A stretch of 64,000 nucleotides of DNA, from assembly GCF_001293685.1 (NCBI RefSeq), contig NZ_BCAG01000003.1:1860001-1924000 (forward strand), written 5' to 3'. Made by a program: the position numbers and the translations under genes. A model generated the notes under the pieces. That model worked only from the letters and a program-made list of their open reading frames with translations. It was not told where the DNA came from and made no database searches. This document shows, piece by piece, positions 1-64,000 of the stretch. Origin of the DNA: Desulfatitalea tepidiphila. Its GTDB lineage: Bacteria > Desulfobacterota > Desulfobacteria > Desulfobacterales > Desulfosarcinaceae. How positions within the stretch are numbered: the first letter of the stretch is position 1; the number at the start of each line of letters is the position of its first letter.

Positions 1-113
1 TCCCAATCATTTTCCATTGTTACATAGGTATCGGCCATCGGCAGTGCCCATACATTCCCAGCAATAAAAACAACCGTAAGCGAAACCAATAAAAACATCA
101 TAGCTTTCTTCAT
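1..113 (-). CDS. Start of a secreted protein, partial (probable PEP-CTERM type)
   Basis: Only the first 37 codons are in the window and the gene runs off the left edge. It starts with ATG preceded by an AGGAGG ribosome site about 10 bases upstream. The product begins MKKAMMFLLVSLTVV and continues with a hydrophobic stretch and an ALP cleavage region, a typical signal peptide. This resembles the start of the PEP-CTERM protein at 5935 (MKKFSVFLCSLVMFF...SAVP). A sigma-54-like element lies about 120 bases upstream, as for other secreted proteins here. The C-terminus is not visible, so membership of the PEP-CTERM family is inference. Confidence 0.7.
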   Translation of the reverse strand, partial: MKKAMMFLLVSLTVVFIAGNVWALPMADTYVTMENDW

Positions 114-234
114 CAGATTCAACCCCTCCTTAGAGCTTCGATTTGAGTTTTGAGCATCAGTTTAAATAACCACAAGAAAAATTCGATCCGAGCCATACAT
201 TGCAACGCATTTTCAAATACACAACGAAGCATTA

Positions 235-250
235 AGCAGGTTGTATGCCA
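235..250 (-). promoter_or_regulatory. Candidate sigma-54 (-24/-12) promoter
   Basis: Read on the minus strand the site is TGGCATACAACCTGCT. It keeps the GG of the -24 box and the TGC of the -12 box at the correct spacing of the consensus TGGCACG-N4-TTGCW. It faces the secreted-protein gene that starts at 113, leaving a leader of roughly 110 bases. Confidence 0.5.
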
Positions 251-525
251 TTTAAATTTATTCTTAAATTTCTTGTAGTTAGTTTGATTAAACCCGATGC
301 ACACAAAAAGAGGGGCTCCAAAGAGCTAAAATTGAGTAAAACAAACCTCAGATATGTGGAATTCAGGTCTTCGCTATGAAAAATATTCCACAACTGCCCG
401 CCCTCGGCGAAACCATCATGACACACGACACACGCCAACTATCCAATTAAACTTTTTATTTTTTCGAATATATAGTACCTAACCGGGCAATCATACTTGA
501 TAAAACCGTAAAAAGAAGCAGAGGC

Positions 526-597
526 GTCATGCCGGCGAACGCCGGCATCCAGAACATATTGAAAATACAGGATCCCGGCGTCCGCCGGGATGACGGG
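526..597. repeat. REP/BIME-like palindromic repeat
   Basis: Two palindromes built on GTCATGCCGGCGAACGCCGG and its variant GATCCCGGCG...CGCCGGGATGAC are joined by an AT-rich linker. Outside them lie CCGTAAAAAG and CTTTTTACGG, so the full unit of about 120 bases is itself an inverted repeat. Related units recur in at least nine intergenic places in the window. Confidence 0.85.
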
Positions 598-695
598 AAA
601 AACGCATTCCGGACTTTTTACGGTCCCGTCATACTTAATGGTTTACTAAAAATCCTCAAGGCGTTCACAGCGCCAACATTTGACAGGGGGAAAAA

Positions 696-2990
696 ATGAG
701 CCATTCTCAGCGCCACCCAGCCATCACGATCGCTGCAACACTTTTCATTGGCCTGCTGCTACTCAATGGATGCGCCTCGGACGAGGACAAAAAAGCGGCT
801 CACCTGCAAAAAGGAATCGCCTATTTTGAAAAGGGCGAATTCAAGAGCGCCGAAATCGAACTCCGCAACGCCATCCAGATCGATCCCCAATATCTGGCGG
901 CCCACCTCCAGTTGGCCGAAACCTACGTCAAGCTCGGCGACCCCAAAAGCGCCTTCCAAGAGTATTCGCGCATCGCCCAGCTCGATCCCGAAAACAGCGA
1001 CGCCAACCTTAAACTGGCCACGTTTCTGCTCTTGGGCAAACAGCTCGATCAGGCAAGAATACACGCCGAAAAGGTGCTTGCCGCATCCCCGCAGAATATC
1101 GACGCCATGATCATCCTGGCCGCCATCAGCGACCTTTCGGACAACCCGACCGAAGCCGCCGACCTATACAAACAAGTTCTTGCCATCGACATTACCCACA
1201 TTGGCGCCTACACCGGTTTGGCGCGCGCCTACGCCAAACTGGGGGATACGGCGCAGGCCGAACACACCCTGAAAAAAGCCGTCGCCGCCGCCCCCGGATC
1301 TGCAAAGCCCCATTTAACCCTGGCGGCCTTTTATGCCCAGCAGCAGCGTTTTGATATGGCCGAGCAGGAAATGCAAACGGCCGTCGCCAAAGAGCCCGGC
1401 AATGCCGAACTCCATACCACCCTGGGCAACTATTACATGTCCCGCGGCCAAACCGGCAACGCCGAAACCGCCTTCCTCGAAGCGGTCAAACTGCAGCCCA
1501 AAGAGACCAGGCCTTACCTGACCCTGGCCGCCTTTTACGAGGGTAGCCAAAAAAGCGACCAGGCAGAAGCCATGCTCAAACAAGCACTCGAGTTCAAGCC
1601 CGATGATGTCCAGTCCATGGACGCCGCGGCGCGGTTCTACCACCGCCACGACCAGACCGACCAGGCGGCGGCCCTGATCGACCAGGCACTGGCCCTGCGC
1701 CCCGGCTACACCCCGACGCGCCTGCTGAAAAGCGAACTTCTCATCGCCCAAAAGCAATATCCCGAAGCCATCGAACTGCTGGACCGCCTGATCGCCGAAG
1801 CCCCGAACCTCGCACCCGCACACCACCTCAAGGGAGCGGCCCTGCTCGCTAAGAACGACCTCAACCTGGCCAAGACCGCCCTGCTCAAAGCCGAAGAACT
1901 CAACCCGCAGATGCAGTCCACCAAGCTGATGCTGGCCGACATCTTCCTCAAACAACGCGATTTCAATTCTGCGCAGCAATATGCCCGCGGCATCGTCGCT
2001 ACCCAGCCGGAAAATTTCCAGGCCAACCTCATCCTCGGCAGCGCCCTGCTAGGCCAGCAGAAAACCGCCGAAGCCCTGCCCTATTTCAACAAGTTGATCG
2101 CGATCGAACCGGACAACCCCATCGGCTACTACCAACTCGGAAACCTCCAGGCCGCCACAGGCGACTACCCGTCCGCCCAGGCCAACTATGAACAGGCGCT
2201 TCGCATCAACCCCAACCTCATGGACGTGTTTACCAATCTGATCCGCGTCTATGTCGCCCAGAAGCAGCACGATGCCGCCCTGGCCAGATGCGACCGGCAA
2301 CTGCAAAGCGTGGCCCCAGGTACATTGCAGCGCGCCGTCATACACGACCTGAAAGGCAGCTTGTATGCATCCCAAAACAATATGGCCGCGGCCGAGCGCT
2401 CCTTCGAAGCCGCACTCGCCGAAAACCCCCAGTACCTGAAGCCATACTACGCCCTGGCCCGCATTTTCATGGCCAGGAACCAAAGCGACAAAGCCATCGC
2501 CCAGTACCAAACCATCCTGGCCAAAAAGCCCGACCAGCCGGGCGTGCGCATGCTCCTGGGCATCATCTACGAAATGCAGAATCAGCCGCAGTCGGCCGAG
2601 GAACAGTATCGCCAGGCGCTGCAGATCGATCCCGGCTTCGCCCCGGCAGCCAACAACCTGGCCTACATGCTGGCCTCCAATGACGGAGACCTCAACGAAG
2701 CCCTCAACCTGGCCCGCCTCGCCCGGGAAAAGCAGCCCGAGGATCCATCCGTGATGGACACCCTGGGATGGGTCCTCCTCAAACGCGGCCTCTACGACAG
2801 CGCCATCCGCGAGTTTTCGGAAAGCCTGGCCAAACTGCCCCGCAATGCCACCATCCATTATCATCTGGGGTTGGCCTACTATCAAAAACAGGAAATCGCG
2901 CTCGCCAGAAAGGCCCTGGAAACCGCCTTGAGCATCGATCAGGATTTCCAAGAGGCCGCGGCCGCCAAAAAACTACTGGCAGAAATGTAA
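696..2990 (+). CDS. PEP-CTERM system TPR-repeat lipoprotein (PrsT-like)
   Basis: The 764-residue product begins with a lipoprotein signal whose lipobox LNGC puts the modified cysteine at residue 26. The remainder is a continuous array of tetratricopeptide repeats, visible as recurring A..LG...A...Y..AL...P units. The length and architecture match the PrsT/TIGR02917 family, which occurs with exosortase and EPS loci and is thought to work as a periplasmic scaffold. The start is supported by GACAGGGGG eight bases upstream and by the signal peptide. The next gene begins one base after the stop, so the two are surely co-transcribed. The family role is known only by association. Confidence 0.85.
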   Translation: MSHSQRHPAITIAATLFIGLLLLNGCASDEDKKAAHLQKGIAYFEKGEFKSAEIELRNAIQIDPQYLAAHLQLAETYVKLGDPKSAFQEYSRIAQLDPENSDANLKLATFLLLGKQLDQARIHAEKVLAASPQNIDAMIILAAISDLSDNPTEAADLYKQVLAIDITHIGAYTGLARAYAKLGDTAQAEHTLKKAVAAAPGSAKPHLTLAAFYAQQQRFDMAEQEMQTAVAKEPGNAELHTTLGNYYMSRGQTGNAETAFLEAVKLQPKETRPYLTLAAFYEGSQKSDQAEAMLKQALEFKPDDVQSMDAAARFYHRHDQTDQAAALIDQALALRPGYTPTRLLKSELLIAQKQYPEAIELLDRLIAEAPNLAPAHHLKGAALLAKNDLNLAKTALLKAEELNPQMQSTKLMLADIFLKQRDFNSAQQYARGIVATQPENFQANLILGSALLGQQKTAEALPYFNKLIAIEPDNPIGYYQLGNLQAATGDYPSAQANYEQALRINPNLMDVFTNLIRVYVAQKQHDAALARCDRQLQSVAPGTLQRAVIHDLKGSLYASQNNMAAAERSFEAALAENPQYLKPYYALARIFMARNQSDKAIAQYQTILAKKPDQPGVRMLLGIIYEMQNQPQSAEEQYRQALQIDPGFAPAANNLAYMLASNDGDLNEALNLARLAREKQPEDPSVMDTLGWVLLKRGLYDSAIREFSESLAKLPRNATIHYHLGLAYYQKQEIALARKALETALSIDQDFQEAAAAKKLLAEM

Positions 2991-2991
2991 C

Positions 2992-4137
2992 ATGAAGCAC
3001 CTGTCATTCAAACTTCTGGCGTTGTGCATCCTCCTGCCGCCCTTCCTCTACGCTTTCAGCCTGAGCGGCCTGGAGAATCTCCTTCAGAAGCGCTACCTCG
3101 CGCAGATCCAGTCCGTCTACACCGCCGGCACCTCGCCCTCGCTCATGGCGCGCCGGCCGCTGGAGGAGATCATCGCCGCCAACATCGACGCCTACCTGGA
3201 AAAGGTATGGCTCCGGCGGGTCGGCGTCGTGGTACAGGTTACGGTGAGAACCGGTCAGGGCAACCCTGTCTATCCGGCAGCCTACGCCGACCATTCGCAG
3301 GAGTGGCGCATGCCAGACCCCCTGGCCCTGGCCAGCACCAACTACCAACTGCTGAGCCAGGGCCTGCAACTGGATTTATCCGTCATCATTCCTCACAACA
3401 CCCTGTTTGCCAACGCGATCCTGCTGCTGTTGACCATGGCCGCGCTGCTCGCGTTATGGCATTTCTACCGTGCGAGCGCCAAAACTGCCCAGGCCGAAGC
3501 CGACCGCAGCAATACGGAAATCCAACGCCTGCATGGCATCAAGTCGGAATTCGAACGCCACCTGGAATCCCTGCAACAGCAACGCACCGAACTCGAAGGC
3601 CAACTGAAACAGATCCGGGATGAGCTGCAGGCCGAAAAGTCAAAGGCTGACGCCACGGAAAACGAGATGCTCGAGGCGCTGACCGCCCTGGAGATACAGC
3701 TCCTTCGCAAAGTCGATCGCCAGCAGGAACTCGAAAATGAAATCGACCAACTCAAAGGTCGGCTGGAGACGCTGGACAACGAAGAGATAAGCAACAACCG
3801 CAGCAAATCCAAGCCTGCCGAATCCGCAGCCCGACGGTTCGGCACCCTTTACAAACAGCTGACCCTCAACGAGCGCGCCGTCAAGGGCTTTCTCGAACTG
3901 CCGGAGGATATGAAAATAAAAGCCGAAGAGATGCTCCAGCAACTCAACTACGAACCGGACAAAGTGCTGGTCAAGCGCAAGGTGTTTGGCAAGAAAAACA
4001 GCGCCACTGTCCTCGAATCCCTGTTTGCCTACAAAGGCCGCATCTACTACCGCAAAACCGCCAACAAGATCGAAATCCTGGCCATCGGCACCAAACACAC
4101 CCAAACCAGGGACTTGGCTTTCCTGGAAAAAATTTAG
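2992..4137 (+). CDS. Membrane-anchored coiled-coil protein of unknown function
   Basis: I do not recognise a named family. The 381-residue product has an N-terminal hydrophobic segment (about residues 4-22). A periplasmic-looking region of about 110 residues follows, then a second membrane span near 140-158. Next comes a long coiled coil (about 165-262) rich in Q, E, L and K heptads, and a basic C-terminal domain of about 110 residues. This suggests a protein with both a periplasmic sensor-like part and a cytoplasmic part. It follows the TPR lipoprotein gene with a one-base gap, so partnership with it is likely. There are no histidine-kinase or GGDEF motifs. Confidence 0.65.
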   Translation: MKHLSFKLLALCILLPPFLYAFSLSGLENLLQKRYLAQIQSVYTAGTSPSLMARRPLEEIIAANIDAYLEKVWLRRVGVVVQVTVRTGQGNPVYPAAYADHSQEWRMPDPLALASTNYQLLSQGLQLDLSVIIPHNTLFANAILLLLTMAALLALWHFYRASAKTAQAEADRSNTEIQRLHGIKSEFERHLESLQQQRTELEGQLKQIRDELQAEKSKADATENEMLEALTALEIQLLRKVDRQQELENEIDQLKGRLETLDNEEISNNRSKSKPAESAARRFGTLYKQLTLNERAVKGFLELPEDMKIKAEEMLQQLNYEPDKVLVKRKVFGKKNSATVLESLFAYKGRIYYRKTANKIEILAIGTKHTQTRDLAFLEKI

Positions 4138-4183
4138 CTACCATCCTTGCCAGTTGCGTAAAAATCCAAAATTCGCTTCCCCT

Positions 4184-4247
4184 GTCATCCCGGCAAAAGT
4201 CGGATCCCACTGCCCCCGTCATCCCGGCGAACGCCGGGATCCAGAAA
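4184..4247. repeat. REP-like palindromic repeats
   Basis: Two half units, GTCATCCCGGCAAAAGTCGGATC and GTCATCCCGGCGAACGCCGGGATCC, lie between convergent genes. The location suits a transcript-end hairpin. Confidence 0.75.
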
Positions 4248-4265
4248 AAGAAGGGCCCCATACCC

Positions 4266-5474
4266 TCAGAATGGCCGGTACAACGGATCCCCAACCAAGA
4301 CCATCTGCCACGACAAATAGGGCAGACTGGCAAAATAGCACTCCACCAGACTCCAGCGTCCGCTGACCAGCATCCCGAAAAAAATCTCCGGCAACGGAAA
4401 CGCCTGAAGATAAGGTTCCCAAACCGGCCCGATGGTTGCAGCCGCCCCCTCCTCCAGCATCCGTTTGCACCATACCTGGCTTCCGGGCCGCTTCAACGTA
4501 GCGCACTCTGCACTGGCGATATGAAACCCCACCGACCCCTTCTGCCACTTAAAGGCAGGTACATATCTCCCCAAACTGTACCACCCACAGTACAGCGCCG
4601 TCTCCGGACACTCATTTTTCTGAAACAGCCGCTCCTCACTGTCAATGACCACCCCCAAACGGCCACTCTCCCTGACCCGCATCGCAGCCCGGTGGATCGA
4701 TTTGTCATAAAGCCCATAGGCGCCCTCCCCCTTCTTGCTATCAAAGGCCCACCGGGCATCGAAATAAGCCATCCCCTTCAAGCCGGACTTTTCAGCCGCA
4801 AGGCTGTCATCGATCATCCGTTGGACAACTTCAGGTGAAGAGCCGTCCAAACGGGCCACCTGCTTCACCTGCAACCAGTCGACCAGGCCCTCCCTCCCGG
4901 CAAAACCGGCAAACAGCGGATTGGCCACCCAACCCGCCAACGGATAATCTTCCACCATCACCAGCGCCAATTCCGAATCGAGGGCAGCCCTCTTACTATC
5001 AGCGCCTGAAGCTTTCAGCCGAGCATCAATATCCCTCAACTCCCGCTCTATCTCCTCTGCTACCGCCCCATTCGCCTCCCCAGCCAGCGACAGCCTCTTT
5101 TCCAATTCCTTTTTCGTCTCACTCAGTTGCTCCAACTGACGCGCCTCATCATCTGTCGGTGCAGGCCCCTCGATTTTCAATGGCAAACCATACATGGTTA
5201 ACAGGCACTTAATCGCCCTCTTTCTGGACAGGGTCTCGATGTGCGCCCGAGCAGGCCTTAAAATATGCGCCTCATAACCTTCCCGACTGCACGTCTCATC
5301 CTCCTGAATTTTCACCTTCAAAAGGTTGGAAGCAGGAATAGCTCGTTTTTCCATATAATACGCAGCCAAACGCAAACTCTCATTCGAACGCGCATTGCAT
5401 ATCACCATAACCTCAGCCGGTCCCAGGGCCCAGGCCTGCCCCACGAATATGAACCAAACGACCCAAAGCCTCAT
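4266..5474 (-). CDS. TIGR03790-like protein of PEP-CTERM genomes
   Basis: The 402-residue product has a short signal peptide ending in QAWA. The mature start GPAEVMVICNARSNES, followed by LAAYYMEKRAIPASN, is the hallmark I remember for TIGR03790. That family is found almost only in genomes with exosortase systems and has no proven activity. A coiled-coil-like insertion rich in E, K and L spans about residues 115-160, and the C-terminal part ends LVGDPLYRPF. It is convergent with the coiled-coil protein gene and shares the PEP-CTERM neighbourhood. The family call is from memory of the motif, and the function is unknown. Confidence 0.7.
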   Translation of the reverse strand: MRLWVVWFIFVGQAWALGPAEVMVICNARSNESLRLAAYYMEKRAIPASNLLKVKIQEDETCSREGYEAHILRPARAHIETLSRKRAIKCLLTMYGLPLKIEGPAPTDDEARQLEQLSETKKELEKRLSLAGEANGAVAEEIERELRDIDARLKASGADSKRAALDSELALVMVEDYPLAGWVANPLFAGFAGREGLVDWLQVKQVARLDGSSPEVVQRMIDDSLAAEKSGLKGMAYFDARWAFDSKKGEGAYGLYDKSIHRAAMRVRESGRLGVVIDSEERLFQKNECPETALYCGWYSLGRYVPAFKWQKGSVGFHIASAECATLKRPGSQVWCKRMLEEGAAATIGPVWEPYLQAFPLPEIFFGMLVSGRWSLVECYFASLPYLSWQMVLVGDPLYRPF

Positions 5475-5934
5475 ATCAGTATGCCCAGTGGATAATCATG
5501 CCCCAAGAAAGAGCCTCGAATAGCAAGAATACAACCGTTTTCTTAGGAGTGGGTCAATTAAAGCGGGACCCACCATGCACTCCTCTCTCTCGTTAAGCCT
5601 ATTATTTGACCATGCTCCTCACCAAGAAAATCAAGTGAATCATAGAAGTTGTAAAATTTTTCGACGTACCATGACACAATTTTCTCCCAAAACAATTTCC
5701 AATTTTCTATAACATAATAATCCCGTTTAAATACAGATAAGTAAAAGGCGATTAAACGATCTAAATTGTAGCTACACCGAAAGATTATGTCGAAAATTCT
5801 TACACCTCTTCATTTTAAGTCCATTAATATCAAGGTTTCTTCTTTGTTAACAGTAATTTAGTGATTTTGGCACGCATCTTGATTGTAATGCCTTCAAAAT
5901 CGTCCTTCACCTTAAAACCTGATAGGAGGTAAGT
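5475..5934. other. Intergenic, AT-rich leader region
   Basis: Beyond the sigma-54 element at its right end this region holds no gene I can support. It is much richer in A and T than the genes to its left. The stretch upstream of the promoter could carry activator sites, but I could not identify a repeated dyad by eye. Confidence 0.5.
5868..5883 (+). promoter_or_regulatory. Sigma-54 (-24/-12) promoter of the PEP-CTERM gene
   Basis: The site TGGCACGCATCTTGAT matches the sigma-54 consensus TGGCACG-N4-TTGCW at all positions of the -24 box and in the TTG of the -12 box, with one C-to-A change. It lies 52 bases before the ATG of the PEP-CTERM protein, an ideal distance. PEP-CTERM genes in other bacteria are known to be controlled by PrsK/PrsR with RpoN. 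Confidence 0.75.
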
Positions 5935-6495
5935 ATGAAAAAATTTAGTGTCTTTTTATGTAGTTTGGTAATGTTTTTCAGCATGGCAGGTTTAGCGAGT
6001 GCAGTGCCAGCAACATGGTCTGATTTTATCGATTGGACCCCCGACGAAGAAATCTCGCTTCTTTCAAACAACCCCTTTTCCTACTTTCATGATATTAGTG
6101 ATACAAGTTTTAATAGCGATTCTACAATTGATTATTTTGAACTCACTGTAGCGCTATATGACGATAATCAAGGCTATTGGTTTTTTGGGTACCACCCTGA
6201 TGGTAGCGAAACTGCTAATGTATCAGTTTTTGGTGATTATATTTCTTACGATTTTTCCTTAACGTCTAATACAATGGAATCGACATCTCTTCTTGCCAGA
6301 CTTGATATATATCACGACGGAACGTTAAACGTACTTATTACGTCTTTTGGCGGCGACTTTTTAGCGGATTACTCACAACTTACAGTATACGGTGATGATG
6401 GCACTGCCCCAGTTCCCGAACCGGCCACTATGCTTCTCCTCGGCACCGGTCTACTCGGGATGGTTGTCGTTGGCCGCAAACGCTTCAAAAAGTAG
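5935..6495 (+). CDS. PEP-CTERM sorting-domain protein
   Basis: The 186-residue product has a signal peptide (about residues 1-23, ending GLASA). A low-complexity, Asp/Ser/Tyr-rich extracellular domain follows. The C-terminus is a textbook PEP-CTERM anchor: VPEPATM at about 160-166, a hydrophobic helix LLLGTGLLGMVVV, and the basic tail GRKRFKK. Such proteins are cut by an exosortase at the PEP motif and placed in the envelope or extracellular matrix. The start follows an AGGAGG site 6 bases upstream. A strong terminator follows the stop, so this is a monocistronic gene driven by the sigma-54 element upstream. The middle domain is not recognised. Confidence 0.92.
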   Translation: MKKFSVFLCSLVMFFSMAGLASAVPATWSDFIDWTPDEEISLLSNNPFSYFHDISDTSFNSDSTIDYFELTVALYDDNQGYWFFGYHPDGSETANVSVFGDYISYDFSLTSNTMESTSLLARLDIYHDGTLNVLITSFGGDFLADYSQLTVYGDDGTAPVPEPATMLLLGTGLLGMVVVGRKRFKK

Positions 6496-6517
6496 CATCG
6501 AGTCACCTCAACAGACC

Positions 6518-6556
6518 AAAAAAAACCCCCGAGGATTCACCCCGGGGGTTTTTGAT
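6518..6556 (+). terminator. Rho-independent terminator
   Basis: A perfect stem AAAAACCCCCG / CGGGGGTTTTT with an 11-base loop ends in a T-rich tail. It lies just after the PEP-CTERM stop codon. Confidence 0.9.
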
Positions 6557-6624
6557 TTTCTCCCTAACGAACATTCAAAATTTCAACTTTTACAGTCTCG
6601 AAAAATGTTGAAATTCGTCTTTCC

Positions 6625-6698
6625 CGTCATTTCGGCGAAGGCCGGGATCCAGTTTTTTTCAACAATTTCTGGATACCGGATCAAGTCCGGCATGACGA
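6625..6698. repeat. REP-like palindromic repeat
   Basis: This is a degenerate unit, GTCATTTCGGCGAAGGCCGGGATCC with the partner GGATACCGGATCAAGTCCGGCATGAC. It sits in the 380-base gap after the terminator. The rest of the gap (6700-6877) shows nothing I can name. Confidence 0.75.
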
Positions 6699-6877
6699 CT
6701 TTGCGGCTATTTACGAGTTCATCAAACATGCATGTATGAATTTTTATATAGTAGGGTAGATTAAGCGTAGCGGATCCGCCGCCTTAACCAATTAGCTCTT
6801 ATCCCTTCAGCCCAAGATACTGTCAATTTGAATCGCCGCACCAAGCTACTGCCACCTCACAGCCAGGAAGGGCCACC

Positions 6878-7600
6878 ATGCAAGCATTTAAACATAGCGG
6901 CAACGGCAACTACGATAGAATAATCTCCAAGAAAAACCCCAAATACCTAATCGAAAAACCATGGATACCCTATGCGATGCCCTTCATCCTCTTCCTACTC
7001 CTTACCGCACCAGCCAAATATTTTCCCATTTACACCCCTTACTTCTACATCACAAAAACCATACTGGTCGCCTACCTTCTCTGGCATTGGCGCCATGCAT
7101 TTTCCGCCGATATCTCCCTCAGAATTAAACCTGCAGAATATCTCCTGTCCATCGCCGCCGGATTAGTCGTACTCGTCCTCTGGATCACACCCGAAGATAT
7201 TCTGCCGAAAATTGGCACTCCCTCCGGCTTCAACCCATATGCATTCCAATGGCCAGCCGCCGCCACCGTCGGCCTAATCGCCGTTCGCTTGGCCGGCGCC
7301 TCCATAGTAGTGCCTATAATGGAAGAGCTGTTCTGGCGCTCCTTTATCATGCGCTATGCCATCAACCCCGATTTCCGCAAAGTCCCTCTTGGCACATTTT
7401 CTCTGTTTTCCTTTGCGGCCGTCGTGATCCTGTTCGGATTGGAACATTACCGGGTCATCCAAGGTATAATAGCAGGCATCATTTACACCCTACTCGTCAT
7501 CCGCCAGAAAAGCCTTCGGGGCTGCATTCTTGCGCATGGCGTTACCAATTTAGGATTGGGCATTTACGTCCTTTCCACTGAAGAATGGCTTTTCTGGTAA
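6878..7600 (+). CDS. CPBP (CAAX prenyl protease-like) membrane protein, exosortase-associated
   Basis: The 240-residue product has several membrane helices and the three CPBP/Abi motifs in order. These are EELFWR (E-E-x3-R, about residues 149-154), FGLEHY with a conserved His, and AHGVTNLGLG near the C-terminus. It resembles TIGR03008, a CAAX-protease-like family found inside PEP-CTERM/exosortase loci. It probably acts as an intramembrane metalloprotease on an EPS-system partner, but no substrate is known. The start is supported by AGGAAGG upstream. It is the last intact gene before the IS cluster, and its stop lies only 50 bases from an IS5 end. Confidence 0.8.
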   Translation: MQAFKHSGNGNYDRIISKKNPKYLIEKPWIPYAMPFILFLLLTAPAKYFPIYTPYFYITKTILVAYLLWHWRHAFSADISLRIKPAEYLLSIAAGLVVLVLWITPEDILPKIGTPSGFNPYAFQWPAAATVGLIAVRLAGASIVVPIMEELFWRSFIMRYAINPDFRKVPLGTFSLFSFAAVVILFGLEHYRVIQGIIAGIIYTLLVIRQKSLRGCILAHGVTNLGLGIYVLSTEEWLFW

Positions 7601-7649
7601 TCTACTTGGATACAAAAACACCTCGTGCCAATCCTCTCTACAATTAAAT

Positions 7650-8958
7650 GAAGACCTTTCCCCACCCTCCTTCCAGCCGTTTAATCTGCTTTCAGGAGGC
7701 ATCATGGCATACCGTAAACCCCAACGCTACTTTTCCTTCGCCGACCTTGCCGTCGAAATACATGCCGATAAAAACCGCGCCCTGGCCGTGCTCAAGCAGC
7801 TCAATCTGACCATCGACTGGAACCCTCTCAAAAAACTCCTGGATCAATTCTACCAAACCGGCAAACAGATCGAAGGCGGCAAGGCCTACCCGCCGTTATT
7901 GCTGTTCAAATGCCTGCTGCTTCAAAAATGGTTTCAGATCCCCTCCGACCCCGAACTCTAAAGCCAGATCAACGACCGCATCTCCTTCAAATCCTTCCTG
8001 GGATTGCCCCAGGATCAGGCCGCTCCGGATCACTCCACCTTTTCCAGATTCCGCAGCCGTCTGTCCAAGCAAGCCATGATAAAGCTCAACAGCGCGCTGC
8101 TTGCCCAGCTGCATCAGCACGGGATCACAAGTCAATGAAGGCGTCGCCATCGATGCCCGCCTCGTTAAATCCGCTTCAAAGCCCATCTCAAACGATAAGC
8201 TCACCGGGCTGCGCGACAAACAAGCAGAAGCTGACGGCAACCTGGATAAAAACGGCAATCCCAAAAAAATTCTCCCGCGATCTTGAATCCGACTGGACCA
8301 TTAAAAACGATGCCCCCCATTTCGGCCTGAAAGAGCATGCCGCAGTCGATGTGGAAAATGGACTGATTTGTCGACCACCCTTACCCCGGCCTCCCACAGC
8401 GACTCGACCTATCTGCCCTATGCCACCATCTACAGCATGCATACCGATCAGAAAATCAATGTGGTCTATGCCGACAAGGGCTATGCCGGCGCCCCGAATC
8501 GAAACTTTCTTTCCATGAACAAAATCGCCGACGGCATCATGCGTAAAACAATATCAATGCTTCCCTTACCGAAGCCGAAATCGCCAGAAACAAATCCATC
8601 TCCAAAAAACGATACGTTGTCGAACAGTACTTTGGCCTGGCCACCCTGTTTGATGATCGCAGCCGGGCACGTTTTTCCACCATTATTAAGAACAGCATCG
8701 ATGCCATGTTCAGGCAGTTTGCCTTTAACTTGCGCAAAGGGGCCGGGGTTTTAAGGCGCTTTCCCGCATAGCGGGGGAATAGGTGTGCCTGGAGCCTCAG
8801 ATCCAGGCAAATCGGCTCCGGGACGGGGCCAACATGGGGCGGTCGAGCCGCTCCGAAATCGAAATTAGTGCTCCGAACCTCCGACCAGTCGGCGGCAAAT
8901 TGAAAAATTCGCTCCAAAAATAAAAAATGGAGGAATGCAACCTCAATTCAAAGCTCTC
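7650..8958 (+). mobile_element. IS5-family element, decayed copy 1
   Basis: The left end GAAGACCTTT and the right end GAGAGCTTTG (read inward) are imperfect inverted repeats matching the ends of two better copies at 25964 and 37565. Internal sequence is clearly homologous to those copies but has many point changes. The element landed in the tnpA gene of an IS66 element, whose remnant begins a few bases to the right. Confidence 0.8.
7704..8771 (+). pseudogene. IS5-family transposase, multiply broken
   Basis: It begins MAYRKPQRYFSFADLA like the other two copies. It then meets an in-frame stop (GAACTCTAA in place of GAGCTCGAA) after about 85 codons. Further frameshifts fall near 8130 (extra bases before the Val-Asn-Glu motif), 8370 (a missing T) and 8550 (a missing A). 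The catalytic blocks AIDARLVKSA, VYADKGYAG and VEQYFG remain recognisable in different frames. It is dead, and older than the two other IS5 copies in the window. Confidence 0.85.
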
Positions 8959-8969
8959 GACACAGGGGG

Positions 8970-9168
8970 CATACTCGCGGCAATAGGCTGCCTGGCTCAG
9001 ACCACTATCCCGCCAGGCGCGAATATGCCGTTGCCAAAATTGGCGCCTCGCCGCCCGATCCTGCTTCAAGGTATTGCCATCTGTCATCAGTGCACCTCCT
9101 TTGGTAAGTTGGGCGCACTATGACATGCTTTAGACCGCGCGTGAAGATGGGGTTAAATTGACGCGTAC
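8970..9168 (-). mobile_element. IS66 remnant (left end plus tnpA start)
   Basis: On the minus strand this matches the left end of the IS66 element at 18641 almost base for base. It has the end sequence GTACGCGTCAATTTAACCCC, the same ribosome site and the tnpA start MTDGNTLKQDRAARRQFWQ. Homology stops after codon 41 (CREY), where the IS5 element begins. The rest of this IS66 is missing, so a deletion accompanied or followed the IS5 insertion. Confidence 0.85.
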
Positions 9169-9437
9169 AAAATTATAAAAATGGCTATATCTGCTTCACT
9201 CTGCCTTTTTTTCAGAGGCAATTTCTATAGAGGAGGCCGCCGGTAAACCCTTGCGTTGAGCCTGTCGAAAAAGTATAGAATTTCTTCTTATTTATTGGAT
9301 TCTGAGGTCTTCTGTGGTATGTAACAGCCCATAATCAAAGTGAATATCCCACCGGAGTATCACAGATGGCAAGCTACAAGCACTACGATTACGAGCAACT
9401 CATCATGGCGCCGATCAGCCTGGAGGAGCAGTTGATA

Positions 9438-11214
9438 CCTGAATTTTGCACCTGAATAGCGAGAAAGGGTAGAAACCATCTGGGAACCCTTGCTACAATG
9501 GGGGTTACGAAGCCAACCCATAAAAGCAGGGAGGTACCCAGATGGTAAAATCCAAGAAATCAGATTTCAGCAAAAACCGCAACCCTAAAGGATTTAGCCC
9601 AAATGGCGCGAAGGCCAAGAAAATCAATGCGTCAACCGCTTATGATACGTGCAGCGAGCAGCTGAGCGCATTTGGCGGTGTTTTGCCGCTGATCAAATTT
9701 TTTGATCTGGTTGGTTTTCGAGAAATTTTTGACTTCGCCTATAAAGCGCCGGCCCGTGAACCCAAACTGGGCCATTATTCGATGATGACAGGCTTGCTGA
9801 TGCTACTGTTTATAGGGTTCAACCGAATTTGGCATTTTTCCTACCTGCGGCTGGATGCGATGCTGTGCGGATTTTTCAACCTGACGCGGCTTCCGGTGGC
9901 CAGCACATTTTGGCGCTATGTCAACAGCCTGGGTATCAACCAAGCCAATTCACTGCTGGCTGTGATGGCCCATTTACGTGAGCGGGTCTGGCGGCTTTGC
10001 GATCTATCGTACTACCGCATCTGCCTGGATATCGATACGACCGTGGAAACGGTTTTCGGCAACCAGCAGGGGGCGAAAAAAGGCCACAATCCAAGAAATC
10101 GGGGCAAAAAGGGATACCGCCCGGTGTTATGCTTCATCGAACAAAGCCGTGAGTACCTGCTGGGCAAACTTCGCAAGGGCGAAACCATCAGCGGCGAGCA
10201 AACCGCCTCGTTTATCGCCAAAATCAAACAATACCTTCCCGGCTGTGTGAGGCAGGTGTTGATCCGCGCGGATGCCGAGTTTCAAAGCTGGGAAAGCATC
10301 CATGAATGCATCAAGGCCGGTTACAATTTCATCATCGCCAACAAAGGGTGCGAACCGCCATTTGATCCACGGCGCTGGTACCGCCCGCACAAGCGCAACG
10401 CCTATGAGTTCAACAGCTGTGTTTACCAGCCAATGGGATGGCAGATGCCGGTTCGATTCGTGGCCATGCGAATCCCCAAAGATAAAAATGTTGCCAAAGA
10501 TCGATGCGTGCAATACGAACTGTTTGAGGCTGATCGTTATGAGTACCGCATCTTTTGCACGGATTTACGCCGTGCGGCTCACAAGGTCATCGCCGAGTAT
10601 GACAAGCGGGCCGACGTCGAAAATCTTGTGGGAGAAGCCAAGCGCGAAGGTCTGGATGCCATCCCCTCGTCTCGCTTTAAAAACAACTATGCCTATTTCC
10701 AAATCGTCATGCTGGCCTACAATATCTGGCGCTATTTGAAGATATTGGCCGAGCAGAGCGCATACCCCAGACAAGCGGCCGGAGGCCATGGATTTGAAGG
10801 CATCCAAACCAACACGGTGCGCATTGCGCGGTTGCGCCTGTTAATGATCGCGGCCAAGGTGGTTACGGCTTCAAATAGAGATAAGGTTCGTTATTCTATC
10901 CATGACAGCCGAACGCCGGCATTGATGTCTTTCCTGAAATACATTGACGAAAAAAGGTTCAAGCCCAGGCCATGGGCTGGCGGTATACTCCAGGCACCTG
11001 GCGGGTAGATCTGTTGTTAATGCACAAAATTTCTTGCATGGAAATATGATGATTCATTATAAATACATACGACGCATTCTGTCGGGCAGTTCTACTTCAG
11101 GTCGCTCTCTTTATTGGTACTGACGGCGGCCTGAGGACGAGCGCGGTAGATTTGATCCATCTCGAGAATTTAGCGGGCATGAGCCGTTACGGCCGTATGC
11201 GTGCAAAATTCAGG
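9438..11214 (+). mobile_element. IS1380-family insertion sequence with target duplication
   Basis: The 1777-base element has terminal inverted repeats CCTGAATTTTGCAC and GTGCAAAATTCAGG. It is flanked by the direct repeat TGATA (9433-9437 and 11215-11219), the expected short duplication. It splits an IS1182 transposase gene after codon 24. Confidence 0.92.
9542..11008 (+). CDS. IS1380-family transposase
   Basis: The 488-residue product is full length. It shows the DDE blocks of IS1380: LDIDTTVETVFG, LIRADAEFQSWE and RADVENLVGEAKREG, followed by the conserved YFQIVMLAYNIWRYLK helix. A GGGAGG ribosome site precedes the ATG. Intact terminal repeats and target duplication surround it, so this element may be active. 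It is one of two transposases in the window (with the IS4 enzyme) that lack any defect. Confidence 0.92.
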   Translation: MVKSKKSDFSKNRNPKGFSPNGAKAKKINASTAYDTCSEQLSAFGGVLPLIKFFDLVGFREIFDFAYKAPAREPKLGHYSMMTGLLMLLFIGFNRIWHFSYLRLDAMLCGFFNLTRLPVASTFWRYVNSLGINQANSLLAVMAHLRERVWRLCDLSYYRICLDIDTTVETVFGNQQGAKKGHNPRNRGKKGYRPVLCFIEQSREYLLGKLRKGETISGEQTASFIAKIKQYLPGCVRQVLIRADAEFQSWESIHECIKAGYNFIIANKGCEPPFDPRRWYRPHKRNAYEFNSCVYQPMGWQMPVRFVAMRIPKDKNVAKDRCVQYELFEADRYEYRIFCTDLRRAAHKVIAEYDKRADVENLVGEAKREGLDAIPSSRFKNNYAYFQIVMLAYNIWRYLKILAEQSAYPRQAAGGHGFEGIQTNTVRIARLRLLMIAAKVVTASNRDKVRYSIHDSRTPALMSFLKYIDEKRFKPRPWAGGILQAPGG

Positions 11215-12695
11215 TGATACCAGGCACGCTTGAATATGCGATCCACTATATCGTTGAAGAGCGCCTCGACGTGCGCATTTTCGATGCCCGCTACAACAAT
11301 GATGATACGGGTCGCAAGGCGATCAATCCCAAACTGCTGATCAAGATCATTCTGTTCGGGTACTCGATGGGCATGATATCCTCACGCAGCTTGGAAAAGG
11401 CCTGTCAGAAGCACACCACTTTTATGGCCCTGGCCTGCGGCAGAACACCGGATCACAGCACAATTGCGGCGTTTGTATCATCCATCGATCTGGAAATAGA
11501 GGAGCTTTTTACAAAAATATTGTTGATTTGCCAGGAAGAGGGACTGCTTAGCGGCACCCACTTCAGCATTGATGGGTGCAAGCTTTCCTCAAACGCCAGC
11601 AAAGAGTGGAGTGGGACCTTCGCCGATTTAAAGAAAAAGCAGGAAGCTTTGCAGCGCAAGGTCAAGGAGGCAATTCAGGAACATAGAAAAACCGACAAAA
11701 AAGAAAAAGCATCCGTAACCGATAATGAGCGATTGGCCAAACGCATCAAGCACCTTAAGCAAAAGGCGGATCGAATCGAAAAATTTCTCAGCGAAAACAA
11801 ACCCCGGATCGGATCTACCGGCAAAGAGATCCAAAGCAACGCTACTGACAACGAATCCGCTAAACAAGCTACATCCCATGGCGTGGTGCAAGGCTACAAC
11901 GCCAATGCCATGGTCGATGCCAAACGCCAGGTCGTTACCCATGCTCAGGTATTTGGCAGCGGATCGGACACCAGCAACATGCAACCCATGCTGGAAGGGG
12001 CAAAGCAGCGGCTGGAAAAGATCGGAAACAAAAATCCCCTCAAAGGAAAGCAAATTAGTGCAGATACAGGCTACTACAGTGTCGAAAACCTAAAGGCCTG
12101 CGAGCCCATGAAAGTCGATGCATACGTGCCCGATCCGCAATTTCGAAAAAGAGACATACGGTTTATTGATGCCGAAAGACACCGCCGGTCCGTGGACAAG
12201 CGCAAAGAAAAATATAAATCTAAAAAGCGTTTCTTCAGTGTTGAAGACTTCAGATACGATGACCGCACGGGAAGGCTGATCTGTCCTGCTGGGAACGCTC
12301 TTTATGTAAGAAACAGAAATTTCAAAACCACGGATGGGTATAAGGCCATTGCCTATCAGGCACCAAAGACGGCCTGCCGTGCATGCCACCTTCGATCCAA
12401 ATGTCTGCGCAATCAGATTACGGAGTCAAGACAGGTACATATCTTTTCGGATCATCGCCCTGGCAGTTTAACCGATGCGATGAGAAAGAAGATAGACACG
12501 CCTGAAGGGCGCCACCAATACAGTAAACGGATAGCCATAGTGGAGCCGGTATTTGGAAACATCAGATCATGCAAGAAAATGGATCGGTTCACTTTAAGAG
12601 GTAAGGTCAAGGTAAACATCCAATGGCTGCTATATTGCATGGTGCACAATATAGAAAAGATAATGAACTATGGTAGAAGTTTCGCAGTGACATAA

Positions 12696-12972
12696 AGGGA
12701 TGGGAAAGGGTGTAGAAAAGTTCATACGCATGAGAAAAGATTTCAAAATGGGGCTGCATATGGAACTTGATCTACATGTTTATTCGCAAACAAAAATGGT
12801 CGACTGAAGTATAAATGATTTATCACTAAAAGAATGAAAGAAGATGAGGGCCCGAAAAGGCGTTTTTAGACAGGCTCGTTAGTTGTCAGTGCCTAAAAAT
12901 CCAGATCTATGGATGGGTACTAATTATTGGGATCCGCCAGTACAATAAGGAATTTCATCGCCATTCGACGAC
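12696..12972. other. Junction between IS1182 and the EPS locus
   Basis: This 277-base stretch should contain the right end of IS1182, but I could not match terminal repeats. No gene is supported. Confidence 0.4.
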
Positions 12973-13527
12973 CTATACAATAAAGCCAATGCCGTCATTA
13001 ACGGAATTTATTATTCTTTCTCGTTTGATATCGTTTAATCGTTCTATATAGTAATCTTGCCCGAATACGAGCTTCAAAGAAGATGCTTGTTTTAACCTGA
13101 TAAGATAATCTTCTGTAGAACAAATGATTTTTGCCGGGCTACCGGCAACGACACTTTTTTCTGGCACGTCTTTAGTTACAACTGATCCTGCACCAATAAT
13201 GCATTCCGCTCCTATGATCGTATTAGGCAATACAATTACTGAATCACCTAAGAAACATCGCGGGCCGATATGGATCCTTCCGATTTTGGTAAAGCCTAAA
13301 TGCTTTTTTGTACTTGCATCATGCGCAATCAATCTAACGTTCGGGCAAATAGTGCAATCATCACCAATGGTAATTAAAAAACAGTGTGATGGATCAAAAA
13401 AGAAATCTGCAATTATTTCTACATTTTTACCGAGATTTAAGCCGCGGTGTACTAGCGAAAGCAGGTATCTTTCACGCTTTTTTCTTAGAATTGCTTCGTA
13501 TATGGATTTAATTGAATTGACAATCAT
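12973..13527 (-). CDS. Left-handed beta-helix O-acetyltransferase (serine acetyltransferase/WbbJ-like)
   Basis: The 184-residue product contains hexapeptide repeats (IGDDCTICPNVRLIAHD, IGPRCFLGDSVIVLPNTIIGAECIIGAGSVV). They end with the block TKDVPEKSVVAGSPAKII typical of sugar acetyltransferases of the maltose/galactoside/NodL and WbbJ type. It probably acetylates a sugar of the EPS repeat from acetyl-CoA. It is the last gene of the minus-strand EPS region, 146 bases after epsI. Base composition is AT-rich, like the neighbouring variable genes and unlike the GC-rich core. Confidence 0.82.
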   Translation of the reverse strand: MIVNSIKSIYEAILRKKRERYLLSLVHRGLNLGKNVEIIADFFFDPSHCFLITIGDDCTICPNVRLIAHDASTKKHLGFTKIGRIHIGPRCFLGDSVIVLPNTIIGAECIIGAGSVVTKDVPEKSVVAGSPAKIICSTEDYLIRLKQASSLKLVFGQDYYIERLNDIKRERIINSVNDGIGFIV

Positions 13528-13673
13528 CAGAGAAACCCCGTTATCAAGATTTTAAGGGCATAACTTCTTCATATGACTTCATAATAAATGATACGAAATG
13601 AGATAGCACACCCATGTTCACAGTTCTATGAAGCGACTCCGACTTTATAATCTATACTATTCGTCAAGGGCGA

Positions 13674-14327
13674 TTAAAGAAACTCAACCAGAAAGGGTAC
13701 GAGGGCACCAAGAAATCTGGTTAGCCGCTCACTACCTAAATCTACATTTTCCTGTTGTATTCTTGTTGAAACTCTAATCAATGCACCGCTCTTATTGGAG
13801 CTGACAAGCTTATTCTTTGCAATATTAAGCCTCAATTTGAAGTAGCTTCTTCCCATATATGATCCGGATTTGTAAAAATAAAATACCAAATCACTGAAAT
13901 TCCCATTATTGGTTACAAGCTGATTAACCTCAAGCTTTAGTGTTTTTCTATTGCTATTAATTTCCAATGTTTGAGGAGATTTTAATAATCTTTCTCCCGC
14001 GCCTCCCAGACATGCTTCTGGAGCGTGGAGATCAACTTTAGTATCCGGATAGTAAACAAGCGATAAAAACACCTCACCTTGATTTGATTTATAATTTCGA
14101 TGGATAATAGATTTTGTCTCTAGGATTTCATATATTGAGGGCTCCAAATAGCTGTCAGTTCCCAGCCATCCATCAATTACCTTGGGGATATTATTAATTG
14201 CTGCTACCCCTTCATCAGCTTTTGAAAACACATCGTAATCAAAACAATTAATGGTGACAGCCATCAACGCAAGGGCACCAATAATTATCAAATAGCGGTT
14301 TCTTATTTTTTCCATTTGAGCATCCAA
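13674..14327 (-). CDS. epsI: EpsI, exosortase-associated protein
   Basis: The 217-residue product has one N-terminal membrane helix (about 12-28) and a periplasmic domain. The signature HAPEACLGGAG (residues 101-111) is the mark of the EpsI/TIGR02914 family. EpsI accompanies or is fused to exosortases and is thought to help EPS assembly or sorting, though its mechanism is unsettled. Its start overlaps the end of the exosortase gene by 25 bases, so translation is probably coupled. No defect is visible. Confidence 0.9.
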   Translation of the reverse strand: MDAQMEKIRNRYLIIIGALALMAVTINCFDYDVFSKADEGVAAINNIPKVIDGWLGTDSYLEPSIYEILETKSIIHRNYKSNQGEVFLSLVYYPDTKVDLHAPEACLGGAGERLLKSPQTLEINSNRKTLKLEVNQLVTNNGNFSDLVFYFYKSGSYMGRSYFKLRLNIAKNKLVSSNKSGALIRVSTRIQQENVDLGSERLTRFLGALVPFLVEFL

Positions 14328-15154
14328 TTTAGAGAAATCATCAAAATTAACCCTAAGGCGAATACAAATATTCCTGTTGCGCTATGCCAAACCGTGTCAG
14401 GTGCGGCCGCATCCAGGCCCCAAAAATCCGATATCAGGATCAACATTGGGACCCTAACAATATTTGAAAAAATAGCGATAGGTATGGATAGAACGAATAG
14501 TATCAGTTTCCTTAAATTTGAAACCTCGCTAATATAAGCCATCACCGCACCCAATGCTAAAAAAGCAATAAGTGATCGTAATCCGCTACAAGGGTTATCC
14601 ACCAATAACTGCCCTGCGGGTATGAATATTTGGAACCCTTCACGATAAATAGGGATGCCAAACATACTTACGATCATTACACCTGTCTGTGCCACAAGCA
14701 TTTTCATTGGGAAAGAGATAGCGAGGATAAGCGCTAAGGGAACCGGGAACATAAAAAGTAAGAACAACAAAGGGAACGCGACAATTCGTGTTATTTTTTT
14801 GCCGAAAATGAACAAAACGCATCCAAAAACTAAAAAGAAAATGGAGAAACCTGATATTGAGAAAATATAAAAAACCGTTCCCATAAGATGCAGAAACATT
14901 GCAAATGCGATTAAAATAAGTCCCCACATGGAGGGACTTTGTTTGGCCGATTTCAAACAACCGAGCTTGTTCCAAATCAGATATCCTGTAACAAAGGGGA
15001 TAATAAATCCATGTGAATAATATGAATCTGGGCTCACATAACGAGCATACATCCATTGAAGAGTCGAATGATAGGTTGTAAAAAACAGCAGTAGTAGGAC
15101 AGGGAAAAAGATCAAATGAGATTTTCGCTTATTGAAAGATTTAAAATTATACAT
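14303..15154 (-). CDS. Exosortase (intact copy)
   Basis: The 283-residue product is a polytopic membrane protein with the exosortase catalytic set. Cys189 lies in VDNPCSGLRSLIAFLALG, Arg234 in FSNIVRVP and His257 in DTVWHSATG. Exosortases are cysteine transpeptidase-like enzymes that recognise PEP-CTERM signals at the inner membrane. The motif around the cysteine reads NPCSGLRSL, not the EACSGLRYL I associate with exosortase A, so I do not assign a subtype. Its ATG is about 100 bases from a truncated IS481 fragment, so its original promoter may be lost. It may be transcribed from across the IS cluster or from an IS-borne promoter. Confidence 0.92.
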   Translation of the reverse strand: MYNFKSFNKRKSHLIFFPVLLLLFFTTYHSTLQWMYARYVSPDSYYSHGFIIPFVTGYLIWNKLGCLKSAKQSPSMWGLILIAFAMFLHLMGTVFYIFSISGFSIFFLVFGCVLFIFGKKITRIVAFPLLFLLFMFPVPLALILAISFPMKMLVAQTGVMIVSMFGIPIYREGFQIFIPAGQLLVDNPCSGLRSLIAFLALGAVMAYISEVSNLRKLILFVLSIPIAIFSNIVRVPMLILISDFWGLDAAAPDTVWHSATGIFVFALGLILMISLNWMLKWKK

Positions 15155-15248
15155 TATGAGTGGCCGTATTTAAAAGTCAAAGTCTTCCCGAACAGTTCAC
15201 TCTCTCGGGAGGAGAATTTTAAGCGGATTTCTCCATCAATTCTTCTCG

Positions 15249-15553
15249 CTATTTTTCTGCGTTTTCAACGGTTTCAAATGGTCTGCGCCCCAGGTTACAA
15301 TAGCCGCGGTGGGCCGCTCATAGTTGCAGTGGTGCAGCCAAGCATCCAGGACTGTTTGAAGGGCCTGCGCCGACTCATAGAGCTTTTTACGAAAGCAGAA
15401 TCTAAAAAACTCATCGAGCAAGGTGCGGTTAAACCGTTCGACAAAGCCATTGGTCCTGGGGGTTGCCACTTTGGTGGTGCGGTGTTCGATGTCGTTGAAC
15501 TCAAGAATGATTTCATACATGTGGATCATCGCGCGACCCTTGGAGCGGTGATG
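15249..15553 (-). pseudogene. IS481-type transposase, C-terminal fragment
   Basis: The fragment encodes the integrase-fold C-terminal part, IEHRTTKVATPRTNGFVERFNRTLLDEFF, with the catalytic glutamate in VERF. Near its end one frameshift splits NYERP from HRGYCNLGRRPFETVENAEK. The N-terminal half is missing because an IS3 end abuts at 15554. It lies between the intact exosortase and the IS3/IS66 nest. Confidence 0.75.
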
Positions 15554-16087
15554 TGGTCAAACAAAAAAGTACACTCCGTTAAGCCGCTTTTGAAATAGTG
15601 ATTTGCATTTCATACTCGTTTGGATTCTTGTGATCGATAGACGAGTGAAGCCGATGATTGTTGTAAAACATTTCGATGTAATCCATGACATCGGCCCTGG
15701 CTTTGTCTCTTGTATGGTAGAGTGTATCTTTTATCCATTCTGTTTTCAGCGAGTGAAAGAAGCTACCGGCAACAGCATTATCCCAACAGTCCGCCTTACG
15801 GCTCATGCTGCATATCATGCCGTATGATTCAAGCATCTGTTGATATTCCCGTGAAGCGTACTGGCTGCCGCGACCCGAGTGGTGGAGCAACCCCTTTGGC
15901 GGCTTGCGCCGAAAGTAGGCCATCGATAGGGCCTCTATTACCAGAGCCGTTTTCATGCGTTCACTCATTGCCCAACCCACAACCTTACGCGAGTATAAAA
16001 CGATGATCACGGCCAAATGCAACCACCATTGAACGGTCCACAGATCAGGTTGAGTAGACCAAGGGAGTTTCACCCCCAGCCCCTCCG

Positions 16088-16121
16088 AGAACCGGACGTG
16101 AACCTCTCAGCTCATCCGGCT
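16088..16121 (-). ncRNA. Group II intron domain V
   Basis: The 34-base sequence starts AGCCGGATGAGCTGAGAGG and ends CACGTCCGGTTCT on the minus strand. It folds into the catalytic hairpin with the AGC triad at its base. It lies 37 bases from the intron 3' end, as expected. Confidence 0.92.
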
Positions 16122-16136
16122 CCTATCACTCAGCCT

Positions 16137-17375
16137 TTACGGCAAGCACCCAAGCTTCCAATGTATGAAAAGCCTCTGATTCTGTTTTGCCAGCTTCCGC
16201 AAGTACTGCCATGCCCGCGTTCTATGCGAGGCCAGGCGTTTATATCTGCGCCGCAACCAGCGAACCAGATACTCATTGATGTTGCGCCAAATTCGGTACA
16301 TCGCCGATGAATAGAATCGTCCATAGTACGCATACCAGCCCTGCAGCTTCGGGTTAAACATCTTCGATAGATCTTTTAGAGACTTGTCGTTCTTCAACTG
16401 CATATGCCAGCTACGGACTTCCCGATTAACTGATTTCATGGATTGGCGGCTGATTGCAGGCAGAAAATTCGGATGAATGCCATGCACTTTTGATACGCAT
16501 CGCCGCGGGCGGAACGTAAAACCCAGAAAGTCGAAACTGATGATTTCATGGGCTTCTGAGCGTTTGGCATCCTTGCAATATATAATCCGAGATTTCTCTG
16601 GATGCATTTCAAGTCCACAATCCTTGAAACGCCGGTCAATCACTGCCATCACATATTGCGCCTGCCGTCTGCTTTTACAATGTAGCAGGCCATCATCAGC
16701 ATACCTGCAAAACGGAACAGTTGGTAAAGTTCGTCGAACCCATGCGTCAAAAGCATAATGCAAGAACAGATTGGCCAAAAGGGGACTGACTACCCCGCCT
16801 TGCGGGGTGCCAACAGTTCGTGCAGTGATCTCACCGTTGCCATTCTGCAGCGGTGCCTTTAACCAGCGCTCAACATAAAGCAAAACCCAGCGAATCTTAC
16901 AGTGATAGCGCAGGGCCTTCATCAAAAGCGCATGGTCAATATTGTCAAACAGGCCTTTGATGTCGAACTCTACCACCCAATCGTACCGCCAGCAGCGCTG
17001 CCGCGTGACATCGACAGCATCGTGCGCCGACTTTCCGGGACGGTATCCGAAGGAGTTTTCGTCGAAAATGGGATCCAGAATCGGCTCAATAACCCCCTTT
17101 ACCACCGCTTGGGCAATACGATCGCCAACCGTTGGCACCCCGAGAACGCGAGTGCCTCCTGATTTCTTCGGGATCGGCACAGCTTTTACCGGTGGTGGAA
17201 AGTAACTCCCCGATGACATTCGGTTCCACAGGCGATACAAGTTGTCCTTCAGATTGGCCTCGAACATTTCTATGGATTCATCATCTACACCGGCAGCACC
17301 TCCATTGGCTTTCACATCCTGAAAGGCTTCCCATAAAAGAATTTTAGGTATGTCGAATGGCTTTACAGGCTTCAC
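16137..17375 (-). CDS. ltrA: Group II intron reverse transcriptase/maturase
   Basis: The 412-residue protein starts with GTG after a strong AGGAGGA site. RT blocks are in order: VPIPKKSGGTRVLGVPTVGDR, ENSFGYRPGKSAHDAV, FDIKGLFDNIDH, GTPQGGVVSPLLANLFLHYAFD and the active site CRYADDGLLHC. The maturase (X) domain follows (LQGWYAYYGRF). The protein ends soon after, so the DNA-binding/HNH endonuclease module is absent. Such endonuclease-minus introns usually insert at replication forks or special sites. No frameshift is visible, so the maturase should be functional. Confidence 0.95.
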   Translation of the reverse strand: MKPVKPFDIPKILLWEAFQDVKANGGAAGVDDESIEMFEANLKDNLYRLWNRMSSGSYFPPPVKAVPIPKKSGGTRVLGVPTVGDRIAQAVVKGVIEPILDPIFDENSFGYRPGKSAHDAVDVTRQRCWRYDWVVEFDIKGLFDNIDHALLMKALRYHCKIRWVLLYVERWLKAPLQNGNGEITARTVGTPQGGVVSPLLANLFLHYAFDAWVRRTLPTVPFCRYADDGLLHCKSRRQAQYVMAVIDRRFKDCGLEMHPEKSRIIYCKDAKRSEAHEIISFDFLGFTFRPRRCVSKVHGIHPNFLPAISRQSMKSVNREVRSWHMQLKNDKSLKDLSKMFNPKLQGWYAYYGRFYSSAMYRIWRNINEYLVRWLRRRYKRLASHRTRAWQYLRKLAKQNQRLFIHWKLGCLP

Positions 17376-18286
17376 TGGCTCCTCCTGATATTCAGTTGGC
17401 CCATGAAACCTTGCTGAGTGACCAAGTCCCTTCGCTCCACCCCCATTACAGGGGCTTCATTGCTACTACGAACTTGTCCGTCCCTGTGCCGCGCATCGAT
17501 ACTGTCAGCCTCGCGGGTTCTCCGCTTGTGCCTTTCTCTTGAACATCGCGGCGACAGGTTCCCGCAGTTCAGCGTAAAAGCCCGGACCAAGCTCACGCCA
17601 CCTCTATGCCGGGCGCCACCTGGACAGTCAGCAGGCATCTTCCAGGCTCATCCCGGGGCAACATCAACTCCCCGGTTTTGACACCATCTGTGCTCTTTCG
17701 ACACTTGTGCGGTGGTTCACTTGTGTTCGTCTTCTTGATCCACACCTGATGCATTGATTGCACCTTTTCCGTGACGCTCACGACGACCGGCTCTTTACCA
17801 GCGCCGCTTACGGTGGTTTACAGCCTGCTCCTGCAAGCCGACTGTGAGGGGCCTACCCTCATCTCTTACGCCGCTTGCTGCGGCACACTGACGTCTGAAC
17901 ACCAAGCGGTATTGGGACGATCAATCGAAAAATCCGATCCAACAGACTGGGAGCAACAGGCAGCTTATGATTGCTATCGGTCGTTTTCCTGAACCTTTTT
18001 CGATACTTTACTGCAACGCCAGCCTTTTTCATCAGACTGCGTGCGCGGTACCGACCTACATCCTGGCCATCCTCCCGCAGCTGCTTGGACATCCGACGAG
18101 AACCATAACTTCCACGTGTGCTCGAATGGATCTGTCGGACCCTGGAAATCAAAAGGAAATCAGTATCAATGATGACCCCACGCCCATATCTCATATACTG
18201 GTAAAACCCGCTCCGGCTTACCCTCATCACCTTGCACAAAACGGTGACAGGGAAGGCCCTCTTTTGCTGCTGGATAAAGTCGAATC

Positions 18287-18583
18287 TCACTTCGACAGGT
18301 TGGCAAAGAAGGCCGTGGCCTTTTTTAATATGTCGCGCTCCATCTCGAGCCGTTTGACCTCTTTGCGAAGCCGGTGCAGCTCCTCTTTTTCCGGCGTCAT
18401 GCACCCCTTGCCGGGAAAAGCCTGCATGCCTTCCTTTTCGATCTGTCCCTTCCAGCGCCTTAAAACGCTGGAATCAATCCCAAGGTTGCGAGCGGCCCCT
18501 GAGAGCCTTTACCCTTGCTCGGTGACCAGTTTGACAGCGTCAACTTTGAATTCCTTTGTGAATCCTCTACGGTTTTGACCCAT
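18287..18583 (-). pseudogene. IS3-family orfA with an internal stop
   Basis: The frame begins MGQNRRGFTKEFKVDAVKLV and reads TEQG. It then meets TAA where the family has a tyrosine codon (TAC), and continues RLSGAARNLGIDSSVLRRWKGQ to the leucine-zipper-like ELHRLRKEVKRLEMERDILKKA. One nonsense change therefore inactivates the helix-turn-helix protein. It lies upstream of orfB in the usual overlapping -1 arrangement. Confidence 0.85.
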
Positions 18584-18721
18584 TTTTCATCTCCAAAAAG
18601 ATGATTGTTTATACCTCATGCTTTTCGGAGTGTCCATTTTGTAACCGTCAATTTAACCCCATCTTCACGCGCGGTCTAAAGCATGTCATAGTGCGCCCAA
18701 CTTACCAAAGGAGGTGAACTG

Positions 18722-19057
18722 ATGACAGATGGCAATACCTTGAAGCAGGATCGGGCGGCGCGGCGCCAATTTTGGCAACGACATATTCGCGCCTGGCGGG
18801 ATAGTGGCCTGAGCCAGGCAGCCTATTGCCGCGAGTATGGGCTCAAGCACTACCAATTATGCTACTGGAAAACCCGTCTATCCGAAGATCAAGCCGGCGT
18901 CTCTTTCGTGCCGCTGCAACTTTCATCCAATTTGCCCGTGCCGGTCAACCATGCAGCGTTGCGACTACATACCCCCAATGGGTTCAGAATCGATGTGGCC
19001 GGCAGCTTCGATCCAAACGTTTTAAAACAACTTATTTTCACGGTGCAGCAGATATGA
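18722..19057 (+). CDS. tnpA: IS66 accessory protein TnpA
   Basis: The 111-residue product has an N-terminal helix-turn-helix-like part (RAARRQFWQRHIRAWRDSGLSQAAYCREYGL) typical of IS66 TnpA. It is required with TnpB for transposition of full IS66 elements. An AGGAGG site precedes the ATG. Its stop overlaps the tnpB start in ATGA, so the two are coupled. The same start is found truncated at 8970-9168. Confidence 0.9.
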   Translation: MTDGNTLKQDRAARRQFWQRHIRAWRDSGLSQAAYCREYGLKHYQLCYWKTRLSEDQAGVSFVPLQLSSNLPVPVNHAALRLHTPNGFRIDVAGSFDPNVLKQLIFTVQQI

Positions 19058-19401
19058 TGCTGCCGAAAAATCCCCAGCGCGTCTATCTGGCCGTGGGCCA
19101 CACGGATATGCGAAAGGCCATCAACGGTCTTTCGATCATGGTCGAGCAGGCCATGGCCCTAAACCCTTTTTCAGGGGATCTGTTTGTCTTTTGCAATCGG
19201 ACTCGGACCATTATCAAGATCCTTTACTGGGATCGAAATGGTTTTTGCCTGTGGCACAAGCGTCTTGAAAAGCACCGGTTCAAATGGCCCATGGTGCCCG
19301 ACGAGGTGGTAACCATCGGGGCAAGTCAGCTCAACTGGCTGCTTGCCGGCCTTGATTTTACCAGCGCTCACGAACAATTATACTATTCGGCGGTGGCATA
19401 A
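19054..19401 (+). CDS. tnpB: IS66 accessory protein TnpB
   Basis: The 115-residue product begins MMLPKNPQRVYLAVGHTDMRKAI and contains FCNRTRTIIKILYWDRNGFCLWHKRLEK, the standard IS66 TnpB (Orf2) core. The start is taken at the ATG overlapping the tnpA stop. No defect is visible. Its biochemical role in IS66 transposition is not established. Confidence 0.92.
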   Translation: MMLPKNPQRVYLAVGHTDMRKAINGLSIMVEQAMALNPFSGDLFVFCNRTRTIIKILYWDRNGFCLWHKRLEKHRFKWPMVPDEVVTIGASQLNWLLAGLDFTSAHEQLYYSAVA

Positions 19402-19465
19402 CTTTTTACTTCTTTTAGCATAAAAAATCTTTAAAAAGTCAGCCGGTTATGCTATACAGGCGGGC

Positions 19466-20793
19466 ATGAACTCGGACCTTTCCAGCCTGCCTGATGATGC
19501 TCGCTTATCCAAGAACGATATTGCTTCTTTGATCGAATTCGTCGAACAAAAGTACGAGGAAAAGATCCATTATCTTGAAGAGCGCATCCGCTTGCTGCAA
19601 AACGAGCTGTTCGGCCGAAAGAGTGAAAACGCTATCCTGAAGATCACCGCCAGCTTCCCATTTTTACTTCATCCGAGGGCGAATCCGAAGCCCAGACGAC
19701 ACCTGTTGATGATACGACCGTGATCCCGGCGCACACGCGCAAAAAGCGTGGCCGCAAACCGCTGCCTGAGCATCTGCCACGTGTTGAGATCATCCACGAT
19801 CTGCCCGAGGAACAAAAGGTGTGTGCCTGCGGCGCAGCGTTAAGCCGCATCGGCCAGGACACCTGCGAAAAGCTGGACTATGTGCCGGCCAAAGTGCGCG
19901 TGCTTCGCCACATTCGCTACAAGTATGCGTGCAAATGCTGCGAAGGGGTTGAAGACGACGGCCCCACGGTCAAGATCGCGCCGGCTCCCGTGCAATTGAT
20001 CGAAAAATCGATGGCCACCGATGGCCTTTTGGCCCACATTATCGTGTCCAAGTTTGCCGATGCCCTGCCGCTGTACCGCCAACAAAAGATATTTGCCCGC
20101 CTGGGTGTGGATTTATCCCGGGCGGCCATGGCCAATTGGGTGGTTCAAGCGGCCGAGCGGTGCGCTCCCTTAATCGAACTTTTGGAACAAGAGATCCGCA
20201 GCGGTCCTTTGATCCAGATGGACGAAACGCCGCTTCAGGTTTTAAAAGAGCCGGGCCGCGCCAATACCAAAACCCTGGCCGACGAGGCCCTGGACTATAT
20301 CGGCAAACTGTACCAGATCGAAAAGCTGGCGCGTGAATCCCAGATGAGCATCGAACAGATCCACGTCCTTCGTCAGGAAAAGACCCAGCCCATCCTGGAA
20401 GCGTTTGAAAAATGGCTCCAAAAGACCCAACCGCTGACACCCCCTCAGGGCCTTTTGGGCATAGCCATCAACTATGCCTTGCGCAACTGGGACAAACTGA
20501 CGGTATACACCGGCGATGGCCGTTTAAAACCGGACAACAACGCTGCTGAAAATGCCATCCGGCCGTTCGTTCTAGGTCGAAAGAATTGGCTCTTTGCAGG
20601 CGCCCCCAATGGTGCAGATGCCGCCGCCAACTTCTTTAGCCTGATCGAGACCGCCAGGGCCAATGGGTTGGAGCCTCATTCCTATCTTCGCTGTCTTTTT
20701 GAACAACTTCCGATTGTCAAAGATCCAAACGAGTATCGCGCCCTGCTGCCTCAGAATATCGATCCGGAATTGATCAGCGCATCCCGCGCATAG
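19466..20793 (+). pseudogene. tnpC: IS66 transposase TnpC, frameshifted and internally deleted
   Basis: The N-terminus MNSDLSSLPDDARLSKNDIASL leads to a coiled coil and FGRKSE. A missing A near 19628 then moves the frame away from the expected RYPEDHRQLPIFTSSEGE. The second frame restarts at 19720 with the zinc-binding-like CACG/CKCC region, QMDETPLQVLKEPGRANT and DNNAAENAIRPFVLGRKNW. Between ANTKT and LADEALDYIGKLY some 70-80 residues normal for IS66 are absent. These include the second catalytic Asp region and the GCWAH-RRKF motif. The enzyme cannot be active. Confidence 0.88.
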
Positions 20794-20968
20794 CCGCACG
20801 TGTACTTCCTTTGACGCTTACTCCATTTTGGCTATACCACCTCAAAGTTGTCCGAAAAGATCTTAACAAATTCAGATCAACCTTGGTCATTTGAATAAAT
20901 ACAAGTTACATTTTCTGCACTGCAATTACGATTTTTTGCACCTAAAAATAATCATCGATAAAGCAAAG

Positions 20969-21940
20969 CTATAATCCTATAATATTGAGTACCTGTGCTT
21001 TTAAAGCTTCAATTCTTCCAATCCAGTCCTTTTCCAGATTCGATTTAAGTGTTGAAATCCCATATTGCAGATTCTCAATATTTGCAGATGCTTGTTTAAC
21101 CCCCGAGGCAATTGATTCTGCCGAGGCATCAACATAAATGCAGCCGGAACTGAAATACTCTCTTAGAGCCTTTGTATTTGACAAAATTAGAGGTTTAGAA
21201 AGAGCCATGGCTTCATAAGCTCCACAGACCAAGCAATTCTCCCGCAAAGTCAGATCCATGACGAGGTCCGCCGAGTTTAATAATGCCCAATAATCTTGCT
21301 CTGGGATGAATCCAAGCAGGGTCACATTGTCTGGCACGCTAATAGCATCAATTATATTATTATATCTGCCCGTTATATGTATTGTGATATCTGGTGGTAA
21401 TAATTTCGATGCCTTTATGACATCCATGTATGGCTCATCATCACTAAATGTGCAAATATATGCAATTGACACCTTTCCTGGCAAGTTGTATTTGTTGACA
21501 CCTTTAACGACCGGAATTTTATCTGGCAAAACAAAGCCCTTCCCACCATTTTTTTCAACAGCCCGCTTTAATTGATTATTCGTCACTATTGTAAGGTCAG
21601 AATTCCTCTGAATCCATCTTGCAATAGCCATAACCGTTGTATTCTTTCCTTCCAAAGGATAGATACCACTATTGTGAGCGTCGATAATCACTTTGAAATG
21701 AAAAATTTTGCTAACCAGAATTATTAAAATTGCCAATACAATTGATGGGTTTTGAGCTGCGACAATGTCAGGCGAAGCATTAAATATTGCTGAGATGGTT
21801 TTAAAGGACGATTTAAAATATCTATAGAAAAATGGTACTTTAAAATCAAATTCATATAATTGCCAACCTAAAGAGGAACTGATACCATAATTTCGACGTT
21901 GAAACTCCCACGTAATCCAGAGCCCATTTATGTTATTCAT
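20969..21940 (-). CDS. Glycosyltransferase, GT4-like
   Basis: The 323-residue product (start at MNNINGLW, after GTAGGAGC) has a Rossmann-type GT-B layout. A donor-side motif, LRENCLVCGAYEAMALSKPLILSN, corresponds to the E-x7-E element of GT4 enzymes. The N-terminal part contains DAHNSGIYPLEGKN. A longer start at 22012 is unlikely because it would run through the terminator hairpin of the preceding gene. It probably adds a sugar in the EPS repeat, and donor and acceptor cannot be told. It is AT-rich and sits next to the IS3 nest. Confidence 0.78.
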   Translation of the reverse strand: MNNINGLWITWEFQRRNYGISSSLGWQLYEFDFKVPFFYRYFKSSFKTISAIFNASPDIVAAQNPSIVLAILIILVSKIFHFKVIIDAHNSGIYPLEGKNTTVMAIARWIQRNSDLTIVTNNQLKRAVEKNGGKGFVLPDKIPVVKGVNKYNLPGKVSIAYICTFSDDEPYMDVIKASKLLPPDITIHITGRYNNIIDAISVPDNVTLLGFIPEQDYWALLNSADLVMDLTLRENCLVCGAYEAMALSKPLILSNTKALREYFSSGCIYVDASAESIASGVKQASANIENLQYGISTLKSNLEKDWIGRIEALKAQVLNIIGL

Positions 21941-21956
21941 GATGCTCCTACAATAA

Positions 21957-21985
21957 CAAAAAGGCATCCGCGGCGGATGCCTTTT
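21957..21985 (-). terminator. Rho-independent terminator
   Basis: The hairpin GGCATCC-GCGGC-GGATGCC is followed on the minus strand by TTTTTG. It ends the transcript of the beta-helix protein gene and lies just before the GT start. Confidence 0.85.
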
Positions 21986-22063
21986 GTGAACTGAAATAAA
22001 TGATCTATGCAATACATAATCTCGTAGTATAGAAGAACGAAATATTTATTTGTGTTGACCAAT

Positions 22064-24514
22064 TCATTGCGTCACCATTTTTAGGTTTTCCGGCGGTTTA
22101 ACTACGGTTTTAATGACACTCCAATATGACCACTCGGAGTTGTTACCCCCCGAGTCTGACTGGCGCACTCTTATAAAATAAACTGTATTTTCATGTAATT
22201 TTGTATTTCCTGCAAGGGCTCCTTGAAACTCACCTGTTGAACTGTTAACTGTTAACGAATTGCCATCCCCAAGGGTCTCCCCTGCCCATACCAACCCAGT
22301 CTCGCCCTTTGATGAACTGACTTGTACCTCAAAACCGCCTTGGGAATCTCCGGAATCAGGATCTTCAAAACCGGATTTAGTCAGAGTTGGATTAACAGGT
22401 GATAATACAGGTCCAATAGGAGCCGTTGAAATAACGATGTTATCTAAATATCTTTCTCTATAACCTGGTGCACCGCCATTCCAATAATTTCCAAATAAAA
22501 TGGCATTGATACCATATTCCTGCCACTCGCCTGTCCAATCAAGATTGGAATAACCGCCTTCCAAACGTCCGTCTATCCAGCATTCAAATACTCCGTCTGC
22601 AAGACCTGGTGTGTTAAGTTTTACATGAATTTCAACCAGATGCCATGAATTGCTCATCACAGAATCATATATCGGAGTGCCCCCTTTTTTTGCCCCTAAC
22701 CATGTTAAGCCATTAAAATCATTGTAACCGGAGGTGGCTAATGAGTTACCGGAAATACCAGTGGCTGGATCCATCTTGATGACAGTATCACCGTCTTCCC
22801 CCCATAAATGGGCAACCATTGCTTGGGACCAATCTGATCGGGCGAAACTGGTTGCACGGGTCAGCTTGAAGGGATTGCCTGTCCATCCTTCTGATGTTTT
22901 GAGATAGAACCTCCAGTAGATTTCACGAAAATCAGTTTCAGTATTTCCTTTGGATGCTACTGGATTACGTCCAAACATATACCAAAATGACCCCGCATCT
23001 ACCTGACCAGTATTCCACCTGACACGCAACCCGTTCGTGGCTCCGACGCCTATACCGCTAACGACCGCACAGTCGCCATTATTGCTATTATAAAAAATGT
23101 ATTTATCAGTCATGGTTTCAGGACCATCAAAATCGTCTTGGAAAAGAATGGCATTACTATGCACATCGCGATCTATTTCCACAGCGAGGAACTGAGGTGT
23201 AAAAGGTGGATTGGAACTTGATATGGGAACCGGTGTTGGGGTCGGCTCTACTGGGGTTGAACTACCCAAACCTACCGCTGAAATGTCAGCCCCCATATCC
23301 TTCCCGTCGCTTGCTGCACGGTACCCCAATGAGGTTGAATTAAGCGCAAAACCTTCAATTGAGCTTGGAGAGTCACCGCCAACAAATGTGAGCTCTCCTG
23401 ACAATGATCCATCATCCTGTCGGAAATACGATTGCCAGCTTGATAGGTTGTAATTCACACGATTGTTAATCACTGCTGTACCAGATGGGTATAAATTATG
23501 ATGCAATGTTGAATAGTGGGGCCAACTGCCATATCTGAACACTTCGACTGTATTTGAAAAAACATTGTCACGCATAGTATTGTACTGGGCTCCGGATCCA
23601 TCATTGCTTGAAGATCGAATTAACTGGATGGCGCCTCCGTAGAAAGTATTGTGCCTTATAATATTATGGTCGCCACCTGCATTGCTGCCGTCATCACCAG
23701 TCCCACCATCTTCCCCTATGAGCATACCGCAGTTTACAAATAAATTATCATGAATGTCAGCGTACTGTGATACGGTAACAATTCCACTGCTATTATTATA
23801 AAAGTAGTTATAGGCAAACTCAATCCCTGTATTTTCGGGAATACATGTATGCTTATAATAAATGGCTCTGGGAAAATTATTAAAAACAGTTCGAAAAACC
23901 TTAATACCCTGAGATCTAAAGACAAAAACACCAGCAGTGTTGATATTTCCCCATCTGTTAGGGCCTGTAAAATCACAATTTTCAACTTGCCCGTAACTTG
24001 CCCTTGCAGCCTGAAACCGAACGAGGCCTATGTTTTCACTTCCACCTTCACCAGTAAGCACTCCCCTACAGTCAGAGATTTTAAAATGAGTTGCATTGTT
24101 TGTGTTGCCGATGTACCAGAAAGTACCAGGCCCTGTGAATGCAATCCCTTGCACCTCATAGTAATCTCTATCAATGTAGATGGCCCTGTTAACGGAACTA
24201 ATAAATGAGACTGTTTGATTAGAATAATTTGTGAAAAGAACGCGATTTGAACTCGATGAAGGATTAGGGTTTGATTTTGTTTCAATTGTTGACTGGATTG
24301 GATATTCACCTTGAGTAAAATAGACTGTATCACCCGGATTTACAGATGAAAAAGCCCTTGATACAGTACGCCAAGGATGGCTGATATCATTTTGTTCATA
24401 AGAGTAATTATCGTTTCCTCCTTGTGATACATACAAATCTTTGGCATAAACAATATTTCCACTTATCATGATTATAAAGAATAATTCAAAGATTCTAAGA
24501 AAAATAGAGCGCAT
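22064..24514 (-). CDS. Secreted right-handed beta-helix protein with a lyase-like C-terminal part
   Basis: The 816-residue product has a signal peptide ending IVYA. The region to about residue 400 is a parallel beta-helix of the PbH1 type, opening DLYVSQGGNDN and with repeated N-x-F/I turns such as NYFYNNSSGI and IIRHNTFYGG. A Pro/Thr linker (about 425-445) leads to a domain of about 230 residues that resembles polysaccharide-lyase or concanavalin-like folds (DDFDGPETM..., WHLVEIHVKLN). An FN3-like end follows. It has no PEP-CTERM anchor. It may bind or trim the EPS outside the cell. It has its own sigma-54-like promoter and terminator, so it is a separate transcript inside the locus. Confidence 0.78.
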   Translation of the reverse strand: MRSIFLRIFELFFIIMISGNIVYAKDLYVSQGGNDNYSYEQNDISHPWRTVSRAFSSVNPGDTVYFTQGEYPIQSTIETKSNPNPSSSSNRVLFTNYSNQTVSFISSVNRAIYIDRDYYEVQGIAFTGPGTFWYIGNTNNATHFKISDCRGVLTGEGGSENIGLVRFQAARASYGQVENCDFTGPNRWGNINTAGVFVFRSQGIKVFRTVFNNFPRAIYYKHTCIPENTGIEFAYNYFYNNSSGIVTVSQYADIHDNLFVNCGMLIGEDGGTGDDGSNAGGDHNIIRHNTFYGGAIQLIRSSSNDGSGAQYNTMRDNVFSNTVEVFRYGSWPHYSTLHHNLYPSGTAVINNRVNYNLSSWQSYFRQDDGSLSGELTFVGGDSPSSIEGFALNSTSLGYRAASDGKDMGADISAVGLGSSTPVEPTPTPVPISSSNPPFTPQFLAVEIDRDVHSNAILFQDDFDGPETMTDKYIFYNSNNGDCAVVSGIGVGATNGLRVRWNTGQVDAGSFWYMFGRNPVASKGNTETDFREIYWRFYLKTSEGWTGNPFKLTRATSFARSDWSQAMVAHLWGEDGDTVIKMDPATGISGNSLATSGYNDFNGLTWLGAKKGGTPIYDSVMSNSWHLVEIHVKLNTPGLADGVFECWIDGRLEGGYSNLDWTGEWQEYGINAILFGNYWNGGAPGYRERYLDNIVISTAPIGPVLSPVNPTLTKSGFEDPDSGDSQGGFEVQVSSSKGETGLVWAGETLGDGNSLTVNSSTGEFQGALAGNTKLHENTVYFIRVRQSDSGGNNSEWSYWSVIKTVVKPPENLKMVTQ

Positions 24515-24587
24515 AGTTTCCTCCAGCTAATAAATTCTAAATCAAGCCTATTTCGAGAACGTTTTGCTCATGGCCTGAAATATGATA

Positions 24588-24603
24588 TGCAAAAATATTG
24601 CCA
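24588..24603 (-). promoter_or_regulatory. Candidate sigma-54 promoter of the beta-helix protein
   Basis: Read on the minus strand the site is TGGCAATATTTTTGCA, matching TGGCA of the -24 box and TTGCA of the -12 box at exact spacing. It is 74 bases before the ATG at 24514. The remainder of the 267-base gap holds nothing else I can name. Confidence 0.6.
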
Positions 24604-24781
24604 TAAACCCAATTGATATATATTCCGTTGCATTTAGTGGGAATACTCGCAACTGTAATTGTTACGATTCTCTCTCCCATAAAAGCTTTATTTTGGGCAA
24701 TAGAACCGTATCATTATAATCGGTAAAGGATATACAAATACGAATTATTTATTTCTGCTGGGCAATGACAGCCATCGTTAT

Positions 24782-25894
24782 TCATAAATTACCCAATACT
24801 GATTTGTATATTTCGCAGTATTTTTCAGTCATTTGCATTGATGAAAATCTTTCTTTAATTGTTTTGCGAGCTTCTTTTCCGTACCTTGTTATCAATGATT
24901 GATCATAAACAAGTGTCTCTATGCAAGATCCTAATTCTAAAACATTATTTGGAGCTATACTCAGCCCGTTAATTCCATGCCCAATAACATTTACAATCTC
25001 ACCAACTTTGGCAGCGATAACAGCTTTTTCGCAGGCCATGGCCTCCAGCATGGCCATAGGCAAACCTTCAGCAAGTGATGGTATCAGGAAAATATCAATC
25101 ACAGATAAGATTTGCGATATGTTTTCCTGCCTTCCGGCAAAAATGATGATATTTTCTAGATTCTTATTTTTAACTTCTACTTTTAGGTATCGTTCAAATG
25201 GCCCATCGCCAACAATTAACAACCGAATATTAGGTAAATTCTTTTTAGACAAACACTCAATAACAATTTTATGGTTCTTTTCCGGCGTGAGACTGGAAAT
25301 CATACCTAAAACGATTTCGCTCTCGGAAATGCCAAACTTTTTTAACAAATCTAAATTCTTTGAACGCTTATAAAAACGACTGATATCAATGCCATTAGAA
25401 ACCTCAGCAGTATTATTCAATCCAAATTTATGCATCTCCTGCACTAATTCCCTTGAAACGCCAACAACCATATCAAAAAAATAGAGGAACATTATATCCA
25501 TCAGTCGGTAGATTTTTAATCGGCAGGTGGATTTTTTCCATAAATGATTGGTGGATATCTTAGGGAGCCCTGTAAGGGAGGCGATACCATAGAAATCTTC
25601 TTTATAGCCGTGGCAATGAAGGACATCGACTGAATTCTTGTGAACAAATTTATTAATCTCTGAAGCACAATTCAGTGGAAAAGCTTTATTGCTTTCAAAT
25701 ACTGCATATTGCAAATCATTGGCTCGGGCATGATCTAAAAATTGGGGATTCGGGTCTGAAAATTCTTTAATAATACCGATGATCGAATTAAAACCAAATT
25801 TGTGCGAATTCTTGGCGATTTCCAGTATAACATTTTCCGCCCCAAGCATTGATCCTGAGCTTCTTAAGTGCAAAACTTTTTTTTTAAATTCCAT
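24782..25894 (-). CDS. Glycosyltransferase family 4
   Basis: The 370-residue product has the GT4 two-domain layout. The N-terminal domain opens VLHLRSSGSMLGAENVILEI, where GAE aligns with the usual GG-E/Q donor loop. The C-terminal domain has IPSLAEGLPMAMLEAMACEKAVIAAKVGEI with the E-x7-E pair. It likely transfers a sugar during EPS repeat assembly. Codons 4-6 are a run of nine A bases (25877-25885 on the plus strand), currently in frame, just after the start codon. The gene start lies 70 bases from the IS5 copy 2 end. Confidence 0.88.
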   Translation of the reverse strand: MEFKKKVLHLRSSGSMLGAENVILEIAKNSHKFGFNSIIGIIKEFSDPNPQFLDHARANDLQYAVFESNKAFPLNCASEINKFVHKNSVDVLHCHGYKEDFYGIASLTGLPKISTNHLWKKSTCRLKIYRLMDIMFLYFFDMVVGVSRELVQEMHKFGLNNTAEVSNGIDISRFYKRSKNLDLLKKFGISESEIVLGMISSLTPEKNHKIVIECLSKKNLPNIRLLIVGDGPFERYLKVEVKNKNLENIIIFAGRQENISQILSVIDIFLIPSLAEGLPMAMLEAMACEKAVIAAKVGEIVNVIGHGINGLSIAPNNVLELGSCIETLVYDQSLITRYGKEARKTIKERFSSMQMTEKYCEIYKSVLGNL

Positions 25895-25963
25895 AGTATT
25901 TTCTTTTTCAAAATTATATCTGTATGATCAGCGACAGTTATAGTTATCGAAGAAAAAATAGTT

Positions 25964-27398
25964 GAGACCTTTGCACAACCACCCTCCCCAGCCGTGCGCA
26001 TTACCTGGGGTGGCCGCATATTTTACTTCTATCTCGCTTTAAAAATTCGCATAAATACTACGAAATACGTTTATCCTATTGTTATCTATGTTTATTTATG
26101 TCATAATGCTTCTAAATTTCAATCTATCAGGAGGCATCATGGCATACCGTAAACCCCAACGCTACTTTTCCTTCGCCGACCTTGCCGTCGAAAAGCATGC
26201 CGATAAAAACCGCGCCCTGGCCGTGCTCAAGCAGCTCAATTTGACCATCGACTGGAATCCTATCAAAAAACTCCTGGACCAATTCTACCAAACCGGCAAA
26301 CAGATCGAAGGCGGCAAGGCCTACCCGCCCCTTTTGCTATTCAAATGCCTGCTGCTTTTAAAAATGGTTTCAGATCCCCTCCGACCCGGAGCTCGAAAGC
26401 CAGATCAACGACCGCATCTCCTTTAAATCCTTCCTGGGATTGCCCCTGGATCAGGCCGCTCCGGATCACTCCACCTTTTCCAGATTCCGCAGCCGCCTGT
26501 CCAAGCAAGCCATGATAAAGCTCAACAGCGCGCTGCTTGCCCAGCTGCATCAGCACGGGATCACCGTCAATGAAGGCGTCGCCATCGATGCCCGCCTCGT
26601 TAAATCCGCTTCAAAACCAGTCTCAAACGATAAGCTCACCGAGCTTCGCGACAAAAACGCCGGCCCCGACGGCAACCTGGATAAAAACGGCAATCCGAAA
26701 AAATTCTCCCGCGATCTTGAATCCGACTGGACCATCAAAAACGATCTCCCCCATTTCGGCCTGAAAGAACATGCCGCAGTCGAGGTGGAAAATGGACTGA
26801 TTTTGTCAACCACCCTCACCCCGGCCTCCCACAGCGACTCGACCTATCTGCCCTATGCCACCATCTACAGCATGCATACCGATCAGAAAATCGATGTGGT
26901 CTATGCCGACAAGGGCTATGCCGGCGCCCCGAATCGAAACTTTCTTGCCATGAACCAAATCGCCGACGGCATCATGCGAAAAAACAATATCAACGCTTCC
27001 CTTACCGAAGCCGAAATCGCCAGAAACAAATCCATCTCCAAAAAACGATACATTGTCGAACAGTATTTTGGCCTGGCCACCCTGTTTGATGATCGCAGCC
27101 GGGCACGGTTTACCACCATTGTGAAAAACAGCATCGATGCCATGTTTAGGCAGTTTGCCTTCTGCAACCTGCAAAAAGGGGCCCGGATTTTAAGGCGCCT
27201 TCCCGCATAGCGGGGGCATAGGTGCGCCTGGAGCCTCAGATCCAGGCAAATCGGCTCTGGGACAGGGCCAATATGGGGCAGTCGAGCCATTCCGAAAGCG
27301 AAAAAAGTGCTCCGAACCGCCGACCAGTCGGCCGCAAGTTGAAAAATTGGCTCCGAAAATGAAAAACTTGAGGAATGTGAGCTCAATTCAAACCTCTC
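25964..27398 (+). mobile_element. IS5-family element, copy 2
   Basis: The left end GAGACCTTTGCAC and the right end, read inward GAGAGGTTTGAAT, are imperfect inverted repeats. From the left end to about 27343 it appears identical to copy 3 (offset 11601 bases). The last 55 bases differ at many positions. It interrupts an IS3 orfB just after its start (MIDRSVK), and the other half of that IS3 is absent on the far side. Confidence 0.88.
26139..27210 (+). pseudogene. IS5-family transposase with one frameshift (copy 2)
   Basis: Translation starts MAYRKPQRYFSFADLAVEKHAD after an AGGAGG site and stays in frame to KCLLLLK. There TTTTAAAAATGG has one base more than copy 1 (TTCAAAAATGG). The second frame resumes with PLDQAAPDHSTFSRFRSRLS and carries the catalytic blocks AIDARLVKSASKP, VYADKGYAG and YIVEQYFG to the end. 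Joining the two needs a +1 shift, not the -1 shift common in IS elements, so I call it broken. The identical defect in copy 3 shows one descends from the other after the mutation. Confidence 0.85.
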
Positions 27399-27438
27399 TT
27401 CACGGAGCGGTCGATCATCTTTTTCCTGTCCTGCCGCT

Positions 27439-27720
27439 TTAAAAGCCGAGCTTGCGTGATAAAAAATCGTTGTCCACCTTCAGTTTACCGATCTGCCGGT
27501 GCAGTTTGCCGACCTGGGAAGCACTTTGCTTCTTTGTCTTTTGGTGTTTGTCAAAGATGTCCGCCGCACCGTCGAGCAACGATTTTTTCCAGGTGGCGAT
27601 CATTGTGGGGTGGACACCAAAGCGTTGAGCCAGTTCGGCGGTGGTCTCCTCGTTGCGGATGGCCGCCAAGGCCACTTTGGCCTTGAAATCGGCACTGTAC
27701 TTTTTACGCTTGTTGCTCAT
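27439..27720 (-). pseudogene. IS3-family orfA, element truncated downstream
   Basis: The 93-residue product begins [21 protein letters not shown] and has the helix-turn-helix [19 protein letters not shown] followed by a leucine-zipper-like region, the normal OrfA of IS3. Its own frame is intact. The following orfB is cut after MIDRSVK by IS5 copy 2. A likely end of this IS3 is the inverted element TGTCCAAATTTTGGGGAC near 27760. The rest of the gap to 28011 has no gene. Confidence 0.85.
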
Positions 27721-27873
27721 TTCAGCTCCTTTCCGATCCTGCTGACTTCAAGCTTAACATATTGTCCAAATTTTGGGGACCGCCGCCAACTAAAACTTTG
27801 CCTACAATTTACTCAAAGGCGAAACCTACAACTATCGTCAGTCGATGGGAATGCGAAAATGTACGAAAATCGG

Positions 27874-27891
27874 GAATGAAAAGTGTACCAC
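27874..27891 (+). repeat. 18-base direct repeat, left member
   Basis: GAATGAAAAGTGTACCAC occurs here and again at 31918-31935 in the same direction. The pair brackets the ligase, glycosyltransferase and flippase genes. It probably represents ends of a lost insertion sequence. Confidence 0.7.
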
Positions 27892-28011
27892 CCTCCAGAA
27901 GCAATCATGGTAAATCTCTATTTTAAGCAGGGTTGCGTCATGACCGCAGTGGAGGTTTTACTGGATGATAAAAAGAAGGAATTCAATACTTGTTATCATT
28001 TCGATTTTATT

Positions 28012-29228
28012 TCACGACCTGTTTGCTTCGATTTGTTTAGCTACTTTCACTGTCGCAGCGATTAATCCAGTAAGGTACCAATAATGTGCATAATACAATA
28101 CAGATATAAAGGTTCCTGTTACGAAAAAGGCGAAGAGTGATACCATAAAGGATAAACCGAGTGCGGAAAAATAACCGTTATTGCAAATATCACCTATTCC
28201 ATCGTCACGTAAATTCTTTAACCAAATAATATCTTTTAGATTCAATTGAAGTAATCTGAAATAAATAAATATACCAAGAATTCCAAGCTCCGGAATTAAT
28301 GTGAACCAAAGGGAATGGGCAACACGTCCATACATTCCCCTCGTAAAACGGTCTCCCTGATACTCGTGAAATCGTATCTGAAAGTTATTCCCACCAACCC
28401 CAAGTGGATTATCAATAAACATGTCCCAGGCCGATAACCAAGAATTAATTCGCTCGGATCCTGTATTGTCTTCAGTATTGGCAATTGTTTCTATTTCGGC
28501 CCAATACTTGTCGCTAACACATAGGATCATAATTATTGCAATTAAACTTAAAATTATTAGTGTTACTATTTTTTTTTTGACATTGTCCATACGGCGAAAC
28601 AGATAGCCAAAAGGCCAACAAATCCTCCTCGTGAAAAGGATGTCACAACTGCCATAACGCCTACTATTGCAGCAAACAGATAAATATATTTATATACTTT
28701 TCGTTTTTCTTTAAAAAACAGGAAATAACAAAATGGAATCCATGTGTTCAGATATAGGCTCAGGTCATTTTCATCAGTAAAATAATTGCCCGGCCCCTTG
28801 CCACCGTGAGTAAGGCTATAAATAGAAACATAAGCCATTAGGATTATGAAAAGAAATACCAATTTCTTGAGGCGATTAATAGAATCGAGACAGAATATCA
28901 TTGATAGAGTAAATGGCAAGTACAACATTTGAGCTAAGGTTGTTTTATACGCATAATAACCATTTTTTGCAAATGGTATGTAGCACCCTAGTAGCACGAC
29001 AAAAAGCCAAAGATACCGAATCTGAGGTGCGGGAATTTTAAATATAGCATTGCGAGTAATAAGAAAAAATGACAATAAAAGTATCAAAATCATCGATGGC
29101 TTAATATTGCTGATTACAGGTAGTACTGTCTGAGGCCTACCATAGTCGAAAATTATATATAAGCAAATAAAGAAGAACCAAGCTTCTTTTTCAGGTTCAA
29201 TCTTTCTATTTTCTATATTCCCAAACAC
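28012..29228 (-). CDS. O-antigen-ligase-like membrane protein, split at an A10 tract
   Basis: The N-terminal frame (from 29228, 220 residues) and the C-terminal frame (to 28012, 192 residues) overlap at ten A bases (28569-28578 on the plus strand). With eleven or eight A bases the two would be one protein of about 405 residues. The upstream part has many helices and FDYGRPQ near its start. The downstream part has the Wzy/WaaL-type loop ERINSWLSAWDMFIDNPLGVGGNNF and later AHSLWFTLIPELG. It resembles the exosortase-associated O-glycosylation ligase family (TIGR03097). As sequenced it is off. A phase-variable switch or a sequencing undercall would both explain this. Confidence 0.82.
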
Positions 29229-30366
29229 TATAATAAGTCTTCAAGCATAGATTTATATTTGTTAATATATACTCGTTCGGACAGCTTTTTTTGAACATAA
29301 TCATGACCATTTTTTGATATTTGCTGCGCAAATTTTTTATCCGATAGAATAATTGTAAGCTTTTCGGCCAAATCAGTATAGTCTTCTTTCTTGAACAAAA
29401 GTCCGTTGAAACCGTCAATAATTAATTCCGGCACGCCATCAATGTTTGAAGCAATTATCGGTTTATGTGAGGCCATAGCCTCCCTCAGAACGCGCGGTGA
29501 AGAATCGGTTCGAGATGCCAATACATAAACTGAGCAATTAGCCATCAACTGAACGACTTCATTGTAGTAGACAGGATCACACAATTCAATTTTCGGGTTA
29601 TTGTTTGCCAATTTTTCAAAATATTCGCGCCCCTCAGGGCACCAACCGACAATTTTCAATTTGTATTGAGGAAAATTAGGAGATATTTTTTTAAACGCCT
29701 TTATAAGGACATCAACACCTTTTAGATACCAGGGGTATCCAACTAGGAGTATATATTTATGATCATTTTTTTGAGCATCAAGAAAATTTTTAATGGGCAC
29801 AAAATTTGGGAAGACGACGGTATTTATATTATATTTTAATTTCAACGGTTTTAGTTGTAAGGCATAAACCAATTTTACTATCCCAGCTCTTTTAAGTGAA
29901 TAGCGAATCATCGATTGTGCAAGCCTATGCTTTAGTTTATCGGTAAAACTTGGTGCTACCCCCCCCCCCAACCAAAGGTAAAGGCTGCTTCAAAATTTCC
30001 ATTAACTTCGATAACCACTTTCGCGCCAATATAATTGCCTATTAATAGAGCTAACATACCGGATAATAAAGGATTAGGAGAGACTATGATATCAATTTTG
30101 TTCTTTTGTGTATAGAAACAAACAAATCTGATGATATTAAAAATATAAAATAAATTGCGCTTTAATGCCCCCCCCTGGTGATATAAAAAAGGGTGATATT
30201 GAAAATTACCAATATTCTTTAACTTCAAATATTTTTTTTCACAAACAGGAGTGATAATTATACCCGATGAAAACTCGGAAAAGTAGTGGTACTTACTTTT
30301 AATTTTTCCTGATATATCGGGTAGATCTGGCCCTGAATGTAAAAAGAGTATATTTAGGGAATCCAT
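29228..30366 (-). CDS. Glycosyltransferase family 4, split at a G11 tract
   Basis: The N-terminal 136 residues (MDSLNILFLHSGPDLPDISG... to VVIEVNGNFEAAFTFGWGGG) stop at TAG directly after eleven G bases (29959-29969, C on the plus strand). The rest continues VAPSFTDKLKHRLAQS in another frame. It has LLVGYPWYLKGVDVLIKAF and the donor motif ASRTDSSPRVLREAMASHKPIIASNIDGVPE. Twelve or nine G bases would restore a protein of about 380 residues. A second tract of eight G lies in frame near 30170. The downstream part abuts the ligase gene. The G runs are striking in an AT-rich gene. Confidence 0.85.
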
Positions 30367-30379
30367 TTCTACACACTCG

Positions 30380-31834
30380 TTACTTTTTTATGATTATTTT
30401 AATTTTTTGCAACATCGGCTTATCAAAAGATAATATATAAAAAATATACACGCTGCCTCCGAGCACCACTTTTATAATCAAGTGCACCGCATTTTCATAT
30501 TGTGAGCTCATCTTTAAGAAATTTAATAATGATCCAGAAAGTAATACCACAAGTGACATCAATATAACGCCCATTAGCGGTGTTTTAAGATTTAGGATAT
30601 AATCCTTGTAAGATAACCCAATTTGCCTAAGGGTAAAATGATTCCAACCAATGCATAGCAGCAAATAACTTGTAAACCATGGATAAACCATAGCGTTAAG
30701 TCCATAGGGTGCGGCCAGAAAGAAGGAAGCCGGCATAAATATCAACATTACAATATTAAAACCCAAATAGAATTTGGGCCTTCCTTGGGCACCATGAACC
30801 ATGCTGTTAACAGCACTCAGCGGCGTAACTATTTCTGTAAGACACATCATTTTAAAAATGAATATCATAGGGTACCATTTTTTATCGAGCAGTAGCCGTA
30901 CCAATTCATCTCCTATCAAAAAACCACCAATAAATAATGGCAGGACCAAACAAGTAATTGTTTTTACAATATCAAGATAGAAGGTATTGAAACGATTTTT
31001 ATCAGTATTCAATTTGGCAAATGCGGGGAATGCCACCTGATTTATCAAACTAACAATTTTATCATTTGGAATCCGCGATAATTGTTTTGCAAAGCTATAG
31101 ATCCCTAAGGTGCCAGGATTCCATAATCGACCTGCAAAAAAGGAATCTGATTTTTTATTGATATATCCGATGGAGTTGCCTAATGCGATCTGGTATCCAA
31201 AGTTAAAATACTCAATTGCTTCCTTGTAGACAAACTTAAAAGAGGGGCGCCAATCCTGTAGTATAATGACCAATATTAAACAGGTAAAATTTTTTACAAT
31301 TGTGCCCCCAATCAAGGTCCAGACCCCCCAACCTATATAAGCCGTTGCGATCATAAATATGCATGATACAATGATCCCAGTGGCGTCAATAAACCCCGAT
31401 GCCTTAAATTTAAATTGTTTCCTAAGTAGATTTAGAGGTACAATTTGAATGCCAGTTAATATAAAGACTATTGAGACGGTTTGTGTAATTGATATAACTC
31501 GCGACTCTTTGAATATCCATGCAGTGGGATAGGCAAGGAAAAAGCAACAGCATGCAAAAAAAAGACTAATTGCGATGCTGCTCCAAAAAACTGATGATAG
31601 TTCACTATTGGTTGGATGGGGACGTTGGATAATTGCAGCCCCTAATCCAAGCTCACTAAACATCATGGCATAGCCGGTGATAAATGTGGCCATTTCCATC
31701 AATCCATAATCTGCGGGGACTAGCATTCTAGCCACAAAAATAGTTGAAATCCAGGAGACTATCTGGCTAATCATTTTGAATAAAGCTAACCAAGTCGCAC
31801 CTTTAAAGGCTTTTACTTCAGTTGTATCTATCAT
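30380..31834 (-). CDS. Polysaccharide flippase, Wzx/MATE-like
   Basis: The 484-residue product (start MIDTTEVKAFKGATWL) has about 12-14 hydrophobic segments. Typical family features are AKTLSRIPNDK-like AKQLSRIPNDKIVSLINQVAFPAFAKL and the N-terminal GATWLALFKMISQIVSWISTIFVARML. Such proteins move lipid-linked repeat units across the inner membrane. A longer in-frame start at 31963 lacks a plausible N-terminus and reaches into IS-like sequence. It is followed after 13 bases by the split glycosyltransferase. Confidence 0.88.
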   Translation of the reverse strand: MIDTTEVKAFKGATWLALFKMISQIVSWISTIFVARMLVPADYGLMEMATFITGYAMMFSELGLGAAIIQRPHPTNSELSSVFWSSIAISLFFACCCFFLAYPTAWIFKESRVISITQTVSIVFILTGIQIVPLNLLRKQFKFKASGFIDATGIIVSCIFMIATAYIGWGVWTLIGGTIVKNFTCLILVIILQDWRPSFKFVYKEAIEYFNFGYQIALGNSIGYINKKSDSFFAGRLWNPGTLGIYSFAKQLSRIPNDKIVSLINQVAFPAFAKLNTDKNRFNTFYLDIVKTITCLVLPLFIGGFLIGDELVRLLLDKKWYPMIFIFKMMCLTEIVTPLSAVNSMVHGAQGRPKFYLGFNIVMLIFMPASFFLAAPYGLNAMVYPWFTSYLLLCIGWNHFTLRQIGLSYKDYILNLKTPLMGVILMSLVVLLSGSLLNFLKMSSQYENAVHLIIKVVLGGSVYIFYILSFDKPMLQKIKIIIKK

Positions 31835-32317
31835 AGTTTTAGCCAATGGATATTTTTGGTCCCTGATATGAGCACGATCAAATTGCCTAATCCCTTGACC
31901 CGTGTTCGTGCCCATGTGAATGAAAAGTGTACCACTTTCAGGAAAATAAAAATGTACCACCACACGAGGTTGGAATTTACAATGGCCCCTTGCATCTGGG
32001 ACTGTACGCTGACTAGGGTGGTTAAAGAACTGGGCTGCGTCCCTGGGGAGACCCGCCTCTTGTAAAGACGGTAATAGGCACTACGAAGTTCTAAGCGAAA
32101 AGATGACGTAGGCTGCTTAATCTGAAAACCGTAGTCGTGATCATCACTTGATAATTATTCGATGCATGTAATTGATACTATGAGCAATCTCAAAAAAACG
32201 ACCAAATTTATACCAAGCATAAATGTTTGAAATTACGCATATTTAAACATGCGATAACTATCTGTAAAAATTGTAAATAAATCTAGACATGATATCTGAA
32301 TATGTAATAAAATAAGG
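31835..32317. other. Intergenic region with IS ends and an RNA-like segment
   Basis: The left part holds the 18-base repeat (31918-31935) followed by a second TGTACCACC, which looks like tandem IS end sites. From about 31975 to 32135 a GC-richer segment, including CTGGGGAGACCCGCC and CTTGTAAAGACGG, looks structured and stands out from its surroundings. No protein is supported there. The left end of the next IS should lie near 32250 but I could not match it. Confidence 0.45.
31918..31935 (+). repeat. 18-base direct repeat, right member
   Basis: GAATGAAAAGTGTACCAC is identical to 27874-27891. A shorter echo, ATGTACCACC, follows within 20 bases, a pattern seen at ends of IS21-type elements. Confidence 0.7.
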
Positions 32318-33096
32318 ATGGAACTAACAAACGAACAATGGAAACGGATAGAGCCGATACTCTTATCTTCAGCATTAACCAAAGATCCAAGAGGACGCCC
32401 AGCACGCGATCCCCGGGAGGTGCTCAACGGTATTTTGTGGATCATGCGCACTAGAGCGCCTTGGAAAGACTTGCCGCAGCGGTATCCGCCGTACCAGACA
32501 TGCCATCGACGGTTCCAGCAGTTGGTCAAACAAGGGGTTTCCCGACGTATTGCCCAAGAGTTGCTCGAAGACCTGAATGAACGCGGTAAAAGCGATATCA
32601 CAGAGGCGTTTATAGACGTGTCCTTCGCACCGGTAAAAAAGGGGTGCTTGCTGTCGCCAAGACAAAGCGTGACAAAGGCACCAAGATCATGGCAATCGCA
32701 GACGCTGCTGGTCTTCCTGTCGCCGCTTTCGTTGAAAGCGCTTCGCCCCACGAAGTAAAACTTGTCGAAGATACGATTGACAGCAGCTTTACACAGTATG
32801 CCCCTGATAAGCTGATTGGTGACAAGTCGTACGACAGCGATAAACATAACGATCAGCTCCTTGACGAACGTGGTGTTGAAATGATTGCACCACATCGTAA
32901 AGTAAGGAAAAAACCGAATACCCAAGCCGGCAGGAAACTCAGACGCTATAGGCGCCTATGGGGAAGGTCGAGCGTCTGTTCGTTTGGCTGGCTTCAGAAT
33001 TACAGGCGATTGATTGTCCGCTACGAATACCATGTGGAAAATTTCCTGGCTATGGTTCAACTTGGTTGCATTAAAATACTACTTCGATTTTTTTGA
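32318..33096 (+). CDS. IS5-family (IS427-like) transposase read through a -1 frameshift
   Basis: The first frame starts MELTNEQWKRIEPILLSSAL and contains RDPREVLNGILWIMRTRAPWKDLPQRYPPYQTCHRRF. It then reaches VKKG at GTAAAAAAGGGG. The heptamer A-AAA-AAG is a standard -1 slippery site. A -1 slip there leads to VLAVAKTKRDKGTKIMAIADAAG, LIGDKSYDSDKHND and the C-terminal YEYHVENFLAMVQLGCIKILLR. The join restores the DDE protein of about 260 residues. Programmed frameshifting is known for this IS group, so the gene is probably functional. Confidence 0.82.
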
Positions 33097-33104
33097 GATG
33101 GCTT

Positions 33105-33719
33105 CTAATCAAGAAAGAAGTGTGCTTTCACTTTTTTATCTTTAATACTTTCATCGAAATGATTTACACGAATTGTGTTTTTATTTGATAACAGCATTTT
33201 TTTGTATAATGAGACTTTCATTATTACTTTGGCAGGATTCCCCATAATTACCGAGTTTGATGCAATCTTACCGCGGACAACAGATCCTGCGCCTATTACA
33301 CAATTATCACCAATCTCTGTGCCAGGAAGGATTGTACAATTCATACCAATAAAACAATTATTCCCTACAATTATGCGATTATAATTGTTCATATCATTAG
33401 AATGATCATTCCAATTATAAAACAACCAGGCGCCCCCGTCATGTGTTATAAAGTATGTCCCTGATGCAATAACAACATTATTACCAATAGTTATAAGATA
33501 AGGTTCTGAAGAAAACTCTATAGTATATAACCTGCAATTTAAACCAAGTTTAACGCCCATTCTTTTAGCTTTTTCTGTTCTCCAGCGAAAAATTTCGAAC
33601 TTTCTAAGGTAAGATAGATAAATTTTATCATAAACCACTATCGGAAAAATTCTAATATTGAACTTGATTTCTAGTAGTTGGTAAAGTTTGTATAGTGACT
33701 TTAAAATTAATTTTTTCAT
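33105..33719 (-). CDS. Left-handed beta-helix sugar O-acetyltransferase
   Basis: The 204-residue product has a helical N-terminal third. Hexapeptide repeats follow: IGNNVVIASGTYFITHDGG, IVGNNCFIGMNCTILPGTEIGDNCVIGAGSVV. The closing motif is RGKIASNSVIMGNPAKVIMK. The histidine in THDGG is the usual catalytic base. It likely acetylates an EPS sugar. It is flanked by IS427-like and IS4 elements, so it is an island between insertions. It is clearly different from the acetyltransferase at 12973. Confidence 0.85.
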   Translation of the reverse strand: MKKLILKSLYKLYQLLEIKFNIRIFPIVVYDKIYLSYLRKFEIFRWRTEKAKRMGVKLGLNCRLYTIEFSSEPYLITIGNNVVIASGTYFITHDGGAWLFYNWNDHSNDMNNYNRIIVGNNCFIGMNCTILPGTEIGDNCVIGAGSVVRGKIASNSVIMGNPAKVIMKVSLYKKMLLSNKNTIRVNHFDESIKDKKVKAHFFLD

Positions 33720-33770
33720 TGTATGGGCTTCTTTCGAGCTTATTCATCATTTTCTATTCAAACTCACTAT

Positions 33771-35092
33771 TGTCCGGTTAAGTTTCAAATAAATTCAATT
33801 GGATATGTTGGTAGTCATTTTCGTTTCTGTAACTAGTCATTGTAAGCAACTGTTGTAATGGCACTTTTTCAAATAAAGTCAAACTCAGTAGCTGTAAAAT
33901 TGTGTAGAGGCTGTGCTCAATCCGAAGACGCTTTTTCAATATTGCGACCAAAACGTATACAGATATAGCGATCCAGATCTGAGTCTTGACAGCGTTTTCT
34001 GATGTGCCGAAAAATGCTTTGATTCGCAGATGCTGCTTGATCCACTTGAAAAATAGTTCTACCTGCCAGCGACATCGGTATAAATCGGAGATCGTTAGTG
34101 CAGGCAGCGTAAAGTGGTTTGCCAGAAAAATTAATTGAAGCGCCTGTTGCTCGTCGACGTACCGGATCCTGCGAAGCTTCTGCGGATAATCTCTGCGACT
34201 GTTGTAACCTGTTAATACAACGGTCTGGTCACAACGAAGACCGCAGGATACATCAACAGGGTGGGAGTACAGTCGCCGCATTTTCGTATTCGTCTTGGAG
34301 CGGATTATGAAAAAAGCCGGCGTTTGATTTAGTGAAAATAGGCGGCTGAAATCCAAGTAGCTACGGTCCATGACATAAATAGCACCAGCTTCTGGGATCA
34401 AAATGTCCAATACGTTGACATCATGGACCTTGCCCTCAGTGATATCTACAAACGAGGGAATGTTTCCCCGCAGATCCAGCAAGGTATGCAGCGTAACGGC
34501 GCTTTTGGTTTTACGGAAACGAGCCCATGGAAATACCGAAAGACAAAGATCGATCGTGCTGGCATCCAGCGCGTAGACTGTTTCATCGAGTTCCACTCCG
34601 AAGTCTTCGCCGGCATAGAGGTCCTTTGCAATCAGAATCAGCAGCTGAGCAAAATCGCGATAAATTCTCCAATCGCGGGTCTCGTTTGCATCTGCCAAGG
34701 TACTACGGGAGACTTTACCACGAAATCCGGTGTGGTATAGCTTTTTATCCATGGCTCGCAGGCAGCATTCGATGTCCCGTAAGCTCTCCCGGTAAGTCAG
34801 TTGGGCAAAGGCCATACAAAGGTACTGATCAAAACATGTGAAAGAACGAACCCGGTAGTTACCTTGATACCGGTCAACGCACCGTCGGAATTGGTGCATT
34901 GGAAGATTGTCCAAAACTTGAGCGAATACGGTGCTCCCTCTGTTCATGACAAGGATCCTCCCGCAAGATTATTGTCCTCCCGGGAGGGGTATCGCTCATT
35001 GAGGCAAATTTCAAATCGATTACGATCAAAATGGCAATATTTCTATATTATATCTATAAGTTGAGTGCTATTTGAAAAACTTTAACCGGACA
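33771..35092 (-). mobile_element. IS4-family element, apparently complete
   Basis: Terminal repeats TGTCCGGTTAAGTTTCAAAT and, inverted, TGTCCGGTTAAAGTTTTTCA bound a 1322-base element with one intact transposase whose stop lies inside the left repeat. A clear target duplication was not seen. Confidence 0.85.
33778..34947 (-). CDS. IS4-family transposase
   Basis: The 389-residue product opens MNRGSTVFAQVLDNLPMHQF, the DUF4372-like N-terminus common in this group. It shows DASTIDLCLSVFPWARFRKTK, VMDRSYLDFSRL and the YREK-type signature LYRCRWQVELFFKWIKQHLRIKAFFG. All DDE residues are in place and no frameshift is seen, so the element may be mobile. It separates two glycan genes. Confidence 0.93.
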   Translation of the reverse strand: MNRGSTVFAQVLDNLPMHQFRRCVDRYQGNYRVRSFTCFDQYLCMAFAQLTYRESLRDIECCLRAMDKKLYHTGFRGKVSRSTLADANETRDWRIYRDFAQLLILIAKDLYAGEDFGVELDETVYALDASTIDLCLSVFPWARFRKTKSAVTLHTLLDLRGNIPSFVDITEGKVHDVNVLDILIPEAGAIYVMDRSYLDFSRLFSLNQTPAFFIIRSKTNTKMRRLYSHPVDVSCGLRCDQTVVLTGYNSRRDYPQKLRRIRYVDEQQALQLIFLANHFTLPALTISDLYRCRWQVELFFKWIKQHLRIKAFFGTSENAVKTQIWIAISVYVLVAILKKRLRIEHSLYTILQLLSLTLFEKVPLQQLLTMTSYRNENDYQHIQLNLFET

Positions 35093-35156
35093 TTAGTGAT
35101 TCAAACTAAAATGATAATCGGAACTGATATCGGTTACAACTCAACAGCCTATTGCC

Positions 35157-36254
35157 TTATTGAAGGTACAAGTCTTCATACCGTTTAACCATCTTTTCTG
35201 CAGTGAAATCTTGTTCAAATAATTGTCGCCCATTTTGTATACAGCTATTTCGTAAACAATCATTATCAAGAAGATTTATAACTGCTGCAGAAATTCTATC
35301 AGGCTCTCCGGGAGGCACTAAAAGTCCGGTGATTCCATTTTTGATTGCAGTACTGACTCCTCCAACATCGGTTGCTACCACAGGAATCCCGACTGCCAAG
35401 GCTTCAAGCAGAACCATTGGCAGACCCTCCCATAAAGACGGTAGTACATATATATCCAGAACTGATAATATTTCGGTCATATCAAGGCGAGGTCCCAGAA
35501 AAAGAACGTGACTACTGATGCCAAGTTTTTTGGCTTCTTTTAGCAAATTTTGCCTCAAAGGGCCATCACCTGCAATTAAAAGGGTTATTTCTGCATAACG
35601 CCTAATGAGATTGGGCATGGCACGCAATAAATAAATAATACCTTTTTGCTCAGTGAGTCGGACTCCAAGACCTATAATCGGACCTTTACGAGTTAAGCCA
35701 AGCTCGTCTCGTTTCAATTTGGGGTTGAAATTATATTGGAAGAGTTTTCTATCGATTCCATTAGGGATCATTACAATTTTTTTGCGTGATATTTTTTCAT
35801 AACGATTTAAGTTTTCACATGTATGATCAGATACACCGACGATTTTAGAAACAAAATGTGATAAAAACCACTCAGAAAACATATAACGTTTTTTGTCCGG
35901 AAAAGCCCTTGCGTGATCAGTGTGAATAATTTTACGAACTCCGGTTAACAATCCGGCAATGGTTCCGTCAATCATTGCCTGAGTATTGTGAGTATGAATA
36001 ACTTTAAATGCACCTTCACGAACAAATCTTGAAACTTTAATGAAAGATAGATAATCGGGTTTTGAACTATTCTTTGGCAACAAGAAAAGAGGGATTTTCA
36101 ATTGATTAATTTTTGTAGCTAATTCCCCCATCTCGTTTAGGCAGAGTACTGTAACGTTAAATTTGTTTTTATTAATACAACGGCAAATATTGACGACAAC
36201 CTGCTGCAATCCACCTATGGCGAGATCATGCGTAATGATTAAAAGATTTTTCAT
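35157..36254 (-). CDS. Glycosyltransferase family 4
   Basis: The 365-residue product is a standard GT4 enzyme. The N-terminus reads LIITHDLAIGGLQQVVVNICR, with the GG-Q donor loop. The linker includes VSDHTCENLNRY and IPNGID. The C-terminal domain holds GLGVRLTEQKGIIYLLRA and LPSLWEGLPMVLLEALAVGIPVVATDVGG. It probably builds the EPS repeat. Its ATG overlaps the stop of the upstream glycosyltransferase gene in ATGA, so the two are translationally coupled. It is less AT-rich than its neighbour. Confidence 0.92.
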   Translation of the reverse strand: MKNLLIITHDLAIGGLQQVVVNICRCINKNKFNVTVLCLNEMGELATKINQLKIPLFLLPKNSSKPDYLSFIKVSRFVREGAFKVIHTHNTQAMIDGTIAGLLTGVRKIIHTDHARAFPDKKRYMFSEWFLSHFVSKIVGVSDHTCENLNRYEKISRKKIVMIPNGIDRKLFQYNFNPKLKRDELGLTRKGPIIGLGVRLTEQKGIIYLLRAMPNLIRRYAEITLLIAGDGPLRQNLLKEAKKLGISSHVLFLGPRLDMTEILSVLDIYVLPSLWEGLPMVLLEALAVGIPVVATDVGGVSTAIKNGITGLLVPPGEPDRISAAVINLLDNDCLRNSCIQNGRQLFEQDFTAEKMVKRYEDLYLQ

Positions 36255-37426
36255 TGTTGATTTAATAGTCCTTTATAAATTTTTTCTATCTTTTCAATTG
36301 TGCGAACCATGGTGAATTTATTTACTCGCAAGAGTGCATTTTTTGATATGCTTTTCCGTATGGAGCTATTTTTTATCAACACCAATATCTTTTCGGCAAT
36401 TTGTTCACTTTCCGGTGGCACTAGAAAACCACTGACACCATGTTCTATACTTTCCACTGCGCCGCCTAAATTAGTAGCAATAATAGGCTTACCTGAAGAC
36501 ATCCCCTCTAAAATGACATGAGGAAAAGGGTCGGGTTTTATAGAGGCATTAATCTGAATATCTAATGCGTTAATGATATCGGGTATATCATTCCTATACC
36601 CTGTTAGAATGACTTTATGCTCAAGTCCATGTGTTGTAATCTTATTCAAGAGATGTTTTTCGAACTCAGTGTCAGTTGATGAATTCTTGCCTGTATCACC
36701 AACCAATAGACAATAAAAATCTGACATCTCCTCATTTACGAGATTTAAAGCATCGATTAAAAGTTCTTGTCCTTTCCAACGACGAATATTTCCGATTAAA
36801 CCGATGATAGTAAAGTTTGAAGGTATATTGAATTCAACTCTTATATTTTCCGCAGTTTTTTTAATTTTATTTCGGAATACATCGGGTGATATCCCATCAT
36901 GAACGGTTTCCACTATTTCGGGGGCTATACCTTGTCTTTTAATATTGATTGCAATTACATCTGAAACTGGCAAAATCTTCTTATACTTTTTAACCATAAA
37001 TCGAAAAAAGAGTGTTCTGGGGTAATTTGTAAAGTTTCTTTCGTGAGTTACGCATGGTATGTTGGCCAAAGCGCATGCCACCAACCAATTGAAATACCCT
37101 CCGCTGACAGAATTATTTAAGTGAACTATCTTAATTCTATTTTTTTTGATATAAACAAGGCATTTAAATACAATAAAAAAATTTATTAGAAGATTAATAA
37201 CTTTGCGTATTACACTTATTCTGAGCTTTGAAAAAGGCTTCACATGAAATATTTCAGTCCTGCACTCTTTTTTGAAAGTATCAATTAAGGAGTGAGATTC
37301 ATAAAATAACGCAATGGGCTCAAATTGCATTTTATTGAGATGTTGAATAAGGTACAAAAGACAATAATGGGAACCGCCAATTGTGCCATCGGCAGTTTGT
37401 TCAACAAAAAGAATTTTATTCCGCAT
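36251..37426 (-). CDS. Glycosyltransferase family 4
   Basis: The 391-residue product starts MRNKILFVEQTADGTIGGSHYCL, with the GG-S donor loop. It continues through IGLIGNIRRWKGQELLIDAL to the donor motif NASIKPDPFPHVILEGMSSGKPIIATNLGG. It is very AT-rich and contains an A8 run in frame. The gene begins about 140 bases from IS5 copy 3, which has replaced whatever lay upstream. It is the first gene of a short coupled pair. Confidence 0.9.
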   Translation of the reverse strand: MRNKILFVEQTADGTIGGSHYCLLYLIQHLNKMQFEPIALFYESHSLIDTFKKECRTEIFHVKPFSKLRISVIRKVINLLINFFIVFKCLVYIKKNRIKIVHLNNSVSGGYFNWLVACALANIPCVTHERNFTNYPRTLFFRFMVKKYKKILPVSDVIAINIKRQGIAPEIVETVHDGISPDVFRNKIKKTAENIRVEFNIPSNFTIIGLIGNIRRWKGQELLIDALNLVNEEMSDFYCLLVGDTGKNSSTDTEFEKHLLNKITTHGLEHKVILTGYRNDIPDIINALDIQINASIKPDPFPHVILEGMSSGKPIIATNLGGAVESIEHGVSGFLVPPESEQIAEKILVLIKNSSIRKSISKNALLRVNKFTMVRTIEKIEKIYKGLLNQQ

Positions 37427-37564
37427 ATAATGCCATCATCTTATGATTTGAACAGAAATTAGGTTCATCCGGCTAAAGCGTACCTTAGGTTGAAAAAAGT
37501 GGACATCCATGTCTTTCAAAAGGCACCACAACAATTAGAAAGGCGTCTCGGATGTCCACAAGCT

Positions 37565-38999
37565 GAGACCTTTGCACAACCACCCTCCCCAGCCGTGCGC
37601 ATTACCTGGGGTGGCCGCATATTTTACTTCTATCTCGCTTTAAAAATTCGCATAAATACTACGAAATACGTTTATCCTATTGTTATCTATGTTTATTTAT
37701 GTCATAATGCTTCTAAATTTCAATCTATCAGGAGGCATCATGGCATACCGTAAACCCCAACGCTACTTTTCCTTCGCCGACCTTGCCGTCGAAAAGCATG
37801 CCGATAAAAACCGCGCCCTGGCCGTGCTCAAGCAGCTCAATTTGACCATCGACTGGAATCCTATCAAAAAACTCCTGGACCAATTCTACCAAACCGGCAA
37901 ACAGATCGAAGGCGGCAAGGCCTACCCGCCCCTTTTGCTATTCAAATGCCTGCTGCTTTTAAAAATGGTTTCAGATCCCCTCCGACCCGGAGCTCGAAAG
38001 CCAGATCAACGACCGCATCTCCTTTAAATCCTTCCTGGGATTGCCCCTGGATCAGGCCGCTCCGGATCACTCCACCTTTTCCAGATTCCGCAGCCGCCTG
38101 TCCAAGCAAGCCATGATAAAGCTCAACAGCGCGCTGCTTGCCCAGCTGCATCAGCACGGGATCACCGTCAATGAAGGCGTCGCCATCGATGCCCGCCTCG
38201 TTAAATCCGCTTCAAAACCAGTCTCAAACGATAAGCTCACCGAGCTTCGCGACAAAAACGCCGGCCCCGACGGCAACCTGGATAAAAACGGCAATCCGAA
38301 AAAATTCTCCCGCGATCTTGAATCCGACTGGACCATCAAAAACGATCTCCCCCATTTCGGCCTGAAAGAACATGCCGCAGTCGAGGTGGAAAATGGACTG
38401 ATTTTGTCAACCACCCTCACCCCGGCCTCCCACAGCGACTCGACCTATCTGCCCTATGCCACCATCTACAGCATGCATACCGATCAGAAAATCGATGTGG
38501 TCTATGCCGACAAGGGCTATGCCGGCGCCCCGAATCGAAACTTTCTTGCCATGAACCAAATCGCCGACGGCATCATGCGAAAAAACAATATCAACGCTTC
38601 CCTTACCGAAGCCGAAATCGCCAGAAACAAATCCATCTCCAAAAAACGATACATTGTCGAACAGTATTTTGGCCTGGCCACCCTGTTTGATGATCGCAGC
38701 CGGGCACGGTTTACCACCATTGTGAAAAACAGCATCGATGCCATGTTTAGGCAGTTTGCCTTCTGCAACCTGCAAAAAGGGGCCCGGATTTTAAGGCGCC
38801 TTCCCGCATAGCGGGGGCATAGGTGCGCCTGGAGCCTCAGATCCAGGCAAATCGGCTCTGGGACAGGGCCAATATGGGGCAGTCGAGCCATTCCGAAAGC
38901 GAAAAAAGTGCTCCGAACCGCCGACCAGTCGGCCGCAAGTTGAAAAGTGCGCTCCGAAAATAATAAACTTGAGGAATGCAACCTCAATTCAAACCTCTC
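37565..38999 (+). mobile_element. IS5-family element, copy 3
   Basis: It has the same ends as copy 2, GAGACCTTTGCAC at the left and GAGAGGTTTGAAT inverted at the right. About 1.38 kb is identical to copy 2, but the last 55 bases resemble copy 1 more. It lies in the same direction as copy 2 and cuts an exosortase gene after about 145 codons. Confidence 0.88.
37740..38811 (+). pseudogene. IS5-family transposase with one frameshift (copy 3)
   Basis: Both translated halves are identical to those of copy 2, including the extra base at TTTTAAAAATGG that separates KCLLLLK from the downstream frame. The catalytic blocks are intact in the second frame. A non-functional gene that moved must have used a transposase supplied by another copy, or was duplicated by recombination. 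Confidence 0.85.
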
Positions 39000-39426
39000 A
39001 GGGGCAATGAAACCAGTCCAATGATCGATATCGGCACCGGGATCATGAATAGAAGAAAAAAAGGGGAAATGCTAGTTTCTTGAAAATGACCGGGCCATAG
39101 TTGTAAAGCACCAAGCCGATCAGTGAGAACACGATCATGCTGCGCGCAGCAACCGCAATGGCACCCGCAAAACTGAGGATGTATACAACCAGGCTGGCAA
39201 TGAACAGCAACGCCCCCCGCAAATCCATTTGGGGCGAGAGGTCCTTGACTTCGTCCCGCTTCTGCCAAATGAAGAAGGCGGCGATGAACGGCACCAATAT
39301 CCCGTGGGAGTTGTTGGAATCATTCAGCCATGTCTCGAAAAGGCCGGGGTATAGCGGGAAAAATACGGCGGCCCACAGCAAAAGCAGCAGCCCGGTTTTG
39401 ATGCTTATCGTTTTGAAGGTTCCCAC
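39000..39426 (-). pseudogene. Exosortase, N-terminal fragment cut by IS5
   Basis: The product starts MGTFKTISIKTGLLLLLWAAVFFPLYPGLFETWLND, then SNNSHGILVPFIAAFFIWQK, the typical exosortase N-terminus. It runs to FKKLAFPLFFF. At a run of seven T bases (minus strand) the frame is lost. One more T would continue LLFMIPVPISIIGLVSLPL, the next conserved exosortase segment. The IS5 right end follows directly, so the catalytic Cys, Arg and His region is gone. The start overlaps the end of the GT2 gene. This was probably the original exosortase of the locus. Confidence 0.88.
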
Positions 39427-40640
39427 AAGGTGGCCCTTTCACCTTTGAAGTATTTGAACCACGCCCAGGCGATGGCCATATTGACAGATGAAAAATAATA
39501 GGCGATGCGGGCAATCTGATCCAACACAGATCGCAGATAGATTGCCGCAGTAGCTCGTTCAGGGGGTTTTGCTTTTGTTGAAGAGTTTCGGGATTGATTT
39601 TGGAACCTGAACCATAGTGCGGCGATATACAAACTGAGTTGCAGCACAAGGAGCGCGACATAAATCGCGCCGGCATCAAGCAGCACGGCATTGCTCACCA
39701 GGGCCAGGGCAAGGAACAGGGGCACTGCCCAGCGGCAGAGTTTGTGGCTGACCAACTGCCACGCAAACAGCCCGTGCCGGAAAGGGTTCATCAGTTGGCG
39801 GTTGCGTAACAACACTGTGATTCCACGCAAAACGGTCCTGACTTTGCGCTGAAACTCTTTACGCTCGTCGGCGATGTTTTCGTAATAGCCGATGCTGTCA
39901 GGATCGGATATGCCCTTCATGCCGTGCTTCACGGTGTTCAGGAGCGTGTTGAAGTCGCTTTGCAGGTCTGGAGCCCAGTCGCGGCAGACTTCACTGCGGG
40001 CGGCGAAGAAAGAGCCGCTCATTCCGACGAGGGTGTTGACCCTGGACTCAAGCGCCCGCAGGAACATTTCATATCGAACGTAGAGGCCCTCGCCGCTGAC
40101 ACGGCCATCCTGATCGATAAATCGGTCTTCGCTGCTGACGCATCCGATGGCAGGATCCTGGAAGTTGCTGACGATCCGTTGCAAGGCATCGGGCTGCAGC
40201 ACGGTGGCCACATCCGAAAAAACAAGGATATCGCCGACGGCGGCCCGGACAGCATGCATCTGGGCGTGCTCTTTGCCTTTGCGTTTGGGCGCCCTTACAA
40301 GCTTGACGCCTCGGTCTGCGTAGCTGCTGACGATCCCGTCGGTTCCATCACTAGAACAGTCCGAGGCTACGATTATTTCCAGCTTCTCCGCAGGATAGTC
40401 CAATGACAGCGAATTTTCCATTTTCCGGGTGATGCGTTGTTCCTCGTTGTATGCAGTGACGATAAAGGATACGCGGGGCAATTCATGGGAGGCTCGCGGG
40501 CCATGCGTGTCATCGGAAGTCCGCGCGTTCCTGTCAGTTTTGAACAGGCGCTGCCAGGCATCGATTAACATAAGGAAAATCACATAGCCAAAATAAGCAT
40601 AGAATACAACGAACAAGCTGAACCAAAAGATGAATTTCAT
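39405..40640 (-). CDS. Glycosyltransferase family 2, membrane-bound
   Basis: The 411-residue product has an N-terminal membrane helix and a GT-A domain: VSFIVTAYNEEQRITRKMENSL, VASDCSSDGTDGI, KRKGKEHAQMHAV and FSDVATVLQPDAL (the DxD-like metal site). The acceptor motif is GMSGSFFAARSEVC, and a QRKVR segment follows. Two or three C-terminal membrane spans end it. This is the processive-type layout of hyaluronan/cellulose-synthase-like GT2 enzymes. Its end overlaps the broken exosortase start, as in the conserved gene order of exosortase EPS loci. Confidence 0.88.
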   Translation of the reverse strand: MKFIFWFSLFVVFYAYFGYVIFLMLIDAWQRLFKTDRNARTSDDTHGPRASHELPRVSFIVTAYNEEQRITRKMENSLSLDYPAEKLEIIVASDCSSDGTDGIVSSYADRGVKLVRAPKRKGKEHAQMHAVRAAVGDILVFSDVATVLQPDALQRIVSNFQDPAIGCVSSEDRFIDQDGRVSGEGLYVRYEMFLRALESRVNTLVGMSGSFFAARSEVCRDWAPDLQSDFNTLLNTVKHGMKGISDPDSIGYYENIADERKEFQRKVRTVLRGITVLLRNRQLMNPFRHGLFAWQLVSHKLCRWAVPLFLALALVSNAVLLDAGAIYVALLVLQLSLYIAALWFRFQNQSRNSSTKAKPPERATAAIYLRSVLDQIARIAYYFSSVNMAIAWAWFKYFKGERATLWEPSKR

Positions 40641-40730
40641 AGATATTTGAGCCTTAAAGGTATCGTCGTCTGGGTGTGCGATTTTTGCGGCTAATGCATA
40701 TTTGATGGACTCGTAAACAGTCGCAGAAGC

Positions 40731-40801
40731 GTCATGCCGGCGAACGCCGGCATCCAGAAGCTTATTGCAAACACTGGTTCCCGGCTTTCGCCGGGATGAC
40801 G
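40731..40801. repeat. REP/BIME-like composite repeat
   Basis: A full unit GTCATGCCGGCGAACGCCGG ... TTTCGCCGGGATGACGG lies between outer arms CTCGTAAACAG and CTTTTTACGAG. It occupies the 228-base gap between two EPS genes. Confidence 0.85.
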
Positions 40802-40868
40802 GTAAAAAACTGATTCCGGGCTTTTTACGAGCCTTTCATATTTGGATGCTGGATAGATGCATCGAAGA

Positions 40869-42050
40869 CTAATCCCCTTTTATCCAGCGGGAAACATTTC
40901 GAGCAATCTTCCTGGCCATGTCTGCACCGATGGCGTGATGGGTAGGCAGGGTGATAAGCTGCTGCCCCAGTATTGCCGCGCCATCACACTGCTGGGAGGT
41001 ATCAACGGCAAAGGCCATTATTTCTGGCTCCTGGTGAAGTGCATGGGGATAAAGGCGGCGTACACCCAGTTGCCGGAGTCTTGCGGTTAGGCGCCCCGCT
41101 CGGCCCAGCACCGGGAAGCGCGGGAATACCGGCGTGCATGTTTCCTGCAAAGACACCAGGTGGCGCGCTGGGATCTCCCTTTGGTATATGGCGGCGATGG
41201 TCCGCCGATGGTGATTGAGTTGAGGCAAGGTGGCCATCATGGGTTTGATCAATTTCATCAAGGCGGTCGGGGTTCGCCCCACCGGAAAACCAGCGTTAAA
41301 TTCGGTCTGCCCAAGTCCCAGGGGCAACGCTTCGGCAAGGCCATAAAGAAGCGGGTGGGCTGCAGGCTGTGTTATAAAGCTTGCAAGAATGGTTTTCCAG
41401 CCTGTGCCTTTTCGTATGCCTGATACAATCTGCGCCGGGTTGAACCGCCGGGAGATCAATGCGCCGCCGCCGCCAAGGGGCAAAGGTTTGCCGCGACCGA
41501 AACTGAGCAGCCCAAAGTCGCCGATGGCACCGATGGGCTTTCCATTCAAGTCTCCACCCAAGGCCTGGGCGGCGTCCTCAATATGCCAGGCCCCTGTCTC
41601 CCTGGCCATTTGGCCAACGGTGCTCACATCTGTGGGGACCCCCAGTAGGTGTTGGGTGATAACGGCCAATGTGTTTCGGCCCAGGTTTTTCGACACCGAG
41701 TCAGTTACTGGTGCGAAGGTCTGCGGGTGCAGGTCATAGAGCCGGATTTTCAGTTTGGCCTTGGCTACTGCCGCAGCCACAGAGTAACAGGTGTAGGCCG
41801 GCATCAATACTTCGTTGCGTTGACCCGGGTCTTTTTCCGATAGACCAACAAGCAAACGGCACAGCAATGCCCTTCCGCTTGGACCCAACAGGCAGTAGGT
41901 GGTGCCCATGGCCTGGCACAGCGCCTGCTCCGCATCAGCGCTGTTGCATTTTGTACTCTGAAAAAAAACAGTGAGCGGAATTTTCGATTCAGCTGGCGGG
42001 TACCGCTGCAGGCGGCTGTAAACACTGGTGCTCATTTGTGTGTCACCCAT
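40869..42050 (-). CDS. DegT/DnrJ/EryC1/StrS-type sugar aminotransferase
   Basis: The 393-residue product is a PLP-dependent enzyme of fold type I. It shows TYCLLGPSGRALLCRLL (cofactor pocket), VLMPAYTCYSVAAAV, WHIEDAAQALGG (the PLP-binding Asp) and LLSFGRGKPLPLGGGGAL, where the Lys is the Schiff-base candidate. Such enzymes usually make amino-sugars for glycans. The sequence has diverged from typical VioA/WecE members, so the substrate is open. Start codons at residue 1 or 6 (MSTSVYSRL) are both possible. It is separated from FemAB by 25 bases. Confidence 0.82.
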   Translation of the reverse strand: MGDTQMSTSVYSRLQRYPPAESKIPLTVFFQSTKCNSADAEQALCQAMGTTYCLLGPSGRALLCRLLVGLSEKDPGQRNEVLMPAYTCYSVAAAVAKAKLKIRLYDLHPQTFAPVTDSVSKNLGRNTLAVITQHLLGVPTDVSTVGQMARETGAWHIEDAAQALGGDLNGKPIGAIGDFGLLSFGRGKPLPLGGGGALISRRFNPAQIVSGIRKGTGWKTILASFITQPAAHPLLYGLAEALPLGLGQTEFNAGFPVGRTPTALMKLIKPMMATLPQLNHHRRTIAAIYQREIPARHLVSLQETCTPVFPRFPVLGRAGRLTARLRQLGVRRLYPHALHQEPEIMAFAVDTSQQCDGAAILGQQLITLPTHHAIGADMARKIARNVSRWIKGD

Positions 42051-42075
42051 ATGCCTTGTCGGACGCTGGCCTTCA

Positions 42076-43239
42076 TCAAAGGTCGATGTGCTTGCGGATC
42101 ATGGGGCCAACGATGCGGGAAATCGCAACGGGCAGTCGGGACCAGAGGGATGCAACCATTTCGCGACGCTTGCCATTTTCTTGTTCAAGAGGGCCGGATT
42201 GGTGCATTTTGCCCTCATCGAGCCAAATCGTATACCAATACATTGGTTGCGGTTGTGCGCCCCACTGGGTTTTGAACCGGTAGGTACCTTCGCCCGGTGT
42301 GGAACGGCCGAAATCGAAGAAGCGATACCCCTTGTCGGCGGCAAATTCCAGCATGTGCCAGTAGAGCAGCATGTTGGGGCTGTCTTTGCTAAACTCGCGC
42401 AGGGCCGAGGCCCATGGGTTGATCATGACATCTTTGAATCCTGCCATGAGTGAGGCAGCCACGGGAGTATCGGCCTTGTAAACCACTACGATCCATGCCT
42501 GGTTTGGCAGGTAGTCCATCACACTGCGCGGCAATGCCTTGTTGTGTACCGGCGAGCCTAAGTCGCGCATGTTGTTGCTGAAAACATGATAGAAATCGCC
42601 AAAGAGTTCCACCCCCCCAACGCTGGCGCGCAGACCGGCCTTGGTTGCACGATTGATTTGGCTGCGCAGCTTGGATTTGAACGATTTCATCAATTCTTCG
42701 GCACTGCGCGGCAGGTGCAGTACCATACGGGCTTTGTGGCATTTTAAGGTCCAACTGGCTTCTGGGGGCATTTGCCCGTCGGCAGGTGCATTAATGAACT
42801 TACCCCAACTCACCGGATGATTCGTGGCCGATGCAACCCCATTCTCCAGCGTGTTGAGTTTGTACAATTGGCGCAGCTCGATCCTTTTGACGCGAAGCGT
42901 TTGGCCAAGGCGTACAGCCGCTTGAATGAGTTGCCGTTCTGTCTCCTCAGTATCTGAAAGAATGCCGCCGTGATCGAAATATGGCATGGATACCAAGCGG
43001 TTCCCGAACAGTGGGCTTCTCAGGTGCACCAGCGGTAAAAGGCCTTTTAAGTTGGATTCAACCTGTCCAGGTGCTGGATGTGGATCATTACTCACCGCTG
43101 CCAGTGCATAGGATGTATAGCCATATGCGCTTGTGATTATTTTCTGCCAATGGGAAGTCAGGTAGGCATGAGACATAGGGTGCCCAGCCACGTATTGGTC
43201 CCATTTGGCATCGTCTTGCATTTGTATGACTTGTATCAT
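42076..43239 (-). CDS. FemAB-like acyltransferase, PEP-CTERM system-associated
   Basis: The 387-residue product carries a GNAT-fold pair with MSHAYLTSHWQKIITSAYGYTSYAL at the N-terminus. FKSKLRSQINRATKAGL and FFDFGRSTPGEGTYRFKTQWGAQPQPMYWY follow near the C-terminus, the signature of the FemAB family in exosortase loci (TIGR03019). FemAB enzymes transfer amino acids from aminoacyl-tRNA or acyl groups to cell-wall or glycan precursors. Here it may modify the EPS or its lipid-linked unit. It lies with the SGNH lipoprotein, acyl-CoA ligase and ACP, which together form a plausible acylation module. Confidence 0.88.
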   Translation of the reverse strand: MIQVIQMQDDAKWDQYVAGHPMSHAYLTSHWQKIITSAYGYTSYALAAVSNDPHPAPGQVESNLKGLLPLVHLRSPLFGNRLVSMPYFDHGGILSDTEETERQLIQAAVRLGQTLRVKRIELRQLYKLNTLENGVASATNHPVSWGKFINAPADGQMPPEASWTLKCHKARMVLHLPRSAEELMKSFKSKLRSQINRATKAGLRASVGGVELFGDFYHVFSNNMRDLGSPVHNKALPRSVMDYLPNQAWIVVVYKADTPVAASLMAGFKDVMINPWASALREFSKDSPNMLLYWHMLEFAADKGYRFFDFGRSTPGEGTYRFKTQWGAQPQPMYWYTIWLDEGKMHQSGPLEQENGKRREMVASLWSRLPVAISRIVGPMIRKHIDL

Positions 43240-43312
43240 AGAGCGGTTTGGGCTCGCGGTTCGGGACCTTTGATATTATTATGTTTTTTGAGTTATTCGA
43301 GGTTACTCGGCT

Positions 43313-44149
43313 TTATAGGGTGTTTACCAGTAAAAGCAGCAGCTGTTCGGCGACCCGCTTCCTGCCGGCTTCGTTCAAATGACCTCCATCGTAGGTATAG
43401 GCAGGCACGAGGTGGTAATAGGTTTTGCCATTGGACTCGAAGGTGGCCCGACGACCATCGGGAAATGTCGATTCGATGGTTGCGATATCGAGCACAGGCT
43501 CTTTTCCGACGTATGTTTTGCGAATCATTTCGTTGTATTCATGCCTTTTGCTGTTCTCCACGATTCCACCTAAAGACCGGCCTAATATTTTTTTTGCCCA
43601 TGCTTTGGGTCCGTCTTGTATGGTAGTCAGGGGGGCGGTCGTGTGGATGAAGGTTGTATCCGGGTGATTGCTCTTCAGCTGTTCGAACGTATTTTTATAT
43701 GCATCGAAAAGCGCCTTTACATCTGTTTTTCCGTTAATATCGACATAGCAAAATTTAAAAAACATAATATCCGCTTTGGCGGCACCACCTGATTTAGCGA
43801 TAAAAGCGAACATATCCAGTTTGGATTTGGGATCCGTGTTGTAACCGATCCTCGAGTGGGCGATGGTCCCCTGCTTAAATGATTCGGGGTCGAAGTTCTC
43901 TTCGATGGCCAGCTGTATTTGCTGGTTTTCCTTCAAAAGCGCCTGTATTCCGTCGAGGATATTGTAGCCAACGGACTGATGCCCGAAGTAAATTTTCTTG
44001 CTGGATAACTTTTGCCAGACGGAATTGGGCACATCGGTGAGTTGTTGATATTGAATGATTTTATCTTCCACTTGTCCTCCGTTGCATGCGATAGGAATCA
44101 GTGACAAAAAGAGGGTTAGAAGCAATATAGGTTTCATGGTTTGAATCAT
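43313..44149 (-). CDS. SGNH/GDSL-like hydrolase, probable lipoprotein
   Basis: The 278-residue product starts MIQTMKPILLLTLFLSLIPIAC after AGGAG. The hydrophobic stretch ends at Cys22, a weak lipobox (PIAC). A motif FGHQSVGYNILDGIQ (Ser-containing block I) and the C-terminal DGGHLNEAGRKRVAEQ (Asp and His) suggest the SGNH esterase/acyltransferase fold. FCYVDINGKTD and HTTAPLT lie between. It may add or remove acyl groups on exported EPS. A longer start at 44215 would overlap the ligase gene and lacks a signal peptide. I do not know a precise family name. Confidence 0.7.
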   Translation of the reverse strand: MIQTMKPILLLTLFLSLIPIACNGGQVEDKIIQYQQLTDVPNSVWQKLSSKKIYFGHQSVGYNILDGIQALLKENQQIQLAIEENFDPESFKQGTIAHSRIGYNTDPKSKLDMFAFIAKSGGAAKADIMFFKFCYVDINGKTDVKALFDAYKNTFEQLKSNHPDTTFIHTTAPLTTIQDGPKAWAKKILGRSLGGIVENSKRHEYNEMIRKTYVGKEPVLDIATIESTFPDGRRATFESNGKTYYHLVPAYTYDGGHLNEAGRKRVAEQLLLLLVNTL

Positions 44150-44174
44150 TGTTAACTCCTGGTGTTTATCAGTT

Positions 44175-45752
44175 CTATTGGGTTGATGCCAGTTGGATGC
44201 ATCCTTGGCGATCAATTTTACCGTTTGCGTTTTTCGGGAGTGCTCGTAATGAGATAATAGTTGTTGGCCTTTTGTGGTTGGGCAGGCTGCCGGCGCAGTT
44301 TTCCATTAATGTTTTGACTGAGCATCCTTCGTCTTTTGGAACAATCAATGCTACCAGTTTGTTTCCCATCAAGTCGTCTGGCAGGCCAAGTACCGCGGTT
44401 TCGATTAAAAGATCGGTGGAGATTAAAAAATCTTCGATTTCTACGGGATTTACGCGATGCCCGCTGACTTTTACTAATCCATCCTTTCGCCCTGTGACGT
44501 AGAGAAACCCTTCATTATCTCGATAGCCGGTATCGCCCGTGTAATAACCATGTTTATTAAGAACGCGCGCGGTGTCTCGCGGGCCTTTCCAATACCCCAT
44601 CATGATGTTGGGCCCATCTGCTACGAGAACGCCTTCTTTGCCATCTGGCACTTCCTGGTTTTGCTCGTTTATGACGCGAACAGTCACATTTGGGATGGGC
44701 TTGCCGATGGATTCTATTTTGGTTTCAAAATATTCCGGCGGCAGATACGTGAGGCGCGCGGCAGCTTCGGTGGCGCCGTACATGATGACGATTTGGGTGT
44801 GGGGCGGCAGCGCTTGGCGCAGGGCCAGCTTGATCGATTTGGCCATATGGCCGCCGGCTTGACTGCAGTAACGAAGTGCGTAAAGTTCGGATTTGCGGCT
44901 GGCCAGGGGTGATCGGTTGAGCAGGTAGGCGTAGGTTGAAGGTACGCCGGAGAAGCTGGTGACCTGCTCTTGTATCATTTGGTTGACGACGTCGGCCGGG
45001 TACATGAAACGGTTGTTTATGACGATGGTTGCGCCGGCGGCGATATGGGTGTTGAGGAGCGATTTGCCCATTACGTAGAAGAATGGGAGGACGACCATTT
45101 GGATGTCGGATGGAGTGATGCTCAAATAGCTGCAGATGGAGTTGGTATTGGATACGATGTTTTTGTGGCTGAGCATAACGCCTTTTGGTTTACCTGTTGA
45201 GCCTGAGGTGTAGATTATTGAGGATAGGTCATCTGGAGAAATATTAGCCACAGACACACACTGACACACACTGACAGGGCCTTCGACTATTGTGGTTTCT
45301 TCGAGGGTTTGGACTTTGTAGGGGGTGCCGGCCCATTTTTGTTTTGGATTGCTGATGATCAGTGTTTTCAGGTTCAGGTGGTCGAGGTTGACGGCTTTGA
45401 GGAGTCGCTCGGCTTTGAAGTTGGTGATGATTGCCGAGGGTTCGAGGTCGTTGAGCAGGTATTGGAGGCCGTCGGGTTTCAGGCCTGGGTTGAGCGGTGC
45501 GGCGGCTGCGCCGGATTTTAGGGTGGCGTAGTAGGCTGTGATGTAGTCGGTGCAGTTTTCTAGGAGCAGGGCTACCCGGTGGCCTTTGGTGATGCCGTTG
45601 GCTTGTAAGTGGGTTGCAAGGTTTGTGGCCTGGATGTTGACCTGGGCGTAAGTGGTCCTTTGGTCGTCGTGGATTACGGCGACTTTGTCGGGGTGATTTG
45701 CTGCTGAATTTTCCAGGAAATTGTGGATTAGCATTGGATTAGCCACAGACAC
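44175..45752 (-). CDS. Acyl-CoA ligase (AMP-forming), exosortase-system type
   Basis: The 525-residue product is an ANL-superfamily ligase. It has P-loop YTSGSTGKPKGVM (181-193), MYGATEAAARLTYLPPE, GYYTGDTGYRD, VTGRKDGLVKVSGHRVNPVEIE and the catalytic lysine in PKNANGKIDR near the end. It belongs to the group found in exosortase A loci (TIGR03098). It should activate an acid as acyl-AMP for loading on CoA or on the adjacent ACP. Residues of about 158-170 (GPVSVCQCVSVAN) are encoded by a copy of the CACAGACACACACTGAC repeat. This is an in-frame repeat insertion in the linker before the P-loop. Confidence 0.9.
   Translation of the reverse strand: MSVANPMLIHNFLENSAANHPDKVAVIHDDQRTTYAQVNIQATNLATHLQANGITKGHRVALLLENCTDYITAYYATLKSGAAAAPLNPGLKPDGLQYLLNDLEPSAIITNFKAERLLKAVNLDHLNLKTLIISNPKQKWAGTPYKVQTLEETTIVEGPVSVCQCVSVANISPDDLSSIIYTSGSTGKPKGVMLSHKNIVSNTNSICSYLSITPSDIQMVVLPFFYVMGKSLLNTHIAAGATIVINNRFMYPADVVNQMIQEQVTSFSGVPSTYAYLLNRSPLASRKSELYALRYCSQAGGHMAKSIKLALRQALPPHTQIVIMYGATEAAARLTYLPPEYFETKIESIGKPIPNVTVRVINEQNQEVPDGKEGVLVADGPNIMMGYWKGPRDTARVLNKHGYYTGDTGYRDNEGFLYVTGRKDGLVKVSGHRVNPVEIEDFLISTDLLIETAVLGLPDDLMGNKLVALIVPKDEGCSVKTLMENCAGSLPNHKRPTTIISLRALPKNANGKIDRQGCIQLASTQ
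45243..45276. repeat. Copy of the ATTAGCCACAGACACACAC repeat inside a gene
   Basis: ATTAGCCACAGACACACACT followed by GACACACACTGAC belongs to the same family as the copies at 45731, 46170-46395 and 46777. It lies within the acyl-CoA ligase coding sequence without breaking the frame. Confidence 0.8.
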
Positions 45753-45825
45753 ACACGGACTTACACAGACGATAAAGAAAAAGATTCACCGCTGAGGCGC
45801 AGAGTTCGCAGAGGGTTTTGGGTTG
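45731..45825. repeat. Two dispersed repeats between ligase and ACP genes
   Basis: TTAGCCACAGACACACACGG with ACTTACACAGACG is one copy of the CACAGACAC family. It is followed at about 45785 by TTCACCGCTGAGGCGCAGAG and TTCGCAGAGG, a second repeat type echoed at 48968-49000 as its reverse complement. The first overlaps the start of the ligase gene. Confidence 0.65.
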
Positions 45826-45878
45826 CCTGCGGCGCTTTTTTCCCAGATGGGCATTCCATCGATATATCAGATGCTGGG

Positions 45879-46151
45879 TTAGCCTATTGCGGCGGTTTTG
45901 AGTTCGGGGTTGGCTTTCCTTTGGAGGAAGGCGGTGACGTTGTTGATTGAATCGAGGTTTTCGGGGATGAGTTCGTCGTCCTCGATTTTGATGTTGAATT
46001 CCTCTTCGAGGTAGGTGACGAGTTCGAGGACACCGGTAGAGTCGATGATGCCTTCTTCCAGGAAGGAGGTGTCGTCGGTCAGGCCTTCGTCGTTGCCGAA
46101 GAGGAAGTTTTCCAGGATGAAGGATTTGATTTTTTGTTTGATCTCGGTCAT
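45879..46151 (-). CDS. Acyl carrier protein
   Basis: The 90-residue acidic product has the ACP four-helix layout and the phosphopantetheine site in EEGIIDSTGVLELVTYLEEEF, with Ser in DST. It sits directly upstream of the acyl-CoA ligase on the minus strand, so it is likely the carrier loaded by that ligase. A phosphopantetheinyl transferase must come from elsewhere. An adequate GAGCATAAA leader precedes the start, and the 59-base repeat array begins 18 bases further upstream. Confidence 0.9.
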   Translation of the reverse strand: MTEIKQKIKSFILENFLFGNDEGLTDDTSFLEEGIIDSTGVLELVTYLEEEFNIKIEDDELIPENLDSINNVTAFLQRKANPELKTAAIG

Positions 46152-46169
46152 TTTATGCTCCTGATATTA

Positions 46170-46395
46170 TTAGCCACAGACACACACAGACTCACACGGA
46201 CAAAGTGAAAAAACACACACTGACTTCATTGGCCACAGACACACTCAGACTCACACGGACAAAGTAAAAAAACACACACTGACTTCATTGGCCACAGACA
46301 CACTCAGACTCACACGGACAAAGTAAAAAAACACACACTGACTTCATTGGCCACAGACACACATGGACTTACACGGACACAATAAAAAAAAGCAC
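46170..46395. repeat. 59-base tandem repeat array, about 3.8 units
   Basis: The unit, starting TTGGCCACAGACACACTCAG and containing GTAAAAAAACACACACTGAC, repeats at exact 59-base steps (GCC at 46173, 46232, 46291, 46350). Middle copies are almost identical and the outer ones diverge. There are no variable spacers, so it is not a CRISPR array. It lies between the ACP gene and the GxxExxY gene. Confidence 0.92.
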
Positions 46396-46407
46396 ATGAT
46401 AACTTTG

Positions 46408-46770
46408 CTACAGGATGAACCGCTTGATCTGGGCTTTTGGATAGGTGAAATTTACTAACATGCCTATTTCGTAAGGTGTTGCTTTCAGGTAGTTCAGGAT
46501 TTGGGCTTCGTGTATTTTTTGCAGGTGATCGACAGATTTCAGCTCCAGGATGACCCTGTTTTCCACCACTATATCGGCGAAATATTCACCGACCATTTTT
46601 CTTTTATAGGTTACCTTGATCGGGACTTGATTTTGCGCTTCCAAGTTTCTTTCTCTTAGTTCGATCAAGAGCGCATTTTCGTATACTTTCTCCAGAAAGC
46701 CTGGCCCAAGGACTTTGTTTACCTCGAATATGGCTCCGTTGATTTGGTATGTGAGTTGATTGATTTCCAT
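46408..46770 (-). CDS. GxxExxY family protein
   Basis: The 120-residue product (start MEINQLTYQ) contains GPGFLEKVYENALLIEL, the defining G-x2-E-x2-Y motif. A conserved core GEYFADIVVENRVILELKSVDHLQKIHEAQILNYLKAT looks like a PD-(D/E)xK nuclease fold (D..., ELK). No function has been shown for this family. It interrupts the EPS gene order between ACP and NAD synthase. CACAGACAC repeats flank it on both sides, so it looks like a passenger and not part of the EPS pathway. No ribosome site is evident. Confidence 0.82.
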   Translation of the reverse strand: MEINQLTYQINGAIFEVNKVLGPGFLEKVYENALLIELRERNLEAQNQVPIKVTYKRKMVGEYFADIVVENRVILELKSVDHLQKIHEAQILNYLKATPYEIGMLVNFTYPKAQIKRFIL

Positions 46771-46776
46771 AAATGA

Positions 46777-46838
46777 AATTGGCCACGGACACACACGGAC
46801 TTACACAGACGAATTTACTGTGTGTGGCTAATTCTTGA
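46777..46838. repeat. CACAGACAC-family repeat with inverted partner
   Basis: ATTGGCCACGGACACACACG plus GACTTACACAGACG is followed by its reverse form TGTGTGTGGCTAATTC. The inverted partner supplies the TAG stop codon of the NAD synthase gene (AAT-TAG-CCACA on the minus strand). Confidence 0.75.
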
Positions 46839-47820
46839 TCTCTGGTACTGGTTCGATGAGCTGGGCCGGCAGATGGAGGTAGCGGGTGGTGGTGCGTTTG
46901 GTGTCGATGTCGTCGTAGACGCGTTGCACCTGATCTGGTGTCAGGTCTACGGTGGGTGCTACCTCATCTGGTGTATAGCCGTTGTTTTTGCCGTAAAGGC
47001 ACAGGTCCATTTTGTCGTAGGGCAGCGAGAAGTAAAACTCGTCCTGGCCTTGCGGCATGGAGTAGGTGTCTGTAGTCGGCGCCCGATGGCAGATGGCCTG
47101 GGGGACGCCGAGATGGGCGGCCAATTTGTAGACCTGGGTTTTGTATAAGTGGGCGATGGGTTTGATGTCGGCTGCACCGTCGCCGAGTTTGACGAAAAAG
47201 CCCTGGTCGTACTCGAGTCGGTTTGGGGTGCCGGTGACGGCATAGTTGAGCCGGTCGGCGTGATAGTATTCGAGCATCTTACGGGTGCGCTGTTTGAAAT
47301 TGGTGGCGGCAACGATTTCAAGATAAGCTTTGAGCGGGAGCCGCTCCTTGACGATAGTGCCGTCCGGGGATTGGGCGACGATGGAAAAAAGGTTGAAGCC
47401 TTTGGTTTCGGTGGCGTTGGGGATGACGATTTTGGATTTCCAGCCGTGGTCGTATTGGGGGATGGCCTGGCGCACGGCTTCGTCGTAGCGATTGTAAAAT
47501 CCGAGGGCTTCCAGGATGCCGGAGATGTCTTCGTGGGCTCGGTCGACGTGGAAGGTATCTGCGACGGCGGTGCTCAGGTCGAGGGTGTCGTCCGAGGAGT
47601 GGCGTTCGGGCATCAGGAGGCCAAAGACGCGTTCCGGTCCGATGGCTTTGACTGCAAGGGCTAAACAGGTGCTGCTGTCGATGCCGCCGGAGAGGGCGAC
47701 GACCAGGCCGCGGCGTTTGAGTTGCTTGCTCAGGATGGCGCGGATCTGGGAGGTGATTTTTTGGGCTTCTTGTTCCAGATCGAGGTCCAGGAGGTTTTTG
47801 GAGAAGGGCTTGTTTGGCAT
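46828..47820 (-). CDS. nadE: NAD(+) synthase-like ATP pyrophosphatase
   Basis: The 330-residue product (start MPNKPFSKNLLDL) has the N-type PP-loop ALSGGIDSSTCLALA. NYAVTGTPNRLEYDQGFFVKLGDGAADIKPIAHLYKTQVYKLAAHLGVP is the NadE core. LPYDKMDLCLYG and the C-terminal VYDDIDTKRTTTRYLHLPAQ follow. It lacks the glutaminase domain, so ammonia would be the donor. NadE-like genes do occur in exosortase EPS clusters, and a dedicated amide ligase role is possible. A longer frame to 47898 would translate a REP repeat (VIPANAGIQ) and is rejected. Confidence 0.85.
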   Translation of the reverse strand: MPNKPFSKNLLDLDLEQEAQKITSQIRAILSKQLKRRGLVVALSGGIDSSTCLALAVKAIGPERVFGLLMPERHSSDDTLDLSTAVADTFHVDRAHEDISGILEALGFYNRYDEAVRQAIPQYDHGWKSKIVIPNATETKGFNLFSIVAQSPDGTIVKERLPLKAYLEIVAATNFKQRTRKMLEYYHADRLNYAVTGTPNRLEYDQGFFVKLGDGAADIKPIAHLYKTQVYKLAAHLGVPQAICHRAPTTDTYSMPQGQDEFYFSLPYDKMDLCLYGKNNGYTPDEVAPTVDLTPDQVQRVYDDIDTKRTTTRYLHLPAQLIEPVPEIKN

Positions 47821-47843
47821 TTGGGGGCCTATTTGTGTTTTTT

Positions 47844-47911
47844 TCTGGATCCCGGCGTTCGCCGGGATGACGGTAAAAGCGAATTCCGTACTTTTCACGA
47901 ATCCATCAAGT
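47844..47911. repeat. REP-like half unit
   Basis: TCTGGATCCCGGCGTTCGCCGGGATGACGGTAAAAGCGAATTCCGTACTTTTCACG is the right half of the composite repeat. It fills the short gap between nadE and the deacetylase stop. Confidence 0.8.
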
Positions 47912-48803
47912 TTTTCAGGTACTGGGTGCAGGTTATGAAGTTGGATGTTTCAAATTGGGTCAGGAGATTTTTCAGGCGCTGCTGGGTTTTGTCTAAGTTC
48001 AGGTAGTGGCGCCAGCGCTGGAGGATTTGCTTGACTATATCCACCCTGCGATCTTGCTCCATTCTGCCGGTTCCTACCCTGGGTTGTTGGGGATCGATCT
48101 CCCAGGGGTGCATGTAAAAGAGATAGGCGTTTTGCCTGGATAGGATTCTGCGGACGCCTTTGGTAAAGAGTGCCGGGGGATAGAGACGGAAATAGCCGCC
48201 GCCGCCCCAGGGGATGGTTTGGTTCAGTATACTTAAGTTGCTGATTGGCAGCTCCGTGAATTTTTCTTCGAGCTTGATGGCAATGCCTTTTCTTGGGGAT
48301 CCGTTGGTACTGATTTTGCCGTATCGGCCGTGTTTGTCAAAGGAGTTGTAGCTGGAGTCGTAGGTGTACCCGGCTTGTTTGATCAGGGTTAAGATTTGAT
48401 CGTTTATAGAGAAATTGGGGGCACGATAGCCGTGGATGCTTGTGCCTGTAATGTCTTCGAGGCGTTTCTTGCTGATTTCAAGATCCTGGCGAAGGGTGGC
48501 TTCGTCCAGGTGGGCATTTAACAGGTGGCCCTCTCCGTGAGAGGCGACTTCGTGGCCCCGGGACTGGATTTCACGGACCATGGATGGGAACCTTCTGGCG
48601 ATCCAGCCGAGCAAGAAGAAGGTGGCCTTGGGGGCTGGATTGAAGCTGTCGAACAGGTCGAGCAGGCGCATGGTGTTGTTTTCCACGCGGCAGGTCTGGT
48701 GTTCCCATGTGTGGGGTGGGAACCAGGGGCGGAGGTTTTCCACTTGGAACCAGTCTTCGACGTCGATGGTTAGCAGGATGTCGGTTTGTTTGGTTAAATG
48801 CAT
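47895..48803 (-). CDS. Polysaccharide deacetylase, exosortase-associated
   Basis: The 302-residue product (start MHLTKQTDILLTIDVEDWF) has the NodB fold. It shows LTIDVEDWF with the catalytic Asp pair, FFLLGWIARRFP, EVASHGEGH with the metal His pair, GYRAPNFSINDQ and the C-terminal FYMHPWEIDPQQPR. It belongs to the type found with exosortases (TIGR03006). It removes N- or O-acetyl groups from EPS sugars, probably at the inner membrane or periplasm. No signal peptide is visible. The longer frame to 48929 starts in a REP repeat and is rejected. Confidence 0.9.
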   Translation of the reverse strand: MHLTKQTDILLTIDVEDWFQVENLRPWFPPHTWEHQTCRVENNTMRLLDLFDSFNPAPKATFFLLGWIARRFPSMVREIQSRGHEVASHGEGHLLNAHLDEATLRQDLEISKKRLEDITGTSIHGYRAPNFSINDQILTLIKQAGYTYDSSYNSFDKHGRYGKISTNGSPRKGIAIKLEEKFTELPISNLSILNQTIPWGGGGYFRLYPPALFTKGVRRILSRQNAYLFYMHPWEIDPQQPRVGTGRMEQDRRVDIVKQILQRWRHYLNLDKTQQRLKNLLTQFETSNFITCTQYLKNLMDS

Positions 48804-48866
48804 TGGGGGTTTGTGGGTGGATGCGCTTGGTTTGATTCGGTCTTCTTGCTTTTGGTTCTTTTGATC

Positions 48867-48972
48867 GTCATGCCGGGGGGAGCCGGGGTTCAGTATTTCA
48901 GAATTCTGGATGCCGGCCTTCGCCGGCATGACGGGGTTGGGACTGCATGCTGGATCGAGTCCGGCATGACGC
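48867..48972. repeat. REP-like repeat cluster
   Basis: Three palindromic parts (CATGCCGGGGGGAGCCGG, GATGCCGGCCTTCGCCGGCATGAC, GGATCGAGTCCGGCATGAC) are followed by the second dispersed repeat CCTCTGCGAACTCCGCGCC. The cluster lies between the outer-membrane barrel and deacetylase genes. Confidence 0.8.
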
Positions 48973-49032
48973 CTCTGCGAACTCCGCGCCTCTGCGGTGA
49001 TTTGCAGATTTTTACGAGACTGTCAATTTGGA

Positions 49033-50385
49033 TCAATTCAGGCGGAATGGGGTTGCGGGGGCCATTACGACGCCCAGGAAAACACGGTTTTCTACGTATT
49101 CTTCGGTGACCAGGTCGGATTGGCTGTCCCTGTAGCTGTAGGTCAGCTCGATGTTCATCCATTGGAGCGCTTGATATCTGAGGGTTGCGCCGGCATCCCA
49201 GAGTTGGTCTTCCCTTTCCGGCGTCTCGTCCGGATATTCGTCGTAGCGATAGCCGCCGTACAATTCGCCGATGGCACGAGTCGAGAAATTGTAGCCGATG
49301 GTTGCGCGGCCGGTGTAATAAATGTTGAGGCCGAGATCCTCGACGCCCCTGTCTGCGATCTGATAGCCGCTGCCGCCGATCAGTTCCAGGTAGCTTCTGC
49401 GGAACGACCAGCGTTTGGCGATTTCGGAGTTGACCAGCCAGCCGTAATCGTCTTCATCGTCCACGCCTTTCAAATCCTGGAACAGGTAGCCGACGGACAG
49501 GGTGAAACGGGCGTCCTCCTGGAATTCCCACCTGAACCCGATGGCCGGTTCATAGAGCTTGTAGTCGATATCGGCAGCCGGATCTTCGTCGCGGTCGAAA
49601 TCCAGTTCGGTGTGCCGGTATTCCAGGTAGCCGGATACATGGCGGGTGAAGGCATGCAGCAATCTCATGTAGCCGGTGTATTCTTCGCGGTCGTTGCGTT
49701 CGTCGTAGCTTCTGTTGGAGTAGAATCCGTCGGCCTCCACTCCCCAGCGCTGGGTGAACCAATATTCCAGGCCGATCCGAGGGCTCACCTCGTTGTAGTC
49801 TTCGGCCGTTTCGCCGATCGGGGTGTCGATGTCCTCACGATAGTTGAAGCGGACGGCGGTTTCGATGTTGTCGCGTGTGCCGAACTGGTGCCGTAAGGAT
49901 GCGTCGGCGCTGTAGGTGCGGTAGCGGCTGCGGCCGCGGCGGTTGGGATCGGCTTCGATGGGCGCGCCTTGGGTCGGGTCATCGGGGGTGTAATCCGGCG
50001 CCTCATCCAAGGGATCTTCGGTTTCCAGGTAGTCGTTGACGAACTCGAAGCGTGTGTTGCGGCCAAGCTGTTTGTAGACGAGCAGCCGCGCGCTGTGCCG
50101 CCAGTAGTCCAGGTCCGAGTTGTCGGCAAAGGTGCTGTAGGTGGGGGTGTAGTTCAGTTCCAGGCCAGCCGTGCGTCCGACGATCTGGCCGGTCAGGCCG
50201 AGACCCGCGGTGGTGATGAAATCGTCTTGTTCGTTGTCCGGGGTCAGGTAGATGTTATCGTTGTATTCGCCGCTGACGATCAGTTCCGGCCTGAACAGGA
50301 ATTGGGCGGCCTCTGTGCTGGTCGTCAAGGACATGATGGCGATGAGTGTCAGAAGGATCAGATGGGTCAGCCGCTTTGGATTCAC
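49033..50385 (-). CDS. Outer-membrane beta-barrel protein of the EPS locus
   Basis: The 450-residue product has a signal peptide ending STEAA. It continues with alternating hydrophobic/polar strands rich in Y, R, D and E, typical of a large barrel (FLFRPELIVSGEYNDNIYLTP, RFEFVNDYLETED, YTGYMRLLHAFTRHVSGYLEYRHTEL). It ends GVVMAPATPFRLN. It resembles the PEP-CTERM-associated outer-membrane proteins (TIGR03016 or BBP2-like). It probably forms the EPS exit pore or an OM partner of the export protein, which lies 27 bases upstream. Confidence 0.82.
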   Translation of the reverse strand: MNPKRLTHLILLTLIAIMSLTTSTEAAQFLFRPELIVSGEYNDNIYLTPDNEQDDFITTAGLGLTGQIVGRTAGLELNYTPTYSTFADNSDLDYWRHSARLLVYKQLGRNTRFEFVNDYLETEDPLDEAPDYTPDDPTQGAPIEADPNRRGRSRYRTYSADASLRHQFGTRDNIETAVRFNYREDIDTPIGETAEDYNEVSPRIGLEYWFTQRWGVEADGFYSNRSYDERNDREEYTGYMRLLHAFTRHVSGYLEYRHTELDFDRDEDPAADIDYKLYEPAIGFRWEFQEDARFTLSVGYLFQDLKGVDDEDDYGWLVNSEIAKRWSFRRSYLELIGGSGYQIADRGVEDLGLNIYYTGRATIGYNFSTRAIGELYGGYRYDEYPDETPEREDQLWDAGATLRYQALQWMNIELTYSYRDSQSDLVTEEYVENRVFLGVVMAPATPFRLN

Positions 50386-50412
50386 CGTGGTTTCCTTTCG
50401 ATAAAATCGATT

Positions 50413-51003
50413 TTATGGAACGATGATGGTGTCGTCGGCCAGGATTTTTACGTTCTGACTGAAATCTTTGTCGTTGACAATATCTTTGTAGTTGATGCGG
50501 ATCACCTTTTCTTTGCCGTCCACCTGGCGGAAGAGGATGATCTCTTTTTTGGAGGCCCATTCGGTGAACCCGCCGGCCAGGGCAAAGGCCTGCAGGACGG
50601 TAAGGTTTTTGGTCAGGGGGTACTCGCCGGTGTTCACGACTTCGCCCAGGATGTAAAAGCGCTGGCTGGCGGCGTTGGTGACGGTGACCGTGACGGTTGG
50701 TGCCGAGACGTACTCTTTTAATGCCTTCTCGATGGTGCTTTTCAGCTCGGTGGTGGTTCTGCCGGCCGCTTGCACGTCGTTGAGCAAGGGGAAGGATATT
50801 TTTCCGTCCAGGCGCACCACGATTTCTTCCCTGGAAAAGTCGGGTTCTTTCCAGGTGACAATTTCAAGGATATCGCCTTTGCCGATGCGGTATTCGTCGG
50901 TGGAGAGGCTCTGGTCCTGGGCGTAGAGGATGTTTGCCGTCAGAAGCAGGGTCAGGATGGCGAAGACGGCGGTTTTGGATTGCGGGGGTCTGATGTGCTG
51001 CAT
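50413..51003 (-). CDS. Polysaccharide export protein, Wza-like, exosortase-associated
   Basis: The 196-residue product (start MQHIRPPQSKTAV after GGGAGG) has a signal peptide ending LYAQ. The poly-export domain reads YRIGKGDILEIVTWKEPDFSREEIVVRLDGKISFPLLNDV, and a SLBB domain follows (FYILGEVVNTGEYPLTKNLTVLQAFALAGGFTEWAS). The compact size fits TIGR03027 proteins. It has no lipobox, unlike classical Wza. It is part of the core operon. A longer frame to 51219 begins in REP repeats and is rejected. Confidence 0.92.
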   Translation of the reverse strand: MQHIRPPQSKTAVFAILTLLLTANILYAQDQSLSTDEYRIGKGDILEIVTWKEPDFSREEIVVRLDGKISFPLLNDVQAAGRTTTELKSTIEKALKEYVSAPTVTVTVTNAASQRFYILGEVVNTGEYPLTKNLTVLQAFALAGGFTEWASKKEIILFRQVDGKEKVIRINYKDIVNDKDFSQNVKILADDTIIVP

Positions 51004-51054
51004 GGTTTCGGCCTCCCTGGGGTTGATTGGTGGGGGGAGATGAACTGGGACTTT

Positions 51055-51240
51055 TTTTCTGGATCCCGGCTTTCGCCGGGATGACAAATGAATTAAAGCC
51101 GGGCTTAGGCATTTCAGCTGGGTTCCAGAATTTATAAAGGTTCTGGATGCCGGCGTTCGCCGGCATGACGGGGCTGGGACTGGATGCCGGGTGAAAGCCT
51201 GCCCCGGACCACGATCCAAGGTCCGGGAAGACGGTAAAAC
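51055..51240. repeat. REP-like repeat cluster
   Basis: At least two complete palindromes (GATCCCGGCTTTCGCCGGGATGAC and GATGCCGGCGTTCGCCGGCATGAC) and a third diverged one (CCCGGACC...GGTCCGGGAAGAC) fill the 417-base gap between the sugar transferase and export genes. Nothing else is seen in 51240-51420. Confidence 0.8.
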
Positions 51241-51420
51241 CTGATTCCAGTGTTATCAGGAATCCATCGGTAATGCGTTTAAAGGATCATTACTATGGAA
51301 TAGATGATCGCTGGTTCTTTGATACAGCTCCGCCTGGTCGATTCCATTTGAACCGATTCGGCGGTGTTGTTGGGATTGCAGCCGGCGGCGGGGGGTCGCC
51401 GGTTTCAGGTTATGGCGGTG

Positions 51421-52812
51421 TCATCTTCCGTGACCGAAGATGACGGTCTTAACTGTTTTTGCGATAATCATAAAGTCCATCAGGGTGGACATGTTCTTGA
51501 TGTAAAAAAGATCGTAATTCAGCTTTTCGATGGCATCCTCCACCGAGGCGCCGTAGCCGTAGCTGACCTGGGCCCATCCGGTCAGGCCGGGTTTTACGGT
51601 AAACCGCTCGCCGTAGTAGGGGATGATGGCCTCCAGCTCTTTGACGAAATGTTCCCGCTCGGGTCTGGGGCCGACGAAACTCATTTCGCCTTTGAGCACG
51701 TTCCACAGCTGCGGCAATTCGTCGACCCGCCATTTGCGTATGAAATGGCCGACTCGGGTAATCCGGCTGTCGTTGTCCTGGGCCCACACAGGGCCTGTCA
51801 TGGCTTCGGCATCGCTGACCATGGAACGAAATTTGTGCACCATGTAGGGTTTTCGGTTTTCACCGACGCGTTCTTGAGAAAAAAGGACAGGACCCTTGGA
51901 ATCCAGTTTGATGATCAGGGCCACGACGGCGATGAAGGGTGCCAGAACGATCAGCATCAGAAAGGCGACAATGAGATCCGTTGTCCGTTTTATCAGCCTT
52001 CTGGCTTTCGATTTATGAAAACCTTCGGAATAGATGAGCCAGCTGGGGTTGATGGATTCGACGGTGAGCTTGCCGGTCAGCATTTCGTAGAAGGTGTTGC
52101 CCTCCAGGATTTCGATGCCCTGAACACGGCAGTTGAGCAGTTCTTTGACAGGCAGGAATCCACGCTTTTCCTTCAAGGCCACGATAATCTTCCGGACCCC
52201 GGACTGGTGTGCCAGTTCGCAGATATTTTCGTACACCTCCTGGCGGATGACGTTGGTCCTCTGGCCTGCTTTTTGACCGTCCCAGCCATGTCGGGTAACG
52301 ATATCCGTAATTTGATAGCCGCAGTCTTTCTTATCCGTGACCTGTGCAAAGATCTCCCTGGCGATGTCACTGGAGCCCAGCAGCATGATCTTTTGGTTGA
52401 ACAGGCCTCGGTTCAGTATCTTGGTGTACCCGATGCGCCAGGAGACGATCATGATGATGACGATGGCCGTGCTGATGATGAATATGCCCTCGGTGATCAT
52501 GCACACCGGGAAGGTGAAATAGATCAAGGCCAGTATGATGGCCGAGGCCCCCAGGGCCTGAAGCAGGCGAATGCTCAATTCTGTGAGGGTGTCGGTGATT
52601 TTTAGATCGTAGAGGTCGTTGTAAAACAGGCACACCTGGCAGGTGATGGTGATGAGCAAGGCTTTGAGCAATAGCGTGTACTCGAAAATGCCGAATGATT
52701 CTCCTAAAAGCAGCCGTGTCGCAATGATCACGGAAGTAAAGATGGCGATCCCTTCTCCAAAAACGAACAATGCATTGCGTATGGGGTAGTATTGTTTGAA
52801 TATTCGCAGCAT
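51421..52812 (-). CDS. Initiating sugar transferase, PEP-CTERM system (EpsB/WbaP type)
   Basis: The 463-residue product has four or five N-terminal membrane helices and a Rossmann-like middle (KIMLLGSSDIAREIF). The C-terminal bacterial sugar-transferase domain shows KRTTDLIVAFLML, FSQERVGENRKPYMVHKFRSMVSDAE, RKWRVDELPQLWNVLKGEMSFVGPRPEREHF and KPGLTGWAQV. It matches TIGR03013/TIGR03025. It attaches the first sugar phosphate to undecaprenyl phosphate and so starts each EPS repeat. It follows the tyrosine kinase gene after 59 bases in the operon. Confidence 0.94.
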   Translation of the reverse strand: MLRIFKQYYPIRNALFVFGEGIAIFTSVIIATRLLLGESFGIFEYTLLLKALLITITCQVCLFYNDLYDLKITDTLTELSIRLLQALGASAIILALIYFTFPVCMITEGIFIISTAIVIIMIVSWRIGYTKILNRGLFNQKIMLLGSSDIAREIFAQVTDKKDCGYQITDIVTRHGWDGQKAGQRTNVIRQEVYENICELAHQSGVRKIIVALKEKRGFLPVKELLNCRVQGIEILEGNTFYEMLTGKLTVESINPSWLIYSEGFHKSKARRLIKRTTDLIVAFLMLIVLAPFIAVVALIIKLDSKGPVLFSQERVGENRKPYMVHKFRSMVSDAEAMTGPVWAQDNDSRITRVGHFIRKWRVDELPQLWNVLKGEMSFVGPRPEREHFVKELEAIIPYYGERFTVKPGLTGWAQVSYGYGASVEDAIEKLNYDLFYIKNMSTLMDFMIIAKTVKTVIFGHGR

Positions 52813-52871
52813 AGGGATTTTTTTAAGTTCGAGGTTTTAAGTGAAGAATCTTTGTCGGCCGGTGTCTCCGT

Positions 52872-53729
52872 TCATGTGGGTTGTTCTGGTGTTGATTTGT
52901 AATAGGATTTTCCGTAGCCGTAGTATTTTTTGACGGTGTGATCCGAGTGATTCATGACAATGCCCAAGATTTTCTCTTTTCCGAGTTGTTCGATCAGTTC
53001 CGAAACGGCGTTGCGGGGCGTCCGGCCGGCTTTCACGACGATGATGATGCCGTCCACGTAGTTGGCGATGGCAGCCGTCTCTGTGGCCAGGGACGGCGGG
53101 GCCGAGTCGATGACGATGTAGCGGTCTTCGTACCGTTGGGCCACTTCTTCGAGCAACGCCTTCATTTTCTGGGTGGTCAACAGCTCCGTGGGGTTTTCCG
53201 GCGGCTTCCCGGCCGGCAGAATCGTAAGCTTGGGGACGGTCGACTTGGCGAAATACTTGGACACGTCGGATCCGGTGACCAGATACTGGCTCAGCCCGCT
53301 GGTTGGCTCCAATCCGAAGATGGTGTGGATCGTGGGCTTGCGGATATCGGCATCGATGAGCAGCACGTGCTCTTCTATGCCCTTGGCGATACTGACCGCC
53401 AGGTTAGCGCAGACAAATGATTTTCCCTCTCCCGGCAGGGCGCTGGTGACCATGATGCTTTTGGGCGGCCGGCCGGCGGAAGGAAACAGCAGGTTGGTTC
53501 TGAGCACCTTGAACAGCTCTGCCTCCGCGGATTGGGGGCTGTGCAGCGTGACCAGGTTGGGATCGATGCCTTCCGGCGCGGACGGCAGCGGCTGCTTGTG
53601 GGTGGCGAGCGGCACCACGTTGCCGTTGCCGGTCTTTTCGGCTTTCGGCTTGCGCTCCGCCACGGATTTGTTCCGTCCGGTCTCCATTGATTTGCCCGCT
53701 TTTTCCAAGGCGTCGAATATTTTGCCCAT
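52872..53729 (-). CDS. Exopolysaccharide tyrosine autokinase
   Basis: The 285-residue product is a BY-kinase. It has Walker A ALPGEGKSF (about 97-105), Walker A' HVLLIDADIRKP, Walker B YIVIDSAPP and a C-terminal tyrosine cluster KKYYGYGKSYYKS that is the autophosphorylation tail. The start MGKIFDALEKA is typical for exosortase-locus kinases (TIGR03018). It pairs with the chain-length protein encoded 51 bases upstream to control EPS polymer length and export. Confidence 0.94.
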   Translation of the reverse strand: MGKIFDALEKAGKSMETGRNKSVAERKPKAEKTGNGNVVPLATHKQPLPSAPEGIDPNLVTLHSPQSAEAELFKVLRTNLLFPSAGRPPKSIMVTSALPGEGKSFVCANLAVSIAKGIEEHVLLIDADIRKPTIHTIFGLEPTSGLSQYLVTGSDVSKYFAKSTVPKLTILPAGKPPENPTELLTTQKMKALLEEVAQRYEDRYIVIDSAPPSLATETAAIANYVDGIIIVVKAGRTPRNAVSELIEQLGKEKILGIVMNHSDHTVKKYYGYGKSYYKSTPEQPT

Positions 53730-53780
53730 GTTGTATCCTGATCCGGTTAACCCGGGTTTTAATGTAAAGCCTTAGTGTTA

Positions 53781-55367
53781 CTAACCCATGGGTAACAACT
53801 TCTTTACGGCACCCACCAACTGCTCCGGCCCTCGGAGGCATACGAATGCGAAAACCGCCAGGAAGGCCAGGGTGATCATCGAAAAAGCGATACTCCCTGC
53901 GACATCGAGTTTTCTAAAGAGTATCTGTTTGGGACGAAAGACGGTCGGGATCGAGGTGAGCACCGGCAATTCGAAAAACGTCTCCACATCGTCTGGTTTT
54001 CGAAGTGAGGTATTCAGATATTCCAGGAGAAATGCCGCTCCACCGCCGATGCCCAATCCCACGGCGACGACCATCAGAAAGAGCTTGCGCAAGTCAGGCG
54101 CAACCGGCTTTTGCGGTACTTTTGCGGAATCGATGATTCTGAATTGCTCGCCCTTCTGTTTACGCTCCATGTTGACGGCAATATCGGCTTCCAATTTCCG
54201 GCTCAGCAGGGAATCGTAGGACGCTTGAATATTTTGGTAATCCCTTCTCAGCCCCAATAGCTCCTGTTCTCTTTTGGGGGTGTTCTCCACCCGCTTCTGG
54301 TATTCGGCGATCTGGTTCTTCAAATTCACAATTTCGCCTTCAGCGAGTTGGATTTCTCTACGGGCGTCACCGATCTGGCGTCGCAACTCGGGAGAGAGCG
54401 ATGCGCTTTGCGGCAGTTGGCTGTTTCCATCCGCTGCCTCGGATGATTGCTTGGCTTCGAGTTCTTCGATGAGCTTTTTTGTTCTTAAAAGGTCCGGATG
54501 CTTTTCCGTATACCTTGACCTCAGACTCTCGTACTGTTCTTTCAGCTCCTCGAGGCTGGCGCCACCTTCAGCAGGCCTTGTGCCCTCGCCGATAACCACC
54601 ACGGATTGGCTTCTCGCCGAGGCCTGATTGCTCAGATCCGAGATCCTGGCGCGGGCGTCCCTGAGGTTTTGCTGCTGATCATTCAGGTTCTCCTGCAAGC
54701 GATCCAGAATACGCAGATTGGTTTCGAGCTGCTCCGGAAGCTCTCCCATATAGGTTTTGCGATACTCTTTCATGCTTTCCTCGAGTTGCTCGAGGCGGGA
54801 TCGCATTGACAACAATTCCGAATCCAGGAACTCGCTGGTTCCTATTGCCTGGGATTCTCTGACCTTCAAATTTTCGTCTATAAAATAGGAGGCCAGGCCA
54901 TTGGCGACACTGGCGATCTTATTCGGGTCCTTGCCTTTAAAGGTGATCGAAAAAGCGTCCGTGCCTCTTCTGTGATCGGAAATCACATCGATGGTGATTT
55001 GTCTGCGCAGAATGTCGATTTTTTCTTCCGTGAAGAGATCTCTTTGCGGCGGTTCGCTAAATAAACTGAAGTCATTGATGATTTTCTCCAGATTCGAGCG
55101 GCTCAGGATCTGTTGAGACAACGTGTTGATGCGCTCGCCGGGGTCGACGGTCACGATGGATTGCACGAATTGCTGGGGCACCCTTTGGGGTTCTATCAAA
55201 ATGAGGGTCTTGGCCTCGTATATTTTGGGCAGGGTTATGGACAAATAGATTCCGGCGATCAACGCCAGAAAAAAGGGAATCAGAATCAGCCACCGCCGCC
55301 GAAGAACCAGTTCGAGGATGAATTCCGGTGTTATTTTGAATGTCGATTTTTCGTTGGTCTCATTCAT
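53781..55367 (-). CDS. Chain-length determinant protein, exosortase-associated (Wzz/Wzc N-domain)
   Basis: The 528-residue product has two membrane spans, near residue 30 (RRWLILIPFFLALIAGIYL) and near the C-terminus. Between them lie the Wzz motif IYEAKTLILIEPQRVPQQF and a long coiled coil (about 170-400). SAKVPQKPVAPDLRKLFLMVV is the Pro-rich segment before the second span. It matches the TIGR03007 type. It is the first gene of the long EPS transcript and works with the tyrosine kinase. The 1.3-kb region upstream contains a candidate sigma-54 element. Confidence 0.92.
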   Translation of the reverse strand: MNETNEKSTFKITPEFILELVLRRRWLILIPFFLALIAGIYLSITLPKIYEAKTLILIEPQRVPQQFVQSIVTVDPGERINTLSQQILSRSNLEKIINDFSLFSEPPQRDLFTEEKIDILRRQITIDVISDHRRGTDAFSITFKGKDPNKIASVANGLASYFIDENLKVRESQAIGTSEFLDSELLSMRSRLEQLEESMKEYRKTYMGELPEQLETNLRILDRLQENLNDQQQNLRDARARISDLSNQASARSQSVVVIGEGTRPAEGGASLEELKEQYESLRSRYTEKHPDLLRTKKLIEELEAKQSSEAADGNSQLPQSASLSPELRRQIGDARREIQLAEGEIVNLKNQIAEYQKRVENTPKREQELLGLRRDYQNIQASYDSLLSRKLEADIAVNMERKQKGEQFRIIDSAKVPQKPVAPDLRKLFLMVVAVGLGIGGGAAFLLEYLNTSLRKPDDVETFFELPVLTSIPTVFRPKQILFRKLDVAGSIAFSMITLAFLAVFAFVCLRGPEQLVGAVKKLLPMG

Positions 55368-55853
55368 GGCTCAACCTTGCTTTGGATGCGGATAAGCGCT
55401 GCTTAAGGATTTGGAAACAATACCATATGGATTCATCCCGTTCAACATGGTTTGCCATCTGATATTAAATAGTTCCGCAGTGTTGGCGGATTTGTCGGAT
55501 TACGAGAGACGCGATGGGCGGCAAATTCGCCATGGCATGCATCGGGGCTTCGCGTGGGCGTGTTTTCTGGCCACGGGGGCAGGGCCGGATCAGGTTGAAG
55601 CCTGACGACCTTGGGCCCAACCGGTGACAAAATGTCGTCGGCCATGGTCTTGTTTTGAGTGCCGGCTGGTTTTGGAGCCGAGGGTATGATCCGATTTACC
55701 GGCTGACATCCGACTTCATGGAATCTTGTAAAGTGCCTGAAATTGCAGGTTTGCCTGGTAGCTGTCATTGTCCGGTCGTCTTCGATTAAGTTGGTCTTAG
55801 GGTCGCTCAGGCCTGTTTACTCCAGTGGCCATCTCAACAATCGATGGTATTAC

Positions 55854-55869
55854 AGCAAGTAATATGCCT
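55854..55869 (-). promoter_or_regulatory. Possible sigma-54 promoter upstream of the EPS operon
   Basis: Read on the minus strand the site is AGGCATATTACTTGCT. It keeps GGCA and TTGCT at the right spacing but lacks the first T and the AC of the -24 box. It is 487 bases before the first operon start, which implies a long leader, so this is a weaker case than the other sites. Confidence 0.35.
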
Positions 55870-56072
55870 GTTATCCGATTCCGCTTCGATTCGATTCCCG
55901 TGATTTTCTGCCAAATCGCGTTTATATGTAATTATAGTTAATTATCGGCATCGAAGGGAATTAGATAAGGTTGGGTCGCCACATTTTTTCTGTTTTTGGG
56001 TTTTACGATTATGTAAAACGATACCACTTTTTAGAATAAATTATCTTTGGCTGAGAGAAATTTTATCCACAC

Positions 56073-56208
56073 CGTGGTGTTGTTTGCACTGTCACCCCGG
56101 CGACTATTATTGCCCCGTCACTCCGGCGAACGCCGGAGTCCAGCAAATACTCTGGAACAGCAACAAGCCCGGGTTCTGGATCCCGGCGTTCGCCGGGAAG
56201 ACGGGTCG
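56073..56208. repeat. REP/BIME-like repeat
   Basis: CCCCGTCACTCCGGCGAACGCCGGAGTCCAG and GGATCCCGGCGTTCGCCGGGAAGACGGG are separated by about 40 bases. One palindrome has the CTCCGG variant also seen at 60073. Confidence 0.8.
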
Positions 56209-56714
56209 CTGGCATCGGGGCCAGTTTCAACCAACCCTCATTTTCAACAAACCCCTATGACTGGTCGTGGACATCGGGACCGGGTGCAGGCGACCTTGAT
56301 GACGGGTCGCGGATATCGAGGCTATTCTCAACCAACTTTTTGGTGGGATTTAGAGTGGTGCTGATAGCGGATATGTGTAAGTCTGTGCCATCGTGAAGAA
56401 GCCTGGTTGAGCGACGATTCGTTAGACTTGAATCAGAGGAGAATTAGGAACGAGGAAAAGGATCGATACACATATATTTTTGCTGGCAAAGGCAATTTGG
56501 CACATAAAACTCCACCCCCCCAAAAAACCATCGATTGGGTTTTCAGGGGCTGGAACGAGTATATTGATTATTGAATTGCCAGTTTCACACAAGCCGTTTG
56601 TTACTACAGCACGCCTCCAATCCCAACGCCGCCAGGCGCCACGCGCCTGGCACCGACCTTTTTACCGTTCAGCCATCGATATCGAGCGATTCACATAGCC
56701 CTGATAAAAACTCA

Positions 56715-56912
56715 CTATCTGGTTTTAGATATTTTCAACAAAGTCCCGAATCCGATGAGACCAAAACCGATCATTAACATTTTAACGGGTTCTGAGATTC
56801 CCAGCAGTAGGCTTTTTTCGGGAATGGTGGTGGGTACTGCACCACTCACACAGAACAGCATCACCATAAACAATGTGCCTAACATAAAAATCAATTTAAA
56901 CTTCTTACCCAT
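56715..56912 (-). CDS. Minimal PEP-CTERM-like protein, 65 residues
   Basis: The product has a signal peptide (MGKKFKLIFMLGTLFMVMLF, then CVSGA, cut near residue 25). About 14 residues follow (VPTTIPEKSLLLGI), then a sorting-type tail SEPVKMLMIGFGLIGFGTLLKISKTR. That tail is SEP in place of PEP, a hydrophobic helix and a basic end. After both cleavages only about 15 residues would remain. The start chosen has a G-rich leader and gives a clean signal peptide; an earlier in-frame ATG at 56951 does not. A very good sigma-54 element lies 101 bases upstream, supporting a real gene. It is transcribed toward the EPS operon. Confidence 0.72.
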   Translation of the reverse strand: MGKKFKLIFMLGTLFMVMLFCVSGAVPTTIPEKSLLLGISEPVKMLMIGFGLIGFGTLLKISKTR

Positions 56913-57012
56913 CCCAACCCCCCAGAAGCTACATGATGCAGCATCAACCATTCAATTTGGTATAAGAAAATTACTTGCTATTGTTTAATCAGATGGACGC
57001 ACTTAGCCGTAT

Positions 57013-57028
57013 AGCATAGGAAGTGCCA
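57013..57028 (-). promoter_or_regulatory. Sigma-54 promoter of the minimal PEP-CTERM-like gene
   Basis: Read on the minus strand the site is TGGCACTTCCTATGCT, with a perfect TGGCAC -24 box and TGCT in the -12 box at exact spacing. It lies 101 bases before the ATG at 56912. The other sequence between 56913 and 57360 holds a REP unit only. Confidence 0.7.
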
Positions 57029-57237
57029 TATTTGCTCAGGTTGGCATAAATGGTTTATTTTATATTTATTACAGTTGGTTGCTTGGATAGGAGAGTTGAG
57101 GAGACTGCCCGCGGAGATCCAAAAGCTATGTAGTTAAATTCACAATTACAGTCTCTGTGTGTAGTTTTATTTCTATGGGACGGGCTTCTATAGTCTGGGA
57201 TGGGGAAAAAAGGGAAGCGTCCTGCAAAAAGTCGCAT

Positions 57238-57325
57238 AAGCGTCATACCGGCGAACGCCGGCATCCAGAACCTATTGAAAATACTGGATCCCGGATTCCG
57301 TTGGGGTGACGGGGAAAGTGAATTC
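57238..57325. repeat. REP/BIME-like composite repeat
   Basis: A full unit, GCGTCATACCGGCGAACGCCGG ... GGATCCCGGATTCCGTTGGGGTGACGG, lies between an outer CAAAAAGTCGC arm and a diverged right arm. It is more decayed than the unit at 526. Confidence 0.75.
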
Positions 57326-57360
57326 CGGTCTGTTTAGATCGCCGTCATTATCGAGGCGGT

Positions 57361-58236
57361 CTACTTGAATTCGTATTTCAGGATGTCCAACAGATAGCTG
57401 CCGTAGCTGTTTTTGCAAAGGGGTTCGGCCAGTTCTTCGAGCCGGGCGGGCGAAATGTATCCCATGCGGTAGGCGATTTCTTCGATGCAGGCGATTTTCA
57501 ATCCCTGGCGCTGTTCTATGGTTTCGATAAAGTTGGAGGCTTGCATCAGGCTTTCGTGGGTGCCGGTGTCGAGCCAGGCAATTCCCCGGCCGAGCTTTTC
57601 GACGTAAAGTTCACCCATGCGCAGGTAGGTGTTGTTCACGTCGGTGATTTCCAGTTCACCGCGTTGGGAGGGTTTGAGACCGGCGGCGATGTCCAGCACG
57701 CGGTTGTCGTAAAAGTAGAGCCCGGTGATGGCCCAATTGGATTTTGGCGCCTGGGGTTTTTCCTCGATGTCGGTCACTTTGCCGGATTCGTCGAACACGG
57801 CCACACCGTAGCGCTGCGGCTGCTTGACCCAGTAACCGAATACGGTGGCGCCGGATGTTTTTCGGGCGGCCCTGCGGACTTGGTCGGTCAGGCCGTGGCC
57901 GTAATAGATGTTGTCGCCCAGGATGAGGCTGACAGGATCGTCGCCGACGAACTGCCGGCCGATGATGAAAGCCTGGGCCAGGCCTTCGGGATGCGGCTGC
58001 TGGGCATAGGAAAAATTCAAGCCCCACTGGGAGCCGTCGCCGAGAAGCCGTTCGAAGTTGGGCAGGTCGTATGGGGTGGAGATGATCAGTATGTCCCTGA
58101 AGCCGGCCAGCATAAGCACGGACAAAGGGTAGTAGATCATGGGCTTGTCGTAGATCGGCAGCAACTGCTTGCTGACGGAGCGGGTCAGGGGATAGAGGCG
58201 GGTGCCGGAACCGCCGGCGAGGATAATGGCTTTCAT
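57361..58236 (-). CDS. rmlA: Glucose-1-phosphate thymidylyltransferase
   Basis: The 291-residue product (start [21 protein letters not shown]) is a typical RmlA/RfbA. It has the nucleotide-binding GGSGTRLYP, the catalytic-region [27 protein letters not shown] with the metal Asp, [28 protein letters not shown] and [10 protein letters not shown]. It makes dTDP-glucose, the first step toward dTDP-rhamnose and other deoxysugars. Other rml genes are not in the window. The longer frame to 58320 has no family-like N-terminus. It probably feeds the EPS. Confidence 0.95.
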
Positions 58237-58383
58237 GGATTCGGATGCTTTCTCAGGAAATATTATAGGCTGGCATGACGCCTCTGCGATGTCTACGAGT
58301 TCACCGGTCAATTGGATCAATTGACTTTTATCGCTTTTTACAAAGGCAGGTCAAGGGGTTGCTGAGTGTTTGATTTGAAGGGG

Positions 58384-58440
58384 CTCCGGTCACTGAGGGG
58401 GCAGCGGTGCCCATGCAAATGCAGGCGTCAGTGACCGGAG
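58384..58440. repeat. Perfect 13-base inverted repeat
   Basis: CTCCGGTCACTGA (58384-58396) and TCAGTGACCGGAG (58428-58440) are exact inverse copies around a 31-base GC-rich loop. They lie between the golvesin-domain gene stop and rmlA. There is no T-run, so it is not a classical terminator. Confidence 0.85.
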
Positions 58441-58467
58441 ACGGGGCGAAGCGGGGCAATCCAACCC

Positions 58468-59721
58468 CTATTTTGAATACAGGACGGCATCCGCACAGGT
58501 GGTGCAGGTGCTGGAGCGGGATTCCACGACGATTTTGGCCGTACCTGAAAAATCGTAGTCGCCCAGATAATTCCAACGGCCGCCGTCGTCACGCTGGTCC
58601 ACGTAAATGGTTTCCAAAAGACGGGTCCCGTCATAGATTTTTACGGGCACATTCGAGCACCGCGAGCTGTATTCGGTCCACCAGACGGAGACGCCGTAAC
58701 TGCCGCTCAACGCGGACTGGTAAGTGTAGCTTGTCCCCGATTGTTTGCTGTACAACGATTGGGCGCCATAGGGGTTCGTACCGCCGGAAGCCTTCCAGGT
58801 GCCGATCGCCGAGGTTCCGGATTTGCCGTCGTCAACGACGACATTTGTGCCGCCGGTCGCGGCGCTTCCAGCTTTGGTCAGCTCAACCGCATCCGCACAG
58901 GTGGTGCAGGTGCTGGAGCGGGATTCCACGACGATTTTGGCCTTGCCCGAGAAATCGTAATTGCCCAGGTAATTCCAGCGGCCGCCGTCGTCACGCTGGT
59001 CCACGTAAACGGTTTCCAACAGGTCGCTGCCGTCATAGATTTTTACGGGCACGTTCGAGCAGCGTGAGCTGTATTCGGTCCACCAGATGGAGACCTCGTA
59101 ACTGCCGCTCAATGAAGACTGGTAGGTGTAGCTGGTCCCCGATGCTTTGCTGTACAACGATCGGCCGCCATAGGGGTTCGTGCCGCCGGAAGCCTTCCAG
59201 GTGCCAACCGCGGAGGTCCCGGATTTGCCATCGTCGATAATGACGGTGCTCGTTCCGCTGGTCGAGGTCGTTGGTGATGTCGTAGAGGTGGATGAACCGC
59301 CGGACGAACTGGAGTGAAAGGCCACTTCGTTGGAATCGTCGCTTTCCTCGCTTCCTTTGAAAGAGCGCACGATGAAATAATAGGTCGTATTGTCATTGAG
59401 ATTGGTAATCGTGGTGGAGGTGGCACGCCCTGTCCAGGCCGGATATCGATAATCGTACTGACTGCTCTGAGTCCGACGATAAACGCAATAGCCATCGGGA
59501 ACCGGAGAGCTCTTGGCTTGCCAGGACAGGGATACTTGTGCAGCGAAGGCCGTTGAGGCGCCCAAGCACCAAAGGGAAAACACCAGGAGAAGACATAACG
59601 ACCACCAGTGGAAAGGGAATGTCCCTGCCCGAGTGAAAATTTTGGGGCGATGCCCCAATCTTAAATTTGAGTTGTAATTGCAGGCTGTTTGGGGAGTGGT
59701 ACCGTTTTCAGGACAAGGCAT
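58468..59721 (-). CDS. Secreted FN3 plus tandem golvesin-like domain protein
   Basis: The 417-residue product has a late signal peptide (about 36-60, ending STAFAA). An FN3 domain follows (VSLSWQAKSSPVPDGYCVYRR to FIVRSFKGSEESDDSNEV), then a Ser/Thr linker. Two nearly identical domains of about 120 residues close it, each opening DDGKSGTSAxGTWKASGGTNPYG and closing KIVVESRSSTCTTCADAV. These look like golvesin C-terminal-like domains, found in secreted lyases and polysaccharide-binding proteins. The CTTC pair may form a disulfide. It has no PEP-CTERM tail. A sigma-54-like element lies upstream. It probably binds the matrix. Confidence 0.82.
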   Translation of the reverse strand: MPCPENGTTPQTACNYNSNLRLGHRPKIFTRAGTFPFHWWSLCLLLVFSLWCLGASTAFAAQVSLSWQAKSSPVPDGYCVYRRTQSSQYDYRYPAWTGRATSTTITNLNDNTTYYFIVRSFKGSEESDDSNEVAFHSSSSGGSSTSTTSPTTSTSGTSTVIIDDGKSGTSAVGTWKASGGTNPYGGRSLYSKASGTSYTYQSSLSGSYEVSIWWTEYSSRCSNVPVKIYDGSDLLETVYVDQRDDGGRWNYLGNYDFSGKAKIVVESRSSTCTTCADAVELTKAGSAATGGTNVVVDDGKSGTSAIGTWKASGGTNPYGAQSLYSKQSGTSYTYQSALSGSYGVSVWWTEYSSRCSNVPVKIYDGTRLLETIYVDQRDDGGRWNYLGDYDFSGTAKIVVESRSSTCTTCADAVLYSK

Positions 59722-59836
59722 CGAAAGGCGGCCTCCATTTCTTTAAAAATTATTCTATTTTTTACAAGGGATTAACTGAACGGAAGGTCCGTGGCAGAAT
59801 CACCTTTTAAGTAAACTCTGAGCTTGCAAAGCTCTC

Positions 59837-59852
59837 TGCAAATTAGGTGCCG
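59837..59852 (-). promoter_or_regulatory. Candidate sigma-54 promoter of the golvesin-domain gene
   Basis: Read on the minus strand the site is CGGCACCTAATTTGCA, matching GGCAC of the -24 box and TTGCA of the -12 box exactly, with only the first T replaced by C. It lies 115 bases before the ATG at 59721. Confidence 0.6.
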
Positions 59853-60072
59853 TTTAACCATTCGGTAGGGTGTGGGTCGGTGGTCCAAACACTATATATT
59901 GCGATTTTAACGGCTTGGCCGGGATGGTGGGATACCGGAGAGGATGGATTCGATTTTACTGCTGTCACTATTTCGGCGTGGGGTTGGGATTGCGACAAAA
60001 TTTTGCACCCTGCACGGGCAAAATTGGTTATTGCTCTTGACGGAAATGTAATTTGCCCCGGCACCTGGTACC

Positions 60073-60110
60073 TGCCCCGTCACTCCGGCGAACGCCGGAA
60101 TCCAGGAAAC
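60073..60110. repeat. REP-like single palindrome
   Basis: CCCCGTCACTCCGGCGAACGCCGGAATCCAGG is a single palindrome in the gap between divergent genes. The rest of 59853-60183 shows no gene. Confidence 0.75.
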
Positions 60111-60183
60111 GCTCTGGGCTGCAAACCGGTAAATGTGCGTTGATCTTGCAAACATTTTTATAGGTGATTATAGTCCGTTCATT

Positions 60184-61971
60184 ATGAACATACGTGATGA
60201 GAAATTTCCGGATCCCAAAGAGTTGGAAAAAGAGTTGGGCGACTTTCTGGCCAAGAAGTTCGGCGGATCGGTCAAATTGGCGACACCCATCGTGGTGCCC
60301 CAGACCGAGACGAGCGACACGGTGGAAAAGCCCATCGATCATGCGGTGGATATCAATTTTGATTTGAAGCCCGAAGAGCTGATCGCCTACCTGGATCAGT
60401 ACATCATCAAACAACGGCAGGCCAAAGCGATCCTGGCCACCAAAATCTGCACCCATTTCAACCGCATCCGCCACCGGCAGGCGTCCCCTGACAGCATGAG
60501 CGACATGGTGGGCAGTATCAAGAACAACATCTTGATGCTCGGCCCCACGGGTGTGGGCAAGACCTATATGATCCGCCTGATCGCCCACAAGATCGGCGTG
60601 CCGTTCGTGAAGGGGGATGCCACCAAGTTCAGCGAAACGGGTTATGTGGGCGGTGACGTGGAGGACCTGGTTAGAGACCTGGTTCGTGAAGCGGATGGGG
60701 ATCTCGATCGGGCCCAATACGGCATCATTTATATAGATGAAATCGACAAGATCGCCTCGGCCCACAACCTGATCGGGGCGGATGTGTCGCGCACCGGGGT
60801 GCAGCGGGCGCTGCTCAAGCCCATGGAAGAGACCGATGTCGATTTGAAGGTGCCCCACGATCCGATCTCGATGCTGCAGGAGATCGAACGGTTCCGAAAG
60901 ACGGGAAGCCGGGACAAGTCCTCGATCAATACCAAAAATATCCTTTTTATCATGAGCGGCGCTTTTTCCGGGCTGGAGGCCATCATCAGAAAGCGCCTGA
61001 CCGAACAGCCCATTGGTTTCGGGGCGCACCTGGGGAGGCATCGAGAGGCGTCGGAGATGTTGAGCCTGGTCAAGTCCGAGGATTTGATCGGGTATGGCTT
61101 CGAATCCGAGTTCGTGGGCCGGCTGCCGGTGCGCGCCGTTTTCGAACAACTGTCCGAAGGGGATCTGTACGATATTCTGAGCAATCCCAACAATCCAATC
61201 ATTCTCGGGAAAAAGGTGGATTTCGCCTCCTACGGCATCGGGGTCACGTTCAGCGATGATGGCTTGCGACTGCTGGCCGAACACGCCTTTGCGGAGAGCA
61301 CGGGCGCACGAGGTTTGGTCAGTGCCGTGGAGCGGGCTTTGCTGAGCTTCGAAACGCGGCTGCCTTCGACCAAGGTGAAGCGATTTGCGGTGACCCGGGA
61401 GGTGATCGAATCGCCTCAGGTGTGGTTGGCCAAGCTCGAATCTGAACCGGATGATCCTGAAATGAAGGCGATTTTCGAGCGGGTCAGAATTGAAGAGCGT
61501 CAGAAGATCGAGCGCTACGTGAATGAGAACAAGACACACCTGAGCGATAAATACGGGCTGCCCTTGACGCCGCTGCGCGTGACCTTGATCGCGGATTATT
61601 ACACCGTTCATACGACGGATATCAATGGTGTCTTTGAACGCTTCACCCATTTCTGCGAACAGGTCAAAAGTATCGAGATGCAATTTCTCAAAAAACACGG
61701 TATCAACATCGTGTTCGAGGAAGAGGCCATCGATTTCATCATTATGCGCTGGCTGGAAGGCGCCACGAACCTCGATGCCGTCTACAAGCAGTTGAGCGAC
61801 AACCTGGAGTATGGGTTCAAGCTGGTGCGGGAAAAAACGGGGCGCAACCGTTTTTTCCTGACGCGCCAGGCGCTCGATGCGCCGGACCAGTTCATCAGCC
61901 AACTGCTCAAAGAGGCCCAGGTGCCGAACAACGCCCCCCTGCCCCCGGCCGACACCAACAGAAAAGATTAA
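60184..61971 (+). CDS. ClpX-like AAA+ ATPase without zinc finger
   Basis: The 595-residue product (start MNIRDEKFPDPKELEK) has an AAA+ core: Walker A LGPTGVGKTYM (about 119-129), a KFSETGYVGGDVEDLVRDLV loop as in ClpX/HslU, Walker B GIIYIDEIDKIAS, and the arginine-finger/sensor region FGAHLGRHREASEM ... GYGFESEFVGRLPV and STGARGLVSAVER. It lacks the ClpX N-terminal zinc domain and has about 170 extra C-terminal residues. This makes it a distinct ClpX-like paralogue known in sulfate reducers. Its substrate is unknown. It is followed at 26 bases by ahbC and may be co-transcribed with the haem genes. Confidence 0.85.
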   Translation: MNIRDEKFPDPKELEKELGDFLAKKFGGSVKLATPIVVPQTETSDTVEKPIDHAVDINFDLKPEELIAYLDQYIIKQRQAKAILATKICTHFNRIRHRQASPDSMSDMVGSIKNNILMLGPTGVGKTYMIRLIAHKIGVPFVKGDATKFSETGYVGGDVEDLVRDLVREADGDLDRAQYGIIYIDEIDKIASAHNLIGADVSRTGVQRALLKPMEETDVDLKVPHDPISMLQEIERFRKTGSRDKSSINTKNILFIMSGAFSGLEAIIRKRLTEQPIGFGAHLGRHREASEMLSLVKSEDLIGYGFESEFVGRLPVRAVFEQLSEGDLYDILSNPNNPIILGKKVDFASYGIGVTFSDDGLRLLAEHAFAESTGARGLVSAVERALLSFETRLPSTKVKRFAVTREVIESPQVWLAKLESEPDDPEMKAIFERVRIEERQKIERYVNENKTHLSDKYGLPLTPLRVTLIADYYTVHTTDINGVFERFTHFCEQVKSIEMQFLKKHGINIVFEEEAIDFIIMRWLEGATNLDAVYKQLSDNLEYGFKLVREKTGRNRFFLTRQALDAPDQFISQLLKEAQVPNNAPLPPADTNRKD

Positions 61972-61997
61972 AGCAGAACTTGAAAGGATAAATTGAA

Positions 61998-63185
61998 ATG
62001 ATCGGAATTTCAAAGCTCTACTGCGGCACGGTAGAGCCCAGCGATGCGTTGCGCTACGGCCGCCACTCCTCGAAACTGCCCAGTCACCTGCTCCAATTTT
62101 CTGAAGACAAACGCCCGGTGGTCGTTTGGAACGTCACCAAGGCGTGCAATCTCAGGTGCGTTCACTGTTATGCACATGCCACCGAACAAGGCACCTCGGA
62201 CGAGCTGACCACCGAGGAGGGGTTTCGCCTGATTGATGATCTGGCGGCTTTCGGTGCGCCGGTGATGCTGTTCTCGGGCGGAGAGCCTCTGGTGCGCAAG
62301 GATTTGCCGGACCTTGCCGCGTATGCGGTGGACAAGGGCATGCGGGCCGTGATCAGCACCAACGGCACGCTGATCGATGGCAAAACGGCCCGAACTCTAA
62401 AGGAAATAGGACTATCCTACGTGGGCATCAGCCTCGACGGCCTGGAACCGGTCAACGATCATTTCCGGGGGGTCAAAGGGGCTTTCGCAAAAGCGCTCAA
62501 AGGGATTCGCAACTGCCAGGCGGCCGGCATCAAGGTGGGCCTTCGCTTTACCATGAACAAACAGAATGTCCGGGAAATCCCTGGCATTTTCGACCTGTTG
62601 GAAGAGATGGATATTCCACGCATCTGTTTTTACCATCTCGTTTATGCGGGTCGCGGTTCGGCCCTTCTGGCAGACGATCTTTCGCATGCGGAGACGCGCG
62701 CGGCAGTGGATCTGATCATGGAGCGCACCCGGGAACTGCACGCCAAGGGCAAACCCAAAGAGGTGCTCACGGTAGACAATCATGCCGACGGCCCCTACCT
62801 CTATTTGCGTATGAAGGAAAAAGATCCCGAGCGGGCCGCAGAGGTGCTCGAGCTGTTGAAGATGAACGAAGGCAACAGCTCGGGGCGCGGTATCGGCTGT
62901 GTCAGCTGGGATGGAGAGGTCTATGCGGACCAGTTCTGGCGCCATCACAGTTTCGGCAACGTTCGGCAGAGGCCTTTTTCCAAGATCTGGACCGAGCCCG
63001 AAGATCCGCTGCTGCTGCACCTCAAGGATAAAAAGAAATATGTCCAGGGACGTTGCGCTTCGTGCCGCTGGCTGGACGTCTGCGGCGGCAATTTCCGGGT
63101 TAGGGCCGAGGCGGTCAGCGGCAATGTCTGGGCGGCGGATCCGGCATGCTATTTGACGGATGAGGAGATTGCGCAGACGGTTTAA
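61998..63185 (+). CDS. ahbC: 12,18-didecarboxysiroheme deacetylase (radical SAM)
   Basis: The 395-residue product starts [21 protein letters not shown], a signature of AhbC. It has the radical-SAM cluster site [13 protein letters not shown] (Cys50, 54, 57) and a C-terminal SPASM-like cysteine set ([29 protein letters not shown]). AhbC removes acetate side chains from didecarboxysiroheme in the siroheme-dependent haem pathway used by sulfate-reducing bacteria and archaea. The start has an AAGGA site upstream. hemB follows 67 bases later, which supports the pathway. Confidence 0.9.
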
Positions 63186-63252
63186 CGGTCGCCACTTGAA
63201 TTTCAATGTTTGCTTGAATCTTCAAAACCCTCTTAACGGAACGGAGTCGACG

Positions 63253-64000
63253 ATGCTTTTTCCCGATTATCGGCCGCGGCGCATGCGCCAGAGCGAGGCT
63301 TTCAGGCGAATGGTACGTGAGACCCATTTGCGGGTGGACGATCTCATCCTGCCATTGTTCGCCATTCACGGCAAGGATGTGAAAAATCCCATTCCCTCCA
63401 TGCCCGGTCATTTTCAGCTTTCGGTCAATCATGTGGTCAAGGCGGCCGAGGAGGCTTTCAAACTCGGCATCCCCGGCGTCATTCTCTTTGGCATTCCCCC
63501 CAAAAAGGATGCGTTGGGCACCCAGGCCTATGCCAAAGACGGCATCGTGCAAAAAGCGGTGCGCGCCATCAAGGATAAGCTGCCGGATCTGGCCGTCATC
63601 ACCGATGTGTGCTTGTGCGAATATACCGACCATGGCCATTGCGGCGTGGTCGAGGGGCACACCATTGACAACGACGCCACGCTGGACCTTTTGGCCAGGA
63701 CGGCGCTGTCCCACGTCAAGGCCGGCGCCGACATGGTGGCGCCGTCGGACATGATGGACGGCAGGGTGACGGAAATACGCAATGCCCTGGACGAGGCCGA
63801 CTTCAGTCACATTCCGATCATGTCCTACGCGGCCAAGTATTGTTCGGCATTTTACGGCCCATTCAGGGAAGCCGCCGATTCGGCGCCCAAATTCGGTGAT
63901 CGACGATCCTATCAGATGGATCCGGCCAACTCCCTGGAAGCGATCCGCGAAGTGGCCATGGATGTGGAGGAAGGGGCCGACATCATCATGGTGAAACCGG
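63253..64000 (+). CDS. hemB: Porphobilinogen synthase (delta-aminolevulinate dehydratase), partial
   Basis: The gene starts at ATG after ACGGAG and stays open to the right edge (249 codons, about three quarters of the usual 325). It shows [20 protein letters not shown] and [15 protein letters not shown]. The zinc-type cysteine triad [14 protein letters not shown] follows, then [10 protein letters not shown] and the Lys in [17 protein letters not shown]. The second active-site Lys in IIMVKP comes at the very end. It joins two aminolevulinate molecules to porphobilinogen, the common precursor of siroheme and haem. Confidence 0.96.

Follow-up and report, generated by a model that had tools for sequence, protein, structure and literature searches.

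Conserved sigma-54-type elements ahead of exosortase-substrate, polysaccharide and fn3 genes of Desulfatitalea tepidiphila may answer to several activators

The window, a stretch of 64,000 nucleotides of Desulfatitalea tepidiphila DNA (C3:1860001-1924000; genome 5.61 Mb, 7 contigs), contains five 16-nt elements of the -24/-12 type ahead of genes for PEP-CTERM and secreted proteins. The locus raises the question whether the genes behind such elements form one regulon, as the sequence-only reading had proposed in assigning all five sites to PrsK, PrsR and RpoN, or whether sigma-54 serves several activators. We favour, at a probability of roughly 0.65, the view that the matrix genes have sigma-54 promoters under separate activators, falling into classes A, B, C and fn3. 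Exosortase substrates, a polysaccharide operon and secreted fn3 proteins would thus be reached by sigma-54 RNA polymerase through separate activators. The elements, boxes, conservation and gene neighbourhoods on which this view is built emerge from comparison of sequences.

Sigma-54 promoters ahead of PEP-CTERM genes are already known (PMC1569441, PMC9850573). In the description by Haft and colleagues a 17-nt motif 1 ending in TTTACA is followed by a sigma-54 motif at a mean spacer of 62.8 nt (32-92), and this arrangement precedes 99 of 167 proteobacterial PEP-CTERM genes (PMC1569441). The PEP-CTERM gene pepA of Aquincola tertiaricarbonis has a mapped start with TGGCAC and CTGCTT motifs and is RpoN1-dependent (PMC9850573). 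The pepA work is experimental, concerns one gene and, in its accessible text, describes no second operator, whereas here several genes are treated by comparison.

All five 16-mers pointed out earlier were found in the window letters in the expected orientation, as follows.

235 to 250, minus strand: site 1, -24/-12 element TGGCATACAACCTGCT, ahead of a PEP-CTERM start
1 to 122, minus strand (whole gene C3:1859493-1860122): start of the site-1 gene, encoding a 209-aa PEP-CTERM protein (PF07589, 31.4 bits)
5868 to 5883, plus strand: site 2, -24/-12 element TGGCACGCATCTTGAT, upstream of a PEP-CTERM gene
5935 to 6495, plus strand: site-2 gene, 186-aa PEP-CTERM protein
24588 to 24603, minus strand: site 3, element TGGCAATATTTTTGCA
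22064 to 24514, minus strand: site-3 gene, 816-aa secreted protein
57013 to 57028, minus strand: site 4, element TGGCACTTCCTATGCT
59837 to 59852, minus strand: site 5, element CGGCACCTAATTTGCA

Each departs from TGGCAYN5TTGCW at a single position, and no perfect match is among them. With the GG and GC cores placed ten bases apart, the GG and the G are present in 5/5 sites; site 2 has TTGAT where the consensus has TTGCW. The distances from the end of the site to the start codon were 121, 51, 73, 100 and 115 nt for sites 1 to 5, in agreement with the claimed leaders of about 50-120 bases. Similar elements were found upstream of the relatives' genes for site 1 (n=3), site 4 (6/6) and site 5 (33/44, including itself), and also for a sixth site described below; the site 2 promoter resembles class-A promoters of relatives. 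The site-1-type elements, TGGCATGCGATATGCT, TGGCATGCAACCTGCT and TGGCATGCAAACTGCT, stand ahead of three similar genes (L106, L107, L119). A shared sigma-54 signature for sites 1, 2, 4, 5 and the sixth site appears well supported, and the elements are presumably used by sigma-54.

When up to two mismatches were allowed, the window was not enriched in matches (63 vs 70.69 in shuffles, sd 7.66). In a stricter scan at most one mismatch was accepted, the GG and the G of the GC were fixed, and the reversed motif served as control. This yielded 12 matches (reversed motif 2) in the 128,000 strand positions of the window, and 13 (reversed 11) in 640,000 strand positions of control DNA, which consisted of 16 stretches of 20 kb (320 kb) cut from the same genome at round coordinates. 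The density of strict matches was 4.6-fold higher in the window (Poisson p 1.8e-5); at the control rate about one chance match would be expected there. A strict site within 300 nt upstream was seen for 6/234 control genes (reversed motif 2/234). The codon-usage gene caller was poor for short and AT-rich genes; its own window count was 0/39 because it missed or mis-started all five site genes. A binomial p of 0.006 for five matches is based on a rough tally of 45 genes.

The enrichment that the sequence-only reading had suggested testing was seen across relatives. An element with at most one mismatch was present within 300 nt of 22/39 PEP-CTERM genes (6 perfect) from the window, its left flank and nine relatives, and at 33/44 fn3 genes, compared with 6/234 control genes; the Fisher p values, 8.7e-17 and 2.7e-27, respectively, overstate the case because the tested genes are related. 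The PEP-CTERM set was chosen by sequence expression in fetched stretches, not from all PEP-CTERM search matches; it is without the genes of sites 1 and 4, and a false call (L116 2892) was removed. In the whole genome 43 perfect consensus matches were counted vs 6 for the backwards pattern, and this promoter type is therefore in use in this genome. Three fn3 genes were among those downstream of the 30 perfect sites inspected; others of these sites precede genes that we take, from the letters of their proteins, to be pilin-like, transporter-like, stress-like and flagellar-like. The -24/-12 element alone therefore defines no regulon.

Three regulatory genes named in the one-regulon proposal are all encoded in the genome, each scoring over its cut-off:

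C3:1853990-1856008: prsK, 353.8 bits, cut-off 300
C3:1857599-1858942: prsR, 553.4 bits, cut-off 502.6
C3:2384525: rpoN, single copy in the genome, 455.9 bits, cut-off 277.35

As claimed, prsK and prsR are outside the window, but they lie only 1-6 kb left of its edge. Near prsK there is a second gene for a PrsT-like TPR lipoprotein (L047, C3:1849731-1852031, minus strand), the start of which resembles that of the window's prsT-like gene at 696-2990.

Two copies of the PrsR box (box A) were found ahead of the site-2 gene:

5788 to 5804, plus strand: box A, TGTCGAAAATTCTTACA, 63 nt ahead of the site 2 -24 element
5650 to 5666, minus strand: second, inverted box A, CGTCGAAAAATTTTACA, exact pattern, score 26.7, outside the training set

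Among the five sites the published range of motif 1, 32-92 nt ahead of the sigma-54 motif, was matched at site 2 only. The PEP-CTERM gene adjoining prsR has a box A with a spacer of 84, and in several relatives PEP-CTERM genes bear YGTCGAAAANNYTTACA at the published spacing. A box-A score of at least 15 was reached by 10/40 PEP-CTERM genes, seven of which were training genes; at least 10 was reached by 2/227 control upstreams, the best of which scored 15.5. The exact box-A pattern occurs at 4 places in the whole genome, 3 of them at the prsR/site 2 locus; the reversed control also gave 3, so the count is not significant, though the placement is telling. At the remaining place (C1:319103) there was no element with up to two mismatches within about 350 nt. 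In class A, PrsR would bind YGTCGAAAANNYTTACA some 62-84 nt ahead of the -24 element; the PrsR gene lies about 1 kb to the left of the window, and the targets would be site 2 and the PEP-CTERM gene next to prsR. These two genes fit the motif 1 and spacing of the cis-element that Haft and colleagues described together with PrsK/PrsR/PrsT, whereas sites 1, 4 and 5 are without motif 1 (PMC1569441).

One PrsK/PrsR/RpoN regulon for all five sites is what the three genes, the PrsR box at site 2 and the published link of PrsR-type boxes and RpoN to PEP-CTERM genes (PMC1569441, PMC9850573) might lead one to expect, but a PrsR box was looked for in the 200 nt ahead of sites 1, 3, 4 and 5 and not found, and 0/44 fn3 genes reached a box-A score of 8. 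The operator at sites 1 and 4 is another one (box B, below). It is present also in three genomes, G001, G007 and G011, in which the search for PrsR gave nothing that reached 1e-140 (G007 is only 73% complete). We consider the single regulon most improbable and have rejected it in favour of separate activators.

Box B came from the family of the site-4 gene.

56715 to 56912, minus strand: site-4 gene, 65-aa mini protein with signal peptide and SEP tail
57127 to 57144, no strand assigned: box B at site 4, score 14.6, exact palindrome
375 to 392, no strand assigned: box B at site 1, score 18.6 with the matrix from site-4 homologues

The site-4 protein is made up of a signal peptide, a short linker and then SEPVKMLMIGFGLIGFGTLLKISKTR. 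In the seven aligned members SEP, which replaces PEP, the glycines and the end are visible; no Pfam or NCBIfam model matches the protein. The 25 relatives searched contained six true homologues, each with an element about 45-110 nt upstream; one of these elements has 1 mismatch and the other five are perfect. Two other matches (L173, L174) lay inside unrelated proteins and were discarded as chance.

The seven upstream regions of this family have in common TRTGTAA-N4-TTACAYA (138.6 vs 86.5, 88.5 and 86.0 for shuffles). A matrix trained on the six homologues, site 4 excluded, gave scores of 2.1, 5.0 and 1.4 at sites 2, 3 and 5; in 233 control upstreams the 99th percentile was 11.9 and the maximum 16.4. 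A common activator dyad, which the earlier reading had suggested looking for, was thus found as the box B palindrome at sites 1 and 4 but not at the other three. A box-B score of at least 9 was obtained for 14/22 sigma-54 PEP-CTERM promoters vs 10/233 controls, with a p value (1.2e-11) that overstates the case because the homologues are related; three of the 14 genes are similar to the site-1 gene. Six of the seven class-A promoters among the 22 stayed below 9, and the seventh, beside prsR, scored 11.6 because its box A overlaps the box-B pattern, so classes A and B are not strictly separate. In the own genome the exact palindrome occurs at three places including site 4, the reversed pattern at none. 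The two further places (C1:465905, C6:509445) have no clear matrix gene; there was no element with up to two mismatches within about 350 nt of the former, and one-mismatch elements lie 54 nt before and 126 nt after the start of the latter (plus strand).

Box B is an 18-bp palindrome, which ends 124 nt (site 1) and 98 nt (site 4) before the element, beyond the range given for motif 1 (PMC1569441). As a DNA element, a second operator for exosortase substrates seems well supported by these comparisons. In class B an activator other than PrsR would bind it, usually 50-150 nt ahead of the -24 element, and the targets would be sites 1 and 4 together with many other PEP-CTERM genes of the genus. Among the open-access papers listed we came across no account of box B or of the mini protein, the Haft logo and the DVUA0057/DVU0110 motif lying outside the comparison.

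Site 3 has neither box A nor box B, and it is probably a chance match in AT-rich DNA, with its gene using another promoter. The 4-kb bins around it have a GC of 0.43-0.44, and the site may be the one such match expected in the window. The site-3 protein had no match in 12 relatives, which left the site without a conservation test, and no Pfam family scored above cut-off. What speaks for a promoter is that both cores, GG and GC, are preserved and that the gene begins 73 nt downstream.

A receiver gene and then the gene for a putative activator, EBP1, come after the mini gene in G001, G002, G005, G007 and G009; identity to the G005 copies was 82-90% for the receiver and 84-95% for EBP1, partly over short stretches. 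EBP1 has the features of a sigma-54 activator (sigma-54 interaction domain, PF00158 225.4 bits; Fis-type HTH, PF02954 37.3 bits; GAFTGA in 5/5). It was ruled out as a PrsR, scoring 277.3 bits with TIGR02915 vs a cut-off of 502.6. In the own genome the receiver and EBP1 are located at about C3:2018403-2019843, adjoining aat- and clpA-like genes, and share 80% and 73% identity with the G005 copies; the next activator of the own genome shares 40%, in a comparison that covered 57 loci rather than every activator gene. The mini gene sits apart from them, in the polysaccharide region. In G011 the mini gene was without a receiver up to the contig end. A scan of named genomes gave 23 loci, ten of them at 72% identity or more; in five of those ten, the ones new to the comparison, no mini gene was seen beside the receiver.

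The best candidate for the class B activator would be EBP1, which has GAFTGA and whose receiver is encoded separately, and the adjoining genes suggest the pairing of EBP1 with box B. Which protein binds which box we infer. It is quite possible, though we think it on balance improbable, that box B is real and is bound by another of the genome's many activators. An example is the NtrC-type activator encoded in G005 at L106 (1049-2395, minus strand), upstream of and divergent from the site-1-type PEP-CTERM gene at 2914 (plus strand), with a homologue of 66.5% identity in the own genome at about C3:2569742. That mini gene and EBP1 lie apart in five further loci as well as in the own genome is in line with such an activator, but 5 relatives have the mini gene next to the receiver and EBP1, and the stretches around L107 and L119, the other two site-1-type genes, showed no activator of the L106 type. 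We retain EBP1 as the candidate and give close to even, but not quite even, odds to a second sigma-54 system for exosortase substrates, distinct from PrsK/PrsR, in which a lone receiver with a GAFTGA activator would act through an 18-bp palindrome and the signature target would be the 65-aa protein, hardly more than a signal peptide with a sorting tail.

There are partial parallels. BerB of Burkholderia cenocepacia is a GAFTGA activator; it has no N-terminal input domain and works with RpoN on polysaccharide control; BerB binds c-di-GMP, and EBP1 differs by the separate receiver gene next door (PMC5552954). In the sulfate reducer Desulfovibrio vulgaris, DVUA0057 and DVU0110 are NtrC-type response regulators, and five predicted PEP-CTERM targets were enriched in the binding assay of DVUA0057 (PMC3333781, PMC4641369).

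The window carries genes of an XrtA-type polysaccharide system, of which the chain-length gene and a sugar transferase exceed their cut-offs. Earlier no site had been seen in front of the core enzymes checked; this did not hold, as a conserved sixth site precedes the polysaccharide operon.

55854 to 55869, minus strand: sixth site, AGGCATATTACTTGCT, 486 nt ahead of the chain-length gene
53781 to 55367, minus strand: polysaccharide chain-length gene, first of the operon (TIGR03007, 291.2 bits, cut-off 278.85)
56009 to 56030, minus strand: box C, upstream of the sixth site

Elements like the sixth site stand ahead of the chain-length gene or of a gene for another activator-like protein, EBP2, in five other loci, one of them in the own genome. 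The six promoters have box C in common: AGTGG occurs at -154 to -170 in 6/6, within an AAAGTGGYA...TTACATA-like sequence, and the 22-mer scored 155.0 vs a maximum of 119.7 in eight shuffles. The own-genome EBP2 (L263 4517-5941, minus strand; C3:2016517-2017941) has its -24/-12 element 54 nt before the start; at L279 and L280 the element is 63 and 227 nt ahead of EBP2. The EBP2 gene carries box C, in relatives it is found beside polysaccharide genes, and the protein, which counts against the favoured view, is without GAFTGA in 4/4. In this it resembles VpsR-type proteins, VpsR being without GAFTGA according to Francke and colleagues; VpsR was placed outside sigma-54 control, whereas EBP2 is preceded by a -24/-12 element (PMC3162934). 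In class C, box C and the sixth site would control the polysaccharide operon.

Identical 256-aa transposase-like translations at 26440-27210 and 38041-38811 mark a repeated insertion element in the polysaccharide region. Close to the transposase-like ORFs at 37.7-38.8 kb, a 127-aa fragment (39043-39426, minus strand) resembles the N-terminal half of exosortase A with 84.0 bits, below the cut-off; a further exosortase-like gene (283 aa) is at 14303-15154.

The remaining class is represented by site 5.

58468 to 59721, minus strand: site-5 gene, 417-aa secreted protein with fn3 and golvesin domains (PF25275, 112.8 bits, cut-off 31.6; PF00041, 25.9 bits, cut-off 25)

The search for fn3 homologues gave 47 matches starting in the first 60 query residues, of which 46 loci were scored (G005:C10:146850 was left out); L192 and L196 gave no start, which reduced the set to 44, and six were located by sequence expression. 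An element with up to one mismatch lies within 350 nt of 33/44, perfect in 16, and all 6/6 own-genome members have one. The inclusion of unanchored proteins in the promoter set thus stood for the fn3/golvesin proteins. The beta-helix assignment of the site-3 protein found no support in Pfam, where nothing scored over the cut-offs. No clear shared operator emerged for the fn3 class, motif scores being only modestly above shuffles, and a box-B score of at least 9 was found in 2/33 of its promoters.

An Rfam search of 40 of the 44 fn3 genes (without L179, L204, L206 and L210) detected an aptamer of the c-di-GMP-I family in 19/40 leaders, 18 RF01051 and one RF03167. In 19/19 the aptamer lies between element and start, 33-63 nt past the former and 55-70 nt before the latter (L183 2636-2725, L162 1314-1404, L176 2225-2315 and 16 more loci). 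Site 5 and an own-genome paralogue have no riboswitch. Site 5 would belong to an fn3 class under a separate activator, in which a riboswitch is often added, though not at site 5 itself; the riboswitch-bearing genes would be controlled twice, first by sigma-54 and then through the leader RNA. A GEMM leader ahead of an FnIII gene is known from Geobacter (PMC13194489). In both cases a leader of the c-di-GMP-I class precedes the gene of an fn3 surface protein; in the present set a sigma-54 element stands ahead of each of 19 such leaders, and RpoN is not named in the main text of that paper (PMC13194489). We found no open-access paper joining riboswitch, sigma54 and fn3.

The presence of a -24/-12 element does not suffice to assign an exosortase gene to PrsR; upstream operators split the genes into classes. 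If the second sigma-54 system exists, then, with box C and the riboswitch-bearing fn3 genes, matrix production would have parallel sigma-54 inputs instead of one regulon. Box B, its candidate activator and the mini substrate offer targets for the coupling of protein sorting to polysaccharide export in this sulfate-reducer lineage, and the 65-aa protein, a candidate exosortase-type substrate, may be of use in exosortase studies as a minimal substrate of natural origin.

A riboswitch at the window's own sites was considered and rejected, as Rfam at the gathering score gives only two group II introns in the window. These matches (RF00029, RF01999; 16049-17860, minus strand) lie on both sides of a reverse-transcriptase-like ORF.
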